Of a DNA stretch of 39,992 bases, positions 1-39,992 are shown piece by piece. Under the pieces are notes generated by a model. It worked only from the letters and a program-made list of their open reading frames with translations. It made no database searches and had not been told where the DNA came from. Position 1 is the stretch's first letter; each line of letters opens with the position of its first letter. The stretch is taken from the NCBI GenBank assembly GCA_902790525.1, contig CADASI010000009.1, positions 1 through 39,992 on the forward strand, in the 5' to 3' direction. The stretch is from an uncultured Eubacteriales bacterium. Lineage in GTDB: Bacteria; Bacillota; Clostridia; Christensenellales; Aristaeellaceae. Both the position numbers and the translations under genes were made by a program.

Positions 1-94
1 GCAGTAGCGGCAGTGCGTAAAAGTCAAGGGAAATCAACGCAGAAATGCAGCTAAAGACGCCGAAAATGCGCTTCAGGCATTTTAGAAACACACT

Positions 95-121
95 CTAATT
101 CCTAATTCCTCATTCCTAATT
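95..121. repeat. heptanucleotide tandem repeat (CTAATTC)n
   Basis: About 3.9 head-to-tail copies of a 7-bp unit, CTAATTC, with one variant copy (CTCATTC). They lie just beyond the stop codon of the HAD hydrolase gene. The upstream bases 1-94 show no gene I can support. Confidence 0.8.
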
Positions 122-123
122 AT

Positions 124-771
124 TTACATGATCTCACGATAGCTTTTGATGTAAATGTCCGCGGTCGCCAGTATCCCCTCCCGGTCCGCGCGCTGGGTGT
201 CATCCTCGATGGCGCACACCCGCATGCCCGCGGCCTTGGCGGACCTCATGGCGTACAGCGCGTCCTCAAACACCATGCAGCGCGCAGGCACCACGCCCAG
301 CCGCGCGGCCACGTTGAGGAAGTACGCGGGATCGGACTTCATGAACGGGGATTCGTAGTTGTCGGTGACGAACTCGAACCGGTCCAGTATCCCCACGCGC
401 TTTAAACCGTTCCGGGCGTACTCCCGGGGCGAGCCGGTGGCCACGCACAGCCGCACGCCCTGACGCTTCAGATGATCGAGAAACTCCGGGATCGCCGGGT
501 CCTTCAGATGGGCGTCGTACAGGTAGTGTCGGTTCATGAAGCCCTCCAGCTCCCGCACCATCTCATCGTAATCCACCGTTATGCCCAGCCTGTCCTGATT
601 CTCCACGATCAGCTTCCTCGACGAGGTACTGAACATCCTCGCCACCATGTCCGGGAAGATCGGCAGCTGGTGGGCCAGTAGGTACTCCAGCCCCGTGTAC
701 CGCCAGTAGGGCATCGTGTCCAGCAGCGTGCCGTCCATGTCAAATATGGCGGCGTCATAGCTTACTAACAT
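124..771 (-). CDS. HAD superfamily hydrolase (beta-phosphoglucomutase-like subfamily)
   Basis: A 215-residue cytoplasmic phosphatase or phosphomutase-like enzyme. HAD motif I is FDMDGTLLDT, with nucleophile D11 and acid/base D13. Motif II is ATGS (T112), motif III is K145 and motif IV is the acidic pair E169-D170 in VFEDALYAM. Residues 18-90 look like the helical cap of the beta-PGM/phosphoglycolate phosphatase subfamily. The ATG at 771 has a GGGAG site 6 nt upstream. The gene stands alone, with repeats on both sides. Family membership is clear from the motifs. The substrate (sugar phosphate, phosphoglycolate or another small phosphoester) cannot be told from sequence. Confidence 0.92.
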   Translation of the reverse strand: MLVSYDAAIFDMDGTLLDTMPYWRYTGLEYLLAHQLPIFPDMVARMFSTSSRKLIVENQDRLGITVDYDEMVRELEGFMNRHYLYDAHLKDPAIPEFLDHLKRQGVRLCVATGSPREYARNGLKRVGILDRFEFVTDNYESPFMKSDPAYFLNVAARLGVVPARCMVFEDALYAMRSAKAAGMRVCAIEDDTQRADREGILATADIYIKSYREIM

Positions 772-823
772 GTTTTACTCCCATTGTGAATAGTTCAATA
801 CATATGATGGGTTTGGGGTTTTA

Positions 824-1105
824 GGGAACAGGGAACAGGAATAGCGGCTGCCGCGTTTTGGTATAATTATTCTTCTTCTCGTCTTCTTAGGGATAACGCC
901 CCCTCAGTCAGCTTCGCTGACAGCTCCCCCTGCGCAGGGGAGCCTTAGCCTCCCTTGTGTAAAGGGAGGTGGCCCGCGAAGCGGGTCGGAGGGATTGCCA
1001 TCTCCTTATCGCACTGACCAAACTATAATCCCTTGAAACAGAAACGGCGACATCAACATTTCCTGTTCCCTGTTCCCTGTTCCCTGTTCCCTCTCCGTCA
1101 AAGCC
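824..1105. repeat. intergenic repeat region with inverted heptamer arrays and a hairpin-rich element
   Basis: The 334-bp gap between the HAD and AlaX-like genes holds no convincing gene. It contains two GGGAACA units at 824-840 and about 4.3 copies of the complementary-sense CCTGTTC unit at 1062-1092, so the gap carries inverted arrays of one heptamer. Between them, 899-996 is a hairpin-dense element with small stems (CAGC/GCTG, CTCCCC/GGGGAG, CCTCCCTT/AAAGGGAGG, CCCGC/GCGGG). It resembles the short palindromic interspersed elements common between genes in gut Clostridia. Family identity is from memory and was not searched. Confidence 0.65.
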
Positions 1106-2305
1106 TCACTCCCCCGTCAGCATCCCCCGTGCCCGCACAAGGATCTCCGTCACCCCGCCCCCCTGGGCGAAGTCCGGCCTGCCGCCGCCCTTGCCGCCCA
1201 GAGGCTTTGCGGTGTCGGACAGCAGCCGTCCCATGTGGATATCCACGTCGTCAGAGCGCGCGAACACGAACGCGGCCCGCCCGGGCGCGACCTCCGCGCC
1301 CAGCAGCGCTGCCGTCTGCGGCTGTTTGATCAGGCGGGAGGCCACGTCCTTGATGAGGTTCACGTCTCCCTCCAGCATCCGGGCCACGACCCGCACGCCG
1401 TCCGGGCGCACCGTCGGCGGCTCCGCGGCGATGGCAGTGAGCGCGGCCTCCCGGCGCAGGCGGCTCAGCGCGACCTCCGCCTCCCGGAGCGCCTCCTGCA
1501 TCGCCGAGACGTGGGCGGGCAGGTTTTCGACGGCGGTGGACAGCATGCCGGCGGTCTGCTGGGCGACGTCATACTTCTCCTGATAGTCCGCATAGGCCCG
1601 CATGCCCGCCAGGAAGCTGACCCGCAGCTTGCCCCGGGCCGGGGCCGCGCCCACGATCTTCACAAGCCCCAGCTGGCCCGCCGTGGCGGGGTGCGTGCCC
1701 CCGCAGGCCACCATCTCGTCTAAACCGATGGCCACCACGCGCACATGCTCCTTTACCGTGGGCTTCTTGCGCAGGGGCAGCGTTTCCAACTCGTCGGGCG
1801 TCGGGAACCAGCAGCGCACCGGCACGTCCCGCTGGATGCGCTCGTTGACATCCCGCTCGATCATCCGGACCTCCTCCGGGCTCAGGTGCGTCGCCCCGCC
1901 GGGCATGTCCACGTCGATGGTGGACACCGCCTCCCCCAGGTGCAGCCCGATGGTCACGCCCCCCAGGCGCCGCCAGATGGCGCTGGCGATCATGTGGTCC
2001 CCGGCGTGCTGCTGCATGTGGTCGAAGCGCCGGGGCCAGTCGATATGGCCGTGCACCGTCGCGCCGACGGCCAGCGGACGGTCCGTGACGTGGTAGACGT
2101 CGTGGTCCTCCCCCACGTACACGTCCAGAACCCGCGCGTCGCCCAGCGTGCCGGTGTCGTAGGGCTGCCCGCCGGAGGTGGGATAGAAGGCCGACCGGTC
2201 CAGTCGGACGTGGCATTTGCCGTCCCGCTCCACGCACTCGGTCACCGCGGCGTCAAATTCGGTCAGATAGGCGTCGTCATAGTACAGGCGCTCAGTCATT
2301 TGCAT
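1106..2305 (-). CDS. alanyl-tRNA editing protein, AlaX/DHHA1 type
   Basis: A 399-residue protein matching the editing half of alanyl-tRNA synthetase without the aminoacylation core. Free-standing relatives hydrolyse Ser- or Gly-tRNA(Ala) in trans. The signature FYPTSGGQPYD is at residues 40-50. The zinc/editing site is present as HxxxH (H96, H100) and CxxxH (C201-GGT-H205). A coiled segment follows (about 220-290), and the C-terminus is DHHA1-like with a glycine-rich KGGGRPDF stretch. I chose the ATG at 2305 because an AGGAGG lies 9 nt upstream; a GTG one codon earlier is also possible. It is divergent from hisS-aspS, which places translation-fidelity genes together. Confidence in the family is high; the exact mischarged substrate is not determined. 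Confidence 0.9.
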   Translation of the reverse strand: MQMTERLYYDDAYLTEFDAAVTECVERDGKCHVRLDRSAFYPTSGGQPYDTGTLGDARVLDVYVGEDHDVYHVTDRPLAVGATVHGHIDWPRRFDHMQQHAGDHMIASAIWRRLGGVTIGLHLGEAVSTIDVDMPGGATHLSPEEVRMIERDVNERIQRDVPVRCWFPTPDELETLPLRKKPTVKEHVRVVAIGLDEMVACGGTHPATAGQLGLVKIVGAAPARGKLRVSFLAGMRAYADYQEKYDVAQQTAGMLSTAVENLPAHVSAMQEALREAEVALSRLRREAALTAIAAEPPTVRPDGVRVVARMLEGDVNLIKDVASRLIKQPQTAALLGAEVAPGRAAFVFARSDDVDIHMGRLLSDTAKPLGGKGGGRPDFAQGGGVTEILVRARGMLTGE

Positions 2306-2367
2306 CACTCTCCGCCTCCTATCATACCCGAATCGGGCAAAATCCGCAAGTCTTTACCCAAACTAAA

Positions 2368-2396
2368 TTGACTTTGCGCCCCTCAAGGACTAATAT
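2368..2396 (+). promoter_or_regulatory. hisS-aspS promoter
   Basis: TTGACT (2368-2373) and TAATAT (2391-2396) are separated by exactly 17 bp. The predicted start near 2403 gives a leader of only about 27 nt. There is therefore no room for a T-box, although T-boxes are frequent in front of Bacillota aminoacyl-tRNA synthetase genes. Confidence 0.8.
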
Positions 2397-2429
2397 CAGA
2401 CTATATGAAATGATAAGAGGGAGATCATC

Positions 2430-3686
2430 ATGCTGACACAGGCCCCCAAGGGCACGCAGGACATGCTGCCCCAGGAATCCCACAGATGGCAGCGCATCGA
2501 GCGGAGCATGCGCAAAATCTGCGCGCTGGCGGGTTACCGCGAGATCCGCACGCCGATATTCGAGCACACCGAGCTTTTCCAGCGCGGCGTGGGTGACACC
2601 ACCGACGTGGTGCAGAAGGAGATGTACACCTTCGAGGACAAGGGCAACCGCTCCATCACGCTGAAGCCCGAGGGCACCGCCGGCGCGGTGCGGGCGTTCA
2701 TCGAGAGCCACATGTACGCCGACGCCCTGCCCTGCAAGCTGTACTACGCCGCCTGCCCCTGCTTCCGCTATGAAAAGCCCCAGTCCGGCCGCCTGCGCCA
2801 GTTCCACCAGAACGGCGTGGAGGTGTTCGGCGCGAAGGACGCCAGCGTGGACGCGGAGATCATCAAACTGGCCATGGACGTATTGAATGCCAACGGCATC
2901 GACGGGCTTAAACTCAACATCAACTCCATCGGCTGCCCCACCTGCCGAAAGGCCTACCTCGACAAGCTGCGCGATTATCTGCGGCCCAAGCTGCCCGGGC
3001 TGTGCAAGACCTGCCAGGAGCGCTTCGAGCGCAACCCCATGCGCATACTCGACTGCAAGGAGGACGCCGCGAAGCTGACCGACGCCCCCGCCATGCTGGA
3101 CAACCTGTGCGAGGACTGCGCCACCCACTTCGAGAAGCTCAAGGGGTACCTGGCCGCCATGGCGCTCGACTATCAGATCGACCCCCGCATCGTGCGCGGG
3201 CTGGACTACTACACCAAGACCGTGTTCGAGATCATCACCGACACCCCGGAGGGCGATGCTCTGACGGTGTGCGGCGGCGGGCGCTACGACGGCCTGGTGG
3301 AGGCGCTGGGCGGCCCCGCCACGCCGGGCATCGGCTGGGGCATGGGCATCGAGCGCATGCTGATGGTGCAGGATATGCGGGGCACGGCCCCCGAGGCCCC
3401 CGGCTATCTGGACACCTTCGTGGTCACGCTGGGCGACGAGGCCCGCATTGCCGGCGTGAAGCTGGTCAATGACCTGCGCGCCGTGGGCGTCAAGGCCGAC
3501 CTGGACCACGCCGCCCGCAGCATGAAGGCCCAGTTCAAGTACGCGGGCAAGCTGGGCGTGAAGAACGTGATCGTCATCGCCGGGGACGAGCTTCAAAAGG
3601 GCGTCGTCAAGCTGCGCGACATGGTCAACAGCACCGAGCGGGAGATTCCCGCCAACGAGGTCGTGGAGCTGTTCGCAAACTCATAA
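2430..3686 (+). CDS. hisS: histidyl-tRNA synthetase
   Basis: A 418-residue class II synthetase that charges tRNA-His in the cytoplasm. It starts with the family hallmark PKGTQDMLP. Motif 2 is [16 protein letters not shown] (about residues 112-127). The histidine-binding signature [12 protein letters not shown] is near 257-268, and motif 3 ([12 protein letters not shown]) is near 302. The last 90 residues form the usual anticodon-binding domain. The length is normal. An AGAGGGAGA ribosome site precedes the ATG. The gene is followed after 20 nt by aspS, a common pairing in Gram-positive bacteria. Confidence 0.98.
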
Positions 3687-3706
3687 GCGTCAGGAGGATA
3701 AATCAC

Positions 3707-5494
3707 ATGCTTTCTCACAAAAGGGATCACTATTGCGGACTGTTGAATGAGTCCAATATCGGTCAGATCGTCCACCTGTCCGGCTGGGTGCAGCGCACCC
3801 GCGACTTGGGCGGCGTGGTGTTCGTGTGGCTTCGGGACCGCGAGGGCCTGGTGCAGCTGGTGTTCGATCAGGACGTGTGCGGCGCGGAGATCTTCGAGCT
3901 GGGCCGCGGCCTGCGCGCCGAGTACGTGGTGACCGTGCTGGGCGAGGTCAAGGCGCGCGACGCGGGCGCGATCAACAAGGACCTGGCCACCGGCACCATC
4001 GAGGTGTTCGTGAAGGACGCCGTGCTGCTGAACAAGTCCGAGACCCCGCCCATCTACATCGACGACAAGGCCGACGAGAACGAGCTGGTGCGCCTCAAGT
4101 ACCGCTACCTCGACCTGCGCCGCCCGTCGATGCAGCAGAAGCTCCGCCTCAGGAGCAGGGTGGTCAACTGCATCCGCCGCGAGCTGGACGACGACGGCTT
4201 CACCGAGGTGGAGACGCCCATACTCTCCAAGTCCACCCCCGAGGGCGCGCGCGACTTCCTGGTGCCCTCCCGGCTGCACCCGGGCACGTTCTACGCGCTG
4301 CCCCAGAGCCCGCAGATCTACAAGCAGCTTCTGATGCTGGCCGGCTTTGACAAGTACTACCAGATCGCCCGCTGCTTCCGCGACGAGGACAACCGCGCCG
4401 ACCGGCAGCCCGAGTTCACGCAGTGCGACATCGAGATGAGCTTCATCGATGAGGAGGACATCTACGCCATCGTCGAGAAGGTGTTCGCCCGCATCTTCCG
4501 GGAGATCAAGGGCATCGAGCTCCAGCTCCCCCTGCCCCGCATGCCCTGGATCGAGGCCATGGAGCGCTTCGGCTCCGACAAGCCCGACACCCGCTTCGGC
4601 ATGGAGCTTGTGAACCTCACGGATAAGCTGGGCAGGACCGGCTTCGTGGTGTTCGATCAGGCCATTGAAGGCGGCGGCCGCGTGGAGGCCGTCAACGCCA
4701 AGGGGCTGGCTTCCATGACCCGCAAGCAGATCGACAGCCTGGCCGAGTACGTCAGGACCTACCGCGCCAAGGGCCTGCCCTACATGACCTTCACCGCCGA
4801 CGGCAACGTGAAGTCCAGCTTCAACAGGTTCATGACCCCCGAGCTTATCGAGACCGTGCGCCGCGAGACGCATGCCGAACCCGGCGACATCGTGTTCTTC
4901 GGCGCGGACAAAAAGGCCGTGGTGTGGCAGGCGCTGGGCGCGCTGCGCTGCGAGATCGCCCGCCGGCACGACATGATCGACCACGACAGGTACAACCTGT
5001 TCTGGGTCACCGAGTTCCCGCTGTTCGAATACTCCGAGGAGGAGGGCCGCTGGGTCGCGGCGCACCATCCCTTCACCAGCTGGTACGCCGAGGACAACGT
5101 GTACCTCGACACCGACCGGGAGAAGGTGCGCTCCCGCGCCTACGACCTGGTGATGAACGGCATCGAGCTGGCCTCCGGCTCCATCCGCATCCACCGCGCC
5201 GACATGCAGGCCCAGATGTTCGACATGATCGGCCTGTCCGCCGAGGAAGCCCACCACCGCTTCGGCTTCCTGCTGGACGCCTTCAAATTCGGCGCGCCGC
5301 CGCACGGCGGCCTGGCCTTCGGCATCGACCGCCTGGTCATGCTGCTGACCGACTCCGACAGCCTGCGGGACATCATCGCCTTCCCCAAGGCCAATTCCGC
5401 CAACTGCCTGATGATGGAGACCCCCGCCGACGTGCGGCCCGACCAGCTTGAGATCCTGAAAATCAGGGTCGAGCAGGCCGACGCCGCGGAATAA
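3707..5494 (+). CDS. aspS: aspartyl-tRNA synthetase
   Basis: A 595-residue class IIb synthetase of the long bacterial type. It has an N-terminal OB-fold anticodon domain (about residues 15-105), a catalytic core with motif 2 [19 protein letters not shown], a bacterial GAD insertion (about 300-410) and motif 3 [11 protein letters not shown] near the C-terminus. It may charge tRNA-Asp only, or also tRNA-Asn in organisms that use the amidotransferase route; the window does not show which. The ATG follows AGGAGG by 9 nt. It is the second gene of the hisS operon and ends at a strong terminator. Confidence 0.98.
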
Positions 5495-5520
5495 TCCGGT
5501 CGTCCGACATCGTACACGAC

Positions 5521-5577
5521 AACGGGTTGCCGCAAAGCATCCAAAAAGATGCTTTGCCGCAACCCGTTATTTTTTGA
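5521..5577 (+). terminator. rho-independent terminator of hisS-aspS
   Basis: A 21-bp stem with one internal mismatch (AACGGGTTGC... paired with ...GCAACCCGTT) and a short AAAA loop, followed by TATTTTTT. It lies 26 nt after the aspS stop. Confidence 0.9.
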
Positions 5578-5658
5578 CATCATTTCTCAATTATGACGTG
5601 TATTTCATAAAATTTACTGTGCGCAGATAAATTTCCGTCGTAAAACGATAAAATTCAC

Positions 5659-5687
5659 TTGACACAGAAATATTTTTGTAATATAAT
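5659..5687 (+). promoter_or_regulatory. consensus sigma-A promoter of the SH3 gene
   Basis: A perfect TTGACA (5659-5664) and a perfect TATAAT (5682-5687) with a 17-bp spacer in an A+T-rich stretch. Strong constitutive expression is expected. Confidence 0.9.
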
Positions 5688-5731
5688 TGTCACACATACA
5701 AAGGGATCAAACCTGAAACAGAGGGATTATC

Positions 5732-6541
5732 ATGAAGAAAATGCTCATCGTCGCGCTGCTTATCATGTGCTTCGTGCTGCCGGCCCTGGCGGACAACACG
5801 CTCTACACCACGGACGACGTGAACCTGCGCGAGGGTCCGGGCCAGAACTACGCCAAGATCGGCGCGGTGGCGAAGGGCACCGGCGTGGAGTATCTGGGGC
5901 GCATCAGCAAGGACAGCAAGGGCGTGGACTGGTATCAGGTGCGCTATTACGGCGAGGCGGTGTGGATTTCCTCCCGCTACGCCTACATCGATCCGGACGC
6001 CATCGCGAACAGCTACTCGGGCGAGGGCTATCTGGACTACAACGAGGAGATCACCGCCATCCCCATGGCCACGCCGCAGCCGGTGATCAGCTCCGTGCCC
6101 TCCTTTGACGACGACAAGCTCTCCACCCCCACCTTCGGCGTGCCGGGCATGATCGAGCTGTCGGGCTTCTGGAAGACCAGCTTAAAGGGCAGCGCCATCT
6201 CCCTGGGCCTTCCGAGCTTCAAGCAGGGCGCGCCCCGCAAGATGTACTACAACGACGTGCTGCTCATCGCGGGCCAGGACACCACCGATCACATACTCGT
6301 CACCGGCACCGGCTACACCATCTTCGGCGTGTACGTGGGCATGGACATCCAGAGCGCCCAGGCCATGCTGACCGCCGCGGGGCTCGTGCAGTCGAGCGGC
6401 GGCATGGGGCTGGTGTTCCAGCATCCCAGCGGCATCGTGACCGAGGACGGCGCGGAGGCCTTTGACGCCAGCATCAGCGCCGTGACCGACAGCACCGGCA
6501 AGGTGACCGAGATCAGCTGGTCCGCCGTGACCGCGCTGTGA
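5732..6541 (+). CDS. secreted bacterial SH3 domain protein
   Basis: A 269-residue exported protein. Residues 1-20 are a signal peptide (MKK, then a hydrophobic core, cleavage near ALA-DN). Residues 22-90 are an SH3b domain with the usual VNLREGPGQNYAKIG start and VWISSRYAYI end; such domains bind cell-wall peptides. The remaining 170 residues have repeated beta-rich segments and no recognised catalytic motif, including a GVYVGMDIQSAQAMLTAAGL segment resembling a repeat seen in surface proteins. It is monocistronic, between a consensus promoter and a terminator. Its function is probably cell-wall attachment or sensing. No hydrolase domain is visible. Confidence 0.85.
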   Translation: MKKMLIVALLIMCFVLPALADNTLYTTDDVNLREGPGQNYAKIGAVAKGTGVEYLGRISKDSKGVDWYQVRYYGEAVWISSRYAYIDPDAIANSYSGEGYLDYNEEITAIPMATPQPVISSVPSFDDDKLSTPTFGVPGMIELSGFWKTSLKGSAISLGLPSFKQGAPRKMYYNDVLLIAGQDTTDHILVTGTGYTIFGVYVGMDIQSAQAMLTAAGLVQSSGGMGLVFQHPSGIVTEDGAEAFDASISAVTDSTGKVTEISWSAVTAL

Positions 6542-6563
6542 TCCTCCATATACAGTTATACAT

Positions 6564-6600
6564 AAGACACCCGCGCACTGTACGCGCGGGTGTCTTTTGT
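6564..6600 (+). terminator. terminator between convergent SH3 and LRR genes
   Basis: A 13-bp perfect stem (6564-6576 with 6584-6596) and a 7-nt loop, followed on the plus strand by TTTTGTCTTGT. On the minus strand the downstream bases are not U-rich, so it ends the SH3 transcript better than that of the long minus-strand train. Confidence 0.85.
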
Positions 6601-6604
6601 CTTG

Positions 6605-8545
6605 TCATCGCTCCAGGGACGCCAGGTATTCCGACAGCAGGGACGCCAGGTCCGCCCGACCCTCGGCGGCAAACTTCCGCAGCATGTGGCCCGCCGTCTC
6701 CCCTTTGAGCATGCGGCGCGCCGCCATGAGCCGAAGCAGCGTGTCATTCCGCCACGCCTTCTTCTCCCAGACGGCATATTCCCGCCGGATCAGTTCGACA
6801 TAGTCCTCCTGCCACGGCGCGATCTCCGGCATGCCCACCGACAGCGCGAACAGAAAGCCCTCCGCGGCGCGCCGCCGGTGCCGGTTGGACAGGTCCCCCG
6901 GCCTGCCGAGGTAGATCGGCCTGCCGATTATGGGGATGAAGGCCGGGTTGCCGGTGGCTACGAACGGGTCGCCGTCCGCGTCGCCCCGCGCCGCGGTCTC
7001 CGAAAAGCGCGTCACGCCGCCGTGCACGAACACCAGCTTCACAGGCGCGCCCGCGAAGGCATTGTCGCCGACCTCCGACGCCGTTTCCGGGATGTCGTAT
7101 CGCTCCCGGCTCCTTCCCGGCGGATAGGCGATCAGCCGACGCCCGTCCCTGCTGAGCACGACGCCGTCTTCAACGCTGTACCGACGGGACGCGGGCGATA
7201 CGGCAAACGCCGCCAGCGCACCGCACCCCGTAAAAATGCCGAAATCGGTCACGCTGTCCGTGATCCGCGCGGCGGTCAGCCCCGAACAGCCATTGAACGC
7301 GCCGCGGCCGAGCCTCGTCGCGCTCTCCGGGAGGGTCACCTCCCTCAGCCCTTCGCAGCCGCAGAACGCCTCGGCGTCGATTTGCGTCAGGCGTGCCGGG
7401 AGATCGACACCGCTCAGCCCCGAGCAATAGGCGAACGCCCCGACGCCGATGCGCGTTACTCCCGCCGGAATCCGGGCGCGCCCCAAACTATAACAGAATC
7501 GGAACGCTTCGTCGTCGATCGCCTCGAGATTCTCGGGGAGCGTCGCCGTCTGCAATGCCCAGGCGTTTTCAAACGTCTTTCTTCCAATTCGCGTCACGCG
7601 ACTGGGCAATTTGATTTGCGACAGCTTCCAGCAGTCAATGAAGGCCTTGTCGCCGATGCGCGCGATGCTCTCCGGAAGATCCGCGCTCAGCAGGCTCTTG
7701 CAGCCGAAGAACGCCTCGTCGCCGATCTCCCGAACGCCCGCCTCGACCGTCGCGCGCCTCAGGGCTTCACAGCCATGAAACGCCCCGTCGCCGATCCGCT
7801 TGACGTTGCCGGGGATCGTCACATCCTTAAGCGCGGTGCAGAAGGCGAACGCTCCCGCGCCGATCTCCGTCACGCTCGGGGGGATCGTCACGCCCGTCAG
7901 CGCCCGGCATCCGTAAAACGCCCTGCGCCCGATGGCCGTCACCCCGGGCGGCACGGCGTAGGGACCCTCCCGCCACGGGCAGGCCGCGAGCGTGCGACCG
8001 TCCGCGCTGAATATCACGTTGTCCGCGCACCGGTACGCGCGGCTCCCGGCGGCCACCGCGACGCGCGACAGGCCGCGGCAGCCCGCAAGCGCGGCGTCGC
8101 CCAGGCGCGTCACGCTGGAGGGAATGACGATCTCCTCGAGCGCCGAACAGCCCGCGAAGGCCCGCGCGCCGATGCGGATCACGCCCTCCGCGATATCGAC
8201 GCGCCTGAGCGCCGCGCAGTCGTGAAACGCCTCCTCGCCGATCTCCCGAACGCCCGCCGGTATGGCGATGCGCTCAAGCCCGGCGCACCTCTCGAAAGCG
8301 CGCTTGCCGACGCGCGTCATGCTGCCGGGGATCGAGACGGCTGTCAACGCCTCGCACAGGAAAAAGGCGCCCTCGCCGATCTCCGTCACGCCCTCGGGGA
8401 TCGCGATGCCCGTCAGCTTTTCGCTGCGGACGAACGCGCGCGGGCCGATGGCCGTCACGCCCCGCGGGACGGCGACGTCTCCGCCCTTGCCGGTATACCC
8501 TCTCAAAACACCGTCTTCGATGACAAAACCGGCGTCGCCCGGCAT
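6605..8545 (-). CDS. BspA-type leucine-rich repeat protein, cytoplasmic
   Basis: A 646-residue protein made mostly of about 20 LRR_5 repeats of roughly 23 residues (pattern ..VTxIGxxAFxxCxxLxxVxIP). They run from about residue 15 to 515 with small non-repeat insertions. The C-terminal 110 residues are alpha-helical and charged (ARRMLKGETAGHML). There is no signal peptide or anchor, unlike secreted BspA surface proteins, so it is likely an intracellular binding scaffold. It is the last gene of the minus-strand train, 6 nt after the phosphatase. Its GGGGGAG site lies in the end of that gene, suggesting translational coupling. The ligand is unknown. Confidence 0.85.
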   Translation of the reverse strand: MPGDAGFVIEDGVLRGYTGKGGDVAVPRGVTAIGPRAFVRSEKLTGIAIPEGVTEIGEGAFFLCEALTAVSIPGSMTRVGKRAFERCAGLERIAIPAGVREIGEEAFHDCAALRRVDIAEGVIRIGARAFAGCSALEEIVIPSSVTRLGDAALAGCRGLSRVAVAAGSRAYRCADNVIFSADGRTLAACPWREGPYAVPPGVTAIGRRAFYGCRALTGVTIPPSVTEIGAGAFAFCTALKDVTIPGNVKRIGDGAFHGCEALRRATVEAGVREIGDEAFFGCKSLLSADLPESIARIGDKAFIDCWKLSQIKLPSRVTRIGRKTFENAWALQTATLPENLEAIDDEAFRFCYSLGRARIPAGVTRIGVGAFAYCSGLSGVDLPARLTQIDAEAFCGCEGLREVTLPESATRLGRGAFNGCSGLTAARITDSVTDFGIFTGCGALAAFAVSPASRRYSVEDGVVLSRDGRRLIAYPPGRSRERYDIPETASEVGDNAFAGAPVKLVFVHGGVTRFSETAARGDADGDPFVATGNPAFIPIIGRPIYLGRPGDLSNRHRRRAAEGFLFALSVGMPEIAPWQEDYVELIRREYAVWEKKAWRNDTLLRLMAARRMLKGETAGHMLRKFAAEGRADLASLLSEYLASLER

Positions 8546-8551
8546 GCCGCA

Positions 8552-9289
8552 TCACTCCCCCTGCCCTCTGACGTACCGCGCCTTCCATGCCGCCGCCTCC
8601 CGCGACGTAACGACCCCCTCCGCGGAGTAGAACTCCGTCATGTCCTCCAGCCGCAGGCAGCCGAGCTGGCCGCCGCTGTCGGGGAACACGCACCCGCAGT
8701 CCAGGTCGATCACGCCGCTGCCGTGGGCGATGCGCATCCTCGGCCAGTCGGCGCGCTGCCAGTAGGCCGTCGGCGTGTGTCCGATGAGTATCGTCCAGCC
8801 CGCCAGCTGCTCCGGCCTTTGAAGCCCCATCCTGTGCCACACGGCGAACTCCGTCTCGTCCCGCCAGCGCCCGGGCGCGTACAATTCCACCGGCGCGGCG
8901 TGCACCAGGCGGAAAGCCCGCTCCCCCACGCGGATCTCCGTCTGCACCGGCAGCGATTCCACGTAGCTGAGCAGCTCCTCCCGCGCCCCCGCCCCGAGCG
9001 CGTTGAAGCGCCGGTAGGTCTCCTCGCAGCCGTTGCGCCACCACTGCATCAGCGCCCAGCCGTCGCCGGGGTGCCGCAGCGCGTCGATCATCATGAGCTC
9101 GTGATTGCCCAGCAGCAGCGTGGCGTTCGGCATGCTTCGTATGCGCCGGAGCAGCTCGATGCCGTCCGGCCCGCGGTCGACGACGTCGCCGATGATGTAC
9201 AGATGATCCTCCGCCTTCATATCGATCATGGCGAGGACGCCGTCAAACGCGGCGCTCTCGCCATGGATATCGGACAAAGCGTAATGCAT
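8552..9289 (-). CDS. PPP-type metallophosphatase (Ser/Thr protein phosphatase family)
   Basis: A 245-residue calcineurin-like phosphoesterase with all metal-site motifs: D7-x-H9 (SDIHG), GDVVDRG at 34-40, GNHE at 61-64, H130 (VHAAP) and H171 (GHTPT). This is the bacterial PrpE/PP1-like layout, which removes phosphate from protein Ser/Thr/Tyr or splits dinucleoside polyphosphates. The Hanks-type kinase 7 kb upstream in the same gene train suggests it reverses that kinase's marks (inference). The ATG is preceded by GGAGGTG. It sits 16 nt after the dual-specificity-type phosphatase gene, so two unrelated phosphatases are adjacent. Confidence 0.88.
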   Translation of the reverse strand: MHYALSDIHGESAAFDGVLAMIDMKAEDHLYIIGDVVDRGPDGIELLRRIRSMPNATLLLGNHELMMIDALRHPGDGWALMQWWRNGCEETYRRFNALGAGAREELLSYVESLPVQTEIRVGERAFRLVHAAPVELYAPGRWRDETEFAVWHRMGLQRPEQLAGWTILIGHTPTAYWQRADWPRMRIAHGSGVIDLDCGCVFPDSGGQLGCLRLEDMTEFYSAEGVVTSREAAAWKARYVRGQGE

Positions 9290-9305
9290 CCCACACCTCC
9301 ATCTG

Positions 9306-9740
9306 TCACGGACGGATGCCCAGCGCGCGGCAGGCCAGCGCGTGGACCCGGGGATTCGGCCTGAGCGGTCCGCAGGCGCTCAGCGCGTCCCCGCCGCCGC
9401 GGTACGCCCGGACGGCCAGGGCGACTGCCGCCGAGCGCGACACGCCCTCCCAGCAGTGGACGATCAGCCGCTGACAGTCCAGCGCGTCGACGAACGCCCT
9501 GAGGCCGTCGAAGTCCGCCGGCTCCGGCAGCGGGCGTCCGTAGGGGATGCCCTCGTCGTCATAGGCCGCCGTCAGGTCGTTGAAGCGCAGCCGCAGTATG
9601 GACGTCACGTTTTCATTCGCGGGAAAGGCCACTTCCGGCTCGTCCGTCGAGGTGATCGAGATCACCGCCGTCGGGGCCGTCGCCTCCGCGGCGCGCAGAA
9701 GCGCCGCGTCCCGGCCGCATACCTCGATGATCATGCCCAT
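9306..9740 (-). CDS. dual-specificity/tyrosine phosphatase-like protein
   Basis: A 144-residue cytoplasmic protein with the cysteine phosphatase P-loop VHCWEGVSRSAA. C96-x5-R102 are the nucleophile and phosphate-binding arginine, followed by the usual S/T and a helix. A D55/D61 region could supply the general acid. The length matches minimal DSP domains. Its start overlaps the TROVE gene: the Rsr stop TGA (9731-9733) overlaps the second in-frame ATG (9732-9734) as ATGA, and an earlier ATG sits at 9738-9740. Translation is therefore very likely coupled to Rsr. Substrate options are phosphoprotein or RNA/nucleotide phosphate; the coupling to an RNA-binding protein makes the latter worth considering. 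Confidence 0.82.
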   Translation of the reverse strand: MGMIIEVCGRDAALLRAAEATAPTAVISITSTDEPEVAFPANENVTSILRLRFNDLTAAYDDEGIPYGRPLPEPADFDGLRAFVDALDCQRLIVHCWEGVSRSAAVALAVRAYRGGGDALSACGPLRPNPRVHALACRALGIRP

Positions 9741-11170
9741 TCATATTCGGCGATGCGCCGCTCCAGGCTTCCCCCGCCCTGCTCCGCCAGCAGGATAAAG
9801 TCGAACACCTTCTCGCTCCAGCCCGCGATGATGTTGGTGCGCGGCCCGGCGAACTGCTGCGTGCCGTAGCCCTGCAGATCGACGGCGTGCACCCAGATGT
9901 CGTTGCCGGATTGCGCGCGGTATTCGTCCGCCAGGGCCTGCACGGGCTGGCGATAGAGGGAATTTGACCGGTTGCACTCGTTGTCGCTGATGATGATGAC
10001 CCGGTCCGCCCTGATCCCCTCGTCAATCATCACCTCGAAGGGCAGGCCGATCCTGGTGCCCCCGCCCGCGCTGGCGTAGCGCATGCAGGTTTCGAGTATG
10101 GCGGCGTCGCGGCTGACCGGGCATTTCCGGATCTCCATGTCGAAGGTATAGAATAGGCTGTCCTCGCAGATGCGGTTGGCGATCAGGCCCAGCATCATGC
10201 CCACCTCGCAGCAGCGCACGGTGGATTTCGCGCTGAGCGTCGAGGACATGGAGCCGGAGGTGTCCACGGCGATGACCGTCGTGCCGGGCAGCGTCGGCAG
10301 GTTGTCCACCGCGTAGCGCGCCGCGGTTTCCAGCGCGCCCATCGCCCGGCTTCCGGCGATGCCGCCGATCTCCCGGTAGGCCGACAGGAACCGGAAGGGA
10401 AGCTGTCTGGAGCGCCTGACGGCCTCCGGGTCGGCGATGGTGCTCCACACCTTGTTGATGTTGCGCGGCTGGGCCTGCAGTATGTTGCGCAGGTTGCGCA
10501 GAAGCGCCATGTAGCCCACCTTGCCGCTGTCGATCAGCTTTTCCCAGGTCTTGGCGTTGTTGCCGTCTCTGGAGAGCTGCGTCTCCCACGTCTCGGGCGT
10601 CTCCAGCCGGTTCTCCAGCACCCGCTTCCACAGCGCTGCCTGGGCCTCGTCCTTCGGCGCGGGGTGGCACAGCATCACGATGTCCTTCATGCTGACGGCC
10701 TTGCCCGCGCCCCTGTACTTGGCGAGGGTGTACTCGTCAAACCGCGCGAAGGCGTCGCAGACGCCCTTGCGCAGCGCGTTGGGGATGGGCTTGCCGAACG
10801 TGGCGAGGTAGAACGCCATCAGCTCCGTCACGTCGTCGCCGCGCCGCACGATGCCGTTGACGGTCCTGCGCACGTAGGGCTTGCCCTCCCGCTCGTGCGC
10901 CAGGTACGCGGTCAGCACGTGCGCCACCGAGCGCATGTTGAACTCGCGGCGCGCGAACACCGCCAGCCGGGACGCGAAGTCCGGGTCCTGCCGGATGACC
11001 CGCTGGATGGTCAGCGCCATCTCGGCGCTGTTGTCGCCGTAGAACTTCTTTTCGTTGAAAAAGGAGGTCAGCACCTGCGTGACCAGCCTGGCCCTGTCCT
11101 CCATGGCGTAGGCCGGCATGCCCTCGCGGTTGGTCGTCATTTCCGTCGGTCGGTTGTTGAACTTGCTCAT
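9731..11170 (-). CDS. rsr: Ro60 ortholog (TROVE plus vWA domains), Rsr
   Basis: A 479-residue RNA-binding ring protein. The TROVE HEAT-like repeat domain covers about residues 15-290. The vWA domain follows, with a complete MIDAS: D303-x-S305-x-S307 (DTSGSMSS), T372 and D396. Bacterial Ro60 proteins bind Y RNAs and misfolded or degrading RNAs, and act with exonucleases such as PNPase. An open frame extends further upstream, but the true start is the ATG at 11170, preceded by AAGGAGGTG. The frame above it runs through the Y RNA. The 3' end of the yrlA RNA lies about 30 nt upstream, matching the known rsr-Y RNA linkage. It is followed by an overlapping phosphatase gene. Confidence 0.95.
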   Translation of the reverse strand: MSKFNNRPTEMTTNREGMPAYAMEDRARLVTQVLTSFFNEKKFYGDNSAEMALTIQRVIRQDPDFASRLAVFARREFNMRSVAHVLTAYLAHEREGKPYVRRTVNGIVRRGDDVTELMAFYLATFGKPIPNALRKGVCDAFARFDEYTLAKYRGAGKAVSMKDIVMLCHPAPKDEAQAALWKRVLENRLETPETWETQLSRDGNNAKTWEKLIDSGKVGYMALLRNLRNILQAQPRNINKVWSTIADPEAVRRSRQLPFRFLSAYREIGGIAGSRAMGALETAARYAVDNLPTLPGTTVIAVDTSGSMSSTLSAKSTVRCCEVGMMLGLIANRICEDSLFYTFDMEIRKCPVSRDAAILETCMRYASAGGGTRIGLPFEVMIDEGIRADRVIIISDNECNRSNSLYRQPVQALADEYRAQSGNDIWVHAVDLQGYGTQQFAGPRTNIIAGWSEKVFDFILLAEQGGGSLERRIAEYEWA

Positions 11171-11199
11171 GACGCGCACCTCCTTTTTAAAACACGTAC

Positions 11200-11360
11200 A
11201 AAAAAAGAGACGGATAAATTCGACTGCGGTATCATTCTGGGTGATGTCCTGACCGCTGGACGAACGCCCTTGCGAGCGTGCGGGATTCGAACCCGCGCCT
11301 TCACCATGGTAAACGAAGTAACCGCAACCCACAATGCCGTCTCCGCCGGTCGCCCGGCGC
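11200..11360 (-). ncRNA. yrlA: YrlA-type Y RNA (tRNA-mimicking Ro60 partner RNA)
   Basis: An RNA of about 160 nt, folded by hand. The basal stem pairs 11343-11337 with 11213-11207 (GAGACGG/CCGUCUC), then U7. An internal loop has GUCGAA on the 3' strand, and a second stem pairs 11325-11321 with 11230-11226 (GCGGU/ACCGC). Above it is a complete permuted tRNA. The anticodon-like stem is 11305-11301/11244-11240 (5 bp) and the variable region AGGC. The T arm is GCGGG-UUCGAAU-CCCGC (11296-11280). The acceptor is 11279-11274/11269-11264 (6 bp, one G-U) closed by a GCAA tetraloop. UC stands at positions 8-9. The D arm is GUCC-AGCGGUCA-GGAC (11261-11246), and one base stands at position 26. A GC hairpin with a GCGA loop (11359-11344) precedes the basal stem. 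YrlA RNAs are known to dock on Rsr, which is encoded immediately downstream. Confidence 0.93.
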
Positions 11361-11366
11361 AACCTC

Positions 11367-11395
11367 ATTATAACACGGCCCTAACGCATTGTCAA
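11367..11395 (-). promoter_or_regulatory. yrlA promoter
   Basis: On the minus strand, TTGACA (11390-11395) and TATAAT (11367-11372) are separated by 17 bp. Both hexamers are perfect consensus. The predicted start is at the G near 11360, just before the 5' GC hairpin of the RNA. The -35 box lies inside a 13-bp palindrome, GCATTGTCAATGC (11386-11398). This gives the Y RNA and rsr half of the train its own promoter. Confidence 0.9.
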
Positions 11396-11436
11396 TGCCG
11401 TTTTCTAGGCTTTGCCGCACGCGCGACGAATACGAT

Positions 11437-12078
11437 CTATGTTAATCTGAGCCACAGCGCGGGGCGGACGCAGTTTCCGTTGCTGCGCACGTCCTGGCCT
11501 GCGTAGCGTATGTCGCCGCCCAGATCGACGCCCATGGCGTACTTGTTGGTGCAGCCGGGCGTTCGGAGCCACCACCAGCAGCAGTCGCTGAACGACTCGT
11601 GGTACGGCCCCCAGGAATTGGCGCCCCGGTACCGGGCGTAATCGGTGGGACAGCATTGGCGCGCCGTGCGGGAGTCAAAGTACCGCTCCGCCTCCGACGC
11701 GCTGAGCAGAAAGATGCGGTCCTGCGTGTCCGTGCCGGGGTCCGCATCGTATTTCGGATTCCGGTCCGCCCGGACCGCAGTGACCAGTATGCGCCTGCGC
11801 TCCGCCGGTCGAAACGCCGCGTCCAGGAAGCGTCCGTTCAGAAACAGCGTCCGCAGGGTGCAGCGCTCCCAGGTCACGCGCCTGCTGCTCTTGTGGTACC
11901 ACTTGACGTTGATCGCCTGTTTTGTGATCAGCAGCGCGCGCCCGTCGGCGACGTCCAGTACCTGCCACAGAAGCGGCCGGACGTCCTTTGGCCGGTTGCC
12001 GTCGCCCTGCCGATACCGGCCGAAGGGCACGGTGTCGCCCACACGCAACGACGCCCCCGCGCGAATAACATCCGACAC
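11437..12078 (-). CDS. DUF6273 domain protein
   Basis: A 213-residue protein recognised by the DUF6273 pattern: an early GRYRQ...WQVLDV strand pair, CTLRTLFLNGRFLDAAF, RIFLLSASEAERYF, WWWLRTPG, and a GNCVRPALWLRL end. The domain is common in gut and rumen Clostridia; its function is unknown. There is no signal peptide. The start is a GTG at 12078, with GGGGG 7 nt upstream. It closes the first part of the train, with the yrlA promoter 41 nt beyond its stop and no terminator between. A second DUF6273 gene lies at 24986-25522, so the domain occurs twice in the same cluster. Confidence 0.82.
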   Translation of the reverse strand: MSDVIRAGASLRVGDTVPFGRYRQGDGNRPKDVRPLLWQVLDVADGRALLITKQAINVKWYHKSSRRVTWERCTLRTLFLNGRFLDAAFRPAERRRILVTAVRADRNPKYDADPGTDTQDRIFLLSASEAERYFDSRTARQCCPTDYARYRGANSWGPYHESFSDCCWWWLRTPGCTNKYAMGVDLGGDIRYAGQDVRSNGNCVRPALWLRLT

Positions 12079-12101
12079 TGCGCATCCCCCTCTCTCAACA
12101 T

Positions 12102-13376
12102 CTAACCCGGCCTGAGCTTTTCCGCCTGCTTGTAATACTGCTTTGCGCGCTTGGCGCTGCCCGCCTCCGCCAGGAGGTCCCCCGTCTCCCTGAGCGCCCT
12201 GGCGTAGCGCTCCCGCGCGGAGGAGGCCGCAATGTCCCTGGGGTCCTTTTCCTCATAAGCGACGCGTGCCCATTCGAGCTTCTTCTCCTGCCACTTCAGC
12301 GCCAGCCTGAAATCCCGGCGGACGTATTCGCCCGAGGCGTAGATGTGGACGATCTCGTCGCAGGCGTACAGGTGCCCCCGCCCGGCGGCGTCGGCCAGCA
12401 TCCTAAGCGCCGCGGCATTGTCCTCGTCCACGTCGATGCCGTACCAGTAGGCCATCCACAAAAAGTAGCTGTGCTGACGACTGCGCGGGGAGACCGACCA
12501 CGCAAGCCGCGCGACTTCCTCCGGCGCAAGTCCGATCTCCCGCCCGCCGGCCTCCATGATCTCCGTTAGCGCGATCTCAAAGCTCCTGTAGTAGGACTTC
12601 ATCTTTTCGAGCCGGTCGGCGATGCGCTTCGTGAGGGGGTCCTCCACGGACTCCCTGAGCACGATCCCGCTCCCGTACAGATGGTGCCGCTGGTACTTCC
12701 GGAATATGTAGGCGTCGAATATCGCCAGCACCTTGTCCTCCAGGTCCTCCCGCTCCGGGACGCCTTCTGCCGGGCGCAGGGCTTTGCGCAGCAGCTCGTC
12801 CGGGTCGTCGTCCCACTTGCGCTCCGTCCGGTCCGAGGCCCATTTTGCCAGGTCGTCGTCGGTAAAGGACGGCAGCTTCTCAAGCCACTCCCTCGCCCTG
12901 CGGGCAAAGCGGCTTTTTTCCGCGATCAGCTCGCGGCACAGGTCCTCGATGTCCTCCCGGGACACTTCACTCTTCAATCCGCAGTCATAGGTCCGATAGC
13001 TGTATGCGTCGCAGGCGTCCGGCGGCCAGCGATACCCCGTCAGGCGGCAGAAGGCGAACCGGCGCATCATGGCGTCGGGGGCCTCGAGCGCCGCCTTTAG
13101 CGTCCAGTAGTCGTCCTCGCGCATCACCTGCTCCCGAAGCAGCATGTACGGCGCGTAGTCCGCGTCGTTCTCGTCGTCGATGTTCACCGGCAGCGCGGGA
13201 ACCTCCTGCATGCGGTACTTCATCATCAGGCGCTTTTGTTGAAGCGCCGTGCAGTGGTTGATTATGTGCCGTATGAGCAGGCGGTCCTTCTCGGCGTCGA
13301 GCCTGAAATCCACCGTCTGGAAGGGCCCGGATCGCCACCGGCCCCAGTTTTCCTTCCGAAAGATGTCGATGCCCAT
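12102..13376 (-). CDS. uncharacterised protein with Sel1/TPR-like C-terminus
   Basis: A 424-residue soluble protein that I do not recognise as a whole. The first 230 residues are helical and rich in charged and aromatic residues. From about residue 285 there are Sel1-like helical pairs (YFLWMAYWYGIDVDEDNAAALRML, then YACDEIVHIYASGEYVRRDFRLALKWQ). A final TPR-like helix follows (ERYARALRETGDLLAEAG). The same YGIDV.....A..LL grammar occurs in the two TIR proteins upstream, so it may act as an adaptor. The ATG has GGAGGG 5 nt upstream, which overlaps the TAG stop of the preceding gene (10-nt gap). Confidence 0.7.
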   Translation of the reverse strand: MGIDIFRKENWGRWRSGPFQTVDFRLDAEKDRLLIRHIINHCTALQQKRLMMKYRMQEVPALPVNIDDENDADYAPYMLLREQVMREDDYWTLKAALEAPDAMMRRFAFCRLTGYRWPPDACDAYSYRTYDCGLKSEVSREDIEDLCRELIAEKSRFARRAREWLEKLPSFTDDDLAKWASDRTERKWDDDPDELLRKALRPAEGVPEREDLEDKVLAIFDAYIFRKYQRHHLYGSGIVLRESVEDPLTKRIADRLEKMKSYYRSFEIALTEIMEAGGREIGLAPEEVARLAWSVSPRSRQHSYFLWMAYWYGIDVDEDNAAALRMLADAAGRGHLYACDEIVHIYASGEYVRRDFRLALKWQEKKLEWARVAYEEKDPRDIAASSARERYARALRETGDLLAEAGSAKRAKQYYKQAEKLRPG

Positions 13377-13386
13377 ATCAGCCCTC

Positions 13387-14541
13387 CTACCACCCGTCGA
13401 TGTTGCCCAGGCAGTGGCCTTTTCGATCGACGACCCGGACGATATCGTCGATGGCCCGCTGGCACAGCTCCGCGTTCGCCGCCTCCACCATGATGCGCAC
13501 GCTGGGCAGCAGCCCGGAGAAGCGCAGCGCGATGCGGGACCGTTCGCCCAGCGATTCGCCGACGCGCCGAAGCGCCCCCCGGATGTCCTCGTCGGCCTTG
13601 AATGCGTCGATGCTGTCGATCTGAATGTGCCGGGTCAGCTGGACGCAGTGCCAGCAGGTCCTGGCGACGTGCCGGTGGCAGAACAGCCGCACGTCGTCCT
13701 CCTGCGCCTTGACGGAGAGCGCCGAAGCCTCCCAGCGCTGCCGGAGATGGTCGACGGGCTCCCGCACGCCGCGCAGAAATAGCACGCAGGCCGCCACATA
13801 GCCCACGCGCCCGCAGTCCTCGCCGCAGTACAGCGCCACGCGCTTCCTGTCCTCCAGCAGGCCGTCCACCTCCACCGCCAGCCGCTCCAGTATGAAGAAC
13901 GGGAGCACGCCGTAGGGCGGTATGGGATAGTAGAGCAGCTCTCCCCGGAAATCCTCCCAGACGCTGCCGGGCAGGCTGTCCAGCGCCACGATGACGTCGG
14001 GTCTCGCCTGCATGAGGTCGTAAAGCTCAAGACCGCGCGCTGCGATGAGGCCGGGGTGGATCTGTATGACCCTGTCCTCCGCCTCCACTTCCAGCTCCGA
14101 CGCCCTCGGGGCCAGCCCGTCCAGCAGCCTGCGGATGGCCGGCAGCTCCGCGATGCGCACCCCGGACGGCGCGCTGTAGCGTATGATGTGAAGCACAGCG
14201 CCGTCCACCTCGTACTGGGCGACGCCGTCCGACTTCGACCTGAGCAGCGCGATCACGCACGCGACGCCCTCGCGCCGGAGCAGTTCGACCGCCTCGCTCC
14301 GCACGGCCTCGCCATAGTCCGCCTCGTCCATCAGCGATATGCAGACGCACGGGCCGTCCGATCTCAGCGCCTCCCACTCAAAGCCGGTCTGACAGCCCTT
14401 GTAGCTGTTGAGCGCTATGCCCCGCTGCTGGCACGCGTCGCTCAGGAATCCGATCTGCCGGAGCAGGCTGAGCCAGTCCGACTCCATCGCCCTCGGCGCC
14501 GCCACATAGACGTTCAGAACGCTCCGATCCGGCTCCCGCAC
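13387..14541 (-). CDS. fusion of CX5R phosphatase-like loop and phosphohexomutase-like C-terminal domain
   Basis: A 384-residue protein with an unusual layout. Residues 8-120 look like an alpha/beta domain (LNVYVAAPRAME start, alternating strands and helices), possibly TIR-like. Residues 233-258 contain VALYCGEDCGRVGYVAACVLFLRG, which matches the dual-specificity phosphatase P-loop with C239-x5-R245 and the following helix; the usual preceding His is Tyr. Residues 315-372 resemble the last domain of phosphoglucosamine/phosphomannomutases (IALRFSGLLPSVRIMVEA; the canonical SGTEP is SGLLP). In mutases this domain grips the sugar phosphate. The start is a GTG at 14541 with AGGAGGTG 7 nt upstream. 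Phosphatase activity or phospho-ligand binding is inferred. Confidence 0.62.
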   Translation of the reverse strand: MREPDRSVLNVYVAAPRAMESDWLSLLRQIGFLSDACQQRGIALNSYKGCQTGFEWEALRSDGPCVCISLMDEADYGEAVRSEAVELLRREGVACVIALLRSKSDGVAQYEVDGAVLHIIRYSAPSGVRIAELPAIRRLLDGLAPRASELEVEAEDRVIQIHPGLIAARGLELYDLMQARPDVIVALDSLPGSVWEDFRGELLYYPIPPYGVLPFFILERLAVEVDGLLEDRKRVALYCGEDCGRVGYVAACVLFLRGVREPVDHLRQRWEASALSVKAQEDDVRLFCHRHVARTCWHCVQLTRHIQIDSIDAFKADEDIRGALRRVGESLGERSRIALRFSGLLPSVRIMVEAANAELCQRAIDDIVRVVDRKGHCLGNIDGW

Positions 14542-14571
14542 GGTATCACCTCCTCAAGAAGGCTTCGATCC

Positions 14572-16398
14572 TTAAAAGGCGTAGGGATTGAAGCCATTCA
14601 CCGCCATCACGAACCAGGCCGTCGGCGCGATGTGCGGCGCGGTTCCGTACTCCCAGGGCGAGCCGTCGAACAGCCCGAAGCCGGTGGAGAGGTTGTCCAC
14701 CGTCGCCGCCGGGAACAGGCCGCTTTCAAGCTGTATGCCCTTGAGTGCCGCCAATGCGTCCGCCGCCGCTTCGTCCTCGCCGCGCAGCCGGTACATCAGC
14801 GCGGTGTAGGCCGTGCCCTCGGCCCACCAGCCGCCGTTGGCGTTCGCCGCGCAGAAGGGATAGCCGCCCTCCGGGGTGCGCATGGCCGCGACGGTCTGAA
14901 GCGAAGCCTCGTAGGGCTCAAACGCCTCCCCCAGCGCCATGCAGGCCCACACCTGGGCGTCCAGCACCAGGTTGTCCGCGCTGGGGGTCACGCCGTCGTC
15001 CAGCGTGCCGGTGTAGAACACCCGCTTGTCCGCGTCGTACATGCTCTTGATGAACGTGAGCGCGCTGTCGGCGGCGTCCGCGAAGCGCTTCTCGCCCGTG
15101 CGGGCATAGAGCTGTTTGAACGCGGCATAGGCGTCGATGTTGTGCTCGATGGACTTGTAGGTGAACACGTAGGTGGTGTCCTCGCCACCCTCCGGCCAGC
15201 CGTCGTAGCCGCCGGTGAAGCCGGGCGTGCCGTCGGAGCAGTTGCCGATCACCCAGTCCATCAGCGCCGCGGCGGTCTCCAGGTATTTCTCATCGCCGTA
15301 CAGCGCGTCGTACTGCAAAAGCGCCAGCGCCACGTAGGAGGTGTTGCCCACGTTGCTGCCGGTCTGGTAGCGGTCCTCGTACCATTGGCCGTCTCCGGCG
15401 TCGTACCAGCCCGGCAGCCGGGCCGCGTCGTTCCAGCCCGGGAAGGCGGCGATGTCCCCCGCGGCGTAGGCGTTGCGCACGCGCCCGGGCATGTACCGGT
15501 CGTGCGTTACGGCGTACGCGAAGGCGTCCAACAGCCCCGCGGCCTCCTCCTTCTTCCCCGCCGAGAGGAACGACATCGCCGAAAGCGCGTTGTCATAGGA
15601 GAAGGCGGCGTTCTTGATGTAGATATTGTCGGTGTCGTAGGAGCGCAGCAAATAGTGCGCGTCCCGGTCGGAGAAATCGCCGGTGAAGCGTATGTCGTCC
15701 AGATAGAACACGTTGTCCCCCGGGTTGGAGTATTCGCCCGAGAGCACGTAGCCGAAGCCGCACACGACGTAGCGCGTGTCCGCCCCCGACAGGTCGACGG
15801 TGTACTCGCGCCATTCCCGCTCCAGCCTGACATAGCCCAGGCTGCGCTTGACGGCGCTGTCCGGGTAGGGAACGATCTTCCCGCCCCACTCGCCGTCGTA
15901 CCCGAAGCCGCAGGTGAAGAACTCCACCCGCTCGCCGCCTTTGTCGCCCCGCGCCCAGAAGGACAGCGCCTGCGCGCCCGGGAGGTTCAGCCCCTGCCCG
16001 TCCGCCTTGCCGTCGTTGAGCCGGGGCGCGGTCTCGCCCTCGGGCAGCCAGCCGTTTAAAAACAGCCAGCCGCCCCAGTCCATGGCGCTGACCACCTGCT
16101 CGCAGCGGATGCAGCTCTCGCCGCCGTGGGGGTCCTCCCGCCAGTTCTCGTCCATGTCCATCACCAGGCGGTCGTCGACGCCGGCCATCTTCGCCTTCTG
16201 GGTGAAGTGGTTCTCGGTGTCGCCGAAGTCCCGGTAGACGTACACGCTCTGGCGCATGGCGTCCAGCGCGCCCGAGAGCGCCCCGAGCGCCGCGTCGGCG
16301 GCAGGGCGGAAGGCATAGTAGTCGTCCGCTTCCCCGATGGCTATAAACGGCATCGCCGAAACGCAGAGCGCGACCAGCACGGCCAAAAACCGCTTCAT
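14572..16398 (-). CDS. secreted alpha/alpha-toroid (glycoside hydrolase-like) protein with beta-sandwich module
   Basis: A 608-residue exported protein. It has a signal peptide (MKR, hydrophobic core, cleavage near residue 22). Residues about 100-245 form a carbohydrate-binding-like beta sandwich ending in VFYLDDIRF. From about 260 onward, repeated helical pairs rich in W, Y and G (YDNALSAMSFL, NTSYVALALLQYDAL, NIDAYAAFKQLYARTG, GTAYTALMYRLRG) fit an (alpha/alpha)6 toroid. This fold is used by several glycosidases, lyases and epimerases. No catalytic pair can be assigned with confidence. GGGAGGGA precedes the ATG. It is odd here: the only clearly secreted enzyme-like protein amid intracellular signalling genes, yet with gaps of only 18 and 30 nt. 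Confidence 0.72.
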   Translation of the reverse strand: MKRFLAVLVALCVSAMPFIAIGEADDYYAFRPAADAALGALSGALDAMRQSVYVYRDFGDTENHFTQKAKMAGVDDRLVMDMDENWREDPHGGESCIRCEQVVSAMDWGGWLFLNGWLPEGETAPRLNDGKADGQGLNLPGAQALSFWARGDKGGERVEFFTCGFGYDGEWGGKIVPYPDSAVKRSLGYVRLEREWREYTVDLSGADTRYVVCGFGYVLSGEYSNPGDNVFYLDDIRFTGDFSDRDAHYLLRSYDTDNIYIKNAAFSYDNALSAMSFLSAGKKEEAAGLLDAFAYAVTHDRYMPGRVRNAYAAGDIAAFPGWNDAARLPGWYDAGDGQWYEDRYQTGSNVGNTSYVALALLQYDALYGDEKYLETAAALMDWVIGNCSDGTPGFTGGYDGWPEGGEDTTYVFTYKSIEHNIDAYAAFKQLYARTGEKRFADAADSALTFIKSMYDADKRVFYTGTLDDGVTPSADNLVLDAQVWACMALGEAFEPYEASLQTVAAMRTPEGGYPFCAANANGGWWAEGTAYTALMYRLRGEDEAAADALAALKGIQLESGLFPAATVDNLSTGFGLFDGSPWEYGTAPHIAPTAWFVMAVNGFNPYAF

Positions 16399-16416
16399 TC
16401 GGATCCCTCCCTTTCG

Positions 16417-19400
16417 TCACTTCCCGCCGAACAGCCTTGCGAAGAGGCCCTTCCGGGGCGGATGCTCCGCCCTCACGCGCGCCGCCTCGGCCCTGTCCGT
16501 CCCGCCGTCCTGATCCGCCGGCACATAATCGTAGCTCAACCGGCAGAGCTTTTCCGGCTTTCCGTCCAGATCGAACATCGCGACGAGGGACCCGTCCGCA
16601 GAGAAGCGCTCCGAAGAACCGCCCCCGTTGATCGCGGCGGGAACCCGGCGCATATCGTTCGCCATCTCCGTGATGTAGAGCCGCCTGTCCGAATAGGCGT
16701 GCCAGAGGGCAAAGCGCCCGTCCGGAGAGAAGGCCATCTCATAGCATTCCCCCGTCGCGAGACCCGCGCCGCGCATGCGCTCCCTCGAAAACACCATCCA
16801 GCCCTCGTCCAGCCGCACCGCAAAGTACCGTTCGTCCGCCGAAACGCGATAGAGGGCGCAATGCGGAAACGCGCTGTCGACCACCGCGACGGGTTCGATC
16901 TCCCCGCTGCGCAGATCGACGCGAAGCGCGCCCTGATGGTCGCACCAGAGATAGCAGACGCTGTGGTCGGCGTTGATCAGCACCGGCTCGGTCCAGGTCT
17001 CCTTCGTGCCGATCTGAACCGTCTTGCCGTCCAGCTCAAACCGGTACGGCAGCTTCCGGAAGGCCCTGTGAAGCGGCGCGTAGATGTCCATGAGCGTCGC
17101 CGGATAGCGCTTCTTCGGCGTCTGCGAGGTCAACCGCCCGCGCTCTCTCCCGTAGACCTCCGCAAAGGCCGGTTCTGCCGGTTCAAAGTCGGCTCCCTGC
17201 ACTTCGATGGTATGGTGGATGCGCACCCGCGAGCAGGCGGCGGAGAGCGATTGCTCCATACGAATCGCCTGTTCGTTGTCCCGCAACTCAGGCAGCTCGC
17301 GATAGCGCTCGAATTGGCGGATGGCATCCTCATACACCCTGTCCCCGAGCGCCTTTTGGAAGCCGTCCTCGATCTGCTCCCGCTCCCGGTTCAGCTCCGC
17401 GACGCGCGCCGAGGAGACAAACCGGCTGATGCGATAGTGATGCCGCGCGTCCGCCACCTTGCGGCAGAGCATCGCCGCGTAGTCCCGCTCGACGCTGTCG
17501 CGGGCCATCGAAACGGCATTCCTCCGCTGAACGGGCTCGCGCTCCCGCATCTTGACCTGTCCGTTCAGCAGTACGTATTCCCCCAGGTCCGCGACCACGC
17601 GATTGTGACAATGCACATGGTCCCATCCGTCCCGGCGCGCGCCCTTCTTCCAGCGCTCCGTCATCCGCAGCCGCTCGGGGCCGTCCGCGGGCACCAGCCG
17701 CGGTCCGTCCGGCAGGCTGCACGAGAGCGGCGCGTCCAGCCTGTATCTCAGGAAGGTCGTGGTCTTGAACGTGTCGTCGCTCTGGTCCCTCCACACGGAT
17801 TCCTCCAGCACGCACAGCATGCCGTCCTCCTCCATCCAGATGCCGACGCAGTTTGAACCGTAGGGCACGGCCTTGATGTGCTCCCCGCGGAAGGCCTCAA
17901 AGGCGTCCCCGCCCCTCCAGTCGGCGCGAAGCGCCTCCACCCTGCACCCGTCCCGGGTATCGATCCGCACAAGGCGATAGCAAAGCCCGCTGTAAAACCC
18001 CGAACCGATCGCCGCATACAGATACCGGCCGTCCCCGCTCGGGCACACGGCCTGATAGCTATAGCGGTACTCCGCCGACACGGCCTGTATCCGCTTTGAT
18101 TCCATCATGTCGTAGCGCAGCAGTTCGCCCTCGCTGAGTATCCACAGATAACCGTCCTGATCGCGGCAGGCGTCGAGGGGATTCTGACAGTCGTAGGCAA
18201 GAACCTCCTCCAGGCCGGTCTCCTCGCGCACCAGCGACTCGACGGCGCGGTTTCGCGCCTCGGATTCCAGCATGTTCTCGATGCTCTGCATCGCCTGATC
18301 GTAAGTCAGCGCGCCGCGCTTCCAGCGGAAGAAGACCTGGTTGAGAAACGCATCCGCATTGTCCGGCTGGACCTCCAGCGCCCTTTGCAGCAGCTCCGCC
18401 GCCTGATCCTGCTTGCCGAGATCCAGAAAGCTCATGGCGTGATTGTTCAGGTTCGCGCCGGACAGCAGCGCCGCCGGTTCCTCCTCCCGGTAGAGCAGCC
18501 CGGTGGTCTCCATAAAGCACGTCCGCAGCGCCCCGATGATCGCGCCGAATCCGGAGGCCCTGTCCTTCAGCGCGCCCTCGATCAGCGCCCACACCGTCTC
18601 CGGCGGCGCGACGCGGGCGGCGGCGCGGTAGCCCTCAAGGCCGTCCGAAGCCGCCGCGCCGCTCAGCCACGGGTGGCCGCCGACGTACATCTCCGCGACG
18701 GTCAGCGCCCAGGCGTACACGTCCATCCACTTTTCGGCAGGCGCGCCGACGGACTGTTCTTTGGGACAGTAGGCCGGGGTGTAGCCACCGGAGAGGGACT
18801 TTTTGCCGTCGGTGAGCTGGCTCTGCGCCCTGGCGAGGCCGAAGTCGGCGACCTTGGCGTCCCAGTCCTTCGTCAGCAATATGTTCCCCGGCTTGACATC
18901 CTGATGGATGAGTCCCTGTTCGTGGGAGTATTGCAGTCCCCGCGCCGCCTGTATGGCAATGTCGAGTATGCGGGCCTGCACCTCGGCCTCCGTGCCTTCG
19001 TACAGCCTGCCGGACTGTATGGCGTCCTTCAAACTGCCGCCGTCCATCCATTCCGAGAATATGGTCGGCACGCCGCCGATCTCACGCACATAGTAGCAGG
19101 ACACGATGTTCGGATGCAGCCCCAGATTGATCCAGTGCTCGCACTCGGCGATGAACTCCTCCTTGCGCCGCTCGCTGCCCTCGGCGAAGAACCGCGGCTG
19201 GGGCCGCTTCATGGCCAGGTCGGTGTCCCAGCTCTGGTGGTGCACCCGCCACACGCTGCCCATGCCGCCGAGTATGGCGTCGCCCTCGACACGGTACGTG
19301 TCCAGTATGACGTCGCCCCGCTGAATCCGCTCGTTGGAGATGGCGACGGGACCTGCGTCCCCCGCCAGGCGGCTCGCCGCGTCGTCCCGATACGCCTTGA

Positions 19401-19464
19401 AAAAAGATTCGCTCTCGTACACGCTGCCCTTCGACAGGCTGTTGCTGAAGCTTAAGCTATCCAT
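16417..19464 (-). CDS. Hanks-type Ser/Thr protein kinase with TPR and probable beta-propeller
   Basis: A 1015-residue cytoplasmic kinase. The catalytic domain is about residues 50-325: glycine loop GGMGSVW (66-72), ATP lysine K86, catalytic loop HQDVKPGN (187-194; catalytic D189, metal N194) and DFG at 207-209. The activation segment ends YCPKEQ. The HRD arginine is Gln, a non-RD kinase. A TPR pair follows (about 345-390: AMSFLDLGKQDQAAELLQRAL). From about 435 to 990 come repeated beta segments typical of a WD40/PQQ-like propeller (SPDGRFALWHAYSDRRLYI). There is no transmembrane segment or PASTA domain, so it should sense internal ligands or partners. Likely counter-enzymes are the downstream phosphatases (inference). 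ATG preceded by GGAGG. Confidence 0.92.
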   Translation of the reverse strand: MDSLSFSNSLSKGSVYESESFFKAYRDDAASRLAGDAGPVAISNERIQRGDVILDTYRVEGDAILGGMGSVWRVHHQSWDTDLAMKRPQPRFFAEGSERRKEEFIAECEHWINLGLHPNIVSCYYVREIGGVPTIFSEWMDGGSLKDAIQSGRLYEGTEAEVQARILDIAIQAARGLQYSHEQGLIHQDVKPGNILLTKDWDAKVADFGLARAQSQLTDGKKSLSGGYTPAYCPKEQSVGAPAEKWMDVYAWALTVAEMYVGGHPWLSGAAASDGLEGYRAAARVAPPETVWALIEGALKDRASGFGAIIGALRTCFMETTGLLYREEEPAALLSGANLNNHAMSFLDLGKQDQAAELLQRALEVQPDNADAFLNQVFFRWKRGALTYDQAMQSIENMLESEARNRAVESLVREETGLEEVLAYDCQNPLDACRDQDGYLWILSEGELLRYDMMESKRIQAVSAEYRYSYQAVCPSGDGRYLYAAIGSGFYSGLCYRLVRIDTRDGCRVEALRADWRGGDAFEAFRGEHIKAVPYGSNCVGIWMEEDGMLCVLEESVWRDQSDDTFKTTTFLRYRLDAPLSCSLPDGPRLVPADGPERLRMTERWKKGARRDGWDHVHCHNRVVADLGEYVLLNGQVKMREREPVQRRNAVSMARDSVERDYAAMLCRKVADARHHYRISRFVSSARVAELNREREQIEDGFQKALGDRVYEDAIRQFERYRELPELRDNEQAIRMEQSLSAACSRVRIHHTIEVQGADFEPAEPAFAEVYGRERGRLTSQTPKKRYPATLMDIYAPLHRAFRKLPYRFELDGKTVQIGTKETWTEPVLINADHSVCYLWCDHQGALRVDLRSGEIEPVAVVDSAFPHCALYRVSADERYFAVRLDEGWMVFSRERMRGAGLATGECYEMAFSPDGRFALWHAYSDRRLYITEMANDMRRVPAAINGGGSSERFSADGSLVAMFDLDGKPEKLCRLSYDYVPADQDGGTDRAEAARVRAEHPPRKGLFARLFGGK

Positions 19465-19505
19465 GGAATCACTCCGTCCTCCGTCGACCCGTTCCCGGGC
19501 ATCAC

Positions 19506-20237
19506 TTACGTGGCGCTCGCCTCAAACGTGAAGTATTTCTCGGCGTATTCCTGCGCGGCGCTGCCCGGCTCGCCCACGATGACCATGTCCTTCGGGCAGC
19601 CGTTGAAGGCGCTCTTGGGAATCTCCGTCACGGAAGGCGGTATGACGATGCGCGCGAGGTTTTTGCAGCCCTGGAACGCGCTCTTGCCGAGCTTTTCGAG
19701 GGTGTCGGGCAGCTCGAGCGTCTCCAGGCCCTTGCAGTCGCGGAACGCACTGGCCTGGATCTCTTTAAGCTCCGCCGGGAACTTGACCGTCTTCATGCTG
19801 CTGCGCGCGTAGAGCGCCTGCTTCCCGATCACGGTGACGGGGGTGTCCTTGTAGCTGTCGGCCAGCGCCACATGGGCGTCGCCGCCGTAGACGCGCCGCA
19901 CGACGCCTGTGCCCTTCTTCACGGCATAGGACACGTTGTCCGTCGCCTTGTAGTACTGTATGGCGTTGGTGGCGGTGAACAGCGGAAAGATGATCAGCAA
20001 AACCACCATCAGTATCACCAGCGGAAAGACCATCGGGTGGGCTTTGCTGGGATCGCGATTGCGGGCGAAGATCAACAGCAGGTTGTCGAATACCGCCACC
20101 GTCAGGCAGATGCCCCCCAGTATGATCCATTCGCCCTGCCGGCTCTGGGCGATGCCCTGCCAGAATGATATGATCACGCCGGCAACCGCCGTAATGGCAG
20201 CGGTGTTTTCCAACCGCTTCAACGGGTCCTGTTTCAT
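19506..20237 (-). CDS. membrane protein with BspA-type LRR C-terminus
   Basis: A 243-residue protein with two transmembrane helices (about residues 13-50 as one or two spans, and 70-93: VFPLVILMVVLLIIFPLF). About 75 residues follow, then three to four LRR_5 repeats (VTVIGKQALYA, LKEIQASAFRDCKGLETLELP, LEKLGKSAFQGCKNLARIVIP, VTEIPKSAFNGCP). Open frame continues upstream, but it overlaps the preceding gene; the ATG at 20237 with GGAAGGGAG upstream is the start. By the positive-inside rule the LRR side is hard to assign. It shares the LRR type with the last gene of the train, so both may recognise a common partner. Confidence 0.82.
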   Translation of the reverse strand: MKQDPLKRLENTAAITAVAGVIISFWQGIAQSRQGEWIILGGICLTVAVFDNLLLIFARNRDPSKAHPMVFPLVILMVVLLIIFPLFTATNAIQYYKATDNVSYAVKKGTGVVRRVYGGDAHVALADSYKDTPVTVIGKQALYARSSMKTVKFPAELKEIQASAFRDCKGLETLELPDTLEKLGKSAFQGCKNLARIVIPPSVTEIPKSAFNGCPKDMVIVGEPGSAAQEYAEKYFTFEASAT

Positions 20238-20260
20238 GCAGAATACACTCCCTTCCGTAT

Positions 20261-22324
20261 TCAGGCCAGTATCTCCTTCAAAACGCTCCAAAGCCCCGCG
20301 GCCAGCGCGCCGACGAGTATCAGTATGACCCCCCATTTGAGCATCTTCTCGGCGCGGGGCCGGTTCCTCTGCTTCTTCTGATTGACGCGGAACTCCGCCA
20401 GCTCCTGTTGCAGATAGGGGTCCTGTGTGTTCTCGGCTACGGTCTTTTCCAGCAGCTTCACCGAGCGATCCATCATCTCGGCGCCCTTCTGGTGATCCTC
20501 GAGCAGCCCGCCGTAGCACTGAAGCGCGATGCCCAGGGCCTCCTCGTCGTTTGGCAGGCCCCTCTCGGCATAGACGGCCTCGGACAGCGCGAGGTCCTCG
20601 GCGAACGCCTCGCGCGCCTTGTCCCACGCCATGCGGTCCTTGTACAGGTTCCCCAGCGCATTCCAGTAGCCCGCCAGGGAGCGCCGATAGACGATGCTGC
20701 CCGTGCGCTCGACCAGCGACGCCATGATCTCCTTCCCGCGCAGCAGGTACTTCTCGGCTTTATCCCAATCGCTCTGCCAGCGGGCGATATTGCCCAGTTC
20801 GCCGTAACCTCCGGCAAGCTGGTAGAGGCCTTCGTCGTCCAAATCGTCCAGGGCGTTGAGTATTTCGATGCCCTTCTCCGCGCTCCCGCGGCGCTCCTTT
20901 AGCGTCTCCTGCGACAGCGTGGCGGGCTTCTCAAAGTGGATATTGCTCTCCTCCAGCCATGTTTCCGCCAGGCGCACGCTGCGCTCCGGGCTGTCCGGGG
21001 CGCTCTCCAGCATGGCGCGCATCCGTCGGCAGACGTCCCGCGCCTTCTGCGGATGATCGGTGGCATAGTACATCAAAACCAGGCTGTCGTCGCCGAAGGC
21101 GGTCGTATGCGCCAGCTCCAGTGTGGAGGCGTCGCCCGCGCGGTACTGCGCCTCGGCCAGCCTGAAGGCCGTCTCCTTCCAGCGCAGGGCCGCGTCGTTG
21201 TCCCGCTCCACGCCGACGCGGGCCAGGTACATGAACCCGAGCTGCAGCGCCGCGTCCGCCGAACCGGCGTCTGCCGCCTCGGTCAGCAGGCGCAGGGCGC
21301 GCTCCGCGTCCTTTTCCACGCGGATGCCGGAGAGATAGGCCATGCCGAGCAGGTACTTCTGCCGCGGCGTGGGCGTCTTGCAGGCGTGATCCAGCAGGCT
21401 GGCCCGGATGATCGCATTCCGCAGCGCTTCGCTGTCTCCCACGGGGACGGTCTGCGTCAGCGGCGGCTCCATCTTCTTTGCGAGGTTTTCGGGATCGGAG
21501 ACATCCACGTCCACGAGGATGCGCTTTTCCAGCTGCTTGCTCCTCGTCGCCCGGGGCCATTCCTCCCGCTGGATGTAGTTCTTCCGGCCCCGCCGGTCCG
21601 GCTCCGCGAGGCTGTCCGTCACGGTCAGCGCAAAGGCGTCGGAGTCCCGGAGCTGTTTGAAGATCTCCTCGTTGAAGTCCTGTCCGGCGATCAAAAAGTC
21701 GTCAAACCAGATGGCCAGCGCCTCGCAGAGCGGCTGGTCGTGGATGGCCTTCATCACCTTGAGCGCCTGTTCCCGGTCCTTCTTGCGGTAGCTGAGGAAG
21801 ATCTGCTTCTCAAACGCGCGCTCCCGCACCTCATCGGCCACCGCGTCGGACATGACCAGCGTGTGCAGCTTTCGGGAAAACTGCTCCCGGAAATCCGACG
21901 ACGCCTGCCGGGGGCCGTCCAGCTCCAGCTTTTCGTCGCGCTTGCCCACCGCGGCGCTGGCCGCGCGATAGAAGCTGTCCGCCGGCTCCGTGCTGCTGCT
22001 GGGAGAGATGTAGTACACCGGCAGCAGGGGGATCTTCCTGTCAAAGCAGAAGCGCACCGCCTGCGCCGCCGCCTCGGTCTCCTTCCCCGCCAAATGCTCC
22101 GTCACGGCCATCACGAACAGCGACATGTCGCCCAGGCGGTCAAGCGCCTCCGCGCGGGGCAGGGCGTCGCCGGTCCACACGCAGAGGTTCGCGCCGTAAG
22201 TCTTGTCCAGCAGCAGCTCCACGAGCTCCGCCGCCGCCTTATCGTCCTCCGGCGCGGCAAACAGGAAGACCTGGGGCTTGTTCTTGGCAGGGGTGTTCCC
22301 CCGGGTATTCGGCGTATAGTTCAT
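20261..22324 (-). CDS. tandem-TIR, Sel1/TPR protein with C-terminal membrane anchor
   Basis: A 687-residue protein. Residues 17-105 are a degenerate TIR-like domain (PQVFLFAAPEDD...LPVYYIS) lacking the catalytic-type Glu. Residues 172-275 are a well-formed TIR: IFLSYRKKD (175-183), WFDDFLIAG (206-214) and NYIQREEW, where E254/E255 match the Glu of NAD-cleaving TIRs. Sel1 repeats span about 325-400, and TPR-like repeats continue to about 640. A single helix (about 665-683, GVILILVGALAAGLW) anchors the C-terminus. TIR domains in bacteria degrade NAD+ or make signalling nucleotides; which applies here is unknown. ATG 22324 has GAGGGAG upstream. Close relative of the gene at 22721. Confidence 0.9.
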   Translation of the reverse strand: MNYTPNTRGNTPAKNKPQVFLFAAPEDDKAAAELVELLLDKTYGANLCVWTGDALPRAEALDRLGDMSLFVMAVTEHLAGKETEAAAQAVRFCFDRKIPLLPVYYISPSSSTEPADSFYRAASAAVGKRDEKLELDGPRQASSDFREQFSRKLHTLVMSDAVADEVRERAFEKQIFLSYRKKDREQALKVMKAIHDQPLCEALAIWFDDFLIAGQDFNEEIFKQLRDSDAFALTVTDSLAEPDRRGRKNYIQREEWPRATRSKQLEKRILVDVDVSDPENLAKKMEPPLTQTVPVGDSEALRNAIIRASLLDHACKTPTPRQKYLLGMAYLSGIRVEKDAERALRLLTEAADAGSADAALQLGFMYLARVGVERDNDAALRWKETAFRLAEAQYRAGDASTLELAHTTAFGDDSLVLMYYATDHPQKARDVCRRMRAMLESAPDSPERSVRLAETWLEESNIHFEKPATLSQETLKERRGSAEKGIEILNALDDLDDEGLYQLAGGYGELGNIARWQSDWDKAEKYLLRGKEIMASLVERTGSIVYRRSLAGYWNALGNLYKDRMAWDKAREAFAEDLALSEAVYAERGLPNDEEALGIALQCYGGLLEDHQKGAEMMDRSVKLLEKTVAENTQDPYLQQELAEFRVNQKKQRNRPRAEKMLKWGVILILVGALAAGLWSVLKEILA

Positions 22325-22355
22325 AAGCGCTCCCTCGCCTTCTCCCAGGGCGTTT

Positions 22356-22676
22356 TCAGGACATCAGATTGACCTTGCACAGCTTCAGCTTCCGGATGAT
22401 CTCCTTGAGCTCCGGGTCCTCCCCGTTCAGGCGCAGATGCGCCTCCAGCAGCTTGATGACCTTGGTCATGTCGTCGATCGTAAGGGCGCGCTTCTTCACG
22501 CCCTTTGCGATGCTGACATCGTCAAACGCATCCATGCCGCTCTGCGGCATGCCGGCCCAGCGCCGCGTCTCGGCCGCCCAGCCCTTCTCGAAAAAGGACG
22601 CCAGCATCCGTATCTCATCGTCCGTCAAAATGGGAAGCGTATCCGGTTTCTTAAACAGATCAGAGAAAAAACCCAT
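22356..22676 (-). CDS. small helical protein of unknown function
   Basis: A 106-residue cytoplasmic protein that I do not recognise. It begins GFFSDLFKKP, a short amphipathic hydrophobic/basic segment, followed by predicted helices (DDEIRMLASFFEKGW, DDMTKVIKLLEAHLRLNG, LKEIIRKLKL). ATG 22676 is chosen over the upstream TTG because AAGGAGG lies 7 nt before it. It sits between the two TIR genes (gaps 44 and 31 nt) and resembles in style, not sequence, the 100-residue protein at 25555. The position suggests a partner of the TIR proteins. Confidence 0.72.
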   Translation of the reverse strand: MGFFSDLFKKPDTLPILTDDEIRMLASFFEKGWAAETRRWAGMPQSGMDAFDDVSIAKGVKKRALTIDDMTKVIKLLEAHLRLNGEDPELKEIIRKLKLCKVNLMS

Positions 22677-22720
22677 CAAAAGCCCTCCTTGTCCTTCGTC
22701 GCGTCGTCATTCTGCGAAGG

Positions 22721-24952
22721 TCAGTCGCGTCCTGTCAGCTTTTCCAGCGCGCGCCTGGCCCTGTCGGCGTATCTTTCGTACTCCGGGTGGTTGCGGCAAA
22801 TCTCCTCCCACAGCCTCAGCGTGCGCTCCATCATGCCGGCGTCGCGGGTATACTCCGCGAACAGGCAGAGCGTCGTGGCCAGCTCGTGGCTGGCGGTGTG
22901 CGACGGAAACTCCGTAAGCAGCGCCTCGCGCAGGACGACGGCGCGCTCGAGGCAGCTTATCGCCTCATCCCGCCGGTCGAGGCCGTCCAGGGACTTCGCC
23001 AGCTTCTCAAGCCCGGCGGCCAGGTTTTTGCGGTACTGCGCGGAGCCGGTCTCGGCGGCGTTCTTCTCAAAGATCGCCACGGCCTCCTGCTGCAGCGCCG
23101 CCGCCTCCCGGCACGCTCCCCGGGCGCGCTGCACCTCCCCCAGCTTGACGAGGCTCACGGCGCAGTCGTCCCGGGCCTGCCAGGTCCTGAGCTCCTCCGA
23201 GAGCACCTTATCCAGCGCGAGCGCCGCGCGGTAATCCGCCGCCGCGCCGTCGTAATCCATGCGGGACCGCTTGATGTTGCCCAGCTTGGTGCGTATGGCG
23301 GACAGGTCCCGGCGCGCGCGGGGGCTGTCGTCCGCTTCGGCCAGCGCCTCGCGCAGCGAAAGCGCCTCACGGTAGAGTGCCTCCGCCCGGTCCAGGTCCT
23401 TGCGGTGCCGATACACGTCGCCCAGCCGCTCCTGGCTGACGGACAGGTCGCGCCGGGCGCGGGCGGTGCCCATCTCCCGGGCCAGCCGGGCGTTGATGTC
23501 CAGCGCGCGGCGGTAGTATTCCTCCGCCCTGTCGCGCTCCCCCCGCGCACGAAAGAGCCCGCCCAGGCGGTTGCAGATCACTGCGGTGTCCCGCTGCACC
23601 TCGCGCGCGCCCACCTCGTCAGTCAGCGTCCCGGCCACCGTGAGCGCCAGCTCCGCGGAGGCGACCGCGTCCGACAGTTTGCCCGCCTCACGAAGCAGGT
23701 CGGACAGGCCCATCAGCGCGCGGAAGTACCGCGTGCCAAAGCCCAGGTGCTCGTCCGGGGAGCGGCCCTTTTCGTACTCCGCCCGGTACTGGTCGCACAG
23801 CGTCTTCTGCCACCCGACAGCCCTGTCCATGTCCCGCGCCACGCCGTCGCCGTTTATGTACATGTCCACCAGCTTTTCCGTGGCGTCGAAGCAGGGCTCC
23901 GGGTCCGTCGCGGCGGATTCCAGAAGCGCTATGGCGCGGTCCCGGTCCACCTCCACGTCGATGCCGCACAGGTACGCCAGGCCGATGAAGAAGCGGTGCC
24001 GCGCGGAGCCGTCGTTCTCCTTTTTGGAGATGCGCCGAAGCGCCTCGAGCAGCGCGGCGTTCATCTCCCGGGGCTGATGCTCGTCCTGTATGGGGGGTAT
24101 GTCGCGGTAGACCGTCTCCATCTTCAGCCGCTCGGTGCGCGCGTCGCCGCGCTCCGTCTCGTAGAGCTCCACGGGCACGATCTCCAGATCGCCCTTCTTC
24201 TGCCGCCGGCTTCGCGCCATCGGGTATTCCTCCCTGAGCACGTAGTTCTTCGGCTCCAGCAGGTTGGGCGTCACCGCCAGCGCGAACAGGCTGCTCTTCT
24301 CGAAGGCGGCCCTGATGGCCTCGTCGTACCGCTCGCCGGGCACGAGAAACTCGTCGTACCATATGGCGATGTCCCTGAACTGCCGGTTTTCGTGGATCAG
24401 GTGCATCAGCCGCTGGGCGTGGCGGCGGTCCTTCTTGCGATAGCTCAAAAACACATAGGCGTCGAAGGCGTCGCGCACCCGCTCCGCCAGCTCGTCGCCC
24501 ACCAGCACCGACTTCAAGTAGGTGTCCAGCACCTCGTCGTAGGGCGTGGCGGTGGAATCGCTGACGCAGCGGTTCACCACCTGGAGCTTGGTGTCGGTGA
24601 CGCGGTTGAACTCCCGGGACAGCCCGCTTTCAAGCAAAATCGGCAGCACGGGAATGTGCTGCCTCAGGGCATATTTCAGCGCCACGTCCCTGGCGCGACA
24701 GGCCGTGTACAGGAATTTGGAGGTCACGGCCAGCACCATAAGCTGCATCTCGTCCAGGCAGACCCCGAGCTCCTGGGGATCGTAGGGCGCGTTCATCTCC
24801 GCGTCGTGCCAGACGGCGCAGTTGGCATGCCGGAGCAGGTCTTCCGAAATCAGCGGGATCGCCCTTTCCCGATCCTCCGGATGACAGGTCAGGTACACCC
24901 GGGGCTTTCCCCTGACGTCGCTCATGCCACGGGTGATGTATTCCAGCTTCAA
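22721..24952 (-). CDS. tandem-TIR, TPR protein (soluble)
   Basis: A 743-residue protein with the same plan as the gene at 20261 but no membrane helix. Residues 17-108 are a degenerate first TIR (PRVYLTCHPEDRER, IPVLPILLE). Residues 165-262 are a canonical TIR with VFLSYRKKD (167-175), IWYDEFLVPG (197-206) and NYVLREEY, with E241/E242 at the catalytic position. A Sel1 stretch is at about 310-400. At least six TPRs follow to the end (EEYYRRALDINARL, EALYREALSLREAL, AADYRAALALDKVL). The start is probably TTG at 24952, with AAAGGA 11 nt upstream; ATG at 24925 would shorten it by 9 residues with a poorer site. Likely an effector or sensor acting with its membrane-bound relative. Confidence 0.9.
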   Translation of the reverse strand: MKLEYITRGMSDVRGKPRVYLTCHPEDRERAIPLISEDLLRHANCAVWHDAEMNAPYDPQELGVCLDEMQLMVLAVTSKFLYTACRARDVALKYALRQHIPVLPILLESGLSREFNRVTDTKLQVVNRCVSDSTATPYDEVLDTYLKSVLVGDELAERVRDAFDAYVFLSYRKKDRRHAQRLMHLIHENRQFRDIAIWYDEFLVPGERYDEAIRAAFEKSSLFALAVTPNLLEPKNYVLREEYPMARSRRQKKGDLEIVPVELYETERGDARTERLKMETVYRDIPPIQDEHQPREMNAALLEALRRISKKENDGSARHRFFIGLAYLCGIDVEVDRDRAIALLESAATDPEPCFDATEKLVDMYINGDGVARDMDRAVGWQKTLCDQYRAEYEKGRSPDEHLGFGTRYFRALMGLSDLLREAGKLSDAVASAELALTVAGTLTDEVGAREVQRDTAVICNRLGGLFRARGERDRAEEYYRRALDINARLAREMGTARARRDLSVSQERLGDVYRHRKDLDRAEALYREALSLREALAEADDSPRARRDLSAIRTKLGNIKRSRMDYDGAAADYRAALALDKVLSEELRTWQARDDCAVSLVKLGEVQRARGACREAAALQQEAVAIFEKNAAETGSAQYRKNLAAGLEKLAKSLDGLDRRDEAISCLERAVVLREALLTEFPSHTASHELATTLCLFAEYTRDAGMMERTLRLWEEICRNHPEYERYADRARRALEKLTGRD

Positions 24953-24985
24953 AATTCCCGCCGTCCTTTCTCTTCTCTCCTTTGA

Positions 24986-25522
24986 TCACAGCCTGTTCAG
25001 ATCCACCCACATCGCGGGCCGCACCGCAAAGGCCTCGTCGGCCACGTTGCCCTGGGCATTGATCTTCCCGTCCGTCAGCACCGTCATCGACGCCGGCCAT
25101 GGGGCTGAGCGCGTATCCCTCAGCCACCACATCCTGCCGGTGGTCTTTCGATCGGCGTCGTCCCTGAAGTACTTCTCCGCCTCCTCTTTACTCAGGAGAA
25201 ACAGCCTGTCCTGCGTGGCAGGACGCCCCTTGTCGTGAATGGCGGTGGTCAGTATGGCCGCCTTTTCCTTCGGTGAAAAGGCGTTGTTATAGAGCGTGCC
25301 GTTGAGATATGCCCGCAGCGTGCAGTTTTCCCATTCCAGACTGCCCCTGCTTTCATACAGCTCGGTGCACTTTTCATGGAGCTTTGCGTTCGTCACGGGC
25401 TCCCTGGAAATCAACAGCGCCGTGTTTTTCGCGCCGTCAATGTCAAGGATGCGCCACTTCCGCCCGCCGATCGCCATGGTTCCGCCCACCTTGCGGCCAA
25501 ACAGTCCTCCCAGGATTTCCAT
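24986..25522 (-). CDS. DUF6273 domain protein
   Basis: A 178-residue protein of the same family as the gene at 11437. Shared marks are WRILDID, CTLRAYLNGTLYNNAF, RLFLLSKEEAEKYF, MWWLRDTR and AVRPAMWVDL. The N-terminus MEILGGLFGRKVGG is short and hydrophobic/basic, as in the two small proteins of the cluster. I chose ATG 25522 (GGGAG 9-10 nt upstream) over the GTG two codons earlier, which has almost no spacing. Function is unknown; the gaps of 32-33 nt place it firmly in the train. Confidence 0.8.
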   Translation of the reverse strand: MEILGGLFGRKVGGTMAIGGRKWRILDIDGAKNTALLISREPVTNAKLHEKCTELYESRGSLEWENCTLRAYLNGTLYNNAFSPKEKAAILTTAIHDKGRPATQDRLFLLSKEEAEKYFRDDADRKTTGRMWWLRDTRSAPWPASMTVLTDGKINAQGNVADEAFAVRPAMWVDLNRL

Positions 25523-25554
25523 GTTCACAGTCTCCCTTCCCGCGCCCTGTCAGC

Positions 25555-25857
25555 TTACAGCAGCTTGTTCAGTTTCCTGGCGATCGCCTGCGCCTGGCGC
25601 GCGTTGTCCGGATAACCGGACATGACATCCGCCATGGTATTGCAGATGTTGATCAGCCCCTGTATGACGCCGGGAATGAGGGGCTCGTCCGCCTGGATGA
25701 CCGGCAGGATGCTGCGGCAGGCGTCACGGATGCCCTCCGTGCCCCCGATGGCCGTCATGCTCGTGAGATAGGCCACCAAATCGTTTCGCTCCTGCTTCGT
25801 GAGCACCTCGGTCAGCCTTCTGCCCTCTGCCTTCTTCTTTTTCCCGATTCCAAACAT
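25555..25857 (-). CDS. small helical protein of unknown function
   Basis: A 100-residue protein beginning MFGIGKKKKAEGRR, a short hydrophobic patch plus a lysine cluster, then helices (LTKQERNDLVAYLTSM, IPGVIQGLINICNTMADVM, ARQAQAIARKLNKLL). No family recognised. The ATG at 25857 is preceded by GGGAGGT, which lies within the end of the HD-domain gene; one base separates that gene's TGA from this ATG. The two are therefore almost certainly translated together. Longer open frame upstream of 25857 is overlap with the HD gene, not coding. Confidence 0.75.
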   Translation of the reverse strand: MFGIGKKKKAEGRRLTEVLTKQERNDLVAYLTSMTAIGGTEGIRDACRSILPVIQADEPLIPGVIQGLINICNTMADVMSGYPDNARQAQAIARKLNKLL

Positions 25858-25858
25858 G

Positions 25859-27898
25859 TCATTGTACCTCCCTGTTCTCCAGACAGTAGATTCGGGTGCC
25901 GTCGTACTTCTTGAGCAGCTGCAGCATGCGGTTGAAGGGCTTCCAGTCCTTGTCCTGATCCGCCTCATCCAGCTGGTTGTAGTGCTCGGCGACCTCCGCC
26001 TCGGTGGGGTTGCCGTCCATGGTCAGCTTGTGGCGGCGCAGCTGCTCCCGCAGCGCGCTCCGCGCCTTCTTCTGCTCCGCCTCGGGGAGATCCAGCGGCA
26101 GCTTCTCGTACTCGTCGCCGTAGCGCCAGCCCATGGCGATGTGCTCGCGCACCCAGCGCCCGTGCTCCATCGGCGCGAATATAGCCGCCTGGTCCGGGGT
26201 GAAGCGCGTGACCATCTCGTAGTCCACCGGCTTGTCGGTGTAGAAGCAGCGTATCGCGTCCAGGTAGCGGGCAAAGTGCCTGGCACGGTTGAGCGTCGAG
26301 AGCTGGTACTCCAGCGAATGGGACTCGAACTTCTTCTCCATCTGCTCAACCGTGGCCTCCGGCGGAAGGCTGCGCCCGTGTATGGCGACGGCGAAATCGT
26401 AGAAGTGCAAAAAGTTGCTGCTGGACAGGTAGGTGTGCTTCATACTGCGGTCCACCCTGCCGGTGTGCGCCTTGACGGTCAGCGGGATCGACGCGGTGTC
26501 CACGATCTTCTCGATGTCGGTGCGGAAGCGCTGCCCCTTCTCCGCCATGTCGCTGTACGCCTTGAGGCGCGGGGGCTTGCCCTCCCTGCCGCCTTCTTCC
26601 CAGGCCGCGTAGGCCGCGCGCCAGGCGTCGATCTTCTCCTGCTCCGCCCGGTCGTAGCAGTAATCCGCGCGGATGGCCCCGTCGGCGAAGTCGAACTTCG
26701 CGGCCATGGGGTGCAGCTCGGTGCGGGAGTTGCGCCCGTAGGCGGTGCGGTCCCAGCACTGCAATTCGTCGCAGATCATCAGAAGGTAGGCCAGCGGATG
26801 CTCGCCCATGCGAAGCGGCGGCTTCGCCTTGCTGGCGTCCTTGTAGAACGAAATGGCAAACTTGAACAGGCTGTTGTGCAGCAGTATCGCCGAGAGGGCG
26901 TCCACGTGCATGGGCGTGAGCGCCTCCGGCCCGCAGGCTTCCCTCAACTCGCGAAACAGCCGCGCGGCGCTGAAAAAGGCGTGGTCCATGAAGCAGCCGA
27001 AGCGCTCGGGGGATACCGGCTTTAAATCGATCACGTCGCGCATGTACGCCTCGGTAAAGCCGTAGGCCTCCCCCAGCTTGCGCCAGATGTCCCACGCCAG
27101 CAGCGCGACGACAGTGTCAAACCGCCTGCCGTAGAGCGCCTCAAAGCGCACGATCGCCGGTTCGTCCAGCGCCGTCAGGGATTCCACGTTGCGGTAGGCC
27201 AAAAACAGGCTGTCCCCGCTCCGGCTCTGGTTGTTGACCTCGAAGTAGGAAAGCACCTGCTCGAAGGGCAGCTCGAAGGGATAGCCGATGTCGTGAAACA
27301 GCGACGTCAGCCCCCAGAACTCCAAAAACCGGTTGGCCGCGTCGGCGCTGTCCGGTTCAAAGCCGTAATATGTCTCGAAGGCGCGCCGGTACGGGACGTT
27401 GCTCTCGTAGATCGCCAGGCCCAGCGCGAACACGTACACCGAGTGGGAGTAGTGGTCCCGGTGCTTCATCAGAAGCGAGCTGCCGTTGGACTCGTACTCC
27501 GAGAGCAGCTCCACCATCTTCTTGGAGCGCCCGTACCGCCCGAGGAACATGTTGATGTAGCAGTAGTACACCGGATAGGCGTCCTCGGCGGTGCCGGAGT
27601 CGATGAAATCCCCCAGCGTCTTTTCCAGGCACAGCCGGTCGAGGTCCATCTGCATGTTGTAGGGGATCTGGTGCGCCGACAGGCTGACGCCTTCAAAGAC
27701 GCCCGTCTCCGCCTCGCGGCGCGCGATTTCGCCGTCGTGCCGCAGGCCCTCGCACCGCTCGCGCAGAAAGCGCAGCGCCGCCGACTTTAAGTCGCTCGTC
27801 TTTTCGCCCTCGCTGGCCGGCGGCTGCATCGGCCCGAGGTCCTCGCCGAAGCGCGCTTTGAGGCTCTGCCTCATGGTTTCCAACGCCGTATACGCCAT
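25859..27898 (-). CDS. HD-domain hydrolase with RyR-like C-terminal domain
   Basis: A 679-residue soluble protein, first gene of the train. Residues about 140-385 contain HD-type metal ligands: H149/H152 in the helix HRDHYSHSVYVFALG, H202-D203 (LFHDIGYP), H306 or H341, and D377 (ICDEL). HD enzymes cleave phosphoester bonds in nucleotides or cyclic nucleotides. Residues about 576-670 resemble a RyR domain (MEHGRWVREHIAMGWRYGDE, then LDEADQDKDWKPFNRML); in prokaryotes this domain is thought to bind nucleotide-type ligands. So a nucleotide-sensing or nucleotide-degrading role is plausible. The ATG at 27898 has AAAGGA 8 nt upstream; ATG 27907 is too close to that site. The RyR match was made by eye. 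Confidence 0.78.
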   Translation of the reverse strand: MAYTALETMRQSLKARFGEDLGPMQPPASEGEKTSDLKSAALRFLRERCEGLRHDGEIARREAETGVFEGVSLSAHQIPYNMQMDLDRLCLEKTLGDFIDSGTAEDAYPVYYCYINMFLGRYGRSKKMVELLSEYESNGSSLLMKHRDHYSHSVYVFALGLAIYESNVPYRRAFETYYGFEPDSADAANRFLEFWGLTSLFHDIGYPFELPFEQVLSYFEVNNQSRSGDSLFLAYRNVESLTALDEPAIVRFEALYGRRFDTVVALLAWDIWRKLGEAYGFTEAYMRDVIDLKPVSPERFGCFMDHAFFSAARLFRELREACGPEALTPMHVDALSAILLHNSLFKFAISFYKDASKAKPPLRMGEHPLAYLLMICDELQCWDRTAYGRNSRTELHPMAAKFDFADGAIRADYCYDRAEQEKIDAWRAAYAAWEEGGREGKPPRLKAYSDMAEKGQRFRTDIEKIVDTASIPLTVKAHTGRVDRSMKHTYLSSSNFLHFYDFAVAIHGRSLPPEATVEQMEKKFESHSLEYQLSTLNRARHFARYLDAIRCFYTDKPVDYEMVTRFTPDQAAIFAPMEHGRWVREHIAMGWRYGDEYEKLPLDLPEAEQKKARSALREQLRRHKLTMDGNPTEAEVAEHYNQLDEADQDKDWKPFNRMLQLLKKYDGTRIYCLENREVQ

Positions 27899-27989
27899 GG
27901 TATCCATCCTTTCATGACCATGCCCTGTCCGGGCCAAAAGACCGCAAACCGGGCTGCGTCTGACGATTAAAGATATTATTACGGTATGA

Positions 27990-28018
27990 ATTATAACATG
28001 AAATCCATGTTATGTAAA
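27990..28018 (-). promoter_or_regulatory. promoter and inverted-repeat operator of the TIR/kinase/Ro60 gene train
   Basis: On the minus strand, TTTACA (28013-28018) and TATAAT (27990-27995) are 17 bp apart. A perfect inverted repeat, ATAACATG-5 nt-CATGTTAT (27993-28013), fills the spacer and overlaps the -10 box and the edge of the -35. A dimeric regulator bound there would block RNA polymerase. No regulator gene lies in the train itself. The gap 27899-28079 holds only this and the terminator of the next operon. Confidence 0.8.
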
Positions 28019-28020
28019 TA

Positions 28021-28066
28021 TAAAAGATTAAACAAAACGAGGGGCACTCCCCGGCGCCCCTCGTTT
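28021..28066 (-). terminator. terminator of the secreted-protein operon
   Basis: An 11-bp stem, AAACGAGGGGC (28035-28045) with 28056-28066, and a 10-nt loop. On the minus strand it is followed by a T-rich TGTTTAATCTTTTA. It lies 13 nt beyond the stop of the gene at 28080. Confidence 0.88.
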
Positions 28067-28079
28067 CGCGTCGCTTCGG

Positions 28080-29198
28080 TCAGTCCGCGCCGTAGGTGCA
28101 AAGGCTGCCGACATCGAAGTTCGCAATGTTCATGACCTCCGCGTGGCCCTGGAGGTCCTCGTAGACGTAGACGATCACGTAATACGGCTCGGCGTTGGGC
28201 ATGACGATCGTCGCCTGCGCCAGGAAGGCGTGGTTGGTCCCGGCGACGACCTGCGAGCCCAGGTAGGCCACGGGCACGTAGCTCACGCCGACCAAGCCCT
28301 CCGTCGCGCCGTCGAACACCGCGCGCAGATCGTCGGTGACCGCGGGGTCGGCCGCGGGCGTCCAGCCGCCGGACAGGCCGCCTGCCACGGGTCCGTCCGT
28401 CACGGGCCCGTCCGGCACGGGTCCGTCCGGCGCAGGCTCCGGCGCGACGTAATTCATCTCGTTGAAGTTGTAGGACTTGCCGCCGAACGCTATGCCCGCG
28501 ACGGTGGCCTCGCCCAAATTCCCGGGCATTTCGCCGAACCCTTGCGCCATCTCAAGCGCCTCCGCGAACGTGACCGCGTACTGGAAGTCGCCGTAGACCA
28601 TGTTCACGCGCACGCCTTTTTCGTCCTGGGTATAGCCGTTGTATTCAAAGCCCGCGTCCAGCATCTCCTGCCCGGTTTTGCCGATCCACTGATCCAGCGC
28701 CTCCCGGGGCAGCGCCAGCGTGGACAGGTCGATCACCTGCTCGATCTCGCAGGGCGCGAGTATGGCGTTAATCTGCTCCCGCCGGTCGTCGGCCATGAAA
28801 TCCACGTTTCCGACGGCCTCGTTCAGCTCTGGGGAGAGCTTCGCCCGGATCAGCCACTGTGTGCCGGCGTAGTCGAAGATGTAGATGTAATACTGATCGT
28901 CCCAGGAGGCCTCGCTGCCGTCCGTGTCCAGCGAGAGCACGTCCGCCATGGTCTTCCAGGCCGACGGGTCCGCGGTCGCCGCCGCTTCGGGAGTCGCGGC
29001 GTCCGTGCCGGCGTCGGCAGGCGGCACCACATTACCGCCCTTCAGCGCGCCGAGCAGTGAAAAGACGGCGTCGATCAGGGGCGGCGCATCCCCGTCAGCG
29101 CCCGAGAGCGGCGCCCGCGCGTCAGCCGTGTCCGCCATGGCGCACAGCCCGGTCGACGCCAGCACCAGCGTCAGTATCAATGCCAGCAGCTTTTTCAT
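28080..29198 (-). CDS. secreted protein with cystatin-like QVVAG segment
   Basis: A 372-residue exported protein. It has a signal peptide (MKKLLALILTLVLASTG, cleavage near ADT) and a proline/alanine/aspartate-rich linker. A globular region covers about 85-240. A short PDGPV/TDGPV repeat linker follows at about 254-268. The last 90 residues contain GLVGVSYVPVAYLGSQVVAGTN...PYYVIVYVYEDLQG. QVVAG (316-320) followed by a long strand pair is the hallmark of the cystatin fold, a cysteine-protease inhibitor family; related domains occur in gut Bacillota. The inhibitor role is inferred and could be only fold similarity. AGGAGG precedes the ATG. Last gene of its operon. Confidence 0.75.
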   Translation of the reverse strand: MKKLLALILTLVLASTGLCAMADTADARAPLSGADGDAPPLIDAVFSLLGALKGGNVVPPADAGTDAATPEAAATADPSAWKTMADVLSLDTDGSEASWDDQYYIYIFDYAGTQWLIRAKLSPELNEAVGNVDFMADDRREQINAILAPCEIEQVIDLSTLALPREALDQWIGKTGQEMLDAGFEYNGYTQDEKGVRVNMVYGDFQYAVTFAEALEMAQGFGEMPGNLGEATVAGIAFGGKSYNFNEMNYVAPEPAPDGPVPDGPVTDGPVAGGLSGGWTPAADPAVTDDLRAVFDGATEGLVGVSYVPVAYLGSQVVAGTNHAFLAQATIVMPNAEPYYVIVYVYEDLQGHAEVMNIANFDVGSLCTYGAD

Positions 29199-29213
29199 CG
29201 GGGATATTCCTCC

Positions 29214-29630
29214 TCATCCTCCGTCGTTGATGCCAACGCCCTTTGAGCGGCGGCTTCGCAGGGCCCTGTTCATGCAGCGCACCCTCTGGTAGCAGATTCC
29301 CCACTGGATCAGCCAGATGAAGAAATAGACCGCGAGGAAGGCGATCGGCATCCACAGGGGCACGTCGGCAAGCCACCGCTGTACAAGCCCCAGCGCGCAG
29401 AAGCCCGCCAGCGTGATCAGCAGATGGCAGATCGTGGAGCGCGTCAGGCTCCACGTCTCGATGTCGTAGACCACCGTGGCCCCCATCACCAGCGCGCCGT
29501 ACAGGCCCGCGGGGATCACGGACGCGAGCAGGGGGGCGTCGCTCTTCATAAAGTGCAGCAGCCCCACCGTCACGCCCAGCGGCACGCCGAATACGGCCCG
29601 GAATAATGCGCTTCGCCAATAGGTTTTCAT
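29214..29630 (-). CDS. four-helix membrane protein, DUF3021-like
   Basis: A 138-residue integral membrane protein with four predicted helices (AVFGVPLGVTVGLLHF, IPAGLYGALVMGATVVYDI, HLLITLAGFCALGLV, MPIAFLAVYFFIWLIQW) and a basic C-terminal tail. Layout and motifs (ETWSLTRSTICH; VYFFIWLIQW.) parallel the DUF3021 protein at 34046 (ERWGLLRCTLTH; AYFIVWTIMC), so the two are paralogues. DUF3021 proteins usually accompany LytTR regulators. This copy instead lies in the divergent operon, probably under that regulator's influence (inference). Confidence 0.8.
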   Translation of the reverse strand: MKTYWRSALFRAVFGVPLGVTVGLLHFMKSDAPLLASVIPAGLYGALVMGATVVYDIETWSLTRSTICHLLITLAGFCALGLVQRWLADVPLWMPIAFLAVYFFIWLIQWGICYQRVRCMNRALRSRRSKGVGINDGG

Positions 29631-29668
29631 AGTGAATCTCTTCTTTGACGGATACTCACACGGCTTTG

Positions 29669-30160
29669 TCAGGACACTTCCGACGCCTGGGCGTAGATGG
29701 CCCCGGCCACCGCGGTGATGTCAAAGCCGTCCAGGTCCTTGCCGCTCGCGGACAGGGAATACATCAGCCCCATGACCGCGTCATGCCAGAGGCAGAGGTC
29801 GATGGTCTCCCCTTCCTCCGTGGCGCGCTTCACAAGCCCCTGCATGAAGGCGATGACGCAGGGCTCCTCGTTCTTCCATTCGTAGTACAGGCCGGAGATG
29901 TCGTCAAATTCCTCCGAGGGCTTGATGCGCGCGGTGTACTCCATGCCGTCCAGCGTGAAGCGCATCTCCGCGAGGTTCTCCGAGGGCATCAGGCTGTAGG
30001 CGACGTCCTCCGCGCCCTCGGGGACGCCGAACGTGGCCCCGATCGCCTCGGCGATGTCGCCGCTGGTCGATTCCACCCAGGGATTGGCGACGGCCAGCGC
30101 GGAGGCCAGCAGGCCCGTCGCCACGACGGCGCAGAGCAGCGCGATGATCGTTCTCTTCAT
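29669..30160 (-). CDS. secreted protein of unknown function
   Basis: A 163-residue protein with a signal peptide (MKRTIIALLCAVVATGLLAS, cleavage near AVA-NP). The mature part is small, acidic and mixed alpha/beta (AEMRFTLDGMEYTARIKPSEEFDDISGLYYEW), with no lipobox and no recognised domain. It lies 19 nt after the next similar secreted gene and is the fifth member of a run of small exported proteins. Function unknown. Confidence 0.75.
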   Translation of the reverse strand: MKRTIIALLCAVVATGLLASALAVANPWVESTSGDIAEAIGATFGVPEGAEDVAYSLMPSENLAEMRFTLDGMEYTARIKPSEEFDDISGLYYEWKNEEPCVIAFMQGLVKRATEEGETIDLCLWHDAVMGLMYSLSASGKDLDGFDITAVAGAIYAQASEVS

Positions 30161-30179
30161 AGCTCGACGCCTCCCCCGG

Positions 30180-30686
30180 TCACCGGGTCACAAAGGTCAG
30201 GGTATTGATGATGGCCTGCGCCTCCTGGTCGGCGTTCTCGCCGTCCAGCCAGAAGGCGATCTCGACGTACTGGTCGCCGTCCTCCAGCACATAGGTCAGG
30301 GTGGTGTAATCGACGCCCTCGTAGGTCTCCGTGGCGCGGTACCAGGCGGCGTCGATGCCGTTGACGTTGCCGTCCGTCACGATCTCGGTGGTGTTGTACT
30401 CCTCCGCCTCCGCCGCGGCGTAATCGGCCAGCTTCTCCTGGCAGCCCTCCTTGCTGAACTGGTACACGTCGAAGTCCAGCAGGCTGTCCGGGCTCTGCAT
30501 GTAGGCCACCTGGTCGTCCGCGATGTCCTCCTCGGTGAGCTCGCCCTCGACGTAGCTCTCGGGGATCTCCACGGTGTAGACCGAGGTGCCCAGCCGGTAC
30601 ACCTTCGTGCCCGCCTTCTCGGCGACGGCCGCGCACAGCGCCATGAGCGCGACGCACAGAGCCAATGCGATGATCTTACGCTTCAT
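30180..30686 (-). CDS. secreted protein of unknown function
   Basis: A 168-residue exported protein: signal peptide MKRKIIALALCVALMALCAA, cleavage near VAE. The mature domain (YRLGTSVYTVEIPESYVEG..., ending TLTYVLEDGDQYVEIAFWLDGENADQEAQAIINTLTF) resembles the PsbP/Mog1-like fold seen in small secreted Bacillota proteins, which usually end with an amphipathic helix and an INTL strand. That fold assignment is from pattern only. Gap of 21 nt to the small membrane gene upstream. Confidence 0.75.
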   Translation of the reverse strand: MKRKIIALALCVALMALCAAVAEKAGTKVYRLGTSVYTVEIPESYVEGELTEEDIADDQVAYMQSPDSLLDFDVYQFSKEGCQEKLADYAAAEAEEYNTTEIVTDGNVNGIDAAWYRATETYEGVDYTTLTYVLEDGDQYVEIAFWLDGENADQEAQAIINTLTFVTR

Positions 30687-30707
30687 GAATATACGCTCCT
30701 TTCGGAA

Positions 30708-30878
30708 TCACTTGTCCCCGCCGTTCTTCTTTCCCATGATGTTGAGAACCGTCATCAGTATGCCGCCCACGAACACCGCAAGCCAGCTCTTGCTCCAGTC
30801 CTTGGCCACCGTGCCCCACACGACCATCACGCCGACCGACACGATGGGAATGATGACGTTGAGCTTCTTGAGATCCAT
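30708..30878 (-). CDS. small membrane protein (56 aa)
   Basis: A short gene, MDLKKLNVIIPIVSVGVMVV..., with two hydrophobic stretches (about residues 7-20 and 32-46) separated by WGTVAKDWSKSW, ending in the basic tail GKKNGGDK. The ATG at 30878 has AAGGAGG 8 nt upstream and the stop is 21 nt before the next start. Perfect operon spacing and codon use support it. No family recognised. Confidence 0.72.
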   Translation of the reverse strand: MDLKKLNVIIPIVSVGVMVVWGTVAKDWSKSWLAVFVGGILMTVLNIMGKKNGGDK

Positions 30879-30900
30879 GTCCCGTTCCTCCTTGAATACA

Positions 30901-30925
30901 GGAGCGCCGATGGTGTCGGCGCTCC
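30901..30925. other. intra-operon hairpin
   Basis: A 10-bp perfect stem (GGAGCGCCGA with TCGGCGCTCC) and a 5-nt loop between the 434-aa and 56-aa genes. There is no U-run on the minus strand, so it is more likely an mRNA-stability or processing element than a full terminator. It may lower expression of the genes beyond it. Confidence 0.6.
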
Positions 30926-30945
30926 TTTGGGTTCTGTTCCTGTTG

Positions 30946-32250
30946 TCAGCCGGCCATCGCGCCGCCGGACATCATGCCCATCAGGCCCGCGATCTCGGGA
31001 ACCTGCTGGGAGAGCGTGCCCATCAGCGCGCCCATGCCGTTGGCCATGAAGTCGCCCGCAAGGCCCTGCATCGCTTCGCCCTCGCCGCTCATGGCTTCCT
31101 CAATGGCCAGCACGGTCTTGCCCTCGCCGTCCACCGGCAGGGTGCGCTCGCCGCCCGCGACGCTGGTGACGATGAGGGACACCAGGGGCTTGTCGGGATC
31201 CATGAAGTACACGTCCATGGCGAAGCCGTCCTCAGAGAAGCTCATGACCAGGCCCATGTACATCTCGCCCATGCTGAAGTACGCGGTCATGCCACCGTCC
31301 TTCATGGTGAAGCCGGCCTGCATGGTCACTTCCTCGTCGCCGTCCTTGGCGGTCATCTGGTAGCCCATGTCCATGTTGCCCTCTTCCACGAACAGCATGT
31401 AATAGGTGAAGCCGCTCTCCTCGCCCCACACGGATTCGCCCTGGAGGTAGAAGGGCATGCCGTCGTCGTCGGTGCTGTCGGTGTAGAACTCGGCGGTCAC
31501 GGTATCCGGGAAGTGGGCCATCCACTCCTGCATGCCGGCCTTGAAGCTCTCCTCAAAGTTGGCCTCGTCGAACGTCTCGCCGGAGTTCTTCGCGAAGCCC
31601 TGGGCAAAGCCCTTGATGGCCGCCATGGCCGCGGGGTCCGCGGACAGGTCGTCGATCAGCTTCTGGGTGGCCTCGGTGATGACGGCCATGTCGACGGTCA
31701 CGGGCACCATGGTGTCGAACTTGTAGCCCTCGAACTCGTACTCGCCACTCACGGGGTCGCCGGGCTGGCCGGCAGAGGCGCACGCCTCAAACCAGGGCTG
31801 GAAGTAGCCGCCGAAGGTCTCCATCATGGCGCCCATGTCCATGCCGCCGCCCTCGCCGCCGGCGCCGGGCATGTTGGCCGCGACCTGCTCCATCACCTGG
31901 TTGATGGTCTCCTGGGACACGGTCACGAGGTAGTTGGGGATCAGGTTGCTGACGAGCTTCGCGCCCTCGGCGTCCATGGCGACGCCCAGGCTCACGGCGC
32001 TCTCGCCGTTCAGGTCGAGGTCGATCTGCGCGCCGTCCGCCACGGTGGTCACGCTGACGCCCAGGGCGTTCACCAGGGCGATGACGGGATCGACGATGGC
32101 CATCTGGTCCTCGGGCACGCCGAAGCCGGCCAGCAGGCCCTTGGCCAGGTCGCCGTCGATGGTAACCTTGGTGTACACGTTGTCCGCGAGGGCGGACATG
32201 CAGGTCAGCGCCATCATCAGCGCCACGATCAGTGCAAGCAGTTTCTTCAT
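30946..32250 (-). CDS. large secreted protein of unknown function, methionine-rich
   Basis: A 434-residue exported protein with a signal peptide (MKKLLALIVALMMALTCMSALA-DN). The mature protein is acidic and rich in Met and Gly (GGMDMGAMME, AIAGLMGMM-like C-terminus) with long beta-rich stretches (MTAYFSMGEMYMGLVMSFSE). No catalytic motif, anchor or lipobox is seen. It lies between the AIM24 protein and the small membrane gene. Function unknown. Confidence 0.75.
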   Translation of the reverse strand: MKKLLALIVALMMALTCMSALADNVYTKVTIDGDLAKGLLAGFGVPEDQMAIVDPVIALVNALGVSVTTVADGAQIDLDLNGESAVSLGVAMDAEGAKLVSNLIPNYLVTVSQETINQVMEQVAANMPGAGGEGGGMDMGAMMETFGGYFQPWFEACASAGQPGDPVSGEYEFEGYKFDTMVPVTVDMAVITEATQKLIDDLSADPAAMAAIKGFAQGFAKNSGETFDEANFEESFKAGMQEWMAHFPDTVTAEFYTDSTDDDGMPFYLQGESVWGEESGFTYYMLFVEEGNMDMGYQMTAKDGDEEVTMQAGFTMKDGGMTAYFSMGEMYMGLVMSFSEDGFAMDVYFMDPDKPLVSLIVTSVAGGERTLPVDGEGKTVLAIEEAMSGEGEAMQGLAGDFMANGMGALMGTLSQQVPEIAGLMGMMSGGAMAG

Positions 32251-32286
32251 GGGGGTATATCTCCTTTCAATTATTGCGCTTTTGAA

Positions 32287-32901
32287 TCAGTTCTTCTTGG
32301 GCAGCAGGCTGGCGATGAGCGCGGCGAAGCCGGACATGGGCATGGTCTGGATCAGCACGCGCCCGGGGCCGGTGAGCAGCGTGTTGAACAGCCCCTCGCC
32401 GCCGAACATGGCGTTCTTCAGGCCCTTGACCTTCTGGATCTCCATCTTCACGCTGGCGTCCATCATGGCGTCGATCTCCAAAAAGGCCGTGCCCTCGCCC
32501 GACAGCTTCTGCATCACGAAGCCCTCGCCGCCGAACAGGCCGGTCGACATCTTCTGCTGGAAGTGCACGCTCATCTCCACGCCCTCGGAGGATGCCAGGA
32601 AGGCGCCCTTCTGGCAGATCACCGGCGACGAAGGGGTGATCTCCACCACCTTGATGTCGCCCGGGAACTTCGACGCGAAGGCGATCATGCCCGCGCCGCC
32701 GTGGGCGGTATAGCGGTTCTGGAACATGCTCTCGCCGGAGAACATGCGGCCGAACATCTTACTGGCGCCGCCGCCGGAGGTCGACATCTCCATGTTCGGG
32801 GTCATCCAGCTCATCGCGCCGGATTCGCAGACGATGGATTCGCCGTTTTCCACCTGGCAAATCACGACCGGCATGGGCGCGCCCTTGATCTGATACTTCA
32901 T
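32287..32901 (-). CDS. AIM24/TIGR00266 family protein
   Basis: A 204-residue soluble protein of the AIM24 (mitochondrial biogenesis-like) family. It shows the family's start (MKYQIKGAPMPVVICQVENGES, ESGAMSWMTPNM), the glycine-rich GGGASKMFGRMFSGESMFQNRY and the end GPGRVLIQTMPMSGFA. The fold is a tryptophan-RNA-attenuator-like beta barrel. Its biochemical role is unknown. It has no signal peptide, unlike its operon neighbours, so it is probably a cytoplasmic or membrane-surface partner of the exported set. Confidence 0.9.
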   Translation of the reverse strand: MKYQIKGAPMPVVICQVENGESIVCESGAMSWMTPNMEMSTSGGGASKMFGRMFSGESMFQNRYTAHGGAGMIAFASKFPGDIKVVEITPSSPVICQKGAFLASSEGVEMSVHFQQKMSTGLFGGEGFVMQKLSGEGTAFLEIDAMMDASVKMEIQKVKGLKNAMFGGEGLFNTLLTGPGRVLIQTMPMSGFAALIASLLPKKN

Positions 32902-32938
32902 ACGGTTTCTCCTTTCACGGGTTAATCAACTGTCCGTC

Positions 32939-33298
32939 CTACTCCACCCCGGCCGTCGCCGCGCGCAGCAGGAAAACCTCGGTGTTGTGCATGACGCCGG
33001 TCAGCTTCTCGCCGTCCCAGGTGAAGCTCGCGTCGCCGTCCTCGCCGTGAATGACGCAGGTCGCGCCGTCAAACTCCCAGGTCCCGGCAAAGTCGTTGCC
33101 CTCGTCGGCCTGTATGTCCATGGCGATGAGCCCCTCGCAGGTGCCATCCTCATGGAAGGTGAAGTTCATCGGGATGCCGAAGTAGTCCATCGTCCAGTCA
33201 CCGGTCAGATCCGCGACATCCTCTTGCGGCTCCGCGTGCGCGCACACCATGGTCGCGAGCACCAGTGCGGCCGGCAAGAGCACCGCCAGTTTGCGCAT
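32939..33298 (-). CDS. small secreted lipocalin-like protein
   Basis: A 119-residue exported protein: signal peptide MRKLAVLLPAALVLATMVCAHA, then about 95 residues of beta strands (LTGDWTMDYFGIPMNFTFHEDGTCEG, FAGTWEFDGATCVIHG, ASFTWDGEKLTGVM), the pattern of a half-size lipocalin/META-like barrel. I chose ATG 33298 rather than 33304 because AAAGGTGG gives 7-nt spacing only for the second. First gene of the operon. Confidence 0.75.
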   Translation of the reverse strand: MRKLAVLLPAALVLATMVCAHAEPQEDVADLTGDWTMDYFGIPMNFTFHEDGTCEGLIAMDIQADEGNDFAGTWEFDGATCVIHGEDGDASFTWDGEKLTGVMHNTEVFLLRAATAGVE

Positions 33299-33356
33299 GT
33301 GCATACCACCTTTACAGTATTTGAAAATGGCTTCAAGCGACCGCCTCCATATTCAA

Positions 33357-33385
33357 TATTTAACACAAATCCCGCGACAATTCAA
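33357..33385 (-). promoter_or_regulatory. probable promoter of the secreted-protein operon
   Basis: On the minus strand, TTGAAT (33380-33385), a 17-bp spacer and a weak -10 TAAATA (33357-33362). The spacer contains CGGGATTTGTG, which recurs at the same distance from a CTTGA box in the isomerase promoter at 36752-36781. Confidence 0.5.
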
Positions 33386-33515
33386 GCCGTTGTTGTCCGA
33401 ACGGTCGTTTTGAGCGTCTAAACGGCGATGTGAGACTGTTTCGTGTAACCTTCCCCCGAACACACACATTTTTGATGAAATCGGTCCCCGACGGTTTGCA
33501 TAACCACCGAATAAA

Positions 33516-33524
33516 TGGTATAAT
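33516..33524 (+). promoter_or_regulatory. extended -10 promoter of the LytTR operon
   Basis: TGG immediately before a perfect TATAAT (33519-33524) forms an extended -10. A weak -35, TTGCAT, lies 17 bp upstream (33496-33501). The 270-bp gap 33299-33568 holds this promoter and the divergent one and no gene I can support. Confidence 0.72.
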
Positions 33525-33568
33525 ATATCTGTTCGATCGGCATCCCCCGCCCCGCGAAAGGAATCCCC

Positions 33569-34033
33569 ATGAAAAACACAATCGACATCGATATACGGAT
33601 CAATCCCGCCCGGAACGATCCCAAGGTCATCATCGAGACCAGCCGCATGACGCCGGACATCGACAGGATCGTGCACGCCATCGAGAACAGCGTCGACAGC
33701 GATTTTCCCATGATCACGGCCTACGACGGCGAGGCGATCGTGCTTCTGAGCCAGCGCGAGATCATGCGCGTGTTCATCGAGCGCCGAAAGCTCGTCATCC
33801 AGACGGATCGGGGCTGTTTTACCGCGCGCAAGTCGCTGGGGGACATCGAATCGTCGCTGAATCCCAATCGGTTCCTGCGCATCAGCCGCAGCGAGATCAT
33901 CAACCTGAACAAGGTCGCCTCCTTCGATTTCAGCCTGTCCGGCACCATCCAGGTGCACTTTGACGACGGCACCTTCACGTGGGTCGCGCGCCGCTACGTC
34001 CGGTCGATCCAGCAGACGCTGGGCCTGATGTGA
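33569..34033 (+). CDS. LytTR DNA-binding transcriptional regulator
   Basis: A 154-residue regulator lacking a receiver domain. The N-terminal 50 residues are unclassified (MKNTIDIDIRINPARNDPKV). Residues about 55-150 are the LytTR beta domain: IVLLSQREIMRVFIERRKLVIQTD, FTARKSLGDIESSLNPNRFLRISRSEIINLNKV, and GTFTWVARRYVRSIQQTLG. Free-standing LytTR proteins paired with a DUF3021 membrane protein form a regulatory couple in which the membrane partner restrains the regulator. AAAGGA 6 nt before the ATG. The gene is divergent from the secreted-protein operon, its likely target. Confidence 0.93.
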   Translation: MKNTIDIDIRINPARNDPKVIIETSRMTPDIDRIVHAIENSVDSDFPMITAYDGEAIVLLSQREIMRVFIERRKLVIQTDRGCFTARKSLGDIESSLNPNRFLRISRSEIINLNKVASFDFSLSGTIQVHFDDGTFTWVARRYVRSIQQTLGLM

Positions 34034-34045
34034 GGAGGCGGTATC

Positions 34046-34489
34046 ATGCGCGAGTTTTTGAAGAAGACGGCATTCTGGGGCTCGATCGGCTTCATCATGG
34101 GAATCCTGATCGGCCTGGTCATACTCTCATTCGCGGGCATCGACGCATACTGCGCGGAATACGGCACGGCCCACTTTGCGCTGTACCTGGTGACAAGCGG
34201 CGCGCTCGGCGCGATCAACATGGGCACCACGACGATCTATTCGCTGGAGCGCTGGGGGCTTCTGCGCTGCACGCTGACGCACTTCTGCGTCGTCATGACC
34301 ACGCTGTGCGTCGTCGGCTTCTCCATGGGCTGGCTGAGATTCCGCGACCCGGTGACCCGCTGGATCCTGGCCGTCTCCGTCGTCGCCTATTTCATCGTGT
34401 GGACGATCATGTGCCTGCTGTACCGGCGAAAGATACGCCGCATCAACGCCGCCCTCAAGGGCTGGCAGGCGTCCCACAGGGACGAGTGA
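34046..34489 (+). CDS. DUF3021 membrane protein
   Basis: A 147-residue four-helix membrane protein (GFIMGILIGLVILSFAG, YLVTSGALGAINMGTTTIY, VVMTTLCVVGFSMGW, WILAVSVVAYFIVWTIMCLLY) with a basic C-terminal tail. It follows the LytTR gene by 12 nt with GAGGAGG in the gap, the standard LytTR-DUF3021 pairing. Probably the membrane partner that controls the regulator. Its TGA is part of a 60-bp palindromic terminator. Confidence 0.92.
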   Translation: MREFLKKTAFWGSIGFIMGILIGLVILSFAGIDAYCAEYGTAHFALYLVTSGALGAINMGTTTIYSLERWGLLRCTLTHFCVVMTTLCVVGFSMGWLRFRDPVTRWILAVSVVAYFIVWTIMCLLYRRKIRRINAALKGWQASHRDE

Positions 34490-34545
34490 AGAACCGAATG
34501 AAAAAGCCCTGCCGCGCGGCAGGGCTTTTTCATTCGGTTCTTCAC
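34486..34545. terminator. bidirectional terminator: 60-bp perfect palindrome
   Basis: Every base of 34486-34515 is matched by its complement in 34516-34545. The core (GCCCTGCCGC/GCGGCAGGGC flanked by AAAAA/TTTTT) is a terminator in both directions. The arms include the stop codon of the DUF3021 gene (34487-34489) and, symmetrically, that of lysS (34542-34544). Confidence 0.95.
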
Positions 34546-36026
34546 TCCAGGGGCTTCATCGTCGGGAACAGCAGCACGTCGCGGATGCTGTCGGAGTTGG
34601 TGAGCAGCATCACGAGGCGGTCGACGCCGAAGCCGAGGCCGCCGGTGGGGGGCATGCCGTACTCGAGGGCGTTGACGTAGTCGTAGTCCACCTGGGCGCG
34701 GCTCTCGGGATTGAGGGCCTTGCGCTCGGCCACCTGGCGCTCGAAGCGGCCGCGCTGGTCCAGCGGGTCGTTGAGCTCGGAGAAGGCATTGCCGAACTCG
34801 GTGGCGTTGATGAAATACTCGAAGCGCTCGGTAAAGGCGGGGTCGTCGGGCTTGCGCTTGGCCAGCGGGCTGATCTCCACCGGGTAGTCGTAGATGAAGG
34901 TGGGCTGTATGAGCTTCTCCTCCACGAAGGCGTCGAAGAACTCCGCGAGGATCGCGCCCTTCGTGGGGATCTCGGGCAGCTCCACGTTGTGGGCCTTGGC
35001 GGCGGCGACGGCGTCCTCGTCGGTCTTCCAGTCGCGGAAGTCCACGCCGCTGTACTTCTTCACGGCCTCGATCATAGTCAGGCGCTCCCAGTGGCCGATG
35101 TCGATGTCGTTGCCCTGGTACGGTATCACCAGGCTGCCGCAGACTTTTTGCGTCACGGTCTTCATCATGTCCTCGACGAGGTCCATCATGCCGCGGAAGT
35201 CGGTGTAGGCCTCGTACAGCTCGATGGTGGTGAACTCCGGGTTGTGCTTGGTGTCCATGCCCTCGTTGCGGAAGATGCGGCCCACCTCGTAGACCCGGTC
35301 CAGGCCGCCGACGATCAGGCGCTTCAGGTAGAGCTCCGTCTCGATGCGCAGCACCATGTCCATGTCGAGGGTGTTGTGGTGGGTGTAGAAGGGCTTGGCC
35401 GCCGCGCCGATCTCGAAGGGGGTCAGTATGGGGGTGTCGACCTCCAGATAGCCCCGGTTGTCGAGGAAGGCGCGAAGCTCCCGCAGTATGCGGCTTCGCT
35501 TGACGAAGGTGTCCTTCACCTCGGGGTTGACGATCAGGTCCACGTAGCGCTGGCGGTAGCGGGTGTCGGTGTCGGTCAGGCCGTGGAACTTCTCCGGCAG
35601 CGGGTGCAGGCTCTTGCTCAGAAGCGCCACCTCGCCGGCGTGCACGGAGATCTCGCCGGTCTTGGTCTTGAACACCGTGCCGGCCACGCCGATGATGTCG
35701 CCGATGTCCAGCGCCTTGAAGTCCTTATAGGGTTCCTCCCCCACGTCGTCCCGGCGCACGTAGATCTGTATCCTGCCGTCGGGGTCCAGAAGCTGGGCGA
35801 AGCTGGCCTTGCCCATCACGCGGCGGCCGATCATGCGGCCCGCGATGCGCACGCTCTGCCCCTCCAGCGCCTCGAAATTGCCGATGATCTCACCGGAGGT
35901 GTGGGTGCGGTCATAGGTGGTGATCTCGTAGGGATTGCGCCCCTCGTCGATCAGCTGATTCAGCTTGCCCAGGCGAATGGTGTCCTGCTCGGTAAAGCCC
36001 GCCGGGGCCTGATAGGTCTGAGCCAT
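34542..36026 (-). CDS. lysS: lysyl-tRNA synthetase (class II)
   Basis: A 494-residue class IIb synthetase. The N-terminal OB-fold anticodon domain spans about 60-170 (VRIAGRMIGRRVMGKASFAQ). The catalytic core has motif 1 (FLDNRGYLEVDTPILTPFEIG), motif 2 (VYEVGRIFRNEGMDTKHNPEFT) and motif 3 ([16 protein letters not shown]). Normal length and all motifs intact. It follows greA after 30 nt, a frequent gene order in Bacillota. Adding lysine to tRNA-Lys is its established role. Confidence 0.98.
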   Translation of the reverse strand: MAQTYQAPAGFTEQDTIRLGKLNQLIDEGRNPYEITTYDRTHTSGEIIGNFEALEGQSVRIAGRMIGRRVMGKASFAQLLDPDGRIQIYVRRDDVGEEPYKDFKALDIGDIIGVAGTVFKTKTGEISVHAGEVALLSKSLHPLPEKFHGLTDTDTRYRQRYVDLIVNPEVKDTFVKRSRILRELRAFLDNRGYLEVDTPILTPFEIGAAAKPFYTHHNTLDMDMVLRIETELYLKRLIVGGLDRVYEVGRIFRNEGMDTKHNPEFTTIELYEAYTDFRGMMDLVEDMMKTVTQKVCGSLVIPYQGNDIDIGHWERLTMIEAVKKYSGVDFRDWKTDEDAVAAAKAHNVELPEIPTKGAILAEFFDAFVEEKLIQPTFIYDYPVEISPLAKRKPDDPAFTERFEYFINATEFGNAFSELNDPLDQRGRFERQVAERKALNPESRAQVDYDYVNALEYGMPPTGGLGFGVDRLVMLLTNSDSIRDVLLFPTMKPLE

Positions 36027-36056
36027 GTTTGTCGTGCTCCTCTCAGTTCGTCTGTA

Positions 36057-36551
36057 TTACCGCTTGCGGATGCCGAGCACCTTCAGCTTGATGATGCCGC
36101 CGGGGGTGTTGGCCTCCACGATGTCGCCCACCCGCGCGCCGGTGCCCTTGCCGTCGGTATCGGTCAGCGCCTTGCCGATGGGGGATTCGTTGGAGATGAA
36201 CAGCTTGATCGGGTCCGCCTCGGTGTAGCCCACCAGGGTGTACTCGTCCTCCTCGTCGTACTCCATGTCCAATACGCGCACCACGGTGCCCAGGGCGCAG
36301 GTGTCGGAGGACACGTCGTTGTCGTCGACGAACTGTGCGGTGTTCAGTATGCCCTGGATCTCGCTGATCTTGCCGTAGACCTCGGCCTCGCGGGCCTTGG
36401 CGGCGTCGTATTCGGCGTTCTCGCTCAAATCGCCGAATCCCCGGGCGATCTGTATCTCCTCCGCGACCTTCTTGCGCTCAACGTTCAGCTCCTCAAGCTG
36501 CTCCTCCAGCTTTTTCTTATCTGTAAATGTGAGAATTCGAGTGTCTGCCAT
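36057..36551 (-). CDS. greA: transcription elongation factor GreA
   Basis: A 164-residue RNA polymerase-binding factor that stimulates cleavage of backtracked transcripts. The N-terminal coiled coil (LEEQLEELNVERKKVAEEIQIAR) carries the tip motif GDLSENAEYDAAK, with the acidic residues that enter the secondary channel. The C-terminal FKBP-like domain ends TPGGIIKLKVLGI. A longer open frame exists, but ATG 36551 with GGGAGG 9 nt upstream is the start. First gene of greA-lysS. Confidence 0.97.
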   Translation of the reverse strand: MADTRILTFTDKKKLEEQLEELNVERKKVAEEIQIARGFGDLSENAEYDAAKAREAEVYGKISEIQGILNTAQFVDDNDVSSDTCALGTVVRVLDMEYDEEDEYTLVGYTEADPIKLFISNESPIGKALTDTDGKGTGARVGDIVEANTPGGIIKLKVLGIRKR

Positions 36552-36651
36552 GTTGCTTTTCCTCCCGGATAGTGTCAATAGACGCAATATAGCCGAATAA
36601 ACAATAACACTACTACATTATAGCAGTGCCTGTCTATTCGGTCCGCATGCT

Positions 36652-36680
36652 ATTATACACGCTTTTTACCCCCCTGTCAA
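36652..36680 (-). promoter_or_regulatory. greA-lysS promoter
   Basis: Minus strand: perfect TTGACA (36675-36680) and perfect TATAAT (36652-36657) with a 17-bp spacer. The leader before greA is about 95 nt. Confidence 0.9.
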
Positions 36681-36752
36681 CCGGATTTAAGCCCTCCGAC
36701 CCGCCCCCGGGCCTGTTATAATTGCTTTAAGTGAAAAAACCCGGCGGAATAC

Positions 36753-36781
36753 TTGACATCCGGCGGGATTTGTGATGAAAT
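36753..36781 (+). promoter_or_regulatory. probable promoter with direct repeats, isomerase operon
   Basis: TTGACA (36753-36758), a 17-bp spacer and a weak -10 TGAAAT (36776-36781). CCGGCGG occurs as direct repeats at 36741-36747 and 36760-36766, on either side of the -35 and one at the start of the spacer, a plausible regulator site. The spacer also contains CGGGATTTGTG (see 33364-33374). Confidence 0.55.
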
Positions 36782-36810
36782 GAAACCAGTAAATATCGGG
36801 AGGAATGGCT

Positions 36811-37986
36811 ATGGACCCCATCATTCGTCTGGGCATCGACAACTGCTTCGCTTCCAAGCGCTGGGCGCGCCCCTCGGAGTGGACCCGCGTGATCCGCGAC
36901 CTGGGGCTGACCTATGTTGAAGCCAGCGCGGACACCGAGTGCGACCCGCTGTACATGGGCCTGGAGTTTACGAAGCGCTGGATCGAGGACACCCGCGAGG
37001 CCTGCGCGAAGCAGGGCATCGTGGTCAAGAACGTCTATTCCGGCCACGGCACCTACGCCACCTGCGGCCTGAGCCACTACGACGACCGGGTGACCCGCCG
37101 CTTCCTGGACGGCTGGATGAAGGCCCAGGTGGACACCGCCGCGGCGCTCGGCGCGGGTTTCGGCTTCTTCGCCCACGGGTTTGAGGAGCTGCTGTTGCAG
37201 GACGACGCGCTGTACGTTAAGAAGCTGGACGCGCTCTACGACACGCTGTCCGAGCTGGCCGCCTACGCGAAGGCGCGGGGCGTTGACTACGTGGGCATCG
37301 AGCAGATGTACTCGCCCCACCAGCCGCCGTGGCGCATCGCCGACGCCGAGGAGCTGCTGCGCGAGGTGTTCAGGCGCTCCGGCGCGCCGTTCTACATCAC
37401 CGCCGACCTGGGCCACATGAATGGTCAGCAGTACTTCCCGCGGCCCGACGCCGAATCCGTCGAGGCCGCCATACTGCGCGCCCGGGAGGGCACGCCCCCG
37501 CGCCGCCTGTGGCTGGGCAGCGTCGCCGCCCACGACCTCTATAAGCGCGCCGCGGCCGGGGAGCTCGGCGTGTCCGCCGCCGTCAGGGCCATACTCGCGG
37601 ACGTCGCCGCCCATCCGCACCTGTTCGCCGAACCCGCGGACGCCTCCAACGACGCCTGGGTGCGCCGGGTGGGCTGCTACTCCCCCATCATCCACCTGCA
37701 ACAGACCGACGGCAAGTCCTCGCCCCACTGGACCTTCACCCCGGAGCACAACAAAGACGGTATCGTCAAACCAGACGCCTTCCTCAAGGCGCTCAAGGCC
37801 GCGTACCTGCTGCCCGACGACCCCGCCATGCCGCCGAAGTGCGGGGAGATCACGCTGACCTTCGAGCCCTTCATCGCCACGGCGGGCAACACCTTCGACC
37901 TGCTGGACGACATTGCCGAATCCGTGCGCTGCTGGCGGCGGTGGATTCCGAAGGACGGCGTCAGGCTTCACGAAATCGAGCTGTAA
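36811..37986 (+). CDS. sugar phosphate isomerase/epimerase-like TIM-barrel protein
   Basis: A 391-residue cytoplasmic protein of the xylose-isomerase-like TIM-barrel superfamily. It shows the typical strand order and metal-site style residues: E in YVEAS near residue 38, H in YSGHGTY, E in GIEQMY, D and H in TADLGHMNGQ, H in IIHLQQTDG, and E in LTFEPF. It probably interconverts a keto- and aldo-sugar or sugar phosphate, possibly a four-carbon one. The start is ATG 36811, with GGGAGG 7-8 nt upstream; ATG 36805 lies too near that site. It forms an operon with the reductase after 12 nt. Substrate unproven. Confidence 0.83.
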   Translation: MDPIIRLGIDNCFASKRWARPSEWTRVIRDLGLTYVEASADTECDPLYMGLEFTKRWIEDTREACAKQGIVVKNVYSGHGTYATCGLSHYDDRVTRRFLDGWMKAQVDTAAALGAGFGFFAHGFEELLLQDDALYVKKLDALYDTLSELAAYAKARGVDYVGIEQMYSPHQPPWRIADAEELLREVFRRSGAPFYITADLGHMNGQQYFPRPDAESVEAAILRAREGTPPRRLWLGSVAAHDLYKRAAAGELGVSAAVRAILADVAAHPHLFAEPADASNDAWVRRVGCYSPIIHLQQTDGKSSPHWTFTPEHNKDGIVKPDAFLKALKAAYLLPDDPAMPPKCGEITLTFEPFIATAGNTFDLLDDIAESVRCWRRWIPKDGVRLHEIEL

Positions 37987-37998
37987 AGGGAGGCAATC

Positions 37999-39012
37999 AT
38001 GGCGGACATCGCGAACATCTACCGCGCCGACGACGGGCGCTACGGCAATATGCCCTACAGCCGCGTGGGCAGAAGCGGGCTCAAATTCCCGGCGGTCTCG
38101 CTGGGCTTTTGGCACAACTTCGGCTCCAACGGCGACTACGACAACATGCGCGCCCTGTGCCGCACGGCCTTCGACCACGGGATCACCCAGTTTGACCTGG
38201 CCAACAACTACGGCCCGGTCTACGGCAGCGCCGAGACCAACGCCGGGCGGATCCTCCGGGAAGACTTCGCCCGCTACCGCGACGAGCTGGTGATTACCTC
38301 CAAGGCCGGCTACGACATGTGGGACGGCCCCTACGGCAACTGGGGCAGCCGGAAGTACCTGGTGGCGAGCTGCGATCAGAGTTTGAAGCGGCTGGGGCTT
38401 TCCTACGTGGACATATTCTACCACCACCGCATGGACCCGGAGACGCCGCTGGAGGAGACCATGGAGGCGCTGGACTTCATCGTTAAAAGCGGCCGTGCGC
38501 TGTACGCGGGCATCTCCAACTACAACCGGGAGTATACCGCGCGGGCCGTCGAAATCGCGAAGCAGCTCCGGCTCCCGCTGATCGTGAACCAGCGCCGCTA
38601 CTCCGTATTCGACAGGACCATCGAGCGCGACGGCGTGAAGGATTACTGCCGGGCGTGCGGACTGGGGATCATCGCCTTCTCCCCGCTGGCCCAGGGCTTG
38701 CTGACCGACCGGTATCTCGACGGCATCCCCGCCGACAGCCGCATCGCCAGAGACGGCCGGTTCTTGAAGGAGAGCAGCCTGACGCCCGAGCGCCTCGAAC
38801 AGATCCGCGCCCTCAACGACCTCGCCCGAGGTCGCGGCCAGACCCTCGCGGAGATGGCGCTTGCGTGGGTGTTGAAGGACGGCGACGTGTGCTCCGTGCT
38901 CATCGGCGCGTCCCGCCCCGAGCAGATCCTGGATAACATTAAGGCCGTGGAAAACTGCCGCTTCACCGACGAGGAGCTCGCCCGGATCGACGGGATTTGC
39001 GGGGCAGAATAA
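37999..39012 (+). CDS. aldo/keto reductase (L-glyceraldehyde 3-phosphate reductase-like)
   Basis: A 337-residue NADPH-dependent oxidoreductase with the AKR catalytic tetrad: D66 and Y71 (FDLANNYGP), K102 (SKAGY) and H143 (YHHRMD). The phosphate-binding end is LIGASRPEQILDN. Sequence features (GLFWHNFG-type start, FYHHRMDPETPLEETM) match the YghZ/GpR clade, which detoxifies L-glyceraldehyde 3-phosphate and methylglyoxal. Pairing with a sugar isomerase points to carbohydrate salvage. The ribosome site GGGAGG lies 6-7 nt before the ATG. Confidence 0.92.
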   Translation: MADIANIYRADDGRYGNMPYSRVGRSGLKFPAVSLGFWHNFGSNGDYDNMRALCRTAFDHGITQFDLANNYGPVYGSAETNAGRILREDFARYRDELVITSKAGYDMWDGPYGNWGSRKYLVASCDQSLKRLGLSYVDIFYHHRMDPETPLEETMEALDFIVKSGRALYAGISNYNREYTARAVEIAKQLRLPLIVNQRRYSVFDRTIERDGVKDYCRACGLGIIAFSPLAQGLLTDRYLDGIPADSRIARDGRFLKESSLTPERLEQIRALNDLARGRGQTLAEMALAWVLKDGDVCSVLIGASRPEQILDNIKAVENCRFTDEELARIDGICGAE

Positions 39013-39018
39013 TCCATA

Positions 39019-39048
39019 TTGACACCGCATATGACACCATGATATAAT
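39019..39048 (+). promoter_or_regulatory. hicAB promoter with direct repeats
   Basis: Perfect TTGACA (39019-39024) and TATAAT (39043-39048) with an 18-bp spacer, starting within 10 nt of the reductase stop. TGACACC occurs at 39020-39026 and 39032-39038, 12 bp apart, possibly the HicB autorepression site. No terminator precedes it, so reductase transcripts may also read into hicA. Confidence 0.8.
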
Positions 39049-39066
39049 GTACATGGGGCGAAACAC

Positions 39067-39321
39067 ATGTCGGCATGGGAAAAGCTGTTGGAGCGGATAC
39101 TGACACTGTCCAACGATCTTCGCTTCAATGAACTGCGAAAGGTCCTTGAGGCATACGGATATACTATGAATCAGCCCCGGCGCGGCAGCAGCCATTACAC
39201 CTTCAGAAAACCCGGCTGCATGCCGATCACGATTCCAAAGCACGAGCCGATCAAGCGCGTCTATGTCGATATGGTACGGCAAGCCGTAGAAAGCGAGGCG
39301 AACGACAATGAGAACCCTTGA
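39067..39321 (+). CDS. hicA: HicA-family mRNA interferase toxin
   Basis: An 84-residue toxin of the HicA/YcfA double-stranded-RNA-binding-like fold. The catalytic histidine H43 is in RRGSSHYTFRKPG, followed by the strand MPITIPKHEPIK and the final helix. HicA cleaves mRNA without the ribosome and is blocked by HicB. The first 15 residues extend beyond the typical start (F20-NELRKVLEAYGY). It overlaps hicB by 14 nt, as is usual for such pairs. The promoter lies directly upstream. Confidence 0.9.
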   Translation: MSAWEKLLERILTLSNDLRFNELRKVLEAYGYTMNQPRRGSSHYTFRKPGCMPITIPKHEPIKRVYVDMVRQAVESEANDNENP

Positions 39322-39667
39322 GGAATACATGGCCCTGCCTTACAGGCTTGAGATCATACCGGATACGGACGAGGGCGGTTTTGTCGTCGCCTATCCCGAC
39401 CTAAAGGGCTGCCTGAGCGCCGGGGAGACCATCGAGGCGGCCATCGCCAACGCTGAGGACGCAAAGCGCGAATGGCTCGCGGCGGCCATGGAGGACGGCT
39501 GTGCCATCCCCGAGCCCGCCTCGGACGAGGAATACTCCGGCCAGTTCAAGCTGCGCATCCCCAGATCGCTGCACCGGCAGCTCGCCATGCAGTCCAAAAA
39601 AGAGGGCATCAGCATGAACCAGTACTGCCTGTACCTGCTGAGCCAGAACAACGCCCTGCACGTATGA
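39308..39667 (+). CDS. hicB: HicB-family antitoxin
   Basis: A 119-residue antitoxin. The N-terminal HicB domain (YRLEIIPDTDEGGFVVAYPDLKGCLSAGETIEAAIANAEDA) is a partially degraded RNase H fold that caps HicA. The C-terminal 45 residues (FKLRIPRSLHRQLAMQSKKEGISMNQYCLYLL) form a ribbon-helix-helix DNA-binding module for autoregulation. Its start lies inside hicA. A strong terminator follows the stop. Confidence 0.93.
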   Translation: MRTLEEYMALPYRLEIIPDTDEGGFVVAYPDLKGCLSAGETIEAAIANAEDAKREWLAAAMEDGCAIPEPASDEEYSGQFKLRIPRSLHRQLAMQSKKEGISMNQYCLYLLSQNNALHV

Positions 39668-39668
39668 C

Positions 39669-39705
39669 AAAACGCGCAATCTTCAAAGGATTGCGCGTTT
39701 TAATT
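39669..39705. terminator. bidirectional terminator between hicB and ffs
   Basis: A 13-bp perfect stem, AAAACGCGCAATC (39669-39681) with 39689-39701, and a 7-nt loop. Stem-flanking T/A runs serve both the hicB transcript and the convergent SRP RNA. Confidence 0.88.
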
Positions 39706-39712
39706 CAATCAA

Positions 39713-39841
39713 GGCCCACGGGTTCAGACCAGGCAGCTCCCGCGGCGCTCGCCAACTTCCGCTTATTGCTGCTGCCTTCCGACCCTGACAAGATTCACGG
39801 CATGACGCCGCACGGGACCCAGTCATCATCACCCGTAGACC
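39713..39841 (-). ncRNA. ffs: signal recognition particle RNA (small bacterial type)
   Basis: The minus strand contains the near-universal SRP core GUCAGGGUCGGAAGGCAGCA, with the GGAA tetraloop hairpin and the Ffh-binding asymmetric loops. The ends pair over 11 bp (GGUCUACGGGU at 39841-39831 with ACCCGUGGGCC at 39723-39713), which fixes the RNA at about 129 nt. It is longer than the 4.5S RNA of E. coli, but I see no Alu domain like that of Bacillus. With Ffh it targets nascent membrane and secretory proteins. Confidence 0.95.
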
Positions 39842-39846
39842 AGATG

Positions 39847-39875
39847 ATTTTATCACACATCACAGGCAAATGCAA
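39847..39875 (-). promoter_or_regulatory. ffs promoter
   Basis: Minus strand: TTGCAT (39870-39875), 17 bp, TAAAAT (39847-39852). The predicted start falls at the first paired base of the SRP RNA. Confidence 0.78.
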
Positions 39876-39950
39876 GCACTTTTTGTTAACTGTGCGCGGC
39901 TCACGCATGAATGACAGAACACTGTTCCCGATACCACGAACCCAACGTAG

Positions 39951-39992
39951 GGACGCCCCATGGGGCGTCCGCGGACGCGCCGTGGCGCGTCC
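39951..39992. repeat. paired palindromic repeats at window edge
   Basis: Two 20-bp palindromes in tandem. GGACGCCCCATGGGGCGTCC (39951-39970) is perfect. The second (39973-39992; GGACGCGCC-GT-GGCGCGTCC) is also self-complementary around its centre. They share GGACGC/GCGTCC ends and are cut by the window edge. They look like a short interspersed palindromic element. The preceding stretch 39876-39950 shows nothing else. Confidence 0.7.

Follow-up and report, generated by a model that had tools for sequence, protein, structure and literature searches.

The island described here reads, from its sequence, as a candidate modular TIR/HD-RyR nucleotide-signalling system of a defence-like kind, which probably both makes and reads a small alarm signal derived from NAD. 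It lies on a 39,992-nucleotide stretch of DNA from an uncultured Eubacteriales bacterium, the whole of which is called the window below. HD-RyR is found in conserved association with its neighbours, its partners switch and its characteristic residues are conserved. What is best supported as the core comprises fewer genes than the train, namely HD-RyR together with a TIR protein, a SLOG-SLATT-like protein or both, while kinases, phosphatases, a secreted-looking protein, LRR/DUF6273 proteins and Ro60-YrlA are best supported as lineage-specific additions to it. As a whole the island would best be explained as an island-sized modular TIR signalling system with HD-RyR as a signal-controlled hydrolase and YrlA-Rsr as an accessory, a reading to which we assign a probability of about 0.5.

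Results

The train (27907..6605) comprises 16 coding genes and one YrlA RNA on the reverse strand, on which all train genes and promoter sites given below are located. Intergenic gaps are 1-41 nt, or 44 nt ahead of the gene for a 107-aa protein if its start is at 22676, and the Rsr and DSPc genes overlap by 10 nt, or by 4 nt should DSPc begin at 9734. The YrlA element is separated by 95 nt from the stop of the preceding DUF6273 gene and by 34 nt from the Rsr ATG. The train is confirmed as real and not a product of chance, since the same genes are found together again in other species. The original observation of a tight same-strand train of sixteen genes and one RNA is thus borne out by coordinates, Pfam matches and recurrence. 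A neighbourhood comparison likewise found the homologues co-occurring in other species as expected, and the objection that they might not be found together fails because they travel together in other genomes. Literature searches yielded no published description of HD-RyR or of this gene combination, in keeping with the claim that the combination is not a described system.

The head gene (25859..27907) encodes HD-RyR, a putative HD metal phosphohydrolase with a C-terminal RyR/R12-like domain, as judged from residues, profiles and a structural model. The pattern H...HD...H...H...D is that of HD phosphohydrolase metal ligands, and the putative ligands H152, H205, D206, H309, H344 and D380 are invariant in 48/48 members. 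The HD assignment draws on these residues together with weak Pfam HD matches in two of the 48 members and weak Foldseek matches to an exopolyphosphatase (prob 0.18) and PDE2A (prob 0.16). The H-x-x-W motif of the RyR pocket (H582, W585) is equally invariant (48/48), and D654 is found in 47 members, with one gap, and H642 in 44; the pairing of H642 and D654 with H100 and D117 of the phage protein RyDEP was made by eye only. The Pfam RyR family matches the window protein at 0.025, under the Pfam cut-off, and 19/48 relatives at E 0.01 (best 2e-5). The predicted identity as an HD-RyR protein is therefore upheld by RyR matches in relatives and conserved HD ligands, but not by a RyR match above the cut-off in the window itself. 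In a profile comparison HD-RyR matched RyR3 Repeat12 chains (E 0.0024), H and W being in register. RyR3 Repeat12 was also the top Foldseek match of the model (pLDDT 88.5; prob 0.97, E 0.15), and no Foldseek match reached E 0.001 or better. PADLOC has no HD-RyR model and gave one weak match among the 48 members.

Two tandem TIR proteins are encoded in the train, with TIR_2 matches of 1e-12 and 3e-9 and Sel1 matches in both. One combines TIR-like, TIR, Sel1 and TPR regions (22721..24952); the second TIR-like + TIR + Sel1 protein (20261..22324) ends in a hydrophobic C-terminal segment and has a 66% identical homologue adjoining HD-RyR in locus L068. Glutamate E242 of the 22721-24952 protein is invariant (17/17) and by analogy is the putative catalytic glutamate, while the N-terminal TIR-like half carries E in only 13/17 and A in the window's copy. 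The 50 Foldseek matches listed for the tandem-TIR model were TPR-type and other helical-repeat structures, which leaves the TIR halves unconfirmed by that search. The TIR-TPR protein has a ThsB-type PADLOC match (2.8e-6). Among partners in other loci, a TIR-TM-LRR protein carries TIR_2 and the glutamate E84 in 18/18 members each, and a separate TIR-like gene strongly resembles the TIR-TM-LRR gene next to it (prob 98.8). Its resemblance to the tandem TIR protein's N-terminal half is weak (prob 25), and a profile comparison of the two TIR domains gave a moderate match (prob 73). The SLOG-SLATT-like partner matches DUF4231 in 12/19 and a SLOG family in 5/19 members at E 0.01, both domains being under the Pfam cut-offs in the first member. 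By Pfam, neither a SLOG or SLOG-SLATT gene nor a CD-NTase signal synthase of the CBASS type was found among the 16 train proteins.

HD-RyR relatives occur in 386 stretches of the species-genome collection, of which the best 80, together with one viral contig, were surveyed (81 loci). Within this sample the +1 gene of HD-RyR encodes a TIR protein in 30 and a SLOG-SLATT-like membrane protein in 16 of 79 loci (46 in total), and neither in the other 33. When up to three same-strand genes on either side are considered, TIR or SLOG is present in 56/81 loci and absent from 25, counting TIR-domain or SLOG matches and not taking LRR-only matches as TIR. A TIR gene lies within three genes of HD-RyR in 45/81 loci and a SLOG-SLATT-like protein in 20/81. 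On well-supported branches of the HD-RyR tree, each +1 partner label switches at least 6-7 times, although some of these switches, as in L038 and L041, amount only to an additional gene that separates HD-RyR from the TIR gene. In close genomes TIR_2 is found within 5 kb of HD-RyR in 7/12 loci, the window included, and not in G010, G016, G017, G027 and G041. The TIR background is about 0.005 per 10 kb (74 matches in 60 genomes), a figure slightly too high because four own-genome matches were doubled.

The accessory genes are diverse. Ahead of the first TIR gene lie a small 100-aa protein without Pfam family (25555..25857), to which G014 has an 85% identical homologue at the corresponding position, and a DUF6273 protein (24986..25528). 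The 107-aa protein (22356..22679), for which every Pfam family falls below its cut-off, is placed between the TIR genes. They are followed by an LRR_5 protein (19506..20237), whose N-terminal part has hydrophobic segments and which has a 70% homologue adjoining a TIR protein in L068, and by a Ser/Thr kinase with TPR and a long C-terminal part (16417..19464; Pkinase 1.8e-28), in which HQD replaces HRD and DFG is present. Next come a 608-aa protein with a signal-peptide-like N-terminus (14572..16398), without Pfam or PDB sequence match, which gives the mere impression of a secreted carbohydrate-active enzyme, and a PTP/DSP-like C-x5-R phosphatase (13387..14541; weak Pfam matches of 0.0015 and 0.04) whose C-terminus resembles the phosphoglucomutase C-terminal domain. 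A Sel1/TPR-looking protein (12102..13376) and a second DUF6273 protein (11437..12078) precede the RNA. Beyond Rsr lie a DSPc-like C-x5-R phosphatase (9306..9740; weak Pfam DSPc match, 9e-4), a calcineurin-like metallophosphoesterase (8552..9289; Metallophos 7e-11) and a BspA-type LRR_5 protein (6605..8545). The two DUF6273 genes match their family at 2e-24 and 5e-19, the two LRR_5 genes theirs at 5e-101 and 4e-20, and a 13-pair hairpin (6564..6596) is located beyond the last train gene. The domains originally listed were thus recovered for TIR, kinase, phosphatases, LRR and Ro60-YrlA, but the 'Sel1' gene at 12102-13376 owes its name to appearance and had no Sel1 match in the Pfam scan. According to published work DUF6273 is a C-type-lectin-like family and a DGR target. 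The window's genome holds three RT matches; a DGR reading of the DUF6273 genes was dropped because the 3' end tested (11437-12078) has no second copy in this (incomplete) genome.

The Ro60-YrlA unit consists of a YrlA-type Y RNA (11205..11341; Rfam match 11220-11328) and Rsr, the bacterial Ro60 (9731..11170; TROVE 9.5e-38, vWA_Ro60 7e-11). The RNA scores 29.8 bits, not reaching the Rfam gathering score of 69, and 16 of its 33 predicted pairs are changed on both sides across eight homologous copies. In relatives two or three tandem YrlA copies precede Rsr, and two copies of 77-78 nt (G010, G016) are without the tRNA-like part. Four of six full-length Rsr genes share a train with HD-RyR at a distance of 0.5-15 kb (about 15 kb in the window, about 5 kb in G027 and about 0.5-0.6 kb in G010 and G016). 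Ro60-YrlA is a genus-level add-on to the HD-RyR train. Ro60 as the core of the system was rejected because the Rsr profile finds only the G016 and G027 loci among the 81 and, weakly (E 3e-6, without Pfam match), a partial frame in L082, and because HD-RyR and TROVE overlap class-wide, in 391 genomes, only in the window's own.

A promoter-like site (TTTACA-17-TATAAT, 11/12; 27990..28018) precedes HD-RyR, just downstream of a terminator-like hairpin of 16 pairs (28069-28032, reverse strand), and a perfect sigma-70-type promoter (TTGACA-17-TATAAT, 12/12; 11367..11395) precedes yrlA. The scan threshold was 9/12, at which shuffles expect 1.3-1.5 sites per stretch and 1 and 2 were found. G027 and G018 have similar sites ahead of their first YrlA copy; in the G015, G010 and G016 loci this pattern had no match. 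Given the perfect promoter, YrlA-Rsr-DSPc-MPP-LRR5 would form a transcription unit of its own, the train is best read as two such units, and a strict one-operon reading is rejected. The single train originally proposed therefore recurs across genomes, but it is split in part, yrlA having its own promoter and the Rsr block occurring without HD-RyR in G015.

These same observations, the yrlA promoter with its counterparts in G027 and G018 and the solitary Rsr block of G015, speak for two unrelated units that happen to be adjacent, namely an operon of HD-RyR, TIR and kinase genes and an RNA-handling operon in which YrlA-Rsr is joined by phosphatases and the LRR protein, each serving a function of its own, and we hold this to be a serious possibility, somewhat short of even. 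Co-occurrence of HD-RyR and Rsr over 27 genus genomes (3/5/2/17) is also not significant (p 0.14). Against two unrelated units, HD-RyR and full-length Rsr share one neighbourhood when both are present in a genus genome, although TROVE is rare (8/391 class genomes). The secreted-protein gene moreover links the two, as six of its seven carrier genomes (of 27) also have HD-RyR (p 6e-4) and in G015 it sits with PTP-Sel1 ahead of Rsr.

On the flanks, other genomes of the genus match the gene at 28080-29198 only in part, and aspS (3707-5494) is near-full-length in most of 28 genus genomes. The aspS side of G005 is like that of the window (aspS-SH3-LRR5-DSPc up to the contig end), so that the two have the site in common. 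Rsr was not found in the G005 assembly, where a contig break falls at its expected position.

Discussion

In the modular signalling system that we favour, a trigger would be perceived via the attached sensors or regulators, i.e. kinase, phosphatases, LRR, DUF6273 and TPR/Sel1 proteins, and the TIR domains would turn NAD+ into an ADP-ribose-type signal, as their family and conserved glutamate suggest. The RyR domain of HD-RyR would then take up the signal and thereby govern its HD hydrolase; such binding is suggested by the conservation of the H-x-x-W pocket and by the RyR-domain proteins published from phages. HD-RyR may act as an effector that destroys nucleotides on signal binding, which we consider slightly likelier than an off-switch destroying the signal itself. 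In relatives the SLOG-SLATT-like membrane protein would be a second predicted receiver, and YrlA-Rsr, as a separately promoted accessory, may link the response to RNA damage or to the handling of RNA.

An alternative on the unlikely side casts HD-RyR as a safety valve that captures the TIR-made signal with its RyR domain and removes it enzymatically, so that it would set the threshold and end the response while killing is left to the TIR proteins or the SLOG-SLATT protein, in parallel to phage RyDEP acting against the host. HD-RyR is constant while TIR and SLOG partners switch, a constancy given by the survey design, and this would suit such a valve, whereas most sensor-hydrolase fusions of the known nucleotide systems act as effectors, which counts against it. 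Parts of a 2026 preprint (PMC13232231) describe phage RyR-domain proteins that bind or cleave TIR-made 2'/3'cADPR, RyDEP by cleavage and others by sequestering cADPR, in support of removal; in the same parts, however, RyDEP cleaves through H75, W78, H100 and D117 of the RyR-like pocket itself, with no HD domain needed.

Unlikely, finally, is a stress or surface-signalling island using NAD chemistry for regulation unrelated to phage: the secreted-looking protein, kinase paralogues and three phosphatase kinds that recur in relatives' trains, the ClpB-like ATPase and Hsp70 in the G015 island and the few defence matches among sampled neighbours would fit it, but conflict systems are where partners of the TIR and SLOG-SLATT kinds are typically met, and the patchy presence of HD-RyR (8/27 other genus genomes) and its partner switching suit conflict better than housekeeping. 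The scan of neighbours covered 114 of 120 script-drawn proteins, six being omitted by hand (two in L037, one in L073 and one in L092 as train-gene-like; two in L105 without sound grounds), and at most 7/114 of these wider neighbours matched PADLOC at 1e-10, a count without a control set. The anti-phage role originally proposed is accordingly plausible by family logic, but has no fitting PADLOC model and few defence-matching neighbours in its favour.

Thoeris, with its ThsB TIR and ThsA SLOG effector, is similar in that TIR NADase-type domains share a gene run with a protein predicted to receive an ADPR-type signal, and the SLOG-SLATT-like proteins within three genes of HD-RyR (20/81 loci) add to the likeness. 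It differs in that the train has no SLOG match, the constant partner is HD-RyR instead of SIR2-SLOG, and the TIRs of HD-RyR loci are in tandem with Sel1/TPR or occur in TIR-TM-LRR pairs. In sections of two accounts, ThsA SLOG binds 3'cADPR (PMC10022894) and SLATT is predicted to be a nucleotide-signal-responsive pore (PMC7159879). Sections of the latter also describe the vWA/GTPase-centred conflict systems of Aravind's group, which share interchangeable TIR, SLATT and nucleotide-acting domains with the present loci, where by contrast HD-RyR is the constant head gene. With RyDEP and RyR Repeat12 (PF02026), HD-RyR has in common the ADPR-pocket motif H-x-x-W and the top structural match to RyR3 Repeat12, along with an Asp that was paired by eye only; unlike them it is bacterial and joins just one RyR-like region to an HD-type hydrolase, near TIR genes. 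The Rsr-YrlA Ro60 RNP is matched by a TROVE + vWA gene directly after a YrlA-type RNA, but here the train is linked to HD-RyR/TIR genes and no RNA-repair or exonuclease family was found among the proteins scanned. TEP1 of the vault, as portrayed in portions of PMC13174449, likewise unites a TROVE domain and a TIR-like NADase in one RNP, yet within one polypeptide with a NACHT ATPase, while in the train these are separate genes.

The new angle is a host-side RyR domain fused to a hydrolase near TIR genes, set beside the cADPR-cleaving or -sequestering phage RyR proteins covered in parts of the 2026 preprint (PMC13232231). One may speculate, at long odds, that host HD-RyR is a bacterial receiver of a cyclic ADP-ribose signal made by TIR proteins. 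It would then be the immune-side equivalent of the RyR proteins by which phages evade defence, and perhaps a cousin of the RyR Repeat12 pocket of animals, with the Ro60-YrlA RNP as one input in this genus that would tie RNA damage sensing to NAD-based immunity. If HD-RyR senses or destroys the TIR signal, a further type of receiver would be added to TIR immunity, and, if true, HD-RyR would bear on the question of cADPR acting at this animal pocket. As a neighbour that recurs in the genus, Ro60-YrlA offers a testable link between the Ro60-YrlA RNP and NAD signalling.

HD-RyR and its partner genes

A scan of a species-genome collection gave 386 stretches encoding relatives of HD-RyR, the putative HD hydrolase with a C-terminal RyR-like domain at the head of the train (25859..27907, minus strand), and the best 80 of the 386 (58-87% identical) were kept. 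By record title all 80 belong to bacteria that are uncultured or assembled from metagenomes; the names given include Clostridia/Clostridiales, Lachnospiraceae, Oscillospiraceae/Ruminococcaceae, Erysipelotrichaceae, Christensenella and similar ones, and many titles mention the gut of goat, sheep or buffalo. A viral-collection contig (L116) completes the 81 loci; its HD-RyR has L113 and L108 as tree neighbours, and the contig may be host DNA or prophage.

Two loci had no downstream gene called; in the remaining 79 the gene behind HD-RyR shares its strand in 70 cases, and in 53 it shares the strand and also lies within 60 nt. This +1 gene encodes a TIR-TM type protein in 16 loci, a tandem-TIR protein in 14, a SLOG-SLATT-like protein in 16 and other products in 33. 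The neighbourhood comparison proposed with the original prediction bore out the association with TIR, a TIR gene lying no more than three same-strand genes away from HD-RyR, to one side or the other, in 45 of the 81 loci (9 also with SLOG), with SLOG alone in 11 and neither in 25. In a phylogeny of 79 HD-RyR proteins, built by a quick method with SH-aLRT support only, the four +1 labels require 24 changes versus a shuffled mean of 40, and the starred branches force at least 7 (SLOG), 6 (TIR-TM) and 6 (tandem TIR) changes. The partner labels are clustered, as expected from inheritance, yet switch several times. Some of these changes are insertions and not partner loss, since 'other' also covers loci in which one or two extra genes precede the TIR gene, L038 and L041 among them. 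In an even draw of 391 genomes from the class, only the window genome was found to have a member of the close HD-RyR family, and HD-RyR is therefore patchy rather than class-wide; seven further genomes hold weaker or partial relatives (best 9e-61).

The predicted HD-RyR model (pLDDT 88.5, pTM 0.92) gave no Foldseek match at E 0.001 or better; the top match was RyR3 Repeat12 (prob 0.97, E 0.15), followed by weak matches to exopolyphosphatase and PDE2A. Compared as a profile with RyR3 Repeat12 chains (E 0.0024), H582 and W585 fall on the RyR H-x-x-W. Both residues, with H152, H205, D206, H309, H344 and D380, are kept in 48/48 members, and the latter six are presumably metal ligands, judging from the HD superfamily pattern.

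The TIR proteins of the train are TIR_2 by Pfam, with E242 in 17/17; in the N-terminal TIR-like half, E is present in 13/17 but replaced by A in the window copy. The predicted tandem-TIR model has two alpha/beta units and then a helical repeat array. The TIR-TM-LRR partner in relatives is likewise TIR_2 (18/18) with E84 in 18/18, and the gene upstream of it encodes a related protein with no glutamate at the three positions checked. DUF4231, which we take to be a member of the SLATT group, was found in 12/19 SLOG-SLATT-like proteins and a SLOG family in 5/19 (E 0.01), the first member being below both curated cut-offs.

Organization of the train

The window is the complete contig of 39,992 bases in a genome of 3.75 Mb and 199 contigs, in which three reverse transcriptase matches are found elsewhere (G000:C2, C113, C135). 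On the minus strand, the train runs from 27907 down to 6605. It starts with HD-RyR, a 100-aa protein, DUF6273, TIR-TPR (22721..24952), a protein of 107 aa and another TIR protein. Then come an LRR_5 protein whose N-terminal part has hydrophobic segments, a kinase, a secreted-looking protein of 608 aa, a PTP-like protein, one that looks like Sel1/TPR, and a further DUF6273. YrlA (11205..11341) and Rsr, the bacterial Ro60 (9731..11170), follow, and behind them lie genes for a DSPc-like phosphatase, a metallophosphoesterase and, last, an LRR protein of the BspA type. The PTP-like protein (13387-14541) is an odd fusion, its C-terminal domain resembling that of phosphoglucomutase (Pfam 2.6e-6).

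A promoter-like site (28018-27990, consensus match 11/12) precedes HD-RyR behind a 16-pair hairpin ending the upstream gene, a perfect consensus match (11395-11367) precedes yrlA, and a 13-pair hairpin lies at 6564-6596. By these predicted signals the train has clear limits and is most readily taken as two putative units, one from HD-RyR to DUF6273 and the other from yrlA to LRR5. The single gene train originally proposed stands as one bounded, same-strand run, but is probably divided before yrlA.

HD-RyR is present in 12 of 60 genomes including the window's own, namely in 8 of the 27 other genus members and in G030, G041 (distant, 31%) and G044; in G010 it is in two pieces at a contig end. 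TIR-TPR directly follows HD-RyR in G019, G023, G005 and G030, and two small genes further in G014. Kinases are added in G005, G014, G019 and G023; G005 encodes a protein of 2,111 aa in which three kinase domains follow one another (L018, 9254-15589), and a short contig of G019 has a relative of 2,128 aa. The secreted-looking protein is followed by PTP, directly or via one 121-aa gene, in G005, G014, G027 (where its gene is split into two pieces), G015 and a second G019 contig, and a Sel1-like gene stands behind them in all of these except G027, in G019 as a fragment behind a kinase at a contig end. The secreted protein co-occurs with HD-RyR over the 27 genus genomes (6/2/1/18, p 6e-4, uncorrected for kinship).

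G015 has the order Rsr-DSPc-(gap)-MPP-LRR5. Upstream of its secreted-protein/PTP/Sel1/Rsr block, where other genomes carry HD-RyR/TIR, a stress-like module on one strand (L146, G015:C118, 3067-16518) comprises kinase-Sel1-LRR, a ClpB-like AAA protein, another kinase-like protein, an Hsp70 and a large protein that includes a peptidoglycan-binding domain. In G005 the train end lies at the same site as in the window, on the aspS side, as hisS-aspS-SH3-LRR5-DSPc running to the contig end (L156, G005:C51, 3887-12074).

The Ro60-YrlA block

The Rfam YrlA model scored 29.8 bits on the window RNA and 42.3 bits on that of L122, both below the gathering score. Relatives have two or three tandem YrlA copies ahead of Rsr, and in an alignment of 8 long copies 16/33 predicted pairs stay paired despite changes on both sides in one or more sequences. 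In G010 and G016, RNAs of 77-78 nt (L120 3092-3169, L121 3104-3180) stand in tandem with full-length YrlA; having the conserved stem without the tRNA-like part, they are putative minimal Y RNAs.

Leaving out fragmentary or distant matches in G015 and G023, full-length Rsr was found in the window genome, G010, G015, G016, G018 and G027. The original inclusion of Ro60-YrlA in the train holds in that 4/6 of these genomes have Rsr in the same train as HD-RyR, about 15 (window), 0.6 (G010), 0.5 (G016) and 5 kb (G027) away, and HD-RyR of G010 and G016 is followed immediately by Rsr and its Y RNAs; it is weakened by a co-occurrence that is not significant over the 27 genus genomes (3/5/2/17, p 0.14, uncorrected for kinship). 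G015, in whose genome HD-RyR was not found, has Rsr alongside the secreted protein-PTP-Sel1 block, and G018 has it on a 3.4-kb contig. TROVE is present in 8 of the 391 class genomes including the window's, none of the others having both HD-RyR and TROVE. Given its own promoter-like site and narrower spread, the Ro60-YrlA block is accessory. At L082 (2471-4833), HD-RyR is followed by a SLATT-like protein that lacks the SLOG half and a partial frame weakly matching the Rsr profile (3e-6), with no Pfam match.

Relation to known systems and possible mechanism

The proposed search of defence catalogues, run with PADLOC, gave no match for the window HD-RyR, one weak Csx19 match among 48 HD-RyR members and one weak ShosA match among 19 SLOG-SLATT-like proteins. 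No more than 7 of the 114 wider neighbours sampled around HD-RyR loci matched defence models at 1e-10, which counts against a plain defence reading only as a rough sign because the sample has no control set. The suggestion that the combination is undescribed was supported: among the open-literature matches listed we found no account of HD-RyR with TIR or of bacterial Ro60-YrlA with TIR, though earlier mention of either (e.g. Burroughs et al. 2015) is possible.

Phage RyDEP-family proteins are described as binding 2′/3′cADPR, 6/8 tested homologues giving a stable complex, and RyDEP as cleaving it, with a RyR Repeat12-like pocket containing H75, W78, H100 and D117 (PMC13232231). Such signals are made by TIR enzymes, 3′cADPR being bound by the ThsA SLOG (PMC10022894), and SLATT is predicted to be a signal-responsive pore (PMC7159879). 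HD-RyR, with its RyR-type H-x-x-W, is a putative RyR-hydrolase adjoining TIR and SLOG-SLATT genes. By analogy with these precedents, HD-RyR would most simply be a receiver of a TIR-made signal. It could serve as an off-switch for that signal, a reading we favour slightly less, and we lean slightly towards HD-RyR as an effector. As a receiver of the TIR-made signal, HD-RyR would act in a system whose trigger may be set by the kinase, phosphatase, LRR, DUF6273 and TPR parts.
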